Positions 1-64,000 of a stretch of DNA of 64,000 nt are shown in pieces. A program made the translations under genes and the position numbers. The DNA comes from Malania oleifera (lineage: Eukaryota; Streptophyta; Magnoliopsida; Santalales; Ximeniaceae), in NCBI RefSeq assembly GCF_029873635.1, contig NC_080418.1, forward strand, positions 9,803,062 to 9,867,061. Direction: 5' to 3'. The stretch's first letter is position 1. Each line of letters begins with the position of its first letter. The notes below the pieces were generated by a model, which saw nothing but the letters and a program-made list of their open reading frames with translations, made no database searches and was not told the DNA's origin.

Positions 1-1533
1 TTCCTCGGGCACCTGAAGTTATGTTAGAGCACTTTTCAACCACTCAGGCGACCAAACGACACGTTCAAATTGGGCTCGAGCGACCGAACTGGTCAATTCA
101 GTTAACCAAACTTTGTACCATGCACCCAAACCGCGCGGCAAATGCTACTGACTTTTGTTTGGGCTACCGAACCTACACACGGGTGACCAAACTGTTTAAA
201 ATGGGCTTTTCAAGATGAGTCTATTCGGGAGACCGAACCTCGGTTCAGCCACCTGAATCTCGTGGGTAAATTTATTTTCTATTGGGGTTAAAATTAAGTA
301 AACAGGGTTAATTTTGCTAAACTTTTTTAAAAAAATTTAAGAATACCCTGTGTGTCCCCCAACGGTCATAATTTACCCTTTCTCTATATATAGGGGTTCA
401 TTTGCTCTGATTAGAGATGATTAGCAAATAGGATTAGACAAAAAATCTCTCAAATTTCCAAAACCCTATTTGTTCATTCCCAGCCCATACACTTATAATA
501 CATCCATTCTTTTGAGAAATATAGTTGTGTGAGTGTTTTATTGATTATTCCATCTTGCTAAAAAACCCTCACTTGCTCTTATGCTTGTCATTTTGATATT
601 GAGGGTTTAGCTTTATTTTTCCCTCGATTTCATTTGATAAATCTTTGGTTGGGAAAAATCATATAGCTAAGTGAGTTTGCATTATCATTGCAATACTCAT
701 TTGGGCTTATTCTTTTGTGTGCAAAAATATTTTTCAAAGCTAGATTTCAAACAACTCTTATGCTAAATACATTTGAGAAAATATTTTTGAGGTTGTTTGA
801 ATACTTCAATTGGCATCTTTGAAACCCTAATCTGTGGTTGAGATATAGTTGATCTGGTTTTTAAAGAAATAGCTTGTTAGAACACTCTTGAGCATACTTG
901 TAATTATTCCTTGCTGAGTGTTGATTGCACACGTAAAGCACCGAGCTTATAGTTCATACATGTTGAGGTGTGTTGATTATTGCATGTGCTGCATTGGTAC
1001 ATAATCTGCTTGTTTAGAAGTGCCTTGATTGTACCAAAATTTTATACATATTATTATATTTCCAGGCGTGGCCTGAGGGGGTGGTAATCCAGCCTGGGAA
1101 GGATTGTGTAAAGGTTGGGGTCAGCCATGTGAATTTGACTTAGGACCTTCTCCGCCCCGCAAGGAGAGTTTGTAAAGGTTGAGGTCAACCCTGTGCTAAT
1201 TAACCTAGTTGTATTAGGTGCTGTTCCACCCATTAAGTGAGCCATTAGTGGAATCCTCGGGCTTGCGAGTTAGAGGCGGGGACGTAGGTACAGTTGGTCG
1301 AACCCCGATAACATATCATGTGTCTGTTTATATTTCCGCACTTTCTATTTACCGCACATGTATGCTATTGTGTGAATGACACGCATGATTTAAATTTTGC
1401 ATATTATACTTATCTGCACATTTGGGTAGATAGACCTAGGTTGTGAATGTACTATTGTTGAACTAGTTTAACCTAGGAGAAAAAGTTTTAAATTCCAATT
1501 CACCCCCCTCTTGGGAATACACCAAAGCTAACA
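1..1533 (+). mobile_element. Copia-type LTR (family C1), cut by the window edge
   Basis: This is the right-hand part of a long terminal repeat; its start is outside the window. It ends in GCCAAAGCTAACA-type sequence like the LTR at 2635-4616, with the same blocks in order: a U3 with repeated CGGGCGACCGAACC-like motifs (1-270), a TATA-like box near 385, and the conserved cccctcttggg block near 1505. It interrupts a minus-strand Gypsy gag fragment. Whether it is a solo LTR or one end of an element cannot be told here. Confidence 0.75.
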
Positions 1534-1539
1534 CAGTCA

Positions 1540-2400
1540 TCTATGTAGGATAGTTTTGGGATACATGGCTCGGTTTTCCACAACGGTAACAGTTACCCAT
1601 GAATGGCTGGCACTCCCCATCATGCCACTTACGACACTTGGCACAACGCTCGCAAGATGGATCCCCTTGCAGACCTTGTCGTTCCATATTCTAGAGATTT
1701 CTTGAACCATAGTTCCTCTTCTTCCATTGTCCTTGTCTAGAACCAGAAGGTACCGGCCTCTTCTTCTGATCTTGTGCCACCTCATCCTCCCAGAGACTAG
1801 CCTCAACTATGGCGACTTTCTCCACTAGAACTGAAAACTCTTGAATCTGTATCATTCCTACTAGCCTACGGATGTCTTTCCCCAGACCCTTCTAGAACTT
1901 TCGAGTTTTTTCGTACTCGTTCGAGATCATACACGGCGCAAAGCAAGACAACTCGATGTATCTAGCTGCAGAACTTTGCACGGTCAGGGTCCCCTGAGTT
2001 AGACTCGAGAACTCGTTTGCCTTTGTGTTACGAATGGAAGCCAGAAAGTATCTCTCAAAGAAAACCTCCTTAAAGAGGCCCCACGTCATCTTAGATGAAT
2101 CCGCTCTCTGCTCCTCAAGTAGACTCATAGCGACCCACCACCTCTCAGCTTCTCCTGCCAATTGAAACATAGCATAGAGAACTTTCTGCTCGTTGGTGCA
2201 ATGCAGAACTTTCAGTATCTTTTCTATCTTTTGCACCTAGTTCTCTGCTACAATCGGGTCGGATCCCTAGTAAACGTCAAAGGATGCATACGGGTGAACT
2301 TCTCAATAATGCAACCCGCAGCTGTTGGTGGACGCTCCCGTCCCCTAAAATTTTGCCCGATGTCTTGCATAATGTGCTGGTAAAACCACAAGGCATGGAA
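1540..2400 (-). pseudogene. Ty3/Gypsy gag fragment, broken
   Basis: On the minus strand, 2236-1892 encodes a capsid-like segment (residues such as QLAGEAERWW and LFKEVFFERYF), the usual retrotransposon Gag core. After a frame break, 1700-1540 encodes a Cys/His-rich tail (CAKCRKWHDGEC) and a CCHC-type knuckle CYRCGKPSHVSQNY. In that knuckle the last cysteine is replaced by tyrosine. Protease and pol lie beyond the C1 LTR at 1-1533 or are lost. This is the internal region of the element whose 5' LTR is 4778-8559. In-frame stops and frameshifts show that it is dead. Confidence 0.75.
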
Positions 2401-2634
2401 GTCAACCCTTCACTCACAGTCCCCTCCAAACTACTATTTTAGTTGCTATCTTTGGGATCCATACTGAAAATAGTATAGGAATAAATTAGCATTCCTATAT
2501 CATAGCACAGTTAACACAATCATTGCAGCATAATCATGTTAAACTCTAGACTCTCAGGCCTAGGTCTGCCCTACTGCACAAACATGAAACCATCAATGGT
2601 TTGCCGTGATTTTACTGAAATGGTCATTCCAGGA

Positions 2635-4616
2635 TGTTAACCTTATAGGTCACATCCAATTTTGATTATAAAAAATACTCTTGGTACTAATGGTTGTACT
2701 GAGAATTGTATGCATGATCACCTTGTGCGCGCTTAAGGACTAAGAGACATATTATGATGGCGTGCAGTGTTCATACCAAAGAATGAAGATCTATGTATCG
2801 TAATTTATATTTATTTGCTTAGTTCTTCATTCTGGGTTGTAATTTATTATGAATTGTGCGTGTATGACTTGTAATAATTTGCATCATGCATGGTAGGTAG
2901 GTATGCTAAAAACTACCATAGTTGGACCTTAGGTACCTACATTAAGGACACAAGTCCCCAACATCACTTATCTTAATCAGGGGAATCAAAATAAGGTTAA
3001 AATGCACTTGATAAGAAAAGTTGAGAGGGTTCGGGCGACCGAACCTTTGCTATGTAAAGCGGCCCGAGCGACCAAACTAGTCAACATACACTTGGTCTTC
3101 GAGCACCTGAACCTATTTTAAACGTACCTTCCTCAGGCACCTGAAAGCCTGTCAGGGCACTTTTCAACTACTCAGGCGATTGACATTTCATGTTCAAAAG
3201 GAGGCTCGGGTGACCGAACTGCCTGGTTTGGTTAACCGAATTGTGAGTCAGGCACCCGAATTATCGAACATTTACTACTGACTTTGTTTCAGCCGACCGA
3301 CTCATCTTTCAGGCGCTCGAACCTCTAAAAGTTGAATTTTTGACTATGTCTGTTTGGGCACCCGATCCTTTGGTCAGGCATCCGAACCTCGCGGGTTAAA
3401 ATAATTTTTACCGAATTTTTAAATGGGGTGAAAAGGGTTAATATTCTTAATGGTCTTTTAAAAAAATATAATTATACCCACTTTGTCCCCAACGGTCAAA
3501 AATTCCTCCTTGCCTGTATATACTCATTCATTTGTCATAATTAGCAAGGATTAGAAAACTTGATTAAGAAAAAATTCTCTCAACTTTCAAAAACCCTATA
3601 TTAGCCAAACATCACTTCCAAACACTCACAAACTCTTCACTCTTGATTTCTCAAAAGCATTGTGAGTATCTTGTAAGGCTAGTGTGCTTAATCACATTTG
3701 CTAGAACTCTCATTTACTTTGTTGCTTGATCGATTTTCTAAGAGAGTTCAGCATTAAAGTTTTTCCACCGGTTTCATTTGATAAACCTAGAGTGGAAAGA
3801 CTTTGAGGGTTGTGGTTCTTGCATTGTTGGTGCAAGATACCTAAACCTAGATTTTGTGTGTGCAAAAATCCTTTTCAAGCTATTGCTTCAAACAACTCTA
3901 TTGTGCTTTGAATATTAGAATATATTATTGAGTTTGTTTGCTTGAACTTGCTTAGCATATTTTGAAACCCTGATTTGATATTGTATTATTCACATAGTGT
4001 GTTTCAAATATTGCTTGGGTATACACTCTAAATCTGAACTGAAAACTTATACGTGAAGGAGTGTTTAGCACACATTAGAGCATTGAGCATATTTACATAT
4101 CATTCATGCTTGCATTATTGATTGAACTATACTGGTGCACACATCTGCTCGTCTAGAAGCAAATTTTCGTGTACGAACATTTTATACACATTGGTTGTAT
4201 TCTAGGCAAGGGCCTGAAGAGGGAGACTAGCCCTGTGGAATAGTTCTAGACTGGCTTAGACCCGGTTAGGTAAGCTAGGTGTGCTATCCTGTTAAGGTGT
4301 ATCAGTTGAGGTCAGCTCCTTGAATTGACCTGGTTGTATTAGGTACCGCTCCACCCATTTAAGTAAACATTTTAGTGGTAATCCTTGTGCTAGTGTGGCC
4401 AAGGCAAGGACGTAGGTACAGTTGGCTGAACCCCGATAACATATTGTGCTTGTTCTTTACATTTCCACACTTTATCTTTATTGCATGTGTGTGCTTATCT
4501 ATTGATTGTATAGACTAACTCTAGGTTGGATTATACTACTGATTAAACTGTCAACCTAGGTAATAAATTTTAAATACCCAATTCACCCCCCTCTTGGGGT
4601 TGCGCCAAAGCTAACA
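2635..4616 (+). mobile_element. Solo LTR, Copia-type family C1, TSD CAGGA
   Basis: A 1982-bp LTR runs from TGTTAACCTTATAGG to CCAAAGCTAACA. It is flanked by the perfect 5-bp duplication CAGGA (2630-2634 and 4617-4621), so this is a complete insertion reduced to one LTR. The U3 (about 3030-3400) carries repeated degenerate CGACCGAAC motifs. A TATA-like tgtatatactc lies near 3516. It sits in the untranslated leader of the minus-strand Gypsy element, between its primer-binding site and gag. The orientation follows from the U3/TATA order. Confidence 0.9.
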
Positions 4617-4761
4617 CAGGAAAAACACAGAACACTGTCAATGAATCCATGTCTAGCTACAAGACAACCCTCAACCTACTCTACCCATTCCCTACATCCT
4701 ATACTCTGGTATGTTCACAAAATCACGCCTAACCAAGTCTACAAAACCAAACAACCTGGTT

Positions 4762-4777
4762 AGGTCTGATACCAAGC
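4762..4777 (-). other. Primer-binding site of Gypsy element
   Basis: Read on the minus strand this is TTGGTATCAGACC, matching the initiator-tRNA-Met primer site used by most plant LTR retrotransposons. It lies directly inside the left end of the LTR at 4778, so this LTR is the 5' LTR of a minus-strand element whose gag lies further left. Confidence 0.75.
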
Positions 4778-5780
4778 TGTCATGCGAACCCGCAGATGGG
4801 CCCCAGGGTGTGATTTAGTAACCTAACATGTCCCTATATCATACAATCGTTCATGAGACTATACAATGTAAGGGTCCGACCCTGTACAATTCACATATAC
4901 ACTATACATATTCACATACACGTACATACACATCACATACGCAATAGAAATGTTCTTTTTAATACATACAATGTACCATACTAGAGTCTATACGTAACCA
5001 GAGTCTACACTCCAAAATACAGTACATACCCCGGGTGTCTACAAAACCCAACAATGACAACCTAGTTACAAAATCAGTACTTACACAAGTACTATACGAG
5101 GCAAACCGATAACCACGCTCCCAAACACTAGGACGCTAGTTTCGGCTACTCGAAGGACCTGAAACACGTTTGTATAATCGGGGTGAGACACCTCTTAGTA
5201 AAGAAGAAATAGGTTATATCAGTGTGTGACACATAAGTGTTATTTCGACATAAAACATACCACAAAACAGTTCTAGTATTTTCACAATGCAGTTCCAGTA
5301 TACATCTCACCAAACATACGGTCAGTGTCGTCACACTCTTCAGCCTAAGTCGGGCCGCATTACACGGAGCACCCAATAAAATGGCATTAGCCGAAGCCCC
5401 ATAGCGATATCGTTGCTAATACGGTGTCAAAACACCCATCGGTGACCAACTGGTATACAGGTGGTATTTCAAACCCTCAGATATAGAGTCGAACACTCTT
5501 GCCCACGGTATGTAGCCGAGACATGGTAATTTCATAAAACCTGGAACATTTTGGAACTCATGTTCCTATACCTCTCAGCTTACGATAATTAGCCGTCACG
5601 GCTGTTTCACAAAACCTGAAACATTTTACATACAACAGTTCATTCCACACTTAATTGGGTATACAACAAATCATATCTTTTTCAATTCGAGAATATAGTT
5701 TAATTTAAATATAGTTATGGTCATCTCGATACCACAATTTATACAAACATACGTTTTCAAACATAAATGGAGATGATACC

Positions 5781-7758
5781 TGTGACAACCCGAATAATAA
5801 TGGGATTTAAATAATAAAGAGGAAGGGAAATGGAAACAGTAACAGAAAGAGGAAGTTGACTAAAGCGTTCGTCGACGACATTGCACTTTGGGAGTATTAA
5901 TCGAGGGAAATCATCAGGTCCTCGTTGATGAACACAGGGGATTCGTCGACGAGGGTATAAGAGGGCCTCGTCGACGAAGCCAAATTTCATCAACGAGAAG
6001 ATACTGAGAGAGGGTTTTGTGGGAGTCTGAATTTCGTCGACGAAGGTGTAAGTTTGTCGACGAACTTTCTTCAGGACTTGTCGACAAGGTGACGTGCCTC
6101 GTTGACAAATCTGATCCTATAAATAGTAGAAATCCAGATTTAAACATAAAAATTAAGAAATCCCTCACTCACTCTCTCCCTTCGATTTCGGGCCGGATTT
6201 TCTCCGGTTCGAGGATCTGAAGCCACCACGACGCTCCTAGAGAAGTTCTCTGCATATCTGCTAGAGCGGATCGTTGGTGGAACCCCGTTGAAAATCATTC
6301 CTGAGTTGAGGTAAGACTTTTTATGCCGAATTTGGTCCTACTGTAGTTATAGGAAATGATATTCGCCTAAAAATATTGAAGTTTAGTATTGGGAGTTTTA
6401 ATTTTCAGGGTATAGATTAGGAAATCCTACGGGTGTGAGACCAGAATTTATAGGGGCTTTTCTTAGTAGTCAGGTAAGGGAATAAACAAAAGTAGTTATT
6501 TTCCATACAAATTATTATTATGTATGAGTAAATTTATTTTCAGGAGAGCATGTATTATATCTGTATATTACAAAGGAAATGCACGTTTGGGAAAATACTG
6601 CTATTATGTTAAAATGTATATATATGTATGGGATGCTAGAAATTATGATTTTTAGAATACAATGTATGACTTTATACAACAAATGTGTGGCATGAATATT
6701 ACTTTACGTGAAATGTATTACGATATGACTTTGTTACGAATGAAACATGTTTTCAGGAATATGAAATGTTATAGTGTAAAATGATGTTGAAAATACATGA
6801 TAATTGATTTATTTTCAGAATGATATTTATGAAATGATTTCAACGCGAGGTCGTATTTATGAAATGTTTGGCACGAGGCCATATATATGGAATGATTTCG
6901 GTGCGAGGCCGTATTTATGAAATGATGAAAAATGCTATAATCTTATGTATTATATGTTATCAGAAACCGGATGTTAGTTTAGTTCAGTTTAGGAGCACGG
7001 TACCGTAGCTTATAGATCAAATACTATGATCAGATTGGTGCTAACCATCCCACGAGGGGGTGGGAGATAGATAGTCGATGTGGCTTTCAGTGTAGAGTGT
7101 GGACGTCCACCTGACAGTCCGGACTAGGGTGTGGCAGGCCCATCGTACTTATAGATATTTTTGACTCGACAGTGATCAGCCAGCCATTATCGGGTCTCGC
7201 CTTCGGGCTACACAACCCGTCATAGGGGGTTATACATGACATCAGCTAACTATTCATCCTGGGTGTGTTTTCAGTATTATTAGCTATAACAGACATTTCA
7301 TGATCAGTATGAATTATTAGAAAATATGAAAGTATATGATCATTCCACCATGTTATGATGTATGTTTTTAGATATATGAAATGTACTGAGTATGTATAAC
7401 AACAATAAATATTTATGTTGCCACACAACTGTATTTAGTTTATTTTTCCTTACTGAGAAGTGTCTCACCCTCGAATTTAATTAATTTTTCAAGAGACTCA
7501 GAGAGACCGGCGGGTCGTGGCCGCCGTTGAGTTGTCCTAGATGTATTTTTGATATTTTGAGGTTGTATATATAAATTCAGTATTTTGGAGATATAATAGA
7601 CTCTAGTATTACGAAATTATTAGTTGATGAATGTGATTTACATTTACTGCTACCTAAGTTCCACTGTGTATGACAGGTGTCCCCGCTACCCCCGGATTTG
7701 GGTTGACTATTTTATTTATTATGTTTCATAATATATTAAGATTTTTGAGGCTGTTACA
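5781..7758 (+). mobile_element. Solo LTR, Gypsy-type family G1, TSD ATACC
   Basis: A 1978-bp LTR from TGTGACAACCCG to GGCTGTTACA is flanked by the perfect duplication ATACC (5776-5780 and 7759-7763). U3 carries a dense array of TCGTCGACGA-like palindromes (5862-6110), followed by a TATA box (TATAAATAG, near 6118). It splits the 5' LTR of a related Gypsy element in opposite orientation. No internal region is present, so it is a solo LTR. Confidence 0.92.
5862..6110 (+). repeat. GTCGAC palindrome array in LTR U3
   Basis: About nine copies of a degenerate TCGTCGACGA palindrome lie within 250 bp, ending just before the TATA-like box near 6118. Several copies show decay expected from CpG deamination (TTGATG, TTGACA). 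Position and palindromy suggest protein-binding sites in the LTR promoter; that role is inference. Confidence 0.7.
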
Positions 7759-8220
7759 ATACCCGAAACCCCCAATTTTCCTAGAACTGTAACCTGAAAA
7801 TCTTGTATTTTCACCTGATATATTTTCCCAAATAAGTAGTCAAAACATACGTAGAATCGTAGACTACAGTTTTACTGATTCAGATTACAAAAATAACTGA
7901 TATAAATAGAATCTCCTTACCTTTCCCCGAATACCAAAACACAAACTCTACGGCTCCAAAACTACGAATCGAGTTCCCAAAACCTAAACATTAAAGAACT
8001 ATATTTCACTATAATTTTCACTACTACATATATACCGAAACGAAAAAGAAATCGGACTCTCACCTTGATTTTAGGTCAAAACCCGAAAATCCTAAAAATG
8101 AAGATCTGGTCCGCTATCCTCGAAGAGATTCTCCTCCTTATCCACGTAGAAATGCTAGATCGTTGATTTGGGTAACGAATGGCCCGAAACCTTAAAGAAA
8201 GGGAGAGTGTGTTCGAGTTC

Positions 8221-8221
<1 letters not shown>

Positions 8222-8270
<49 letters not shown>
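8222..8270 (+). repeat. (GA)n microsatellite
   Basis: About 24 uninterrupted GA units lie inside the minus-strand Gypsy LTR. A similar tract occurs in the G2-type LTR at 16424-16480. Confidence 0.97.
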
Positions 8271-8273
<3 letters not shown>

Positions 8274-8284
8274 TTGGTTTCTTA

Positions 8285-8480
8285 AACCAAGTTGACCCGA
8301 CCAGCCTCGTCGACAAGACGACGTCCTCGTCAACGAGCCACAGAAAGAAATTCATCGACGTCAAGGTAGACTCGTCGACGAGCCTGAGATTTCAGAATTT
8401 CCCAAAGTCCCTCGATATCTCCTCGTTGACGAGCTACTAAATTTCGTCGCCGAGCTACACAAGAGACTTCGTTGATGAAC
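8285..8480 (-). repeat. GTCGAC palindrome array in LTR U3 (second copy)
   Basis: Degenerate TCGTCGACGA motifs (for example ctcgtcgacaagac, ctcgtcgacgagcc, ctcgttgacgagc) recur every 20-35 bp near the start of the minus-strand LTR that ends at 8559, in the same relative place as in the solo LTR at 5781. Confidence 0.65.
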
Positions 8481-8819
8481 CTTGCTGATTTTTACCTTTT
8501 AAATTTTTCTTCCCTTTTCTTATTTATTTAATACACCTATCTCGGGTCGGGTTCTTACAGGATACATGTAGGGGAAACAAAAAAAATGGGAGTGCTTGCC
8601 GAAACTCCTATTTAATTAGTTTTTATTTAATTTACTTAATTATTTAATTAATTAATTTTTTTTGAAATCATTACATCCTCTGCGTCTACTTTGTTTATCT
8701 TATGAAATTCCATTTTAATTAGACCAACCTCCAAGGAGCGACTGAACCGCAATGGTTTCTGAGCACTCGCTTAGACAAGGTCTTTCTTAGTCATCAATCA
8801 TGGAATCAAGGATCCTAAC

Positions 8820-10098
8820 TGTAACGCCCCGAACTCGAAACTAGGGTTCAGAGTGTTATTTAAAATAAATCTCTGATACCATATAACAAAACAATGGAAG
8901 ATCACCATAACAATTACCAGAGCACTAAAAAATTAACTTTTATTACAATAAAAATCCCAATACAACAATAAGATTATGAGATCATCAACAACATAAATAA
9001 AATACTTAACAATTCTACACTAGACCTTCAATTCCACCCACGCTTCCACAGCGCACTCTGATTATTGTTATACTCCTCATGGTTACTGAAAAATGTTAGA
9101 TATGGATAGGATGAGACACCTCTCAATAAGGATGGAATAAATTATTATCAGTGTGTGACAAATGAGTTTTTGTGTATCACATATAAATAATAAACAATAC
9201 TTGTATCATATAAATAACCTTCTATATTGTGGTTCATGTTTACATATTAAACCATTATATCTTCTCAATTTCCTGGGTCCTGTTTACATGTAAAACATTA
9301 TATCCTTTGGTGACTACCTCTGGGGCATATCCAGGCACTCACTAACATTGAGACGCCTTCTACTCCCTACCCAATTCAGCAAGCCCTTAGACTACTCCAA
9401 GGATTGAGGCGTTACGTATGGCCGTCCCCCTTTGCCTAGATACCACCAAACAGATACCCCAGATATGCAACTTTACAATACTATGGTACCATATTCATAA
9501 AGATATTTCACATTACTCTCAACAATATTACAATAGGTTTAATTTATACAATAACTTGAAATAATCTCATGCCACACATTTAAATAATAAAATCAAACTT
9601 TAATAACACTCAGAAAATCATATACCTCATAATATAATCATATATTCAAATTTAAAACCTACATATACTCAGATTAAAATCAACCTAACATCCATATAAT
9701 TATATTCTTTAATTTAATTGGTTAATATTTAAAATAATTATTATTATAAAATCCCTAGGTTCACAAATACCAATTTAATCAATTCATAATAAATATAATA
9801 ATCCAAAATTCAATCTCTATATGCCAAAATATTCAAAGAAACGTATATATAATTCCTGTAATCTTATATTACAATTTAATCTTTCAAATTATAAAATTTT
9901 TGACATCATTTATTCCCCTTATCTCACCCCATGAGTGGTGCCTACGATACTCCTACAAAAAATCTACTCCAGTTAAAATGTCGGTGGCGGAGAATGGAAC
10001 CTACAAGTATTTTCCATTCTCCAATTGGTGAACGTTTGGCCGAGGAAATCGAGAAGAGAGAGAGAAATGATGGAGGAGAGAGATAGAGAGACAGAGGG

Positions 10099-10129
<31 letters not shown>

Positions 10130-11958
10130 GAAATTATGGGGAGGGGTCTCTGCATTCTTTTAAAACAAATTGAATCCTGAAGGATCATTCAAGTTACTAC
10201 TTACATATATAATTATTTAATGATTTAATTTTAATTTTAATTTAATTAATTAATATTTAGACTTCTATGCATATTAATTTTCTAGGGCGTTACATTCTCC
10301 CCTCCTTATAGGAATTTTGTTTTCGAAATTCGATAATTATGACCTCGAACGAAATCAATCGTGATTCCCATAAACTTAAGTTAACTCATGAACAATCCTA
10401 TCTTCTTGTTCCTATTTCCCTCCTAACTCATCCTATGCTCTAGTAACATCATTCTTAGAGTCTATAGAATTTATATCCTAAACTTTGATATCAACTGTAA
10501 CGCCTTGAACTCGAAACTTGGGTCCAGAGTGTTATTTAAAATAAATCTTTGATACCATATAATAAAACAGCGAAAGTTCTCCATAATAATTACCAAAGCA
10601 CTAAAAAATTAACCTTTATTACAATAAAAATCCCAATACAACAATAATATTCTAAGATCATCAAAAACATAAATAAAATACTTAACAATTCTAAACTAGA
10701 CCTTCAAACTCACCCATGCTTCCACTGTGCACTCTGATTACTGTCATACTCCTCATGGTATCTGAAAATTGTTAGATATGGATAGGGTGAGACACCTCTC
10801 AGTAAGGATGGAATAAATTATTATCAGTGTGCCAAATGAGTTTCTGTGTATCACATATAAATAATATACAATACTTGTATCATATAAATAACCTTCTATA
10901 CTGTGGTTCATGTTTACATATTAAACCATTAAAACTATCTTCTCAATTTCTAGGGTTATGTTTACATGTAAAGCATTATATCCTTCGGTGACCACATCTA
11001 GTGCATATCTAGGCACTCACTAACATTGAGGCGCCTTCTACTCCCTACCCCAATTCAACAAGCCCTTAGACTACTCCAAGGATCAAGGCGTTACGTATCG
11101 CCGTCCCCCTTTGCCTAGATACTACCGAATAGATACCCCAGATATGCAACTTCACAATATCATGATACCATATTCATAAACATATTTCACATTACTCTCA
11201 ACAATATTACAACAGGTTTAATTTATACAATAACTTGAAATAATCTCATGTCACACATTTAAATAATGAAAACATACTTTAATAACACTCAGAAAATCAT
11301 ATATCTCATAATATAATCATATATTCATATTTAAAACCAACATATACTCAAATTAAAATCAACCTAATATCCATATAATTATATTCTTTAATTTAATTGG
11401 TAAATCTTTAAAATAATAATTATTATAAAATCCCTAGACTCACATACACCAATTTAATTAATTCATAATAAATATAATAATCTAAAATCCAATATTCATA
11501 TTCCAAAATATTCATAAAAACGTATATATAATTCCTGCAATCTCATATTACAATTTAATCGGTTAAATTATAAAACTTTTGACATAATTTATTCCCCTTG
11601 CCTCACCCCAGGAGTGGTGCCTACGATACTTCTACGACAAATTCACTTCAGTTAAAATGACGGTGGTGGAGAATGGAATCCAGGGGTATTTTTGTTCTTC
11701 GATTGGCGCACGTTTGGCTGAGGAAATCGAGGAGAGAGAGAGAGAGTAGAAATTGTGGGGAGGTCTTTACATTCTTTTAAACAAATTGAATCCTTTAGGA
11801 TCTTCAGGTTACTACTTATATATATAATACTAATATATTATTATATTATATTATTTAATTAATAATTATTATTATTTAATTATTTAATTTTAATTAATTA
11901 ATTAATTAATTTATTTATTTTTACACTTCCATGCATATTAATTTTCTAGGGCATTACA
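8820..11958 (-). mobile_element. Two-LTR non-autonomous element with a 201-bp interior, TSD CTAAC
   Basis: Two near-identical LTRs, 8820-10294 (1475 bp) and 10496-11958 (1463 bp), both with TGTAACGCC/GGCGTTACA-like ends, flank 201 bp. Read on minus, the interior begins with a primer-site-like TTGATATCAAAG next to the right LTR. It ends with the polypurine tract AAGGAGGGGAGAA next to the left LTR. It holds no ORF of note. The perfect TSD CTAAC (8815-8819, 11959-11963) proves a single insertion. The LTRs are far longer than in TRIMs and the interior far shorter than in LARDs, so it must have been mobilised by enzymes of another element. Confidence 0.9.
10100..10126 (+). repeat. (AC)n microsatellite
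   Basis: An uninterrupted AC run lies in the left LTR of the 8820-11958 element. The right LTR has only a short GA run at the matching place, so the tract differs between the two LTR copies. Confidence 0.95.
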
Positions 11959-12066
11959 CTAACAGAGAAACACTTTCGTATTGATATTAACTTAATGACT
12001 AGTTTTATTTTATTATTATTATTATACTTTAATCGTATATACATTTTTGAGGTCATTACATCCTCC

Positions 12067-12285
12067 CCTCTTTATAAAAATTTCGTCATCAAAATTTACT
12101 AATTTAAAATGAATACTATATTTGTGCTCTTGGTTTGAGAGATTTGGCTAAGTCTTATTATAGGACCGATTTGGTAGAATATTGTCTGGGAGAGTGGAGT
12201 AAGAATCGTTGGTCTAATAGGGGTTGAAGTGGAAGAACTCAGAAAATGTTAAAAAAGATTGAATGAAATTTTTTTTTATATATAT
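12067..12285. other. Short unassigned retroelement-derived stretch
   Basis: It follows the polypurine tract at the R boundary and holds no ORF that I recognise. It ends in a TA-rich run that served as the insertion target of the LTR at 12286. Confidence 0.4.
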
Positions 12286-13973
12286 TGTTAATCATCCCAA
12301 ACAGGAGTATATAGTCTAAAGGAGGGTGAATAGGCTCTTTTTGCGGAATACATATTTTTTTACAAAATAAAATCTCTTGGTAAGATTCAAGCAATTATAT
12401 CATAATATATGAAATTTAAATCATGCACAAGACAAATAATAAAGAGTATAGGGAGAGAAATATCAACACCGGTATTTTTACGTGGTTCGGCACCAAGTCT
12501 ACGTCCACGCCTTAGCACCAAGTCAAGGATTCCACAATCCACTATGATCTCCTTCACCGGCGGAGAAGCCTTACATCTCGGGTACCAAACCCTACACTAG
12601 GGAACAAATCCCTACTACGCTCTCCAAGAGCCTTCACTTCGGTTCACAACGAACTTTCATCAAACGGTTCACAAAGAACCTTTTACAAGAGATGATGGAT
12701 ACAAAGAAATTGCTCATCAAATAAGCTAATATGAATTACAACACAATCTCACATTACTCTCTCAATGAGTGAATCAAACACAATAAATGAGCAAAAGAGA
12801 GTTGAGCACTTGAATAAGAACAACAATGATGCAAAATGCTTCGAGCTTAGGTTTTTGGTATAAAATGATATTTATGACTAACTTGTGTAAAACCAATCAA
12901 AACCATGTCTAAACAAGCCTAATATCTTGTATTTATAGCCCAAGAGCCAAAAGAGCCGTTAACTAGCCATTGGGGGAAGAAAAGATATTTTATTTCATAA
13001 ACTAACTGTTTTCCGCCTGTTGGAGTAGTTCTGCTCGTTGGATTCGTCAACTAATCACACACTGCCACTCGTCGATGAATTCCCCGAATTCGTCAACGAA
13101 TGCCTTGAATCAGAAAAAGTCATTAACATGAAAGTTGTGACATTTTGTCTTAGCCTTTAAGGAAACCAAGATCGTACTTTTTGAACTTTTCTATCAAAAG
13201 TTATGCCCCAAATACCAAAAGGTGTTTAGAAAATTTGATAGGTGCATAACATAGGTTTTAAACCCAACCAAAAAGCCTTTTAATCACTTGAAAAGTTCTT
13301 GGACAAAAGTATATAAAAATATTAAGTCTAATAAAGTTTAATACTTGTCCAAATGAGTTTCCCTTTGAATATAAGATATCTTGTCAATAAAAACACATTT
13401 AAAAAAAACCATTTTGATATCTTATATATTTGTATGTCATTTATAGAAAATATACTTGACTTCTTTGAAGCTTTAGGACATAAGACTCGTTTTGATAAAA
13501 CTAGGACTAAGTATGAAGACGTTCAAATACCAAGATATTTGAAAACTTGTCCCTTTAGAAGACATATTTGAGTTTAGGATTCATTTAACAAACTCTTAAG
13601 TTTAACTTTGAAAACCAAAAAAGTTGAGTTTGTGATTTTAGTGCAATCCTATAAACTCATGTGTCCTAGTATCCATATGCAATTTGCTCAACTCTTGCCC
13701 AAAAAATATGTATGAAACAAAACCGTAAGAGTTACAAGATATAATACCTTAAGCACACACGCATTACATAAAATCCAACATTAAGCTCCCTTTGGTTGTG
13801 CTTGGGTTCTTCCGAGTACATGTCCATTGATCTTTCTATTTGAACATCAACTTGGTTCGATCTTTACCTTTTGACCAATATTTTATGATCTGCAAAGATG
13901 GAAAACACTAGAAACCACATATAGGTTAATATCATCAAAACACATAAACTAAGATATTGTAGCCACCAAGGCT

Positions 13974-13977
<4 letters not shown>
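12286..13977 (-). mobile_element. Solo LTR, Copia-type, TSD TATAT
   Basis: Read on minus, the LTR starts TGTTAGCCTTGGTGG and ends GGATGATTAACA, 1692 bp. The end nearest 12286 has the gagggtgaatagg block and cacgtggttcggc block found at the 3' ends of many plant Copia LTRs. The flanking TATAT on both sides is compatible with a TSD but weak evidence, because the site is TA-rich. Degenerate GTCGAC motifs occur at 13035-13110. Confidence 0.75.

Positions 13978-14013
<36 letters not shown>
13978..14013 (+). repeat. (AT)n microsatellite
   Basis: A perfect AT run lies immediately beside the right end of the LTR 12286-13977. It probably expanded from the target site. Confidence 0.93.
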
Positions 14014-14018
<5 letters not shown>

Positions 14019-14358
14019 CTCATAAATTACAAAGAAAAAAATAAAATAACATAAAATAAAATTTAGCCCTTCTCCCCCATGTGTGTGCTTAAATTAAAAT
14101 CTTAACTCAACATCAACATCTATTGAAGTGCTAACGGTGTCACCGCTATCTACCTAGGTTCTTTCTTGGTGGCGTTGAATTCTTACAATATTGTTGGCTT
14201 GGGTCGGAAAAAGGGAGAGAACGCTCGTTTGTTCAGCAAGGGAGGAAGAGCTGCCCTTTTTCCTTTATGGCCTTTAGTGGGGATGCTTGCAACCAGCCAT
14301 CAGTTGCTCGTACGCGAGTCTCAATGCATATTAGAGCTGTTGGCAGTGGTGGAGTAGA
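14014..14358. other. Unassigned sequence left of a solo LTR
   Basis: A 63-codon ORF (14166-14357, +) matches nothing I recognise. The sequence is the left half of a target split by the LTR 14359-16861; the right half begins at 16867. The joined sequence gives no long ORF. Confidence 0.4.
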
Positions 14359-16418
14359 TGTAACGCCTCGAACCCTTAAACCCGGTCCGGTGCGTTATAC
14401 CTGATAATCCATAAATCAATATGCAATGAAAAACATAAATATAATCCTCAATCATATAATACTAGAGTTTTCCTATACCTATCTACCAACCATAATAAAT
14501 TAATCATCCACTTGTATTCAACATATATACATATCCCCAAAAACATAAGACATAAAACATAAATATTTACATTCCCAAAAACATCATTTAAATGTTTATA
14601 CCTTTTTTCTTATATCTCCCAAAAATGCTATAAAATCCCGAGCTCTATGAGCTTGATCTCGAGGAGGTCCTGAAAAAGATACATTTATATTCGGGTGAGA
14701 CACATCTCAGTAAGGGAGGAAACAATATATTAAAACAATGTGTGGCTAACATGAGTATATAATAATATAATATTTAACATTTGATCGTTAACATAATTTC
14801 TGAAATCATTCTCTGAACCTAATCAATCACATGCAAAAAAATTAACCCACGAGATTACCCAAGGATAGGGGTGATTATCCGCCCATACAAGTAGTACCCC
14901 TCTACTCTGATACATTTGGCAACCTGAAGGTCACTACTGAAGCATATCAGGGCACTCACCTTACTCAGTAAGCCCTCTAGTGTTAGATTGATCTCGTACT
15001 CACACAATTCAAACAAATGTTTACCAGCGAAGGTCTCAAGGATAGGGAAATCTACTCGCACATACAAGTAGGTTCCCTCTGTCCTAGTGCGTTATGCAGC
15101 CTACTGCTACATTTGATACTATTAGCGCACTCACCTTTCTCAACAAGCCCTCAGGCGAAGAGTATGCCCCGTCCCAATTATAACATATTCTATTGCATAA
15201 ATACTTCTAATATCATAATACATTATTCTTTTTGTCATTATTCAACCATTCACATCTGTTTATGTTCATAGTTTTAACATTTCATTTCATTTCACTTCAA
15301 GTGACTCTTTCCCATTTACATCGTTCACATTTCACATTTCATTCCATTGTCATTTCATTGCCATTTCATTCCATTTTCATTTCATTCACTCGTACTACAA
15401 CTGCTATTTAGCCATCATCAGTTAGTTCATCTAGAAATGCGTTAGAATCTACTAACACAGCTTCTTTTAACTGTCATCAGTTAGTCCACATAGAAATACA
15501 CTAGAATCTGCTAACACGACTCTTTTTAGCTATCTTACATTTACGTGGTTGCATTAACATATACAAATAGCATAGTTCATATCATATTTCATTCTTAATG
15601 CATTACTGACTTAGTCTGCATCTCATACATTTAACATATATTTGTACAGAACTTACATTTACTCATGCCACACAATTTAGTAATAAAATTCACACATATT
15701 CCTTGTAAAATAAGCTAACTCACATTTAGAATTTGAATAATGAAAATATAATTTTCATTTCTTCAATAATTTTCCAGAAAATACATTTCACTTTCATCAG
15801 TCCATTTTCACATATACATAGCTAAATAAGCAGTCCTGGGCTTAGAAAATATAATTTACATGGTTAGCATTCTAAAACCTATACCAAAACATATACATAA
15901 GTATAACATAATTCATTATCTTTTATTTCATGAAATATGATTTAATATATAATTTCCCCTTACCTGACTTCCTGAACTACGCCAATAGGATCTCGAAAAA
16001 TGCCTATGGCGCTCACCCGAACCCTGAATCAAAAATCCTAATTCCATTAAATTAACCCTAAATAAAATACTATTTTAATATTTCCTAGGGTCATAAATTT
16101 CAAATAAATAGTTATACCCTCAAATATAACCAATTTACCTAATTCCTCAAATCCCACTCTTGCTTTGGAGTGGGGCTTAGAAAATTCAACTTAGAAATTT
16201 ACTCACGCCAAAATGACGACAGTCGCGACTTGGATCACGTGGTGGTATTCGATCATCGATTTACCGGCAAATTTAAAGAGAAATTGAGAAATTAGGAAAA
16301 AGTTACCTTACCCCAAGAATGGTACCTACGCCGCTCTCACGACCAGTAGAAATGTCAGTAGCGGAGTTAGAAATCCAATAACACCTTCTGTTTCTCAATC
16401 AGCCGCAAATCTATTGAG

Positions 16419-16487
<69 letters not shown>

Positions 16488-16637
16488 TGGAGATGGAGGT
16501 GAGAACGGAGACTGGATAGAGACTTGGAGAGGGGCTGAGAGGCGCTGGCGAGTCTAGAAAGATGCAAATTTCAATTTGCATTCTCACCTTCAAATTGCAT
16601 TAAATGCAATCTTACTAACCATATTAATATTGTTATA

Positions 16638-16671
<34 letters not shown>

Positions 16672-16737
16672 CCATTATTTTTTTAAAATCCAATTTAATA
16701 ATGTTTAATTTAATAACTAATTAATTTAATTAATTAA

Positions 16738-16771
<34 letters not shown>

Positions 16772-16861
16772 TTCCACACTATTCCTTTTATTTATTTATT
16801 TATTATTTATCTATTATTTTTTCTAATTATTTTAATCATTTTAATTTTTCAGGTCTTTACA
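14359..16861 (-). mobile_element. Solo LTR, Gypsy-type family G2, TSD GTAGA
   Basis: The 2503-bp LTR runs from TGTAACGCCTCGAACCC to GGTCTTTACA. It is flanked by the perfect duplication GTAGA (14354-14358 and 16862-16866). It contains a (GA)n tract and AT-rich runs. Shared blocks such as the taccccaagaatggtacctac region relate it to 8820-11958 and, in the opposite orientation, to 25930-28182. No internal region is present. Confidence 0.9.
16424..16480 (+). repeat. (GA)n microsatellite
   Basis: About 28 GA units are followed by a short GGAGAT run, inside the solo LTR. Long apparent Ser-Leu reading frames on the minus strand here are artefacts of the repeat. Confidence 0.97.
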
Positions 16862-16866
16862 GTAGA

Positions 16867-17480
16867 CCAACATCATCAAAAACCCTTAGTGTGATGACTG
16901 CGGTATTGACATCGTAAGGGTTAGGGTTCATTGAAGTGATGACAGTTGTAAGTTTCATATACAAAATATTGCCGATAGGGATGAGGGTACGAGTAGTTGA
17001 GAAAAATGGTGGAAGCACTACTCGGGGCGGTAGTAGCGGAGGAGGTAAGATGGATAACTGGTGGGATAGTAGTTGAAGTGATGGCCTCTTCAATTGATCC
17101 TTACCTACGCCTATGGTTTTTGAACCATAAGTGTACATTCTTCGGCTCAATCGGACCATATCGTCGGAGTCGTGTTGCAAGCGAGATAGTTCGCTCCACA
17201 AAAGGGAGTTCCTTTTGACTGTTGCGGAAGACCTCCTTTAGAATCCCCAACTGTTCCTTGCTGGGTTTCCACCTTTGGATTGACGATCTAGCGCTACTTT
17301 CAGCAACCTAGGGAGTTGGGTGATTTGGAAACATTTTTAGTTAAATGAAGTGAGCAATGAGACAACTAAGAGGAAATTTGGGAAGAGCTAATCTCTGCAA
17401 ACCAAAATGCGGTTGTTCAAGATGGAAGAAGGCTGTGATGCTTAGAGTTCGAGGAGGGCAGACCCTTTTTATAGGGGAGT
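16867..17480. other. Unassigned, GC-richer stretch
   Basis: This is the right half of the target of the solo LTR 14359-16861. A minus-strand frame of 114 codons (17201-16857) runs through it but matches no family I know and crosses the LTR boundary, so it is probably chance or a relic. Base composition is richer in GC than the flanks. Confidence 0.35.
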
Positions 17481-17482
17481 GA

Positions 17483-17745
17483 CTGTGTGTCATGGAAATC
17501 AATAGAGAGCGATGTGTGTCGTGAGAATCGAAAGAGAGCGACACGTGCCGAGAATATCGAACGCGCAACGCGTTTTTGCAAAAATCGAGAGAGTGATGTG
17601 TGCTGCAAGAATCAAAAGAGAACGACACGTGTCGCAAGCGACGCATTTTTGCGAAAATCGAGGTAGAGTGACGTGTGTCGCAAGAATCTAGGGAAAGCAA
17701 CGCGTACCGCGAAAATCGAGCGAGCGATGCGTATTGCAAAATTCG
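17483..17745. repeat. Degenerate 29-bp CpG-rich minisatellite
   Basis: About eight imperfect units of roughly 29 bp, with a core like GTGTCGCAAGAATCGA and a spacer of GAGAGCGA type. Two units carry an extra CGACGCATTTTTGC-like segment. CpG density is high for this AT-rich region. The 141-codon minus-strand frame across it is made by the repeat. Confidence 0.7.
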
Positions 17746-17825
17746 CGTAATCAAGGTTCTGTTCATGTTTCTACATCTTCATTAATGCTTTAACTATAAT
17801 TAATCTCATCCATAGGTCACCACTT

Positions 17826-17996
17826 GGGTGGGTGGCCTAGTGGTAGGGGGCTGGTCATGCCTCAATGAGGTCACGATTTCAAATCTTCCCCCCTCCCACT
17901 TTGCCCAAGTGGTCTCATACCCTAGCCTTACTTCGGGGGTAAGTAAGCTATAGCTAATGATTCCCACCCATGAGACTATATTTTATTTATTTATTT
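17826..17996 (+). mobile_element. tRNA-derived SINE-like element
   Basis: The head contains TGGCCTAGTGG, a good match to the Pol III A box. About 45 bp later comes GATTTCAAATC, a degenerate B box with the CG lost. A non-tRNA body and an ATTT-rich tail (17983-17999) follow. I found no convincing TSD. The family is not identified. Confidence 0.6.
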
Positions 17997-18159
17997 ATTA
18001 TTAAGTTACTTTGAGCCACCTATGTACATTTTTGTATAAGGAGCTCTACTCTAATATATATTGTTGTGGACAATCCTGGGCAGGGCTAGTTAATTTCCTT
18101 AACTATCTTCGAAGAAGAAGCCTACAATAATTGAATGATGAACTTGAATTTTTATTTGA

Positions 18160-19520
18160 ATTTAAATATAATATAGTAACATTTAAATTGTATTTAATTC
18201 CTTATAAACTAATGAAAAATTAAAATTAAAGATTTCGTCAAAAACTATATTCCTAAATCAAGTTTAAATATTTTGATGAGAACTAAATATGCAATATAAA
18301 AATACATATTCATATCCAACTTGCACATGCAAATGAATTTTGGATAAAGTAAGATTTCATAACAGACCGTTTGTTCATATCTATTTGTATGTGTAGCACC
18401 TCCAAACCCAATAGGGTCTAAGGTGCTACTTCCTATAAATGTTTTAAGCGAAAATAAAATAATAACAACGAAAATAAATAAACCTTGAATATCATTATAT
18501 TATTATATTTATATATTTGGTTAGATTATGAATATGAAATTTTAATTTATTGATGTACCTAATTTAAAAATTAATTATGGATCATCAATATATGTGTACA
18601 TGTTTCTACAATAATATATTTAAACTAATTGACGTGTGCCCACAATAATACTTTTTTTTTTTAATAGTTGTGTCAAACAAACCGTATTTGTTGGATCTGG
18701 ATTGAATTCGATTGTTGATTAAATGAGAAGCTGTAAAACTAGAGAAAGATTCATGGTCAATTCTCAGATTCATAACAATAGGCTAGGGAATTGAATCAAA
18801 TTGGATGATTATAAAAATATTGGATTTAAGTAAATAATTGTTTAAATATGCATTAGTTTGCATTCAGGTTCAATCAATTTTATATAGCCTTAATCCAAGC
18901 CCACTGCCATCTTATAAAATTCCACACCGGCTTGTCCTTTCTTCGGTTTGACCACATTCATAAGGAAGACATTCCAAGCTATTAGGCAATCATTTATTAA
19001 GAAAGATTCCCAAGCTTCACCACATATGGGCATTTTTACTTCCAAATATTAAAATATTATTATTATTACTATAGTAGGATAGTGCGTGAAAGTAAATAAT
19101 CAATTTGTAAATAATAAATAAGCTAAAAATATATAACCTATATTATTCTCGTTTTTTTTATTTAAATATAATATAGTAAAATTAATTTTTATAAATTTAT
19201 ACAAAATTACGATTAAATATTTCGTCAAAATCTATACTCCTAAATCAAACTTGGAAACTTGATGGGAGTTGAATATTGAATATATATAAAGACCCAGTAG
19301 GAGTGCCACTTCCTATAAATAATTTAAGCGAAAATAAAATAATAACAATGAAAATAAATAAACCTAAAATATTATTATATTATTATATTTATATATTACG
19401 AAAATGAAATTTTTGTTTGTCGATGTACCTAATTTAAAAATTAATTGTGGATCATCAATATGTGTACGTGTTTCTACAAACATAATATATTTTAACTAAT
19501 TGACATGTCTTCAATAACAC
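18160..19520 (+). repeat. Diverged direct duplication (about 18160-18650 and 19150-19515)
   Basis: The two segments share a long run of matching blocks in the same order: atttaaatataatatagta, atttcgtcaaaa, cacttcctataaat, agcgaaaataaaataataac, gatgtacctaatttaaaaat and ggatcatcaatat. They are about 0.9-1.0 kb apart and 80-90% alike by eye. No ORF is present. They may be two LTRs or MITE copies of an unidentified AT-rich element; termini were not found. Confidence 0.6.
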
Positions 19521-19787
19521 TACCATCTTTAATAGAGAATATAGGATTGTTATCTGTCTTTGAGAGTTTTCACATTAATCTCATTTCCTCTAATGTGGCT
19601 ATCTTTAGGATCCATTCTTAAACAATGATCAAATGTTATTTTAAAATCATAAATCTATTGTTAACGCATAATAATATAACAGATTATAAGAAATATCTTA
19701 AACTACCTAATCTTACCCAAATAATGTTTTATGCCCAAGCTCTGGCAAGAGTTATTTGTTAGAGTCTGCAGAACCTATATCCTAGGC

Positions 19788-21095
19788 TCTGATACCAATT
19801 GTAAGGACCCGAACCCGAGTGGGTTCCTAAATATAAATTTTTCAGTGGTAGCAAATAAATCTAAATTATTTTTATTACCAGAGCACTAATTAGCTTTATT
19901 ACAAATATATATTTCATCTATTAAAATTAACATTCTTAAAATTCTAAAATACATAAACATATTCTAAAATTGTATTATGTTAAATTTTTATTCTACTCCG
20001 CTCTTTCTATTCTCACCCATGCACTTGCTACGCCAGATTTCTAATACACTCTTCAAAATTTTCTAAAATGTAAAATAATGATTGGGGGTGAGACGATGCT
20101 CAGTAAGTAAATAAAATTATTATTAATTTGTGGCCAAAATGAACTTTCATAATATTATAATTTTGTAAAATAACATTTAATATTGAAACTTCAAGACTGT
20201 ATTTAAAATAAATATAAATTTTAAAAAAATTTATAAAACTTTTAACATCAACTATAGTAGTAAAATTTTATAACTATACACTGTAATTGTTAAATTGAAC
20301 TTATTAACTTTAAAAATGTAATTATAATACTTAATTATATATATGTATAGTTTTCCTTACATGTTTCCTTCAGATCATCATTTAGGCACAAAAATGGCTT
20401 TATTCACATAAACATATACTTTTTCTTCAAATCATCAATAGCTTTGTACACGTAATTATATATGTATATACATATACTGTAAAAATCTCCATTAGAGAGT
20501 TAATCGTAAATCATGTTTACCCCCATGATTGGGTTATACGGTCCGAAGACTGGACTTAGTTAGCTGGTTAGTCAAACTAAATTAATGTACATCGTTATTA
20601 AGTGAGATTTTCTCTATTAAGTCTTGACTTAAAACCAGGTGTACACTCAGGAGAAATTCACTACCATATATAACTATTCTATAAACCAGTGTGAGTGCAC
20701 TCTCATCCATTTAAATTTTAGGCTATGGTACCGAGTATTCATAATTTTCTATATTCTCTGAACCATATGGGGTTTTGAAAACATCTTATTATATAATTTA
20801 TACAATTAAAATAATATCATGAAGATTTCATTTTTACTCATATTTTGATGAAATACGCAACGTAAAAATAAACTCATATCATCTTTATTTATATTTTTGT
20901 GAAATATGTAACGTAAAAATAAACTCATGTCATATGATTTTCGTGTTAAAAATATTTTCTTGAATAGAAATTAATGTTATAAAATACCTGAGGGGTTTAG
21001 AACATTTCTTAACTCAAAAATAACGCAAGTATATTAAAGATAAAACTGGTATAATTAAATATGCGTAAAAATAAATTCAGAAAAATTTTATAAAA
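19788..21095 (-). mobile_element. Gypsy-type LTR fragment with primer-binding site
   Basis: 19788-19799 read on minus is ATTGGTATCAGAG, a Met-tRNA primer site. It abuts an LTR end (CCTTACA) at 19800. The LTR (TGTAAGGACCCG on +) runs right to about 21095, where sequence changes abruptly into Copia gag, so its 5' end is lost. AT-rich, no ORFs. Confidence 0.6.
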
Positions 21096-22540
21096 AATAA
21101 CCAAGACCCTCTTTACTTAAGGAGTTTCTTTGGGCACCAAGTAGTTTTTCGAAATTGCGTTTACCCTCGGTGAATTTAAAAATGATTTTGGAGCTATCCT
21201 CTAATTTTCTTTCAAGTTCAGTAATAGTAACAACCTTTTCTTTTAAAACGGAAGCATGAGAGGTTTTTGCACAATTTTGACCAATTTTCACATTTCTTTT
21301 TCAAATCATCATTTTCTTTGGTCATTTTACTCAACAGTTTAGATACACGAATATAATCAAATTTTAATTCTCTAAATGTAGACATGCAGTCAGAATCAAA
21401 ATCATCAAATGAATAATATGAAGATAATGAACTAGAAGACAATACCTCATCAACGTGTGCCATCAAGCACAGATTAGCAACCTCTGAATTGCTGTCGTCT
21501 GATTCTGATTCGTTGCTGCTAAGTTTATCCCATGATGTTCCAGCTTTCATGGCTTTCTTCTTTTTCTTAACTTCCTTTTTTAGCAGTGGGCAGTCTGGTT
21601 TGATATGTCCAATCTTATTGCAGTTATAACACGTAGGAGCATTTGATTTTTCTTTTCTTTTGCTAGACTCTCCCTTCTCAATCGTAGACTCCCTATATTT
21701 TTTGTAGGGCTTTCTATTTTTCCTGAAAATCTGCTAAGCTTTCTAGTTAGCATTGCCATATCATCATCAATATCAGGTTCGCTGCAATCACTAGATGAGT
21801 TAGTGGAGATTTTTAATGCAGTTACTTTCTTAGCCTTATTATGCTCAGTAAGTCTTTCATTTATGGTTAATTCATAAGTGATAAGGGAACCTATCAGTTC
21901 ATCTAAGGACATAGCCTTAAGGTCTCTACCCTCAGCAATGGCCGTAACCTTGGCTTCCCAAACAGGAGGCAAACCTCTAAAGATCTTCCTAATCATCTCA
22001 TACGTGGGATAGGTCTTCCTTAATGCATGTAATGAGTTTATGATGTGTGTGAATCTAGTGTACATGCTCTGAATGGACTCACCTACATTCATCCTAAATG
22101 CCTCATATTCACTGGTCAACATATCTATCCTACTGTCCTTCACATCTCTAGTACCCTCATATGTGACTTCTAACTTATCCCATATTTCTTTTGCAGTAGA
22201 GCATGCCATAATCCTGTTAAACTCATTTGCATCAAGACTACAATATAAAATATTCATGGCAGTGGCGTTAAGACTAACAGCTATCATATCATCATCATCT
22301 TATTCATCCTCAGTCTTAGGAACCTTAGCTACGCCCTCAGTTTTCGTAGGGACATAGTTTCCCTTAGAGACAATCCTCCACACCTTCCAATCAGTATTCT
22401 GAAGGTAGATGCGCATCCTCTGTTTCCAAAAGGTGTAATTAACACTACTGAAAACAGGAAATCGTGTGGATGATGGTCCTTTAGGAAAAGGGTTCACGGT
22501 GCTATGAGTCATATGCGATCTTTTGCAAAATAACAACTAG
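21096..22540 (-). pseudogene. Copia gag polyprotein, broken and truncated
   Basis: On the minus strand, 22536-22300 encodes the Gag N-terminus (motif FSSVNYTFWKQRMRIYLQ). 22287-21660 encodes the UBN2-type core (YCSLDANEFNRIMACSTAKE, then EGTRDVKDSRIDML). After a frameshift near 21660 comes an intact CCHC knuckle CYNCNKIGHIKPDC (near 21630-21590), then an acidic serine-rich segment and a coiled-coil-like Lys/Glu segment to 21096. A stop near 22288 separates the first two blocks. Protease, integrase and RT are absent. The gag directly follows the primer site beside the LTR at 22568. Confidence 0.88.
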
Positions 22541-22567
22541 TCTATGCAACGTGGCTCTAATACCAAT
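22541..22567 (-). other. Primer-binding site of Copia element
   Basis: On minus, ATTGGTATTAGAGCC directly follows the LTR end GCTAACA at 22568. This matches the initiator Met-tRNA complement with one change. It fixes the polarity of the LTR to its right and of the gag to its left. Confidence 0.85.
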
Positions 22568-24784
22568 TGTTAGCTTTACCGAGATCCCAAGAGGGGGGGG
22601 TGAATTGGTATTTTTAAATTTTAATCCCTAGGTTAATCTCCTAACACTAGTATATTCACAACCCTATGGTCAATCTAGTGTAAGTAAAGTAAATGTTTAC
22701 CATAAAGTAAATAAAACGATTTAATCAAATACACATGCACCAGAAAGTAGTAAGGTAAGAGTGACACACAGAAATGTTATCGAGGTTCAACCAATTGCCT
22801 ACGTCCCCACCTTAGCTAACAAGCAAAAAGATTATCACTATCACTTGCTCACTTAAACGGGCGGAGCAGCACCTATACAAACCAGGTTAATTAGCACAGG
22901 ACTGACCTCAACCTTTACACCAATCCTTATCGGGTTGGATTACCGCCCCCTCAAGCCACGCCTGGAAACACTCAGATTTTACAATCAAATGGTACAATAG
23001 AAAAGTGCTTTCACATAAAGCAGATTTGTACCCAAATACGTTCAATTACAAACACAAAAAATGATTTAATATGTAAGCTCAGTGTGATCTTATATTTCAA
23101 CTCTCAAATATGATTGCTATCAGTGTAATGAGTGCGTGAGAGTATCAACAAACAATCTTTGTATCTTAAGATATTCAAATAACCATGTTCACACAAGATG
23201 TCAAGTAGCCTTAAAAATATCAATCAACATGATATTTTAATCGCGTGAATATGTATATGCTTGGTTTGCAAAATATATGTAATCCTTGTATTCAGCAAAT
23301 AATATGTGAGTGAATGAATATTGCAACAAAGATCACTATTACAAACACAAATATCTTTTCACAAAATATGTAGATCTAAATCACACAAGATATTTGAGAG
23401 TGTTTTTGAAAACGTTTTTGCAATAAAAATAAATAAATACAAACTTCCTAAGCTATTGCAACACAACTGCAATACTCAGAAGCTTAAGGCAAGTCTTCTT
23501 AAGATAGGCTTATCGGCAAAACCCCCTAAGAATACTTACGTTTAGTTCTCGGTAAAAACGAATCAATCACACAAAAATAGGATAGCAAACCTTTTCAATA
23601 CAGACACTCAATCAACTTACAGAGGGTTTAGACAATGGTGGCAGGTAAGTATGAGTGAATGGATATTCAAAATCGCAAGATAGGAAGTTCTGGAGAAATT
23701 TTCTTAATCGTATATTTTCAATCTGTATGTAATGTCTCTAAATAAAAAGTATATATAGGGATACCATAAATGATGCTCGCTGGGGACATGGTCGGCATTT
23801 TTAGAAAAGATTAATACCATTTTTAGTAATTAAAATAGTTAAATAAGGTAACATTTCAAAATAGCCCAAGAGCATCGGTCGACCAGAAACATTTTTGGTT
23901 GACCAGAGTTCATAAGGTTCGGTCGACTAGGTCAAAAATGAAATTTAGAGTCGTTCGACCAGATCAATATGTCCGAGTCGATTTTTCAAAATCAGCGCGG
24001 TTCGGTCGACCAGGCAAAAATGAACTAAGGGCTCGGTCGACCGAAAAGAGGCGATTTTTCAATTCTCCAAGGTTCGGTCGACTAGAACTATAATAAACTA
24101 GACTGGTCGGTCAACCAGACCGTTGGATCCCACACGTGGGAATTCGGTCGACTAGGTTGGTGCAGTACAAAAGGTCTCGGTCGACCAGGAAGTCAAACAG
24201 TTGACTCCAAGGGGTTTTGGTCGACCAGGGTGAAATGAACTTCAAAGGCTCAGTCGATCGGACTGAAGTCAAACTGTTGACCCAGACCGTTTTCGGTCGA
24301 CCAGGTAAAAAATGACCTGCATAGGTTGGTAGCTTGAAAGTACAAAACTTGTGCATTTCGGTCCTTTTTCAAACAAGCGATCACCCAAATCAAATGATCA
24401 ATCATATGTATGCATGAGTGAGTTTCCTAGGGTCATTTCAGGCCTTTTTGAGTGTACCGAAAAAATCAGGTGTCGGTCAACCGAACTTCCCTAAGGTCTT
24501 TCTATGGTCATTTGATTTTGAGCTTACGTATTAGACCATGCATGTGATGTGTGTGATTATTACATACAGAAAAGCCCTAATTACTATTACAAACCCTTTA
24601 CATGAATGAAATATATTGCAACATAAGAAATTGGGTCTTCAATAGAAATTTGGTCTTCAAGCTTCACTTTCTTCATGTGCATTATGATCTGTCAATTTAA
24701 ATTCCTATACAAAGTCTTAAGTACCCATTAGATACAATGAGTATTTGTCATAATCAAAATCGGGCATGACCTATAAGGTCAACA
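22568..24784 (-). mobile_element. 5' LTR of Copia element, family C1
   Basis: The 2217-bp LTR starts at 24784 on minus (TGTTGACCTTATAGG) and ends at 22568 (AAAGCTAACA), with the primer site next to it. The left part holds the caagagggg/gtgaattgg block and the tacgtccccacc block. The U3 (23870-24490) holds about fourteen GGTTCGGTCGACC-like motifs. The right flank is LINE ORF2 sequence. The 3' half of the element is missing, so no TSD could be tested. Confidence 0.88.
23870..24490 (-). repeat. GGTCGACC palindrome array in Copia LTR U3
   Basis: About fourteen copies of a CGGTCGACCR motif, many preceded by GGTT or followed by AGG, lie about 30-45 bp apart. They sit between the LTR start and the region matching the TATA-like block. 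Variants GTCAACC, GTCGACT and GTCGATC fit CpG decay. The same slot in the C1 LTRs at 1-270 and 3030-3400 carries CGGGCGACCGAACC instead. Confidence 0.75.
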
Positions 24785-25065
24785 CATTTCGACCATAGAG
24801 TGTCCTTTTTTGCTTTGGATATTCCATAGGGTTCGAGTGAGTAGTGCTTTATTCCAAGCATTTAAGTCAAAAACCCCCAAACCTACCTCATTTTTTGGAA
24901 GACATAATTCTTTCCAAGCAACCGGGGGCTTTTTTCTCCCACCCCAAAGAAATGATCTGCAAAGCCTCACCTCATGATCAACCACAAATTTAGGTATTGG
25001 AAAAATTGCTAGCCAGAAGCATTCTACCCTTTGAATAACAGAGTTTATGAGTTCTAGTTTCCCTG
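24785..25065 (-). pseudogene. LINE ORF2, C-terminal piece (after reverse transcriptase)
   Basis: The minus-strand frame reads through KLELINSVIQRVECFWLAIF and FLWGGRKKPPVAWKELCLP to GVFDLNAWNKALLTRTLWNI. These are conserved features of the region after the RT domain in plant L1-type LINEs. The frame continues exactly from the RT piece at 33960-32753 once the insertion 25066-32752 is removed. It stops at the Copia LTR boundary at 24784. Confidence 0.85.
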
Positions 25066-25929
25066 TGTTGGCTTTGGTGTATTCCCAAGAGGGGGGGTGA
25101 ATTGGAATTTTAAAATTTATCTCCTAGGTTAAATGAAATACCCGTATAATACAACCTAGGGTCTTTCTATGCAATTCCAAATGCGCCAATAATATAATGT
25201 GTGAAAATTTAAATCAAGCGCATCATTCATACCATAACATATATGTGCGGTAAATATAAAGTGCAGAAATATAAACAAGGCACACGATATGTTATCGGGG
25301 TTCGGCCAACTGTGCCTACGTCCCCGCCTCTAACTCGCAAGCCCGATGATTCCACTAATGGCCCACTTAACGGGGGAGCAACACCGATTACAACCATGTC
25401 AATTACCATAGGGCTGACCTCAACCTTTACAACCAGGTCAATTAGCGGGCCTGACCTCAACCTACACCTTAACCAGATGGTGCACCTAGCTTTCCTAACC
25501 GGGTCTACACCAATTCCGGACTATTTCACAGGGCTAGTCTCCCTCTTCAGGCCCGTGTCTGGAAATACAACAGTATGTTCACAATCAATGAAATTGTTAC
25601 AGTGATTATGCTTTCATATAAAGCAGATATGTACCCAGTTACGTGCAATCACATACACCACCAATAAGATATAATAAGTAAGCTCAATGTGGTTTAAGAT
25701 ATATCAACTCTTAACTAAATATTTGCTATCGATGTAATTAGTGAGTGAGAGTGCAAACCTATAAGATCTTTGTATCACAATATGTATTTAATCTAAAAGC
25801 TCACACAAAGATATCAATCAGCTCTAAAATATTTCAATCAGCTAAATATCTCAATCATATAAATCTTAAGCAACGTATAGATTTGGTTTGCAAAAAGAAA
25901 TTTAATCTTTGTATTCAGCAAGAGATAAA

Positions 25930-28182
25930 TGTAGTGATCCTAAAAGAAAATTTAACAAAATTTAAAAAATAATTAAAAAATTATTATTACAAAAATTAAA
26001 ATATAATAAAATTAATTAATTAAATAATTATTATTAATTAAATAATATAATATAATAATATAATATTATAATGATATATATATATATATATACATATATT
26101 ATTTATATCCTGAAGGAAGACTGGAAGAAGGAAAAGATGCAGAGGATGCTCTCTGCAGCGCTCCCTCATCTCCATCACCCCTCTCTCCCACTCTCCTCTA
26201 TCTCGTCTTCGTTATTCAGCCGATCAAAAATCTGAAAATACTGTTGGGCTCTGCTCGGCGCCACCGACATTTCTACTGAAGCGGATCTGTCGTGGGAGCG
26301 GCGTGGGTATATCTCCTGGGGTAAGGCCAAATCTTAAACTTACCTCAATTTCTTTTAAACTATAAGCCCCATTAATGAACGAAAATTTCCAAGAGACTTG
26401 TGGGGAGATTTTCTACAATCTAGTCGGAGCGAGTTTTTGAATTGGAGCTCTAGGGTACCAATCCTAAATCGAGGGTAAGTTTGATAATTTAGGCTTTTAT
26501 TAGGTTATTTAGGTTATTTAGAACCTAGGGGAATTTTAGGAAAAGTTACTCTAGGGATTGTGACGACGAATATGGTGAAATTTGAATTTAAGAGCTCAGG
26601 GGTTTTGAACGCCGTGGGGTGTAGACCGGGGTTTTGTCAGGCTTTTCAGGAATCAGGTAAGGGGATTAAGTTAAGTCAGTAATTTTATGAAATTTGAATC
26701 AATTTAATTGTTATGTTTATATAAATATATTTATTTCTTTATTTATTTATTCATTTAGGAATTTAAAGGCTATTTTGAAAACTAACTGTTCAAAATGAAT
26801 TTTACAAACTTAGGATATATGATATAGTATTTTTGATATAATGAACGGTGGAAAGCTTGTTTGTTTATATGGATATATTAAAATGTGGGAAAGCGTGTGG
26901 CAGATGATTTAATTTGTATGGATTATTGTATATTTGGATTTGTGATTTTGAATTACTGAATTGTTTATGAAATACTAAATTGTTTGAGAAATATTGGAGC
27001 TGTTTATGAAATGTAGGAGTTTGAAATAACGGCTAGTGGCCGAGTACTGTTTGATTGGCCAAGAGCTAGGATTATTAATTGACGACCGAGGGCCGAGTTT
27101 TAATTGATGGCTATATGCCGGGTTGTATTTTGTGGTCGGGGGCCAATTTTTTTGGAATAATAGGAAATATATGTGAATTAATATTTTAAATGGTGATTTA
27201 TATTATCTAAATTGCATGATATACTTTAGGAACCCTAGGGACCAGTGTATTGTGAGCATGGTACTGTTGCTAGAGATTTGTTATATGGCCGTGTGCGCCC
27301 ACACCTGTGCTGAGAGGTGTAGGGTGGCCTTGTATGATTTGCCTATATGAGGTGAATGCACCCCTGGGTGAGGGCAATCGGACCAACAGTTGGAGCTGCA
27401 TAGACCCGCGGAGTATGTTAGCAGAGAGTACATATGACTATTGTCTAGGTGTATCCCCCAGGACAATAGTCCAGCCATTGGGCCGCATAACCCGTGCCAT
27501 GGGGATGTAAATGATGTGTTTGTCATAGGGACTGTCTTATATGCATATCTGTTAATTTATGTGAATACGGTTAATTAATAAAACAACTTCGAGGGCATAC
27601 TGAGAAAGGTGAGTGCCCTGGTAGCAGTAATGGTACTAGAGCAGAGGGAAGCTACTTGTATGGGCGGGTAATCTTCTCTATCCGCATCTAATTGTGTGTG
27701 TGAGTGTAAAATAAAAATATTTTCATATGTGTTTATCTGCTTAGTGAACTGGTTATTTTCTGTACACTAAATGCATGTTGGCCACACACTGACATTAACT
27801 TAGTCTTTCCCTTACTGAGTTGTGCCTCACCCCTACTTTACAAACTGTCTTTTCAAGGAATCTTAGAGATTGGGTCTAGCAGGCTAGAGGAGCTGAGCTA
27901 GTGGTGTAAATTTTATGTAGGTAGTGTGTAGATAGAGCTTTTATTTTTTTCTAGTTTTATGAGATGTAATTATGAGAAAATGGATATATTTGTGTATAAA
28001 GATAGTTAGAATTCTGGTAATGTAATTTGAGGATTTTATATTTTATTTCCGCTGCGTATGTGTGTTTTATATTTGATGAATAAGGTATCAGGTGTGTTTT
28101 ATATTTGATGAATAAGGTATCAGGTACGCTGATGTCACTAAAGTAGCATTTTGAGCCCATGTGGTGGGTCAAGGTCATTACA
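25930..28182 (+). mobile_element. Solo LTR, Gypsy-type family G2, TSD ATAAA
   Basis: A 2253-bp LTR from TGTAGTGATCC to GGTCATTACA is flanked by the perfect duplication ATAAA (25925-25929 and 28183-28187). It lies inside the C1 Copia LTR, whose sequence resumes at 28183. Blocks near 26240-26330 (caccgacatttctactgaag, ctggggtaagg) match, inverted, those in 14359-16861. It contains a perfect 32-bp tandem duplication at 28061-28124. Confidence 0.92.
28061..28124 (+). repeat. Perfect 32-bp tandem duplication
   Basis: Two identical adjacent 32-bp units start with TGTGTTTTATATTTGATG and end in GGTATCAGG. Perfect identity implies a recent event inside the solo LTR. Confidence 0.95.
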
Positions 28183-28559
28183 ATAAAGCTTAATGAATAT
28201 TACCACAAAGATTTTGACTCACAAACAAATATCACTTCAAATATTTTTCAAGATGAAACACAATAGATATTTGTAAATGGTTTTGAAAAGATTTTGCAAC
28301 CCAAATAAAATACGAGCTTCTCAAGATGTTGCAACGAATATGCAATACTTAGAAGTTGAATATAAGTCTTCTTAGAAGAGACTTATTAACAAAGTTCCCT
28401 AAGAACACTTAGGTTTAGCTCTCAATAAAGTCGATTCAATCAAACAAAGATGGGAGAGCAAACCTATCAACACAAACACTCAATCAACTTACAGAGAGGT
28501 TAAGTAGTGGGTAAGTATGAGGTTTTTGAGTTTGAAAATGAGGAATAGAAAATTTTTGG

Positions 28560-30057
28560 CTTGAGAGAGAATTTTTAATTGAGTTTTCTAATCTCTTCGC
28601 TAATTTTCCCAAATAAAGGAGTATATAGAGACACCCCATGAATTATAACCATTGGGGACAAGGTTGGGATTATTAGAAAAGTTTTAATGACATTTAGTAA
28701 TTTTAACCCTATTAAAAAATAGTTAACCACGGTAAAAATGCAGGGCAACCCATGAGCATCGGTCGACCAGAACACTTTCAGTCGACCCAAGTTCATATGG
28801 TTCGATCAACCGAGCCAAAAATGAACTTTAGGGTCGGTCGACTGGAAAGGTATGTAAGAGGCGATTTTTTCAAAATAGCGTGGTTCGGTCGACCAGGACT
28901 AGAATGAACTAGACTGGTCGATCGACCAAACCATTGGATTCCCACATATGGGAACTTGATCGACCAGGTTGGTACAGTACAAAATTGTCTCGGTCAACCA
29001 GGAAGTCAAACTATTGACTTCAAAGGGGTTCGGTCAACCGAGGTCAAATGAGCTTCAGAAGCTCGGTCGACTGGACTGTGGTCAACTTGTTGACCCAGAC
29101 CGGGTTCAGTCGACCAGGGGCAGAATGAACTGCATATGTCGGTCGATTGAAGGTGCACAATTTGTGCATTTCGGTTCTATTTCATTCCACATTCACTCTA
29201 TTCAAGTGCCTAACACATACAAGTGCAATGGTGAGTGTCCTAGGTTCTTTTCTAGGTCCCGTTTCAATTGTATTTTCAGTTTGAACTTACCTATTAGACC
29301 ATGCATGTGGGGTGTGTTATTATTACAAGAAAAAACCCTAATTACTATTACAGACTAATTACACAAATGAAATATATTACAACGTGAAGTAATTAGGTCT
29401 TCAATATTCACTTTCTCTATGTGCATTCTGATCTTGACAATATAGGTTCCTACACATAATCTCAAGGACCGACATATGTAGTTCATTCTGCCCCCGATCG
29501 ATCGAATCCGGTCTGGGTCAACAGGTTGACCACAGTCCGGTCGACCAAGCTTCTGAAGCTCATTTGACCCCGGTCGACCGAAACCCTTTGAAGTCAATAA
29601 TTTGACTTCCTGGTCGATCGAGACAATTTTGTACTGCATCAACCTGGTCGACCGAGTTTCCAGGTGTGGGAATCAAACGGTCTGGTCAATCGACCAGTCT
29701 AGTTCATTCTAGTCGTGGTCAACCAAACCACGCTATTTTGGAAAAATCGCCTCGAACATACCTTTCCATTCGACTGACCCTAAAGTTCATTTTTGGCCTG
29801 ATCGACCAAACCATATAAACTTGGGTCAACCGAAAGTGTTCTGGTCGACCTGTGCTCTCGGGTTGCCCTGCATTTTTAACATGGTTAACTAATTTTTAAC
29901 AGGGTTAAAATTACTAAATGTCATTAAAACTTTTCTAATAATCCCAACCTTGTCCCCAACGGTTATAATTCATGGGGTGTCTATATATACCCCTTCATTT
30001 GGGAAAATTAGCAAAGAGATTAGCAAACCCAATTAAAAATTCTTTCTCAAGTGAAAC
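28560..30057. repeat. Inverted repeat of LTR U3, arms about 0.58 kb
   Basis: 28560-29150 and 29470-30057 are inverted copies covering the TATA-like region (gtatatag, tctatatata) and the GGTCGACC motif array. Overlapping reading frames on opposite strands (28969-29358 + and 29642-29355 -) give near-identical peptides, which shows the inversion without alignment. The spacer is about 320 bp. A transcript crossing it could fold into a long hairpin. Confidence 0.85.
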
Positions 30058-32250
30058 TGTCATGACCTACTCATTTTTCTCATTTTTTTTATTTTATAAT
30101 AATAATAACAACGTCATACATTCCAGGCCAGCAGGTCACCATCCACCTGGACCCGTGGGTACCAGGGATACATTAGAACATACAGCAGAAGCCTAAGCAG
30201 CAGAAAGTATATAATTATATACATCTCATCATAACATGCAATACAACATACCAGAGCACTATACCACTATATTTTTTTATATATACATCCCAAAAATCAT
30301 ATCTAGGGACATTTCCCACAAAATCTAACTGTCCCTACAAAAACTTACCCTTTGCAGAGGGCAGATAAACAACACTAACTTAGCGGGGCTTTTCCCGCTC
30401 TCCTATTTGGGGCTCCTGAAAAGTTTATAATATTAAGGGGTGAGACACCTCTCAGTAAGGGAAATAAACTAATACCAGTGTGTGGCAACATGAGTATTCT
30501 GTGTTCTACATATATCATACATAACATAATCAGTACTGTTTTATCAAATCAGGAAAACATAAATATATCAGCACATGGCAGAACATACTGCATTTCATAA
30601 ACATATCTCATCTCATAATATAATAATAACATAAAAACAATCCTAATAGGTTAGCTGACTGTTGTCATGTATTGCCCCCACATGACTGGGTTGTGTGGCC
30701 CGAAGGCGGGACTTGACAATGGTTGGTCGACCACTGCCAAGTCAAACAGTAGTCTGTAGGTCCGATGGGTCCGTCAGACCTGATCCGTACACCAGGGGCG
30801 ATAACAGCACACTTCTTGAAAATAACCACATTGACCATCCAATCTCACACCACTCCGTACAGCGGCGTTAACACAGATATCATGATCACGAAAACCATGG
30901 ACACATAACAATGGTACCGTGTAAGTGCTAGCCTAGACCAAGCCAACCAGGTTCTGATATCATATAATATATACTAAAACCGTGATACATGAGTATCTCA
31001 TATCATTAATTTTCACATCAATCATATCATTTTGCATATATACGTGTATCATGAAAATTATCGGCCCGTATGCCAGTATTACACATTTTATCATAGCTTA
31101 GCCCGTATGCCGGCAAAACATAGCACAGCCCGTACGCTGGCAAATCACAGTCTCATAGCACGGTCCATACGCCGACAAACATAGCACAGCCCGTATGCTA
31201 TAAATCACATCATAGCACGGCCCGTGCGCTGGCAAACACATCATATCATGGCCCGTACGCCGGAAAAACATATAAAAACCCCGGCCCGTACGCTGATTTT
31301 CCATCATAAAATCCATATCATTCACATTTTCGGAAAAACAGTATTTCACAACGTTTTACACTCATGCCACACTGAACATATTTTCCACGCATTCAACATA
31401 GCATCCTTTAAACAGTATTTTCCCAAATATAAATCATATATATATATATATAAATATATTTATTTTTCCTGAAACCAGATACTATATATATATTTAAATG
31501 CATTTTCTCAAAACAAAACTAACTTAGTTTATCTCCTTACCTGACTCCTGAAAAGCCCCTAAGAAAATCTTCCCCGCACCCACAGGGTTCTCAACTCAAC
31601 ACCCCTGAAAATGAAAACTCTCAGTATTAAAGTTCAGTATTTTCATACGTACAGCATTTTCTATAACTACCACAAAGTCAAATTTGGCTTAAAAAGCCTT
31701 ACCTCAACTTAGGGATGATTCCCAACTTGCTTTCACCAATGATCCGCTCCAGCAGTTTTGGAGAGAACTTCGCTAGGAGCATCGTGGTGACTTCAGATTG
31801 TTGTCAGACGTAAATCTGGCCTGAAATCAACGAAAGAAAGAGGGAAAACCGAAGGGGAGAGAGAGAGAATGAAGATGGCTTATGAAAGAAGTTAAAAATC
31901 GGATTTTCCATATTTATAGAACAGGGGATTTCATCGACGAGCCCGTCCTTCGTCGACGAATTCTTTATTAATTTCGTCGATGAAATTCAGTCGGCTCAAA
32001 CCCCCTCTTGGTATTTCTTCGTCGACGAGTCCCCTATATTCATCGATGAATTTTCTTAAGCCTTCATTGACGAATCCCTTGTATTCATCGACAAAGCCCT
32101 ATTGATCCCCTTTTCGTTAGTCCTCCCAAAGTTCAATGTCGTCGATGAAAGCTTCGCGTTCGTCGACAAAGTCAACTGCTTCATTCTGTTTCCAACTTCC
32201 ATTTCCCTTTTCTTTTATTATTAAAATACCATTTTATTCGGGTCGTTACA
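30058..32250 (-). mobile_element. Solo LTR, Gypsy-type family G1
   Basis: The 2193-bp LTR has ends TGTCATGACC and GGTCGTTACA. Flanks are GAAAC (30053-30057) and GAAAA (32251-32255), a TSD with one mismatch. It shares the cctaagcagcagaaa block with 36253-38463 and, inverted, the aggagcatcgtggtgactt region with 5781-7758. A TATA-like box lies near 31912 on minus. A GTCGAC array is at 31928-32175. Confidence 0.85.
31928..32175 (-). repeat. GTCGAC palindrome array in LTR U3 (third G1 copy)
   Basis: About nine TCGTCGACGAA-like motifs, several decayed to ATCGATGAA or ATTGACGAA, lie upstream (minus sense) of the TATA-like box near 31912. Confidence 0.7.
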
Positions 32251-32752
32251 GAAAATTAGCAAGTCTTAGCAACCAATATTATTGTTGATTTGTTTTCTTG
32301 CCTTAGACTTTGTGGATATTAATTATTACTTGTGATGCACAACTCCTTTGTCGACTTTATGATGATATTGAAATTTATATTTGATTGTTGGACCATACTA
32401 TACTGTTTGAGTAGTTGTGGATAAACTGCTAGGCTATATAAACTCAAACAGGTTACAATTTATACAAGATTTGTTTTGGAAAGTCCAGTTCACAAATGAC
32501 ACTACCGAAATTTTTCAAAATCTTTCCAAAACTCATAATGTATAAATGTAACACTTACCCATTGCCTAGAGTACTTAACTCTTATAGCATTTTTTATTGT
32601 TGCCAAAAGGGGGAGATGGAGAGGCAAAAATAATTGGGTAAAGTAATAAATTGGATGCATGCCGATAGGGGGAGTCTTCTTAGGCTTATACCTATATTTT
32701 TGCTGATCATATTTGTCATCATAAAAAAGGGGCGTGACCTATAAGATCAACA

Positions 32753-33960
32753 CCCTGTATAGGATATTGTATGGTTTAATTTGTCACATAGGAGATTAGA
32801 GATTCTGTCAATCAAAGGTGTATAGTGCATTTTGTTAAGTCTTGATGCTGCCAGAGCAATTCCCAGATATCTGAAAGGGAAGGCCCTCTCTTGAAAGTCT
32901 ATTAGTCTTTTATTTGTTCCAATTCTAGAGCTTTAATTCTAGCATGAAGTATATTGGATTTCAGGTTATTTGCAGTCATACCTGAACACTTCAAGAAGTT
33001 ATCAAGACATTCCACCAGTAGTTTAACTGAACTTGAGTCCCCTTTGAGAATAGAATCAAATCATCAGCGAAGGCTAAGTGATTGATTCTTAGCTGTTCAC
33101 ATCTCGGGTGAAATCTGAACCTTTTATTGCTTTCAAGTCCCTTCAGCAGTCTCGATAAGTACTCTAGTCCAATTACAAACAGTAATGGAGAAATAGGTTC
33201 TCCTTGACGGAGTCCTTTTCTACCCTCAAAGAAACCATGGTAGCCTCCATTGAAAGAGAGGGAGTATGTAGAAGTGGATATACATTGCATAATTTAATTC
33301 ACCATGACCCCTGGAAACTTTAGTTGCTCCAACATTTCCTTAATAAATTTCCACGACATAGAGTCATATGCCTTTTTTAGATCAACCTTCAGCAAGCATC
33401 TAAGTGAGACTCTTTTCCTTGCATACTTCCTTACAATTTCCTGCACTAAATAGATATTATCCATCATGCTTCTGTGTTTGACAAAAGCAGATTGTGCTGG
33501 ATTCACTATATCCTCAAGGTGAGGATTAATTCTACTTGCAATAATCTTTGATATCACCTTATACATCATGTTGTAGCAAGAGATGGGTCTATACTGCTGA
33601 ACAATGTTTGCATGGTTTGATTTTGAAATCAAATCAATGATCGTGTGATTAATCTGTTTCAGTAGTTTCCCTGACTCAAAGAATTCCTTTACTGCCGTGA
33701 GAAGTCCTTCCTAATTATATTCCATGATTTCTTGAAAAAACATGTTGTGTACCCATCAGGTCCTAGGGATTTCAGATCCCCAATGTTGAAAATAGCAGAT
33801 TTAATCTCCTCATTTGAGATAGGAAGTACCATTTGAGTAGCTTGCAATTCATTAACCACCTTTCCTCTGGCAACTACCCCTGGATCAGTAGGCTCTGTAT
33901 TCACTTCCTTGCCGAAGAGCTCCTTATAAAATTTTGAGAATTCCTCCACAACTTGCTACA
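32753..33960 (-). pseudogene. LINE ORF2, reverse transcriptase domain, broken
   Basis: Minus-strand pieces in order: EIKSAIFNIGDLKSLGPDGY (RT start), QYRPISCYNMMYKVISKIIA, AFVKHRSMMDNIYLVQEI, LLKVDLKKAYDSMSWKFI (first catalytic Asp), GLRQGEPISPLLFVIGLEYL and LAFADDLILFSKG. The last has the ADD catalytic motif, normally FADD. A stop separates the fingers from the palm part near 33292 and a frameshift lies near 33690. This is an L1-type plant LINE. The apurinic endonuclease domain is missing on the right. The C-terminal piece lies at 25065-24785 beyond a Copia insertion. Confidence 0.93.
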
Positions 33961-34254
33961 GAGAGGAGAATTTGTCACAACGAATATCTTTGAAAATGAG
34001 ATCGGAAAAAGTGGGTGAGTGAGAATTTTAAATATAATAAAAATTCTCCTTCCACCACTAATTCTTTTACTCACTAATTCTTCTCTTTCTTTGAATTTTT
34101 TTTTTTTTTTGAAAAATGAAGGTTAAGAGCTTCATATTTATAGGAAAATTTCGGGGAAGAAAATGAAATTTATAAAAGTGTGGGGATAAGGGTGAAATTA
34201 TAATTTTTTTTTTAAATGAAAGAATGGGCATGGGACGAGCTTGGGATGAGAGGT
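33961..34254. other. AT-rich stretch next to repeat R
   Basis: It holds TGTCACAACG near 33973 and a TATA-like tatttataggaa near 34137 (+). It may be the rest of the LTR to which repeat R belongs, but no end was fixed. No gene seen. Confidence 0.35.
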
Positions 34255-34560
34255 ATGGGATGGGAATGGGGATGCATGTGGGGGAAACAAAAAAAATGGG
34301 AGTGCTTGCCGACACTCCCATTTAATTAGTTTTTAATTAATTTAATTAATTAATTAATTAATTTTTGAAATCATTACATCCTCTCTGTCTACTCTGTTTA
34401 TCTTATGAGATTCCATTTTGACCATGCCGACCTCTAGGGAGCGGCTGAACCACAAAGGTCTTTGAACACTCGCTTAGACAAGGTCTTTCTTAGACATCAA
34501 TCATAGAATCAAGGATCCTAACAGAGAAACACATTCGTATTGATATTAACTTAATGTCCA

Positions 34561-34608
<48 letters not shown>

Positions 34609-34643
34609 GCTTTAATCGTATATACATTTTTGGGGTCATTACA
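34255..34643 (-). mobile_element. Repeat R copy B (uninterrupted paralogue)
   Basis: It matches 8563-8814 plus 11959-12066 throughout and shows the intact CTAAC site (near 34517) where the element 8820-11958 inserted in copy A. It ends in GGTCATTACA at 34643. A (TTA)n run (34564-34608) is longer than in copy A. Confidence 0.8.
34564..34608 (+). repeat. (ATT)n microsatellite
   Basis: About fifteen ATT units in repeat R copy B; copy A has about five at the matching place. Confidence 0.95.
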
Positions 34644-34649
34644 TGGTTT

Positions 34650-35570
34650 TTGGAATGTGACGTGTTAATTAAATTATTTGTGATTTAGAATGCTGACTTA
34701 TGAAACATTTATTAGTAAATTACAATTTCAAAAATAATTGATTGATACATTTGTTATTACTTCCTTTTGGTTAGTGTATAAAGAGAAATTTGAACAAAAA
34801 TATAGCATTATTTGTGTCTCAACGCAACTCACAACCTCATCCTCCTTTATGCTTGTTGTTGAACCCTTATTCTAGTTCGCTAGACACATCTTAATTTTGC
34901 TTGACGATAGTATTCGTGACTTGAAACTTCTTCTCTGATGACAACAAGGTCTCAACTATTCCTGCTTCGTAGCCATAAACATGAGTTTATCACTCCCTCT
35001 CTCTTCTCCATCTTCTTCCCCTTAGTCGTACATGTGTTGATTTCCTTTATACGGACACTTTCCTAATCCTTTGTTTGGTTAGCAAGAAAAGAGAGTGATT
35101 GAATCACCAATAAACTAAGAAAGAATAAGGTTACATTTTAAAAAATTATAAAAAGAGAAGAAAATAAGAGTTGCTAAGACAAATTTACTTGCCTTGAATT
35201 TATATGGACTTTGAGTTGCCAAGGAACTAAGTTTATTAGCCCTAAAATTTCTCACAGTGCCCCAAAATCCTTCCATTTCTTGTCCGTTTTACTTTAACCT
35301 AGAGGCTACCACCCACAAGTCCATGAGATTTTTAGAAGAAAGCACTTTTCTTGCGCTCTCAAATGGAATCCACAAATAGCTATTTTGGTGCACTTTATTC
35401 TAGTGTTGATTTTTAAAAAAAAAATTGAACTATATCACAAAGTTAATAATAATAATAATAATAATATTTGAAATTTGAATACGATATCACTAAATTTTTT
35501 TGGTTAATTGATTATTCTAGATGGATTACTTAATATCACTCCTCCTCCATGAGTTTATAATTCAAGGGAG
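34650..35570. other. Unassigned intergenic sequence
   Basis: AT-rich with many stops on both strands. No repeat terminus, ORF family or RNA gene recognised. Confidence 0.5.
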
Positions 35571-35573
35571 GGA

Positions 35574-35835
35574 CGACTCAGATGGTATGAACACTTGCAA
35601 CGTAGGCCATATAGTGCACCTGTAAGGAAAAGTGTCTTAATTACTGTGGGAGGCAGTAGAAGGGGTAGGGGTAGACCTAAAATAACTTGGGAAGAGATAG
35701 TGAGTAAGAATTTAATATCCTTGAATCTATCAATAGAAATGGTCCATGATCGCATAAATTGACGGAAAATGATTCATATAGTCGACCCCACCTAGTGGGA
35801 CTAAGGCTTGGTTTTCTTCTTGTTGTTGTTGTTAA
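35574..35835 (+). mobile_element. 3' end of an RTE-type LINE, 5'-truncated
   Basis: The + frame reads RLRWYEHLQRRPYSAPVRK, then GRGRPKITWEEIV, then IHIVDPT. These are typical of the C-terminus of plant RTE LINE reverse transcriptase and the residues after it. Three in-frame stops show decay. It ends in a (TTG)n tail at 35821-35835, as RTE elements do. Only about 260 bp remain. Confidence 0.8.
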
Positions 35836-36247
35836 AAGTTTTAAGACATGATTAGGTATAGTTGTCAGTAAGTTTTTGTCTTGAAAATATAATTATTATT
35901 TTATATATTTTTTTATACATATGTCATGGGTGTGATAGTCATCTTCTTGAAATGTTGGTGAAGACCTTTATGTTAAACTACTCAATTAAATAAAAACATT
36001 CTCATGAATCTCACATCTTATTTGAAGGAATGAGATTTTCACAATACCATCTATAAAAATATTGCCAATGCCATGAATAAAATGCTCAACTAAATTTTCA
36101 TTTTGAAGTCCAAGAAACATGAATCTTTAAAGGGCAAAAAACATTGACCTTCCTTAAAATTTAACAAAAAGACAAAGTCTTTCCTTGAGATTCCATAATG
36201 AGAACATACATGCCTATTTTTCTTGAAAGGCTTTGAAACTGTTGATG
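35836..36247. other. Unassigned intergenic sequence
   Basis: AT-rich, no gene or repeat terminus recognised. Confidence 0.5.
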
Positions 36248-36275
36248 CTGGTTGTAACAACCTGCCTATTTTACC

Positions 36276-36281
<6 letters not shown>

Positions 36282-36328
<47 letters not shown>
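36282..36328 (+). repeat. (TA)n microsatellite
   Basis: About 23 TA units in the LTR; the sister LTR at 30058 has (TAA)n at the matching place. Confidence 0.95.
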
Positions 36329-36330
<2 letters not shown>

Positions 36331-38189
36331 GTTTTCACAAAACATCCATAATAACCATAAACATACTCCATCCAGATCCATGGGTACTGGGGTCAACCTT
36401 GTCATACACCTCTAATACCTAAGCAGCAGAAAACATATATCATATACATATCAAGTCATCCAACCAACACAATACCAGAGTTCTACCAGGTCTGTCACAT
36501 ACATATACACATCCCAAAAAACCAAAAAATGCCCTAGGGTCATAACCCAAAAATTCATCAGACCCTAACATAACGACTTACCCTTCTGACATGATAGGAC
36601 TGCCAACCTCTAATGCTACGGAGCTCTATCCGCTCTTCTATTTGGGTTTCTTGAAATATTTATATAGTTGAGGTGAAATACCTCTTAGTAAGGGAAATAA
36701 ACTAACATTAGTATGTGGCATTATGAGTATTTTCGTGTTATACATGTAATAGTACATAAATCATATTTGGTAAAACTATCTGTATCATATCTGGATAAAA
36801 CATAATTTATCATAACATGGTATAACATACTGAGTTTCTATACATGAAAAACAACTTATATGACTGTACATTGAATAACACTCTGGATGGATAGCTGACT
36901 GGTGTCACGTCTTACCCCCATATGACTAGGTTGTGCGGCTCGAAGGCGGAGCCTAGCAATGGCTAGCCGACCACGTTAGATCAATATAAGTCTGTAAGTA
37001 CGATGAGTTTGCCCCTCTTGGTCCAGACTGCCAGAGGGACGCCTGCACTACCATGAAACCACATCGACTGTCGTTCTCCCATAGTTCCTTACGACATATG
37101 GTAGTACTAACATATACATGATTGTGAACATATAACTACGGTATCGTGCTTCTTGAAAGCCTAAACCAAGTCATCCGAATTCTGATAACATATAGTAGGT
37201 TTCAAATAATGATACATAGCTGTTTCATAATAATATCCTTCATGATAATATTTTCATGAATTTTTGCATATCATATCATGTAAACCACGACCCTTGCACC
37301 GACATATTATATCTTGTAAATCACGGCCCTTTCGCCAGCATAGTAACATGTAAAACCAAGACCCTTACGCCGGCACAATATATCATATAAAACCACGGCC
37401 CTTACGCCGGCATATTTTAATATACATAGTTTTGAAATCCTTATACTGTTTCAATACCATACTTCAAACATAGTTCCTGTATCATTTTCATGGTTTTCTT
37501 GAAAACTAAGAAAAACATGCTTATTTTGGGAAAATCACAATATTATGATATAATACAATTTCATGAAAATTATACTCATGCCACACAAATATGAATAATG
37601 TTTTTAAGCATAAAAAGCTGACCTGAAATCATATTTCTTGATAAATAACATTAGATCCATTTTCTTGTTCAACTACAATATTCCCAAACATTGCACTAAT
37701 ACATACCTAATTTCTGAAAATAAATGTTGTAATATGGTAAATAATTTCATGAAAAATACTGACTTAGTTTATCTCCTTACCTGACTTATTGAAAAGCCCA
37801 CAAATTAACCTATCCTACACTCGTGGTGTTCCTAGTTCAACATCCTAAAATTTACATCTTCCCCAATAAAACTTCAGTATTATTTTTCCTAACATATTCT
37901 TCTTAGTTTAGAAACACCAAAAACCTAATAAGACTTAAAATAATCAACTTACCGAAATTTTGGGATGGTGCCCAAGTTGGCTTAACCAACGATCTACTCC
38001 TGCAGATATGAAGAGAAACTTCTTAGGAGTAGCGTGGCGGCTTCGGATCATCGAACTGGAGAAGAATCGGTCCAAAAACCTAGAGAGAAGGCAGAGGGGG
38101 TCAGAGTTAGAGAGAGAAAGTAAAATTCTGCATGTTTTTCGCAGAAAAAATGAATTCTTAGCCTTATATAAAATGCTTGTCCATGTGGC

Positions 38190-38375
38190 CTCATAGACGA
38201 GCCACATCTCCTCATCGACGAGTCAATGAAGTGAGCTCGTCAATGAACACCTTCTCCTCGTCAACGAGTTTTAGGTCTTAAAAACAGTCTCTTGGTAAGT
38301 TCTCGTCGACGAGACGCATGTTCCCATCGACGAGCCCAAGAACCCTGCTCATCGACAAGCACTTCTCCACTCATC
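38190..38375 (-). repeat. GTCGAC palindrome array in LTR U3 (fourth G1 copy)
   Basis: About eight CTCGTCGACGAG-like motifs lie in under 200 bp, next to the TATA-like box near 38165 (minus). In this copy the flanking letter is mostly G, giving CTCGTCGACGAG rather than TTCGTCGACGAA. Confidence 0.7.
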
Positions 38376-38468
38376 GACGAGAGCCTATTGAAATCCCTTT
38401 TTGAAATTCCTTTTCTCTCATTTATTTTATTATTTAATTACTATAATTCTTCGGGTCCCTACACAGGT

Positions 38469-39236
38469 GAAGCAATTGTAATCATGGCGGCAGAGTCAAA
38501 AATTGGTGCTAAAATTGAAGTAAGTTGGCGTTGGCCTTCATCTTGGAGTAGCAGAGAAAAAGCCTTGTTAATGGTAGGAAGGGGATCCATCATTAATAGT
38601 TGTCCTCGTATAGCTAAAAAACAATCGTTTAATCCCATAAGAAATTGAATAGTTTAGTTGAATTGCTCACGATTGAATATGTTATGTAGTGCTCCACAGG
38701 AACATGATAGTGAACAAGAGTAGTGAGGTGGAGGACGGTAAGACTGAAGCTCATCCGAGAGAGTCTTCAATTGAGTATAGTACTGAGGGATGGATAATTG
38801 CCCTCAAGAAAGGTCTGAAATTGATTTCTTCAACTGATAAACACGTGGTGCACTGCTTCTTGAAAATCGTTGTTACAGATCAAACCATATATCTCTCGCA
38901 TTATTAGAAAAAAGAACACTAGATGCAATGTCCTTAGAAAGTGAATTTATGATCCATGCAAGAACCATTGAACTGCATCGCCCCCACGCGAACCGAAGAG
39001 GATCATTGATAGCAGGTTGTGGAAGAGAACCATCAATGAAAGGAAGCTTGTTCTGGGCATTAAAAGAGGTAATCATCGAACGATTCCATGTATGATAATT
39101 TGTTTTAGTGAGTGTTGTGGTGACGAGCAACACCAGGGCTATCTCCGTGATGCAAAAAATAAAGATTGACAAAGTCATCCACCGTAGATGAATTTAAGGA
39201 AGTGGAAGAAGAAGATGATGAGTTTGTGGAAGCCAT
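38469..39236 (-). pseudogene. Copia gag, second family, broken
   Basis: The minus frame begins with ATG at 39236, followed by a serine-rich start. It contains TTTLTKTNYHTWNRSMITSF, FIDGSLPQPAINDPLRFAW and WIINSLSKDIASSVLFSNNA, the conserved Gag N-terminal block of plant Copia elements. A frame break occurs near 39125 and the gag continues degenerately to about 38690. The rest is cut by the solo LTR 36253-38463 or unrecognised. The upstream primer site and LTR lie at 39299-39776. Confidence 0.85.
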
Positions 39237-39298
39237 GAGATCTTCAAGAAAGCTTCAAGAAGAATAATGCAGAAGGAATGTGGAAGAAATTTAAATCT

Positions 39299-39776
39299 GC
39301 TCTAATACCATGTTGAAATTGCAACAATATGCAAAAATTTTCATTAATACAAAGAAAAAGATTACAAGGGTATATGTATACAATAAAACATAAGTGAACT
39401 TAACAACTCAATAATCAAAGCTTAACAACAACTAACTGAACTGAAGAATAAAATTATAACTGTAAGTTGATAATTTTTCTGTGCAGGTGAATTATTCTGC
39501 TGTTGTTCTGTTATGGGCTGCTGCTGCTATTGCTGTGAGCTACCTACTCTCTCTGCTGTGAAGTGCCGAGGCTGAGAGCTGTGTTGCTGTAACTACTCTC
39601 TACTATGAAATGCTCTCTCTGCTATGAAGTGCTGAATAAGAAGCCGCAGCAAGTATATTGTAATAGATCTCCCTCACGCGACTTAGCCACTCAGCTACTC
39701 AGGTTTCTCCTGATCGGCGCTCTAGCAGAAGCCGGCGCTCACAGCAGCGAGGATCGGCGTAGCCGGTGCTCCAACA
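39299..39776 (-). mobile_element. Copia 5' LTR (short) with primer-binding site
   Basis: The LTR is 39311-39776 (466 bp). On minus it starts TGTTGGAGCACCGG and ends GCAATTTCAACA, followed by the primer site TGGTATTAGAGC (39310-39299). It is the 5' LTR of the minus-strand element whose gag starts at 39236. Its short length separates it from family C1. Confidence 0.8.
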
Positions 39777-40011
39777 AAGGTGTTTTTTTTTTTTAAATAT
39801 TATTTTATATAAAATGTTTAATTTTTTTAAAAAATAAATAAATTATATTGTTTATGATTCATTTATTAAACGGAAGGACTTAAGTTTACATACTAGTGAC
39901 CCGTTAATAAACGAGTCAATCCAAATTCGATCCCGTTTGATGCTAACTGCCCACTCGTTTAATTTGTTTCTATATTAGACACGGACGGACAATATCGGAC
40001 GCGCGCGAACA

Positions 40012-41280
40012 CGATCGAGGAGTTTTTTCCTAATTTATCTTTTTAAAAAAATATATATTAAATAGTACATTTCTTGGAAAAATAATTTCCAGAATAACCC
40101 TGACGTAATCTCGCTACTTGGGGTAGCAAGATTTAAGCACGTGTTATTTCGGGAATTATTTTCCCAAAAAAGATTTTATTTAATATATTTTAAAAAAATA
40201 ATAAATTAAAAAATAAATTCTTTTGCGTAATAAATCGAGAAATAAATTCTTCCCATACTTCATCATTATTCTTATTTGCTCTTTCATAATATATAATGAT
40301 TATAAGATAATTCAAATATTAAGATAATGATTATAAGATAATTAAAATATTAAGATGAATTATAACAATACAAAATTAAAAACAATATATTATTTTAATA
40401 TGAAACTGAATATAAATACAATCTTATTATTAATAAAAAAAAAGTGCCTAGAAAAATCATATTTGGAATTTACTATTTCATTAAATATTATCATTAAAAT
40501 ATATAATATAAATAATATTTTGGTGTAGCTTTTTTATGTGTTTTACTAAAATTAATTGTCATCTATATGTAGTTCAATGATTAGTTTTAACAATAATATC
40601 ACAATTTAGCACATTATCTTATATTATTTGTTCAACATAATTGACAACTATTGATAACTTCATATGAATAATATAATATTTATAAAAATTGCATGTTGTA
40701 TGAAAAATTTTAATAATATTATGAACATGTACATATGATATAAATTTATTTACGATTGAAAAATAATAACTTACTTATAATATATGTAAACAAAAATGTA
40801 ACATGATATATATATTTTTATAATTTTAATAAATATTAATTAAAATTAATTCTATGATTCTCATGGAGAAAAATTATATTGTATATTATATATTTATTAA
40901 ATTTTAAAAACAATGCTAACTATTTTTATCCATGGCTGATTGTTGGGATAATAAATTCTTCTAATAGAATTCTCATAATGACATGTGGCAAATCTCACTA
41001 CCATAAAATAATATATTTTCGGATTTACTACGCAGAAGAATTTATTTATTGATTTATTATTTAAAAAATATATATTAAAAGAATTTATTTTTTTATTTAT
41101 TATGCAAAAAAATTTATTTTTTGATTTATTATTTTTAAAAATATATATGTATTAAATAATATATTTTTTGAGAAAATAATTTTCGAAATTACATATGGAA
41201 ATTAGGTAAGAGAATTATTTTTCCAATATATATATTTAAAAAAAAAAAAAAGGATAAATGGGAAAAAAACTCCACGATCG
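40012..41280. mobile_element. AT-rich element with long terminal inverted repeats
   Basis: 40012 (CGATCGAGGAGTTTTTTCC) and 41280 (CGATCGTGGAGTTTTTTTCC on minus) are inverted matches. The similarity continues inward with gaps for roughly 200 bp, to about 40235 and 41095. The interior is very AT-rich without ORFs. The layout resembles a non-autonomous DNA transposon, Mutator-like or a large MITE. No TSD could be fixed. It lies just upstream of the GC-richer RPB7 5' region. Confidence 0.6.
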
Positions 41281-43137
41281 AGACACGTCTTCCTTAACTC
41301 GAAAAACGCTGCGTTGCTTGCTCTGAAAGGGCAGACGAACAAAATGCGGAGGGCAGAGCTTCGTTGGTAGGGCACTCGCGACCCTTCTCGGCGTACGCCC
41401 AGCCTTCGAACCTCTCTCACGGCATCCTACCCTTCTTTGCCGGACGTCGTAGTGTTTATTGACGACGATCTGGGCTGGTTTAATCGCTGCACGTCTCGTA
41501 GCTTCGTCGATATATCAGCCTTCATTGACCGAAGCCTCTTCTCTACCAGTCTGCCGAAGGGTCGAAGACTTGAGGTCTCTTCTCCCACCAAAGTTAGGCT
41601 CTTTTTAACTCAACGTGAGTCCTCCCGTCCTCCTCCCCTCACTCTTCTCCATCTCGCTTCTTTTTCACCTGTTCTCAGGATATGATTTACCTATTGAAAT
41701 GCCCTAAGCACAAAAAAGTTGGTGTTTCAGTGTTTGAATGGCTAAATACAAAATTGATGTTAATGTTAAGTTGATGAATGGATCATAATTGAGTTTGAAT
41801 GAGTGTCGTTAATGATTATAGTATTCATAATTGAGCATGAACTATGTCTATTTCCTCAATATTTTTCATTTATTAAGAAGGAAAAAATATATCTATTGTG
41901 ACAGCCGTGTCTGCCACTAGCTTTTCCCTCCTAAAACCCTTGCACTTCTGTGCTAGTGCTGGTTGATTGGTACTTTGATGGGGTTTGTTGTTTCAGGTTA
42001 CAACTTTCAAACCCAATCTTTTCCCTTTTGAGCCCTAGCCTCGCGCAGCTCACGGCCTTCGCCTTCCCTCTCCTCCTCTCCGCATCACAGTCACAGCCTT
42101 CATCCTCATCCCTCATTCCTCAAGCCTTACGGATGCTTTCATCTTGCAAGAAGCCTCGGAGACCCAACACTTGACTGCGCCACTAGCTCCTTCCCCAGAA
42201 CGCACTGCACTTCCACAGGTATTGCACTGCCTCCCGCTCTGCTGGTTATTTGGCTTTGAACCTTCCATGAACACATCCTTCCGAGTATGACAGTCATTAT
42301 CATGCTTCTTCACGATCAAGTTCCGCAAACACTAACCTTCTTTGCATTTACCACTGAATCCGAAACTTCAATGTATCTTTGCCAACTCTCCCCATTCAAG
42401 CCTTCTGGATCCTGATGTAAAAACAGAATTGCCCTTGCCAGTCCAATGCAATCCTAGTTCCATGAAACTGCCAATACAGGATTTCACCAAACTTCTTATA
42501 TTGAATGAACTGCTCTAATCTTGAAAAAATTGTGGAAAAGCAATTGCACACCCATCCTGCACCTGACGCTGTGATCCTAATCCACCTGCTCCTATATGTT
42601 GTGCTTTCTCCTCCGATTGAACAAAACACCCTTCCCCAATCTATTCCATACACAGATTGAAAGTCTTCATTTCAATCCACAGATTGGAGAGAATTTTCCT
42701 CCTCTCTAACTTTGATAACATCGATAGAAAAGAAGAGAAAAAACCAAGCAAGACAGTGAACGCAAGAATGAGATAGGCATAGTAATGAATCTTGGAGTTC
42801 CCTTTCTCATGCCTAGTTGGGTTTTTAGCAATAGCATCTTTTTTTAGCAATTGCCAAAGTTTTATCCTCATGAATTTTCTCTGCATTCTTCACTTTTGAC
42901 AAGCAAAAGTTGATTCACTTTACTAAGTTTTATCAATATGAATTTTCTTTAGTTGATCTCATGATGCTTGATAATCAACTGAGACGTGTGTCATTGATGT
43001 TGCATTCTAGTGGGTGAATTTTTGAATGAAGAGGAATCACCAATCGTGTAGAAGTTTTATTTAGTGATCAGTTAACTACAAAAGTGAACTCTTTGTTCTG
43101 TATGGCATAGAGGGAATAAGGAAATCAGTTTCATAAG
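41281..43137 (+). promoter_or_regulatory. Upstream and likely 5' UTR region of RPB7
   Basis: GC content rises sharply at 41285-41690 relative to the AT-rich element before it, with pyrimidine-rich tracts (41625-41680) typical of plant promoters and leaders. An acceptor-like aaatcag directly precedes TTTCATAAG and the ATG at 43138, so a 5'-UTR intron is possible. Frames at 41437-41685 (+) and 42396-42886 (-) match nothing I know. The transcription start cannot be placed. Confidence 0.4.
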
Positions 43138-43726
43138 ATGTTCTTCCACATAGTTTTGGAACGAAACATGCAGCTCCACCCGCGCCACTTTGGTCGGAAT
43201 CTTAAAGAAAAGCTTGTATCCAAGCTTGTCAAAGATGTTGAAGGCACTTGCAGGTTTGTTTCCCTGGAAATTGTAGCTTTCCAACATTTTAATATCTCCC
43301 CTTTAGTTTTTGGGCAGTGGAAGAGCGTCGAATTCCGTTTGTTAAAGGTTGATTGGAGAGACAACTGGGAATTTGTTGTTTTCTCTTACAGTGGTAGACA
43401 TGGGTTTGTGGTGGCAGTAACGGGTATTGAGAATGTTGGCAAAGGGCTGATTCGAGATGGGACAGGGTTCGTGACTTTCCCCATAAAGTACCAGTGCGTT
43501 GTGTTCAGACCATTTAAAGGGGAGATCTTGGAAGCCGTTGTTACCATGGTTAACAAGGTGTATACACGCTTTGTCTTGTTATAAATTAATTCCTTTCTTA
43601 AGAATGATGTGTAATTGATCATTTTTTTGACAATGCGATGAGTTTGTAATCACAATGTAATTCATTGCAGATGGGGTTCTTCGCTGAAGCTGGGCCTGTT
43701 CAAATTTTTGTATCAAACCATGTAAG

Positions 43727-43764
<38 letters not shown>

Positions 43765-46700
43765 ACAGAAAAAGACACTTTTTAACATTTTTCTCACATT
43801 CTTTTGGTAAATAGCATTTTGTTGGATTTATCTTTTAATTCTCTTAAATTTTATTTGTCAGATTGAGCTATGAACTCCCCCTTGCCCCCCTTCTTTTTCA
43901 TCTATTGATGGCTGGCTTTCTCCTTCCCATTCTTTGTTCTCTGTGCCTGCAACCTAATTATAACTTATTATTCATAAAGAGTATATACCTTTCCTTTTCT
44001 TCTCCATTTGGTTGCAAAGAAAATGCAGGAAACAAGAATAGAAATTTAATATTTGAATATTTGACTTTAAGTATTATGGACTAGATGACAATTGAATCTT
44101 CATCAAACAGGGCGATATACAACTGTTTATTTTTATTTTTAAATAGAAAGGGCCATATGTGACTGTTAGAAGTTATATGCGACTGTTAGAAGTTGAAAGG
44201 GACTGTCAAGTTGAGACTTGAGTGGGGTTTATTTTTTTGAGACCCAAATATGAGCCTATTGGGTTTATACTTTTGTTAATCTTATTTTCATTTTCTTGGA
44301 CTTTTGCTTTAGCATTTAATTTTTTTAATATTAAATATCAGAGTAAATTCTGCTGCGGTTATCTAAGTTTTGATGCATCCATGCTAATGAGTACCGTTTA
44401 TAAAAATACAGGAGTTGAGGTTAAATGAGTAGGATTTTTGTCTTTAACGTGAATACAATGAGATGATATAATAGAGGTCATGAATAGGGATATAAGTGAG
44501 TCAAGCATACTTGCAAGCTACTAGGGTTCGACTCAACTGGTATCTACTTGAGTTTGAGTCAAGCTCAAGTTGCTTGAGTAGTTTAATGAGTCAAGTTTGA
44601 GTTTTGTATTGCTACTCGTGAGCTTAATCAAGCCAAATCAAGCTTAATCAAGCCTAATCGAGCTTAATTGAGTTTTTGTAATTTTATTATTATTTTTATT
44701 ATATAAGTCATATAATATATATTTTATACATGTTTTTAATATTATATGTACATTATATTATTTTTTATTGATTTATAATCAAGTTGAGCTTAATGGAGTC
44801 AAGTTCGAGTTTTAAGAACTTGCAGCTAAGTCGAGTTCAAGTTCACAATTTTTACTTAATCAAATTTGAGTCAAGCTTCAACCTAAATATTTCGAGTCAA
44901 GTCGAGTTCGAGTATCCCATTGTGTCGACTCAATTCATCTCGAAATACACCCTTTGTCACGAAGATGAACTCTAAAAAGAGCACAAAATAAACTTCTTGT
45001 TGTACAACAATGCTACCTCTAATGTGCGAATCTATATAATGCTAATTACGGTCCTATAGCTTCACCATTATTAGAGAAAAAAATATTTCTTGGAGAGATG
45101 CATTGTAACTCATGAAATTAATTTTTTAGTAGTGCTTGGAATGTTAGTGCCTGATTCTGCATTAGTTTGTGATTTACCTTCTCATTTTATTATTGTGGAG
45201 GTAAGTTGCACGGCAACAATCAAGCTTTGTGTTGTCTAATATCTAGTCAGTTTTCATAACTTGTCAAATTAATGCCATTATTTTTTGAAAGAATTATTTA
45301 AATGTTGTCGGTGTGAATTTATCTGCTCCTTTTTGCTGTGTGTGTTTTCTAACTTTTAGTTCTCGTGTTTCAGTTGATACCAGATGATATGGAGTTCCAG
45401 TCTGGGGATATGCCAAATTATACAACTTCAGATAATTCAGTAAACTTCAGTTAACTTGTATCACAATGCAAAACATTTCCTATTTTCAGTTGCAAATGCT
45501 GAAATTGAACTGTCTGGCTCCTTTCAGGTTAAGATTCAAAAGGACAGTGAGGTGCGGCTAAAGATAATTGGGACTCGAGTTGATGCTACAGAAATTGTAT
45601 GCCTGGATCTCTATCTTCTCTTTCATATTCAAGTAGCTTTCTGAGTTCCTGGTAGTAGCCATAAGTTGAAGCTTACTGATTTCTTTGAAAAATTTCTGTT
45701 AGATTAAAATTTAGAATTCAAATAATTAACAATTTAGCGTCAGCCTAGATCTTCAATTAAAACACTAAAATAGTTCACTTGTAACAATTATGCTACTGCA
45801 TTTGCTTGTGATCTTGCTCCATCATGTTATAGGACATATATTCTTGCCTAAATAATGAAGAAAATAGCAGTCATGTAGTGTTCTAGTTGAATATAGAGGC
45901 TTCAAATGCCTTGGAGAATTGTCACCGTCTAGGAAATGGCAGAAAACTCTATCTGCGATTCACAATGATTGTCATTTTCTTAGTCCTCTTTTGTTGTTGT
46001 TGTTTTATATTTTATTTTATTGTGTGTTAGATATATATATGTATGTGTGTGTGTGTGTATTTTATAGTTAAGCCTTGGCCTCTTAGGGAATGAGGAAATA
46101 CCCTAGGCTAGAGCTACAAGGATTGCCATTTTTCCTTGGGCCTTTTGGTCTTTTGTAATAGTTCCCCTTGCCCCCCCTAATGCTTTTAGCCTATGGAGAG
46201 CCATTAAGCTGTTACATCCAAAAAGGTCTGGTGTCATATATGAGTGCTTCTCAGACCCGATATGGGAAAAAAATAAAAATGGCAGCATGGGGCACAAAGC
46301 TTCCGTGTATGTGGGGTTGGGGGAACGTGTGGATCACAATAGGTCTATAGTATGCAACCTTACCTTGCATTTTTTTAAGAGGCTATTTTTACACCTCAAA
46401 CCCGTGGCATCTAGGTCACAAGGAGGTGCAACATTTGGTGTTGATTACCTCCCACCTCCCCTTCACCTTTAATGGGATAAGTAGGATGGGTAATATGATA
46501 TGATATCATACGCTTCTTCGTATCATGTTTGTGTGCCATATGTGAAAAGGATAACGTATCCCCATCCCACTCCTTATCCCATATAAAATGGAATAAATTG
46601 TTATTTTGTGTTGCACCAGACACATAATAGGATTGCATGCGGCTACCATGCAAAATGAACATGTTATAAAACCGTCATCAGTTATCCCCTCTAAAGCAGT

Positions 46701-49700
46701 GACACTTCATCAAGGGGGAAATGTTAGTGTCTGACACATTCAAACACTGACATGACACTTCTATGCGTATGGGGATGCTTATTTCTATTTCTGGAGATAC
46801 GTTGACAGGGGCGAATTTGAAGTGTTAGGCACTTGCATGGCACAAAAGGTAATATTATAATGAAAATAAAAATAAAATCTCAAAGCCTATATTGTTTTCT
46901 AAATTTTTGATTTCTTACCCTGCGTTTGGGAGTATGAAATTTAAAATATTGAATTTGGATTTGTGTGGATTTGAATAAACTCTAGTATAAAATTTTATTT
47001 AGTTTATTCTAAAAGCACACATTTAAATCTTGTTTCTCAGCTCTCATTGGATTTGCGCTCAATTGTGTTTCTCTGTAAAATGTCGAGGGATGTGAAGCAC
47101 ACATTGGTGGTTGAGAGGAAGATCTTCGATCTGGTACTTGAAGAGGGGAACACTGATTTCCTCAAAATCACAGACTACTGCAGGGGTAGAAGGATCTCCA
47201 TTTTCTTGGTGCTGGAAGAGTTTAGTAGTTCCTCAAAGCTTGGGAAGATTTATGGTCATTGAGAAGAGACAGAGCTTGGCGATTTTGTGGTTTTGTCAAA
47301 CGAGGAACAAGGACAGAACCTTGAACTCAAATAAACATGGCAAATACCTTGTCCTAATGGAGATCAACAACAGTGGCTAGAGAACCCTAACATTCCCAGA
47401 GGGCTATGACTCAAAAGGTTGGATAAGGACCTCATCTACGAAAGTCAAGCTGGGTTGCCAACTGTTTCCCATCACCAAGTGGATGCCCAAGGCCACTGTG
47501 AATGGTTAGTCGACTTTGGTCGTCGAACAGATGGAGAAGAAGAAGGCAGCCTTCCCCATCGAAGTGACACCAACCTCACCCAGCCAGTTTTTTGGTGCCC
47601 CTGCCCTCACTGTGGCAAACCTCCAAGTTTACTCTGAGCAGTGTATTGATGCTAGACTCACAGGGTTGGGGAAGACAGGTGAATTCACACACTCTTGCAA
47701 ATGTCATTGAGAAGAGTAGAGACTAGCAATGCTCCTGATGGACTTTTTTGAATTTCCTCCAATTGGTTTAGACATGCCCAAATATTTTGCTTTGTGGATT
47801 TTGGAGTGGGCCCTAACTTGGGCCAAGTTGACACACACAATATATTTTTTTTCCCAGGCCTATTAACCTCACTGGACAACTTAAAGCCTCAGCCCAACTC
47901 TTTTACTTCCTTTGGGCTCCTTGAAGGACCAAGTGATGCTGTGGAGAAAATTGCCCACTTCGGGGAGGTTGCTCCTTTGCAGGACTACCCTGGTTGACAG
48001 CAGCAACTTGTGAGGAAGAGGATGTTTGGAATCCCTTAAATATTTGGCTGCTTTTGAATGGCCTGGACCTGGACAGCATCCACTTTAAGAATCAGCCAAT
48101 CAGGTATTTGATTGGGTTCTCTGGAAGATGAAGATGGTTACCAAAGCAGCGGTTGTGTCTTCTGAAGGGTTTGAAGGCAAATTCATGAAATTATTTGAGG
48201 ATATTGAAGGGATGAGAAGAGAGGAGGTGCGTTATAATTTCAAAAAACCCTTGGGTTGTAATAGAAAGTTGGATACTAACAGGGAGTTAAAACAATTGGA
48301 ATGCTTTTAGTAAACTATGGAAATTGGGAGGATATTCAGATGTGTTAGACATGCAGCAACTGGAGTCCTGTATTAAATCATGCTAGAAACTCATATCTTG
48401 GAATGTGGGGGGACTCAATGTCAAATCTAGGAGTGTAATCTAGTCCTTTCCCAAGGATTGGAGGGGGGTTATTCTTGTCTTGTGGAAGCATAGTGTTGTG
48501 GAATTGTTGGATCACTCCATTAATTCCTTCTCAATCTCTTGTTTGTTTAAGAATTTGGATGATAACTTTTGGTGGATTCTCGAAGGAGTTTATGGTCTAG
48601 GTGGCTCTGAATATCTTTTTTGGAATGAGTTCTTGAGGTTAAGAGTAGGTGGGATGTTGCTTGGATCATTTGAGGAGATTTCAACATGGTAGCATATTCT
48701 CATGAAAGAAGTGAAGGCAACTCTAAGAACAGTTGCATGAGAGAGTTTCTAGACTTTATCAATGTGAATGCCTCATTGATCTTTCGTTTGTTGAAGGCAA
48801 TTTCACGTGGTCAAACTCTAGGGGTCGCTTCCTTTCTTAGGATTGTTAGGTTCTTAATTTATGTGATTGTGAAATTCGCTTCCCTAAATTGACTTAGAGC
48901 CTACTTCTTAGGCCCATCTTAGACCACTTCCCCATGCTCCTCGACACAGGTGGAGTTAACTAGGGGCAAACCCCTTTTGCTTCAAAAACATGTGGCTTAA
49001 GCATGATGGTTTTAGGGAGTTAGTTAAACTTTGGCGGTCTTCTCTTCATGTCATAATGTCACGATCCCATATCAGATGTGTACTAGGAAGATCTTTGGCT
49101 TATAAGGATAGTTTGGGCTCCAACTATATGAGGTGCCTTTTATAGGACAAACTTGTGAGGCCAGTAGGCCAAAGTGGGCAATAACTCCTAGAGTTGGGCC
49201 AAAGACCATTACATTTGGTATTAGAGCCACCCTAGGGGTACTATCATGTGGATTTATCCTACAAAAAGGTGTAAGCGACTTTGACGAAGGTGTCAGAAAT
49301 CGGACTGGAAAGCATGTTATGATCCCACATCGGATGCGTACTAGGGAGATCTTGGGCTTATGAGGATGGTTTAAGCTCCAACTATGTGAGGTGCCTTTTA
49401 TAAGACAAACCTGTGAGGCCACTGAGCCAAAGCGGACAGGAGTTAAGCCCAAGACCGTTACACATGGGGAAGGCTAGATATGTATTTTTTGATAATAAAA
49501 GATATATTAAGAAAGAGAATGTACAATTAGAGCGAGGATACTAAATCCTCAGAAAGAGAGAAGAAAAATAAATTAATAAAGAACAAAAAGGAAATAAAAA
49601 ATAAAATAAAACTAAAAATATGAAATTAACTAAGAAAACCACTCGTTAATCCCTGCCTATCATAGTTCACCGAACACTTCAAATTGGCTAATTCCTTTTG

Positions 49701-51240
49701 ACCCCTCTTTGCATTAGAACCACCATCAAGCAATGCAAATAGGTTTGCATCATCAAGCCCAAATAGGTTTGCGTCATCAAGTCGACAAGCCTAACTTCAT
49801 TTCCTTCACGATCAGCCAACATGTGGCTCAAGCTATCCAGCAAATTCTGAATTTGATTGTCTTTATCAATAGATACTTGAATTGGAGTGGGTAGAATACC
49901 ATATTTTACCTCCGGTTCTTCTATAGAAACATCATCCTAAAAAATATTGATTCCATCTAAGGAAAAGCTAGAGTAGAAGTACCTTTAGAAATGTTCATGC
50001 AAAAAGGGCTATGACCCTCGATGGGCTGAGAATTTCCATTCGTTTGTCAACTATCACCTTCATGTATGTCAAGCCTCTCCCCATTTGGTGCATTACCATT
50101 ATCACCAACATTATGATAACTTCATTAGAAATTAAAGTTGATGCTAATTTAGAAGTAGGTTTGAGAAATTTAGTGGAGATTTTTATTTATTTTTTTGAAA
50201 GAGAGAATGTTGGACTTTGGAAGAGAGAGGGCTGTTGGCAGCTGGGGATATTGAATTGATGAAGACTGAAGAGAGAATGTCAAATTGAGAAATTCTTGAG
50301 CTGTAAATCCGAAAATAAAAAATGATAGAACTTCTGGGCTGTGCTGCACTGCCCTAAATTTGGGCAAGCATGCAATTTGGATTTAGAGAGAGAGATAACT
50401 ACCTGGAGGCCAAGGGCTGAGACATGCAGCAGTGTGTCAAACAACACTTGTGTGCTGGGAGAGGAGAGGCAGAGAGCAGGGTGATGAGGCGATTGAACTC
50501 AGACCTAAGTCCTAAGAAGGCTATCAAACCCGATGTTTAGAATGGCATGTTTGAACCTATTTTGGTCCAATGTTTTCTGGGTCTGTCAGTTTGCACATTG
50601 CAGGTTTTAGCTGGTTTTTCCTGGCTCCGACCATGGTCAATTTATTTCTCCCGACCTAGTCTGGTCCAGTTTCAGAAAAATAATAAAAAGAAAATGATAA
50701 CCTCTTGTTGCCTTAGGCTCACTAAAAATAAAACTCCATTACAAAGGAATTTCTGGTTAATTTAGGAATGTTTTTGGTTTCCATTCTTGGTTTTATCCAC
50801 CTCGAAATGGTAAAAATAACAAGCGGCTGGACTTTTGAAGCAAGCCCACCCAGGAGCCTAGTTTGGGTGGTGCAACTGTTGCCGCATGTTTTTTTTGAAG
50901 TGCTCCTATTTTTATTCATGTCAATGCTGTCATGGTTGAAAACAAACATATAGCAAGATTATGGAAATTTTGATTTTGGTTGGTACAACACTTTATTTTT
51001 GTGACTGGAAGTTGAATTTTAGTGCATTGGATTGATGGATTCCTAGAATTTTGATCAGACTATCCTGAGTGGACTCATCTTTGCCAGCTTCTTCTACTTT
51101 CTGTTTTTCACAATCTGAATTTGGAAATTATCTGTTCAATCCTCCTTGTAATAATTTTGGCCCTTTTTCTGCAGTTCTGCATTGGTACCATAAAAGATGA
51201 TTTCTTGGGAGTGATCAATGATCCGGATGCAGCATCTTAG
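43138..51240 (+). CDS. RPB7: RNA polymerase II subunit RPB7 (six coding exons)
   Basis: RPB7 pairs with RPB4 to form the stalk of RNA polymerase II and contacts nascent RNA in the nucleus. Exons are 43138-43253, 43392-43557, 43671-43721, 45374-45439, 45528-45596 and 51175-51240. All introns are GT-AG, the frame is kept throughout, and the product is 177 residues, the usual plant length. The N-terminal tip domain (about 1-80) starts MFFHIVLERNMQLHPRHFGR. The OB/S1 part holds GFFAEAGPVQIFVSNH (95-110), IPDDMEFQSGDMPNYTTSD and the C-terminal TIKDDFLGVINDP. The match to plant RPB7 is close throughout, which argues against the diverged Pol IV/V paralogues. Intron 1 (138 nt) has no in-frame stop. 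Intron 5 is 5.6 kb and full of transposons. Confidence 0.95.
43731..43762 (+). repeat. (TC)n microsatellite
   Basis: About 15 CT units at the start of RPB7 intron 3, nine bases after the donor site. Confidence 0.95.
44490..44945. repeat. TCGAGTTTGAGTCAAGC-type repeat block in RPB7 intron 3
   Basis: Short motifs such as GAGTCAAG, AAGCTCAAG, TCGAGCTTAAT and GTCGAGTTC recur in both orientations on either side of an AT-rich centre (44690-44780). This layout, with self-complementary subterminal motifs, is common in non-autonomous hAT-like or unclassified plant DNA elements. No TSD fixed. Confidence 0.5.
46281..46432 (-). mobile_element. Au-type SINE copy 1, diverged
   Basis: Sequence order (on +): ggcagcatggggcacaaagc, tatgtggggttggggga, gcaaccttaccttgcat, aagaggctatttttac, cccgtggcatctaggtcac. 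This is the Au SINE family read from its 3' side. The Pol III B-box region (GGTTTGAGG-like on minus) lies near 46395-46405. The A-box head appears lost. It lies in RPB7 intron 5, antisense to the gene. Confidence 0.75.
46471..46582. mobile_element. Small hairpin, MITE-like
   Basis: AATGGGATAAGTAGGATGGG at 46471-46490 pairs with an inverted copy at 46561-46582 with few mismatches, over a 70-bp spacer. No ORF. No TSD established. In RPB7 intron 5. Confidence 0.5.
47041..49490 (+). pseudogene. Degenerate LINE in RPB7 intron 5
   Basis: ORF1 remains at 47080-47700: VVERKIFDLVLEEG, then after frame changes NKHGKYLVLMEI and a FPEG.....KGW-like strand pattern, as in plant LINE ORF1 (DUF4283-type) domains. 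ORF2 endonuclease remains at 48380-49040: SWNVGG near the start (the usual SWN.RG), then the tail FKNMWLKHDGFRELVKLW. A TRIM interrupts it at 49057-49462 and the coding match resumes briefly after it. No RT domain is seen. It is sense with respect to RPB7 and must be spliced out with the intron. Confidence 0.75.
49057..49462 (+). mobile_element. TRIM retrotransposon with both LTRs
   Basis: LTRs 49057-49213 (157 bp, TGTCACGATCC to GACCATTACA) and 49315-49462 (148 bp, TGTTATGATCC to GACCGTTACA) flank a 101-bp interior. The interior starts with the primer site TTTGGTATTAGAGCCA. Flanks are CATAA and CATGG, sharing three of five bases; the LINE sequence reads on sensibly when the TRIM is removed. 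It has no coding capacity. Confidence 0.85.
49482..50250 (-). pseudogene. Possible second LINE fragment, reversed
   Basis: The left edge reads, on minus, as a LINE-like 3' tail (TTTATTATCAAAAAATA) preceded by a frame ending GQKELANLKCSVNYD, resembling the end of a LINE ORF1. A short local duplication (aataggtttgc.tcatcaag, 49738-49785) is inside. The assignment is weak; boundaries are approximate. Confidence 0.4.
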
Positions 51241-52965
51241 TAGAAGTGATTCTTCGTGACATAGTGTTACAATCAGGTTGTGTAGTTTATAGTTATAATC
51301 CGAACTAATGTTTCAAAATGTATTTTCCATAAAGTGAATGAATTGAAATTGTATGGATGATTATGTAGATCTATAGGTACTGTAATTTTGAGCATTCAAA
51401 ATCAACGAGCCTCAGAGAATCGGAAGGACTTTGAGGGGCCCAATGATCATTTGCAAGCTTGTGAGAGGACATAGAATTTTTAGTGCACTACAAGAGGGCA
51501 ATTCTCGCAGAAGATTGCCTCTCAGAAAGTCTATCTTTTATTTTTATTTTTATTTTTTCAAAATCTGCTTTTGTTTTTTATCTCAAAATCTCCAAAAAAA
51601 AAAAAAAAAAGAAAAACAAAACAAAAGGTCGGGTGTTATATATATGCACACTTTTGAGAAAGGTTTACCCTTCTTCGAGGATGAAGTTGAAAATTTAAAT
51701 TCAAAATTGTGGATTTCCGCAGATTTAGTGTGGACTTGTGCTCAATTTTGGTAAAAATTAAAATTTAAGACTCAAAATTAATATTTCAAGTACAACATTT
51801 GTGGAATAATGGTTTAAACATTAAGGTGACGCTAATGCATGATGAGTGGTAGGTTGGATAAATAAGATTCATGATATTTTTTGTATAAATTAATTTAAAA
51901 ATAGAGTTATTGAAAATTTGAACGAAAAATAGATAATATATTTGATTATCAATAGAAATTGGTCATTTCTTGACCTTATTTAGAAGAATCAACACCGAAT
52001 TTCAAATTTAAGAAGTCGAATTTATTCAGAAGGTTGAATTTTTCTTAAAAAAAATTTCTATTAACTAAAAAAGAGAATACTATTTTTAACTCTTCTCTTA
52101 TTCCATTTCCTTGCAATCTTCTTCCCAAGTTTTTTGAATTCCTCTACCATGTAAAATCTAAACTCTAAATAGTGAGATGTTCTCATGTCCTTGGAGGATA
52201 ATTTTTTTATGAGAAAATTTGATATCATCCCATTAAGATGGAATATTAAAAAATAGACACCCTTTCAAAAAGAAGTAAGAATAGACAATACATTAGTAGT
52301 GGCTATATATTTATTTCTAAAAATAAAATATGATAATTTTTTTTACAAAAAAACAAATAATTACTAAAAAGGAATAAATACATGTTCCTTAAAATTTTAT
52401 TAAATTAAAAAAATAATAACTGGTTATAAAACTATGTAGCTCCTTAGTCCTCTCCTTAATTTTTATTTTTAAAAATTTTATTTATTTATTTTTAAAACCG
52501 TGATATTTAATTGGCCACATTAATTTCTTTAATATTTTAATTCTAAATCCTCAAAAATAGAATTAAAAATTTTGGAGGACAAAGATGGCATTTCTGCTTT
52601 AATAAGTGTATTCTAATTAAAATAATACAAATTAGAATGACAAATTTTTTTTGGTTAAAAATATTTCGATATCTAAACATGCCATTCTTGATAATTAATT
52701 AATTAATTACCACAGCTTCGTCGGAAGATATTTGTCATACGGCCGGCGTGGCACAGTAGCTGTATCGAACATAGACTGCATCATAAATCTATCCGTTATG
52801 CAATCTTAACCCACTAGAAAACACCATTGGAGATGTTTCCGAAGCTTCGTTGTGTTGGAAGGCATCAAACCAAGCGAAATGCCATCTCACGATCTAACAA
52901 GAACGCAGTCGGATTGCAGAGCTAGCAGTTCGTTGAGTTTTTAAAGACCCAGAAAAAAAATTGTG
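51241..52965. other. RPB7 3' region and CRR2-like 5' region
   Basis: An AT-rich intergenic stretch. It holds the RPB7 3' UTR at its start and the promoter of the PPR gene at its end. No ORF family, tRNA or repeat terminus recognised. A (A)n run sits at 51594-51610. Confidence 0.5.
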
Positions 52966-54954
52966 ATGTGGGCGTTTCGGAGTCCCCAAAGCCTCCCGCA
53001 TCCTCCCCACCGCCAACCACATGTCTCTCCAAAACTACACAGCTCCGTCGCCTTCCGCCTTTCTACAACCTCTCTTGCCGCCGCCGCCCTCACCGCTACA
53101 GCCCCCACCATCACCATCAATGATAATAATTCGTTAATTCAGTCTCTGTGCAAACAAGGCAACTTCAAAGGAGCCCTTCAACTCCTCTCTCGCGAGCCCA
53201 AACCAACCCAACACACCTTCGAGCTCTTAATCCTCTCTTGCATACATCGGAACTCTCTCTCCGACGGCTTAACCGTTCACCGTCGCCTTCTCGATTATGG
53301 GTTCGATCAAGACCCATTTTTGGTCACCAAACTCATCAACATGTATTCGGAATTGGATTCCATTGATAGTGCGCGCAAGGTGTTCGACAGAACTCGTAAG
53401 AGAACTATTTTTGTATGGAATGCGCTCTTCAGAGCTCTGAGCTTGGCAGGTCATGGTGAAGATGCATTGAGGCTGTACCGTCGGATGAATAAAATTGGAA
53501 TTCCCTCTGATCGGTTCACTTATACGTATCTTCTTAAGGCTTGTGTTGCCTCAAAGTCTTCGAGATCATTCCTTCGGAAGGGAAAGGAAATTCATGCACA
53601 TATTTTGCGACATGGGTTTGAAGCATGCGTGCATATTATGACTACATTGGTGGATATGTATGCGAGATTCAGGTGTGTCTCATATGCCAGTTGTGTATTT
53701 GATGATATGCCTGTGAAAAATGTGGTTTCATGGAGTGCCATGATTGCTTGCTACGCAATGAATGGAAAGCCGTTTGAAGCATTGGAACTTTTTCGTGAAA
53801 TGGTGTTTGAGACTCATGATTCATTTCCAAATTCAGTGACAATGGTTAGTGTGCTTCAAGCATGTGCAGCTCTTGCTGCTTTAGAACAAGGGAGGCTGAT
53901 ACATGGTTATATTCTGAGAAGGGGCCTTGATACTATCCTGCCAGTTCTCAGCACGCTTGTGACAATGTATGCAAGATGTGGTAAACTTGAACTGGGGCAT
54001 CGTATTTTTGATCGAATGGATAAGAGGGATGTAATTTCTTGGAATTCTTTGATGTCAAGTTATGGAATTCATGGATTTGGGGAGAAAGCAATTGAAATTT
54101 TTAAGGATATGATCAACCATGGAGTTTCACCGAGTCCTGTATCATTTGTTTGTGTGTTGGGAGCTTGCAGTCATGCAGGGCTTGTTGAGGAAGGGAAGTT
54201 TTTGTTCGGGTCCATGGTCAAAGAGCATGGAATTAATCCTGGTGTGGAGCACTATGCCTGCATGGTAGATCTTCTTGGTCGCGCCAATTGTTTAGATGAA
54301 GCAGCCAAGATTATAGAGGACATGCAGATTGAACCAGGGCCTAAGGTTTGGGGTTCTCTCCTTGGTTCATGCAGGATTCATGGCAATGTTGAGCTTGGAG
54401 AGAGAGCAAGCCAAAGGCTCTTTCAGCTTGAGCCCAGAAATGCTGGGAATTATGCGCTTCTAGCTGATATTTATGCAGCAGCTGAGATGTGGGATGAGGT
54501 AAAAAGAGTGAAAAAGCTTGTAGAAGCTCAGGGGCTGCAGAAAGTCTCTGGTTGCAGCTGGATCGAAGTTAAAAGGAAAATGTACTCATTCGTGTCGGTT
54601 GATGCGTTCAACCCACAGATTGGACAGCTCCATGCCTTCTTAATTAAACTGTCTGCAGAGATGAAAGAGGCAGGATATGCCCCAGATACCAAATTTGTTC
54701 GTTATGACCTTGATACAGAGAACAGAGAGAAAATTGTTTTGGGTCACAGCGAAAAATTAGCAGTTGCATTTGGTCTCATCAACACTAGTAATGGGGAGAC
54801 CATCCGGATCACGAAGAACTTGAGATTATGTGAAGACTGCCATTCCGTTACCAAGTTCATTTCCCAGTTTGCAAACAGAGAGATTCTCGTTCGGGATGTG
54901 AATCGTTTTCACCACTTCCGGGATGGGAATTGTTCATGCGGGGATTATTGGTAG
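52966..54954 (+). CDS. CRR2: CRR2-like chloroplast PPR protein, PLS-E-DYW class, intronless
   Basis: The 662-residue product matches the CRR2 family, which in Arabidopsis is needed for processing between rps7 and ndhB RNA in chloroplasts and so for the NDH complex. The start is the ATG at 52966; the GTG just before it is not credible. Residues 1-45 are rich in Ser, Ala, Pro and Arg without acidic residues, as in a plastid transit peptide. PLS-type PPR repeats run about 55-460 (for example VWNALFRALSLAGHGEDALR, VVSWSAMIACYAMNGKPFEA). E/E+ motifs follow to about 570. The DYW domain follows to the final DYW, with the deaminase-like HSE (594-596) and C622..C625 zinc ligands. It is full length with no breaks. 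Orthology is from recalled family similarity. Confidence 0.93.
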   Translation: MWAFRSPQSLPHPPHRQPHVSPKLHSSVAFRLSTTSLAAAALTATAPTITINDNNSLIQSLCKQGNFKGALQLLSREPKPTQHTFELLILSCIHRNSLSDGLTVHRRLLDYGFDQDPFLVTKLINMYSELDSIDSARKVFDRTRKRTIFVWNALFRALSLAGHGEDALRLYRRMNKIGIPSDRFTYTYLLKACVASKSSRSFLRKGKEIHAHILRHGFEACVHIMTTLVDMYARFRCVSYASCVFDDMPVKNVVSWSAMIACYAMNGKPFEALELFREMVFETHDSFPNSVTMVSVLQACAALAALEQGRLIHGYILRRGLDTILPVLSTLVTMYARCGKLELGHRIFDRMDKRDVISWNSLMSSYGIHGFGEKAIEIFKDMINHGVSPSPVSFVCVLGACSHAGLVEEGKFLFGSMVKEHGINPGVEHYACMVDLLGRANCLDEAAKIIEDMQIEPGPKVWGSLLGSCRIHGNVELGERASQRLFQLEPRNAGNYALLADIYAAAEMWDEVKRVKKLVEAQGLQKVSGCSWIEVKRKMYSFVSVDAFNPQIGQLHAFLIKLSAEMKEAGYAPDTKFVRYDLDTENREKIVLGHSEKLAVAFGLINTSNGETIRITKNLRLCEDCHSVTKFISQFANREILVRDVNRFHHFRDGNCSCGDYW

Positions 54955-55068
54955 TTGTACGCTGTAAATTGATCATTTTTCCCCTAACTGTAAGAAAGGC
55001 AGCCCTCTTGATACTTCATATCCGATCTTTTAGATGGACAGTGCAGGTGTCCATTTTTTTCACTGTTC

Positions 55069-55074
55069 AATAAA
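55069..55074 (+). terminator. AATAAA polyadenylation signal of CRR2-like gene
   Basis: AATAAA lies 115 bp after the stop codon, followed by a U-rich and GU-rich stretch (ttgtgtcc). This is a plausible plant poly(A) signal. Confidence 0.55.
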
Positions 55075-55186
55075 AATTGTGTCCGCCTTTACGAGCATTG
55101 GTCTATAAATGATCTTATTATTCTGTATCCAGTGTCCTTTTGATCACATAAAAAGGTCACCCCATCTGTAAGATGGTAATAAACAG

Positions 55187-55425
55187 AATGGGAGAGAGAA
55201 TTCAGTGAGAGATAGAGAAAGGAGAGAAGAAACAAGAAGGGAAAGTAACAGGAGAGAAGAGAAGATAGAAGAGAGGAGAGAGTTCATAAACTGAACAGGG
55301 AGAAAGAGAGAGAGACAGAGGAGAACAGAACAGAAAATAGAATAGAGAAAAAAAAACACAGGGAAGAAGGAAAAGGTAGAAGATGGGAGGAGGAAGAAAA
55401 GGAGAACAAAGGGAAGCGAGGGCTG
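55187..55425 (+). repeat. Long purine (GA-rich) tract
   Basis: About 240 bp with few pyrimidines on the + strand, built from irregular GAGA, GGAGAGAAG and GAAGAAA words rather than one unit. Such tracts can form triplex DNA. It lies between the PPR gene and the coiled-coil gene. Confidence 0.85.
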
Positions 55426-57448
55426 CACAAATTGCAATTTTAATTCAAATCTAATGACTGATCACTGTCTAATACATTACAAACAAAGCACTTGTATACC
55501 CAAGATTACAATTAAAACAAATATTACATGATAGACTCAAATAAAACAAATGAGTGCAAATAACCCCTAATTACCTGAAATAACTAAAATAACCATATAC
55601 TAACAAAACTTCTAAAATACCTAGAGTTGCTAATTTAAACAAATTCCCAAATTTTTGAATATTCAAGTAAAGTATGGTCATGTAGAATAAATTGTGAAAG
55701 GTTCTCTCCATCGAACTCCCCTTGTTAGAGAAAACTCGACTTCAAGTTTTACAATGGCACAACTCGTAAGTCACATTGTCCATTCTCAACTAACATGCAA
55801 ATCTCAACAAGAAATTATTGTAATTTTCCACAAAGTTCCCACTCCTAATAAAGCCAATAAGTGGAGAATTATCACACTTTGGGATGATTCAAGGCCTGAG
55901 GCCTGTGTCATGAACTTATGACAAAACCCAATAATTTCATCGTCTAAAAAACACTAACCCTATGTTTAGGAGAGACCTAAATTTAAATTTGTGAATTTAA
56001 AAAAAAATTAATGCAAAATTGTATTGATTTTTATCCAAGTCCAACCAAATTCAAATTCAAATTCAAAGTCCCAACTCCCAAAGGCCGCATTATTTTGAAT
56101 TAAATTCGTTATTTTAGCTGAATTTTAATGCCTACTCCCTTGGACAGGTGTATGGCTTGAACTTTTTGTTTCATTGCATTTGCTTGCTTTTCAAGGATGA
56201 CGCTATTTGTTCTACTAAGGAGGTTTCATTTTCACAGAGTATGTTCAATGCCAACAATAAATCAAGTTCACTTGCAATCTCTTTTTTCTATTATCATACT
56301 TGTAGCCTATAATAACACTTTCTGGTTCATCCTTGACAGGCTATTTTGAAAATTTAGGTTCACTGCAATTTCCTCTTTTCTAATTGGCAGGTTGTTTTGA
56401 GATTGAAAGCTCATGTTGCCCAAAATAACAACTCTTTTTTCTTCAGATGGAAGATAATCCCATTATAATAGTAGGGGGAATTTTAGATATTAGCATGTTC
56501 CTTACACTCATAAGTTCGATCATGAGCTTATAAGATGCAAATCGTATCCTTACGTTTTTCTTAACTTTTTTCTAATATCCCGGTGTTTTCAAAATAAAGA
56601 TCAAGAGAGAATAGTTGATTCATGAATTACCCTTTGAAAATGTAACCACCGGAGCAACGAATATCCTGACGACAAGGCATGGAAGCTCATGAATCATTTC
56701 CCGAGTTCATATCTTGTCAAGAACGAAAAATGCATATCCCAATTTGAATATCTTGAACTTCTAAGTAGCATTATCATTTTTTTAAAATTTTCTTTCAAAA
56801 TTATTTATCACGCAATAAGCATTCGCAAAATCTCGTGAAGGAAACTAATTTACATAGTAAATCTCAAAATATTGCAACAAGGCGTCAAAAGGAATACTAA
56901 CGGACCTTCAAAACTGAAATTAAAGTGAATGTCTAAGATCTTCTAGTACAAGTCAAAATTCTCAAAATCAAGCCAAAGTATCACAAAAATTGCAAAAAAT
57001 GTCGTGGCTGAAATCAATTTCTTGCAATTCTAGAAAATGCATAAGAATTGCAAAAGTAAATTTTTTGGAAAGTTAAATGCAATGGTGTTATGCATTTAGT
57101 TCAAACCCATATAAATCCAAATAAGCTCTAAACTCTCAAATAGGTAAAAGTAAATTCTTTTTGAGTAAATTTCCCCAACTAAACAATGTCATCCATTTCA
57201 CTAGCAAATAGAATAAAACCAAATGGTACCATTGCTCCAAATCACAGGCATTCATCGAGCAAAGAACGAATGACACTGCAAGTTGCAACTAATAAAAAAT
57301 GATGTTAAGGATTTTAAAGCCTCTAAATTTAGTTTTTACTTTTCTTTTGTTTTTAAATAATAATCTATTTATACAATACATCGCACAATCCATCTGACCT
57401 TATGGGCCTCAAAATAAGTTTCTGTTTGAAGATTACTGCAAATGCTTT
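55426..57448. other. Intergenic stretch with a possible Gypsy relic
   Basis: Near 55695-55760 the minus strand has a gtcgagttttctctaacaag/ggggag pattern like the polypurine end of a Gypsy polyprotein region, but the frame is broken. The rest (56000-57440) shows no ORF, RNA gene or repeat terminus that I recognise. Confidence 0.35.
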
Positions 57449-60400
57449 CTATGTTAATTGTAAAGCAACAAAGCCATCATGCTTCATTTTGATGAGACTG
57501 CTCTCAATGTTCCGGAGTACTGGTTTATATCTGCAAAATTTTAAAAGAACTCTTTAGGAGGGTTTCTCGCTCAAAAAAACTAAAAATAAAAGTAAAAACC
57601 CAAACTTTATAACAAAAAAAAATATATATGTAGAAGAAAGAATAAAATATTACATGCGTGCAAGACCATTGTATGCTTGTGTTGTTTGTTGAAGTTGTGC
57701 AGAAAGTTGCATGACCTGTGCAGATAGTGCCTCTGCTCTACTCTGCTCTTTTGCAAGTTGGCCCTGTATGGAGAAACCCACCCCCAAATGGGCTTATTTT
57801 AAAATTCTCGAACAAAGTATAAAATGTAAAAGGGGGTGATACCAGATTAGGGTTTTGCCTGCAAACTACATGGCAATTACATAGAAAATATGGGATACAA
57901 GAACAAAACGAAATACTTCATAGTCAACTATAAACCTTGAGGGAGGCAATTTCAGTAGGATATGGCGGGGAACCAATCTCATTTCTCCTATCTTCATTGT
58001 TTTCTGATAAGCCACGTAGAATCACCTTGTTGTCTACAGACAGACTGTTAGACTGTTCAGTTCTCAATTTATCTAGCATGCCACGGAGCTCTTCGTTTTG
58101 CTTAAGGCAGTCCTTCACCTACAGATACGTTTGTCAAGGCATCTTATAATTTTCAGGGAGGAAGGCGCAGGAAAAACTAAGAAACCATATGAATATATGC
58201 TAAATTGCTAATTACCAACAAAAATAATGTTAAGTCTCCCCAATTCTTCCCCCTTACCCCTCTACCGAAAAAAAATAAAAATAAAAATAAAAAATAAAAA
58301 GGAAACAAAAGGAGCAAAAAGGATATATATATGTATATTGCTCATCTAAAGACTGGATAAGGGTAACATAGATGAGTAGTAAAGGCTTAAGCCTGCCACT
58401 CCAAGGGTGATATATTGCCACAAAAGCACAATTTGATGTGACATATATATATTAAGAGTATGGGGACTGTTGTGCAGGTTCACAAATTCAAAATCAAGCT
58501 TCTTTCTCGAACTGCTTGTTCTCTTCAAAGACACCAAGGAATCAGCCCCATCGAAGCCTTCATACTTAATTTCTCTCCACTCAACCTATAGCAGACGTCT
58601 AACCTGAGTGATTGCCAGTCTTTTAAAAAGCCATGGGGTTCACAGATCTAGGGCAGATAATGAGTTTTACCCCATCTTTGTACATGCCTATTTGCTTTGA
58701 GGATTATTCAGTCCCACAATGTCCAACTACTCGGTCATTCCAAATATCCACAGTAAACTTCATAATGAATTCCAACTCGCACAGACAAACAGGGTACACA
58801 TAAAGCAACTTCAGCAAACCCTTTAATAGTCAAATGATAAGTGAACTGATACATCATCATGAACACATATTGTTTAACCTAATCAGTTGAATAATTATTG
58901 ATCACTTTTGACACTAGTGCATCACACTACCCATGTCACTAACCAGATTCCATTGCTTCAAGACATACCTGGTTCTCCCAGTGCTTCACTACACCAATTG
59001 CCTCTTGATAAGAGGATGAAAGATTAGAATTTTCCTCAAAAAGCTTTTCTATTTCTGAAGATTGGGAATCAACCTGCCAAAAAGATAAATAACCAATTCA
59101 TCACCACACAGCTAAAAAAAAAAAAGGCAGCCTGGTGCACAAAGCTCCTGTGTGTGCAGGGTCCAGGGAAGGGGCGGACCACAATGGGTCTCTAGTACGC
59201 AGCCTTACCTTTCATTTTTGCAAGAGGCTGTTTCCATGCTTTGAACCCGTGACCTCTAGGTTACCAGACAGCTAATATACTAAAATTTACTAATTGAGTT
59301 ACTAAAAATTAACAAAATAAGAAAGGCAATATGACTACCTCCATTAACAGTTTCTGTCTACTACTTTCCAATCTCTCGGCAGCTACAGCCGTATCATGCA
59401 ACTGTTGCTCCAGTTTATCTTTGTCTTCCTGAAATAATAATAAATAAGTAAATAATAAAGAATGAATAATCATATTTGAAATACTAGCACTTCAGAAGCT
59501 TGTGCCAACACACTAATCAGAGATCAGTGCCACAGAAATGGCCACTGCAAGGTATAAAAATGAAGCAAACATTGTAGACATAACAGCGTTTACCATGACC
59601 TTGCTGGCACGCTGTAAGGAAACAATGGATGAATAAAAACAACCTACTTGTCTTTTTAACCCAAAAGTAGGCTGTTAATATTTTCATTATTTTGTCACAT
59701 TTTTTATTAAGAGACTGCTATTCAATAATTAGAACAAACACAGATCCTAGATAATATACTGGAAAAAATGTTAATTTGCATTACCATGGAAAATGCTTTT
59801 TGAGGTGCTTTTTCTGAGACAACTGCTGTATCTGCAATGCACAAGCATGAGTTCCTAAAATCATATAAAGGATGCCATAATGGAAAAAAATAGCATAAGA
59901 TCAGTCCCCAGAGTACTGAGTTAATAGTTTTAAAATTTGAAAAAAATAAAAAATTCAGAGAACAAAAGGGGGGAAGATATAAAGAGAAAGGAAACATCTA
60001 GAAGATAATGTGAAAACTCAATCACTGTCCATACAAACTTCCTGCTGGAAGTAAAACTCTTCCCAGTGAAACACACCCCCCTCTCCAAATTTGAGGTGCT
60101 TCTACATTATCAAATGAACAGTTTTTTCCAAGAAAGTACATCAATTAAATATTAAAAGGACAATTAAAGGTTAAAATGATGAAAAACAATTAATGATGCT
60201 ATTTAACAAGAACATGTAAAGGAACAAGTAATATAAATGGAGAATATGCAATGGAGAACCAACTCAGACAGTTTACTCATGCAAAAAAAGAAATTCAACA
60301 GAGTAGTACTAATATGAGTGCCAATGGTTTTGACTAAAAGATAACACTAGGAGCACCATGGTTTTCAATAACAGAATGTGTTGGAATACTCGGAAAATAA

Positions 60401-62721
60401 GTAACAACCGCCATGTTTCCCTGTCAGGGAATAAAGACTATTTCAGAACTTCAAAGTTTCACATACTTTCCAAAACTGTGCATTTCACCCATTATAGTTC
60501 CCATATAATAAGTTAATATTTTCTAAATCCAAAAAAAAACACTGTTAACTTAACAACAGATACTTCAACTCCAATTTGATGTGCAAACATGCACAGGCAC
60601 GAGCCCAATTTTATACTGACACAAGTAAACACACATTCACTTCAATTTCATAAACAGGTGCACATACACAAACATAAAGAGACAATCAATACATCAATGA
60701 ATTGATAAGTACTTGCCTTCTGCATTTTTTTCTTGGTTAAAATAATTTATTTACCACAAATAGTGGAAACAAATTTTATTCCCATTTATTTTTGTTGAAA
60801 CCATATTTAATTATGACTCATGACAGATGATTCAAATCCATATTTTGGGGGATGGTGATATGTAACCAACTGCGACATTATTATCAAAATAATTATCAAA
60901 CGAACTAGGAAGGTCGTGTGACATATCATAAAAGAATAGCTGCTAGAAATTTCAAATTATTTTACTAGTATGGAAAATTAGAAATACCTGAGGCCCCTTT
61001 AGATGCGACAGCCAGTTTCTCTTCCAATTTCTGCTTCTCAGACATAAGTGTAGAAATCTGGGCTTGCTCCTCAGCCAATCGCTGCTGCTCTTGCTGCCTC
61101 ATTTGCGACTCTTGCTATAAATTAATAAACCATAAGAAGTTGAGAACGAATATATGAGTGCCAGTAGGTAGAATCAGGAAATGCCAATAAACATATTCTT
61201 GCCTGTAACTCAGATTTTAACTTAGCTAACTCCTTTTCTATTGCTTGTAAGTGCTCTGGTGGATGTCCCATAGAGGTGAAGCCACCAAGTGGACTAACCA
61301 CAGCTTGTTGCTGTATCGAATTAAGTTCAGCTCTCAGAGCTGCTGCATCTTCCTCAGCCTATTGCGATAGAACTAATAAGCAAAAGCAGCTTTGGCTCCT
61401 GCTTGCAAAAAATTAATGAGAAAAAAGGGAAAACAGAAAAACAACTTCACCCTGTATTGCTCTTCTTCTGCTTCCTTCAAACGTTTCTTAATTGTACGAA
61501 TCTGGGCTGAAAGATCCTCCTACACTAAAATATCATAGTTCATAAATGAAACATAAAGGGTACTGTTTCAAAAATATTAGAAATACAGTAAGCCATCAGA
61601 TGCTAATTGCTAGGGCATAGGATTGTGTGTACCCGTGCAACAACAGCTGCATCTTTTTCCATGGCAACATCCTTGAGCGCCTTTCTCAAGGATGGTATGG
61701 TGTTCTGTTCCTGCAATTCACAATGATGACAAAGAAGTGGTCGCCGCATTAAACTTGAAATCCAAGTTTAAGATATCAAACTCATCTGTGATATTCAATT
61801 TGATGAATGAAATCCATCGGGATGTAAGAATTTGATTCAAAACTCTATTCCATGGCTTACAAGTACTGACAGTTATCGCAATCTAATGATCAATCAAGCT
61901 TTCACCCAATAAAAAAAAAAGTGATAAATCATGCTAATAATCCGCCACTGTTTAATTATTCAGCAGCGTACGAGGACAAAGTTATTAATAGGACAATCTA
62001 CCAGTTCAATTAGACGCTGCCGTTGCAAATTATTATCGGCTTCCTTCATTTGAAGCTGCATCAAATGATAACGATTTTTTCATCAAAATGAAGCATTGCC
62101 AAAAGCCTCCGTAGCTTACAATTTTACGGGGACAAACAATGATAATAATTTGACTATAAAAATACCTTCGAAATTAATGTCTCGTTTTCTTCTTCCAATT
62201 CTGCATTCTTCTTCTGTAAGTCTCTTAGCTGAGATACTAAACCGCTTACATCCGTCTGCATCATTGCTTACAAATATGATTACATTAATTCACAAAAAAT
62301 AAATTGCAATTTAGAATCAAAGAAATAATTTGAGGACATTAAAAATGGAGGGGGAAAAACAGCAGATAAAGGATATAGACTCTACCTCTGAGATTCCACT
62401 TCCACTCTCTGATTTTTTCATCCCCAAAATATCTGCAAATCAAAAGAGATCGTCACGACAATAACAGCAATAACACAATAGCCACCGCATCATGGTAGAA
62501 AGAGAGACCACTAGGGCTCGAAATTTTGCTCAGATCTGGGCCTGAAGCAGCTTTGCTCAATCTTTCAGCCGCCCTCTTTTGCCGAATTTCTTCCAACTGA
62601 AAAAAATTGACGAATCAGCCAAAAAAAAAAAACCAAAATTTTGATGAACAACGAAGAAGGATGATAATGGTAATGGTATCCGTACCGTTCGTCGACCTAG
62701 GGATGCGTGATGGGTGTCCAT
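57449..62721 (-). CDS. Coiled-coil protein, possibly ELKS/Rab6-interacting-like (15 exons)
   Basis: Exons in gene order: 62721-62686, 62596-62509, 62432-62386, 62255-62166, 62055-62002, 61710-61633, 61519-61451, 61358-61203, 61114-60988, 59831-59785, 59428-59339, 59073-58969, 58118-57936, 57763-57654, 57530-57449. They join in frame to 453 residues, from [20 protein letters not shown] to the stop. The protein is nearly all Glu/Lys/Gln-rich heptads (about 60-160 and 180-350), with a proline/glycine break ([14 protein letters not shown]) near residue 180 and a conserved-looking tail [20 protein letters not shown]. There are no membrane segments or signal peptide. I recall similar plant proteins annotated as ELKS/Rab6-interacting/CAST-like, which would suggest a vesicle-tethering role, but this is unverified. 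Intron 8 uses a GC donor; an Au SINE sits in intron 11. Short extra exons in the long introns cannot be excluded. Confidence 0.8.
59108..59275 (-). mobile_element. Au-type SINE copy 2 with TSD ACAGCTAA
   Basis: The body, 59126-59267, matches the Au family: ggcagcctggtgcacaaagc, tgcagggtccagggaag, gtacgcagccttacc, gcaagaggctgtttcc, and on minus a B box GGTTCAAAGC. The T-rich 3' end (A run at 59114-59125 on +) is typical. A perfect 8-bp duplication, ACAGCTAA (59108-59115 and 59268-59275), flanks it. The A-box head is missing. It lies in intron 11 of the coiled-coil gene, in the gene's sense. Confidence 0.85.
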
Positions 62722-62969
62722 GGCGGGAAGAGGACCAGCGAAGAGGATGAGAACTCCACCTGCAAGCCGCCCGAAAATTCTCCGCGAGGTTTTTCGAACG
62801 GGGCGGAGAGAAGTTGCCTGAAAATTTTGACGGTTACGCGAGGACGATGTCCTTCTGGGCCTTTGGGCTTCAAAAATAATTCGACCGAGGCCCATAAGAC
62901 CATTTCTTTATTGGGAGCCAAACAAAAATACAGATTTGCTTCTTTTTTCAGGCAAGGAAGAGCAGCGTT

Positions 62970-63043
62970 GTCTGGGTGGTGTAGTTGGTCATCACGCTAG
63001 TCTCACACACTAGAGGCCCCCGGTTTGAACCCGGGCTCAGACA
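62970..63043 (+). tRNA. tRNA-Val (anticodon CAC)
   Basis: The acceptor stem GTCTGGG pairs with CTCAGAC (one G-T pair), discriminator A at 63043. The A-box region TGGTGTAGTTGG is intact. The anticodon arm is CTAGT-CTCACAC-ACTAG, anticodon CAC (63003-63005). The T stem CCCGG/CCGGG is perfect. The T loop reads TTTGAAC instead of TTCGAAC, so the near-invariant C56, also part of the B box, is T. A TTTT terminator follows at 63051. No CCA or intron. It may be a functional variant or a young pseudogene. It starts 248 bp from the divergent coiled-coil gene's ATG. Confidence 0.85.
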
Positions 63044-64000
63044 TCTGATTGTTTTATATTTTACACCCATTTTATACTCCCATGAGCCCTTCACCTTTAC
63101 CCATCATCAATTCCTTATCGTTGGTTTGATAAGTTGTTGAAGATTGAGTTGCAAACTTACAATCCTACAGTGGTAAAAAAGTTGCATGGGAATTTTATGC
63201 ATCTAAACTACAAGAATAAATTGGCATAAGAGACAAAAAAGTTTTTATTACTGTGTTTCCAAACATTTAGTCCCCATAGCAAGAAACAAAAATTTATTGA
63301 GTGTTGAAGTGGGATGGAATAGTTATGTCAGCCTAGATAATAGATATAAGGATACGGACAATCATAAAAATCGCACACATCATATAAAGAGGGAGATAAG
63401 AGGAAGGTAAATGGAACTCGAAATTAGCCCTGCCTAACTTGGCGATGTTTAACTTGTGCCTCGTTTGAGCAACCCTCCACTTGGCCACCAAGGCGACTAA
63501 AAGACCTTCTACGTGCCTAGGCAATCTCTATTACTCGATGACTATACGACCTTTGTCGTATAATTCTATTTTTGTCTTTTTAACCGCCAGCTATTCAAGT
63601 GACATTTGGTAAAGTCTTTGCAATGCAATGGTTGAATTTCTAAGATTTTTCACATCATTGTGCTCCATTTAAACCCTCTTCTTCTTCTTCTTCTTCCTCT
63701 TCTTCTCTCTTTTCATAGTTTGAGTTTCCTCTAAATATTAATGTTCCCATTATTTTAGGCTTTGCCTTTAGCTTTCATTGTAGGCAATCAATTCTCCCTT
63801 TCTCAATTTTTTCCTGAATCCAATTGCAATCGCCTACACGTAGGCTAGAAGTAACTAGAAGTTACATTAGGGCTTTCTTTGAATCTCTCCTCCAAGGGGA
63901 GAGGTTGCTCCTTGGCAATTGGTTGCTCTTCCCAAGGTGATGTTGTCGCAGGAGCTTTGGGGATTATCCTCATTGATTTCTAATGAGATTTCACTTCTAT
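63044..64000. other. Unassigned intergenic sequence to window end
   Basis: No gene recognised. A pyrimidine (CTT)n-rich run lies at 63670-63712. Frames present are short and unlike any family I know. Confidence 0.5.

Follow-up and report, generated by a model that had tools for sequence, protein, structure and literature searches.

We asked whether the clusters of GTCGAC-centred palindromes seen in the U3 of several LTRs of Malania oleifera exceed chance, and whether the core that they share betrays one undescribed system read by a single host factor, as the initial annotation had proposed. In the window, that is, the whole 64-kb stretch of DNA analysed (64,000 nucleotides), GTCGAC was present 38 times when compared with 3.04 expected and a maximum of 9 in 100 dinucleotide shuffles. 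The seven main U3 arrays contained 7–13 copies apiece, and shuffle averages stayed below 0.6. The four G1 stretches carried 9, 7, 10 and 8 copies with up to 2 mismatches to TCGTCGACGA (shuffle means 0.31–0.56), and C1a, C1b and C1c carried 13, 12 and 7 copies of CGGTCGACCG; in each of them, and in the 13030–13110 stretch with 3 copies, 0 of 300 shuffles were as high. The features of the window are as follows.

1..260, + strand: C1-related U3 array with a different word (TTCGGGCGACCGAAC class); TATATATA at ~385
3030..3390, + strand: second copy of the C1-related U3 array with a different word; TATATA at ~3517
5869..6108, + strand: G-type array in U3, 9 copies; LTR from ~5782, family G-A, Gypsy; TATAAATA at 6118
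5999..6010, + strand: second element AGATACTGAGAG, 1 mismatch to AGATACCGAGAG, 2 bases past the palindrome copy at 5987–5996
8307..8478, − strand: G-type array, 7 copies; LTR from ~8559, family G-C, distinct from the 5782 family
13044..13099, − strand: 3 decayed G-type copies in a separate repeat family, 76–80% similar to L013; TATAAATA at ~12930–12937
21583..22299, − strand: Copia gag PF14223 (6.8e-26), downstream of the C1 5′ LTR
22554..22569, − strand: 5′ LTR end and primer-binding site CA/ATTGG/TATTAGAGC, a Sirevirus-type junction with 1 mismatch
23876..24303, − strand: C-type array (CTGGTCGACCGA in LTR sense), 12–13 copies (the count of 13 extends to 24490, that of 12 stops earlier); Sirevirus-like 5′ LTR; TATATATA at ~23750
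28760..29116, − strand: C-type array, second C1 LTR, 11–12 copies
29523..29851, + strand: C-type array, inverted third C1 LTR, 7 copies (stricter word) or 11
31931..32169, − strand: G-type array, 10 copies; LTR from ~32251, family G-A; TATAAATA at 31911–31918
38191..38380, − strand: G-type array, 8 copies; LTR from ~38466, family G-A

All four LTRs annotated as one Gypsy family (G1) have arrays, but the flanks of 8285–8480 match those of L017/L018, another family. The few copies annotated at 13035–13110 were found to be three, carrying the G-type word. The inverted third C1 LTR is 90% identical to the second across 585 bp.

In a sample of 20 random 10-kb stretches from one contig of the 1.49-Gb M. 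oleifera assembly, GTCGAC was the most over-represented 6-bp palindrome (88 vs. 10.0 expected), and an array was present in 14 of the 20 stretches. The density of GTCGAC in this sample was 11.6 per kb within arrays and 0.093 per kb outside, a contrast that is partly circular because the motif itself defines the arrays. Most arrays seen held 7–14 copies, with commonest steps of 19–25 bp (G-type) and 31–41 bp (C-type). The resultant for helical phasing was 0.19 for G-type (114 spacings) and 0.41 for C-type arrays (85 spacings), both values being given without a significance test. Chance or base composition as the origin of the arrays is excluded by the shuffle counts, the random sample and an isomeric-palindrome control, and enrichment over shuffled sequence held in all LTR stretches tested, as the initial annotation had anticipated.

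The arrays lie, as had also been claimed, in the U3 of both Copia and Gypsy elements, upstream of the core promoter. TATAWAW was found 9–21 bp past one end of 12 of 16 G-type arrays (chance 0.18 each), and TATAWA 100–132 bp past one end of 8 of 10 C-type arrays (given without a chance figure). Genome-wide, TCGTCGACGA stood 5–35 bp ahead of TATAAA in 22,055 places (pattern TCGTCGACGAN{5,35}TATAAA); the backward pattern gave 31 places, the pattern with a reversed TATA 3,357, and the isomeric palindrome TCGACGTCGA 6. A position “just before” the TATA box is therefore accurate for the G-type arrays where the box was found, but the C1 arrays of the window stop 118–132 bp short of it.

In Sirevirus repeated-motif (RM) boxes, a palindrome containing CG occurs 8 or more times per element, its copies being grouped in the LTR with a conserved TATA box downstream, and the repeated motif of a Vitis Sirevirus is given as CGGTCGACCG (Bousios et al., 2010; PMC2829016). 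The C1 arrays resemble these boxes in their word, copy number, LTR site upstream of the TATA and primer-site junction. Their motif is asymmetric in LTR sense, and at least 8 palindromic CGG-CCG copies were found upstream of the TATA (in C1c, 7 by the stricter word and 11 otherwise). The junction CA/ATTGG/TATCAGAGC was found with 1 mismatch each at window position 22565 (−), L007 1745+ and L015 1988+, with a C-type array upstream of each, and the gag side of the window copy (gag PF14223 and zf-CCHC) identifies C1 as Copia. Judged by sequence, the C1 arrays fit an already described kind, Sirevirus repeated-motif boxes. Since these boxes are published, the proposal of an undescribed system fails for its Copia half. 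The C1 spacers contain repeated pieces. The C1-related U3s at ~1–260 and 3030–3390 repeat TTCGGGCGACCGAAC and its kin, and GTCGAC is absent from them.

The G-type arrays differ from the RM boxes: their word, YTCGTCGACGAR, is devoid of the CGG-CCG signature, and their hosts are Ty3/Gypsy LTRs and a classic (non-Sirevirus) Copia LTR pair. Assignment to Ty3/Gypsy relies on RT_RNaseH (2.4e-19) and SH3_Tf2-1 in L018 (G-C), where rve and H2C2 fell below the cut-off, and on SH3_Tf2-1 (4.5e-21) immediately ahead of the 3′ LTR in L127 (G-A); no coding sequence was found adjoining the G-A copies of the window. The wording of the integrase C-terminus, set against Del proteins, suggests that these Gypsy families may belong near the Del/Tekay lineage. 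The classic Copia pair, L022/L123, is 86.9% identical, encloses RVT_2, gag and SH3_retrovirus, and has the junction CA/AATTGG, one base longer than that of Sireviruses. According to the accessible text of Bousios et al. (2010), the RM is Sirevirus-specific and missing from the classic Copia elements used for comparison, Gypsy lying outside that set (PMC2829016). No description of palindrome arrays in Gypsy or classic Copia LTRs was noticed among the papers listed by our literature search, outside which most subscription papers lay, so that the G-type array in both hosts, with a second word attached, looks new.

Families were grouped from 600-bp flanks, the groups being taken by eye from the list of pairs. 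Distant similarity connected the Gypsy groups G-C and G-B each with L019_6550, and L008_277 also matched L020. Grouping by 1.2-kb flanks placed 25 of 26 arrays in one cluster, probably via nested insertions, and was discarded. Shared ancestry of G-type and C-type arrays was not apparent, as 0 of 27 cross pairs exceeded z 4 among the 66 pairs compared.

The second word is a 12-bp partner element at fixed spacing from the palindrome, common to the G-type Gypsy and classic Copia families. Together they form a 24-bp composite, TCGTCGACGAG-N-AGATACCGAGAG, identical in LTRs of both kinds; it occurs in 2,030 places, and the first 20 of these comprised 16 Gypsy and 4 L022 Copia LTR matches. This unit might act as a composite enhancer in both superfamilies, acquired by module exchange or by independent lock onto the same host-activator pair, and many thousands of LTRs would have been amplified together with such arrays; we advance this tentatively. 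That Gypsy and classic Copia swapped G-type U3 modules when recombining or switching templates, and later diverged outside the bound words, is likewise conceivable without being the expected outcome. The exact composite and a weak similarity between the L022 and L019_6550 spacers (z 4.9) speak for such a swap, but no similarity between Gypsy and classic Copia U3s was found past the composite, and no breakpoint was seen.

In sequence terms, the shared 12-bp element is explained equally well by convergence and by a U3 module held in common or exchanged. Because Gypsy and classic Copia share the composite, convergence of unrelated families on a single core oversimplifies the case. The composite comes close to the sharing of the U3 by recombination that the initial annotation had named as a refutation of convergence, but the similarity ends there. 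Convergence of all families on one host factor reading GTCGAC is weakened accordingly and seems unlikely to us. The same core does recur in Sirevirus-like, Gypsy and classic Copia LTRs of a single genome, in which it is the top palindrome of the random sample. However, the C-type core holds the Sirevirus CGG-CCG signature, and other Sireviruses have other centres in the accessible text of PMC2829016; the C1 relative within the window has no GTCGAC; and in the G-type word the bases flanking GTCGAC are no less conserved than the core itself and are not those of the C-type word (copies selected on the 10-mer).

Among five G-A members the non-CpG bases of the word were 97% identical (619/641), when compared with 71% for spacer A/T (1916/2688). 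Within two LTR pairs the spacers were 89% and 85% identical and the non-CpG word bases 97% and 98%. Word CpGs were 70% identical among G-A members, vs. 67% and 78% between the two LTRs of one element. These values are to be read with the caveat that an aligner may be drawn to repeats and that copies were chosen by match to the word. In C1 the conservation was weaker (90% vs. 74%). Across 130 G-type copies, transitions affected 130 of 780 CpG positions and 1 of 520 non-CpG positions, so the word mutates as methylated CpG would, in keeping with the annotated idea of a methylation site. With the consensus used, the C-type word did not show this contrast (42/368 at CpG vs. 49/552 elsewhere, with C at the first base accounting for 26 of the 49). 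Overall, the mutations suggest that active elements are under selection and that the CpGs of the G-type word decay through methylation once an element has inserted. The idea that the arrays are mere functionless tandem duplications, a passive minisatellite, draws on the regular steps and the repeated pieces in C1 spacers; words kept while spacers diverge already disfavour it, as does the set distance to the TATA, and we give it almost no credence.

These data suggest that the arrays are probably homotypic cis-regulatory clusters in the U3 promoter, of the RM-box kind, with lineage-specific words and a putative host factor. TATA position, word conservation, CpG decay and the precedent in the available text of PMC2829016 support this reading. 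Each LTR lineage would keep several copies of its own CG-containing palindrome at a set distance ahead of the TATA box. Several of these copies would be occupied by a DNA-binding protein of the host, probably dimeric, that would aid promoter firing. As the mutation patterns indicate, selection would keep the copies in elements still transposing, and once a landed element is methylated the CpGs of the word would decay to TpG/CpA. C1 would be the Sirevirus case, and the G-type word the same design in Del/Tekay-like Gypsy and one classic Copia family, with a 12-bp partner site. Repeated palindromes before the TATA were formerly described as a Sirevirus peculiarity; if the same design and the cross-superfamily partner element hold, this promoter architecture would be more general than Sireviruses. 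The arrays would also let selection acting before insertion be told apart from the CpG decay that follows.

Against the promoter reading, the word could instead be kept for RNA structure. Since any two palindrome copies can pair, the 3′ U3 of the transcript would form strong hairpins, used either as a source for small-RNA silencing or by the element's own RNA. Array RNA folded below dinucleotide shuffles (mean z −4.13; z < −2 in 23 of 25) and the downstream control scarcely so (mean z −0.45; 3 of 24); 40 shuffles were used, and the L007 array, of unknown orientation, and a short control were excluded. In the available text of two papers, maize Sirevirus LTR palindrome clusters are small-RNA hotspots (Bousios et al., 2016, as quoted in PMC10760457 and PMC5311732); they resemble the present arrays in clustering in the cis-region of the LTR and in their strong predicted RNA folding, and differ in the maize word, CACCGGACNNNGTCCGGTG. 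Yet any array of palindromes would fold in this way, folding has no need of a set TATA distance, and a structure that triggers silencing should face negative selection. A mainly RNA-level role is, in our judgement, quite improbable.

An anti-silencing platform, where a protein encoded by element or host would bind the arrays so that the element stays demethylated, appears more doubtful still. The Arabidopsis VANDAL targets of VANC provide the precedent in the accessible text of PMC12844716: they too are short words clustered in noncoding transposon DNA and family-specific, much as the words here vary between related families (C1 vs. the U3s at 1–260 and 3030–3390). VANDALs, however, are DNA transposons coding their own binder; no such protein is known for the arrays described here, an unsystematic look revealed no extra element-linked reading frame, and the CpG decay of the G-type word suggests methylation of inserted copies.

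The promoter arrays also recall the plastic 5′ CpG islands of Del (Gypsy) LTRs (Cruz et al., 2014; PMC4029996) as a CpG-rich, length-variable stretch in the 5′ part of the LTR. In contrast, the eudicot Del elements covered in the accessible text are devoid of a CpG island, and “palindrom”, “tandem” and “repeated motif” have 0 occurrences in its main text. In IMG/VR, 97 stretches with two G-type words were rejected as likely coding DNA because their spacings are mostly multiples of 3 among the 80 of 97 listed, and the one stretch with two C-type words (L122) is a short tandem repeat in a phage-like contig.

The deaminated words may resemble W-boxes, and TTCGTCG may resemble IDD sites; neither resemblance is claimed. 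Literature matches to the words were judged by title to be cloning or other primers. A Ternstroemia microsatellite primer contains TCGGTCGACCAG, which we note as a lead only.

The seven main GTCGAC arrays that the initial annotation described are real: each holds 7–13 copies, a count reached in 0 of 300 shuffles, and three copies were counted in the small stretch at 13035–13110, for which a few had been claimed. GTCGAC occurs 38 times in the 64-kb window (3.0 expected). The G-type word, YTCGTCGACGAR, is a full palindrome (n = 130 copies), and the C-type word, CTGGTCGACCGA in the LTR sense, has symmetry limited to the core. In a random sample of twenty 10-kb stretches, all from contig C1 (a genome contig, distinct from the LTR family C1) of the 1.494-Gb assembly, 88 GTCGAC were found vs. 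10.0 expected; a PPR-DYW gene at 52945–54951 of the window suggests that the assembly is that of a land plant. This ratio of 8.8 was unmatched by any other of the 64 six-base palindromes, and the runner-up among those containing CG reached 3.4. Of the 19 arrays in the sample, 12 were G-type and 7 C-type, and 14 of 20 stretches contained an array. Arrays made up 3% of the sample yet contained 70 of the 88 GTCGAC, leaving a density of 0.093 per kb outside them, a partition that is partly circular because the motif defines the arrays.

When 26 arrays were grouped by flanks, with groups read by eye, the families were C1 (8), C3 (2), G-A (7), G-B (3), G-C (4), plus two arrays that each stood alone; when longer flanking sequence was used, 25 of the 26 had fallen into one cluster. 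Distant similarity persists among G-C, G-B and locus L019_6550.

Window positions of arrays assigned by flanks and of the second, 12-bp element
5869: G-A array
5999–6010: second element, one mismatch to AGATACCGAGAG
8307: G-C array
31931: G-A array
38191: G-A array

C1 elements have a Copia gag, and their primer-site junction is of the Sirevirus type, CA/ATTGG/TATCAGAGC, apart from one mismatch. G-C (locus L018) has a Gypsy RNase H and a Tf2-1-like SH3, with integrase matches below the cut-off, and G-A (locus L127) has a Tf2-1-like SH3 immediately upstream of the 3′ LTR. Coding sequence was sought alongside the window G-A copies and none was found, so these copies are classed by LTR homology. 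Loci L022 and L123 form an LTR pair (86.9% identity, about 600 bp; 4 and 6 G-type copies) enclosing a Copia gag, an integrase SH3 and RVT_2; judged by its junction, this element is a classic Copia and not a Sirevirus. The Gypsy elements are tentatively placed in the Del/Tekay lineage by the resemblance of the integrase C-terminus to that of Del proteins. Within L018, a direct-repeat pair (2726–3371 and 5890–6535, 95% identical, starting with TGTGACGCCCCGA and lacking GTCGAC) is probably a younger nested insertion in the older G-type Gypsy element.

The second element was spotted behind a palindrome copy when L022 was compared with Gypsy arrays. With ≤1 mismatch, it has 7 matches in about 282 kb, all among G-type words; 6 of the 7 lie two bases behind a 10-bp palindrome copy, and 2 (L001 and L004) come from loci selected for two GTCGAC. 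The element was noticed post hoc, and its independent support is the genome counts: 7,823 exact copies vs. 62 for the reverse, and 2,030 occurrences directly behind TCGACGAGN vs. 0 for the backwards pattern. Among the first 20 composite places on contig C1, 16 matched Gypsy LTRs; the L022 Copia LTR accounted for the other 4. The stretch common to both groups is TCGTCGACGAG-N-AGATACCGAGAG, outside which they gave no alignment. The G-type composite is a stronger cross-superfamily link than the GTCGAC core. U3s at 1–260 and 3030–3390, from a C1 relative, repeat TTCGGGCGACCGAAC and kin, a word class that retains the outer half-sites, lacks GTCGAC and is a sign of word turnover. The core therefore varies between related families of this genome, and the convergence of all families on a single GTCGAC factor, as initially proposed, is disfavoured.

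For 12 of the 16 G-type arrays, TATAWAW lay 9–21 bp past an end, which has a chance probability of 0.18 for each array, and TATAWA lay 100–132 bp past an end in 8 of 10 C-type arrays, with 2 of 10 reaching the locus end. Genome-wide, TCGTCGACGA was found 5–35 bp upstream of TATAAA 22,055 times vs. 31 for the backwards pattern, one TATA possibly being counted with two words. The isomeric palindrome control TCGACGTCGA gave 6 at the same spacing, and TCGTCGACGA with a reversed TATA gave 3,357, part of which are TTTATAAA. The C-type GGTCGACCGA was found 95–125 bp upstream of TATATA 3,404 times vs. 59 backwards, with TATA runs double-counted. In several G-type promoters of contig C1, the palindrome is followed by GGGTCAAAGG or kin, a possible further shared element, and then by CTATAAA.

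Non-CpG bases of the word were 97% identical (619/641) in G-A (5 of 7 members compared) vs. 71% (1916/2688) for spacer A/T; values were 98% vs. 72% in G-C and 95% vs. 66% in G-B. The contrast was weaker in C1 (5 of 8 members, 90% vs. 74%) and C3 (85% vs. 67%), and the window's two inverted C1 copies gave no word excess (91% vs. 91%). In all such comparisons copies were chosen by match to the word, and the aligner may be drawn by repeats. Word CpG identity was 67% and 78% within two LTR pairs vs. 70% between G-A members, and spacer identity was 89% and 85% vs. 71%; with n = 2 pairs, whose word non-CpG bases were already 97% and 98% identical, word CpGs differ equally within and between elements and spacers far less within. 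This indicates that CpG loss would have occurred mostly after insertion, the word having been kept before it. Across 130 G-type copies, transitions affected 130/780 CpG vs. 1/520 non-CpG positions, an excess that, from sequence, indicates decay of methylated cytosines. The C-type word, with the consensus used, showed no CpG contrast (42/368 vs. 49/552), and 26 of the 49 non-CpG transitions were C at the first base.

Table 3 of PMC2829016 gives a Vitis Sirevirus motif, CGGTCGACCG, with 10 copies in the 3′ LTR upstream of the TATA box, and the C-type array matches this Sirevirus repeated motif. The repeated motif was absent from classic Copia elements in that paper's comparison; relative to it, the G-type array extends the same design beyond Sirevirus to Gypsy and classic Copia. 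CpG islands are reported for Del LTRs, with none in the eudicots covered, in PMC4029996, whose main text contains palindrom, tandem and repeated motif 0 times. The position, copy number, conservation and decay of the arrays were measured. Their main role is most likely to bind a putative host factor, upon which the promoter would fire, a mechanism that we infer. A passage of PMC10760457 quotes a small-RNA silencing role for maize Sireviruses. Array RNA is predicted to fold strongly (mean z −4.13, 23 of 25 below −2; downstream control −0.45, 3 of 24), so that such a silencing role can run beside the promoter role.

Two inverted C1 LTR pieces, 28560–29144 (−) and 29467–30051 (+), lie 322 bp apart and are 90% identical over 585 bp; if transcribed, they could form a long hairpin and possibly a small-RNA source. 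Elsewhere in the window, 8817–10065 and 10493–11743 form a direct repeat of ∼1.25 kb (90% identity), 32994–33955 (−) is a non-LTR-like reverse transcriptase remnant (RVT_1, 3.8e-19 at 33297–33710), and 52945–54951 (+) is a single open frame of 669 codons whose product matches PPR repeats followed by a terminal DYW domain.
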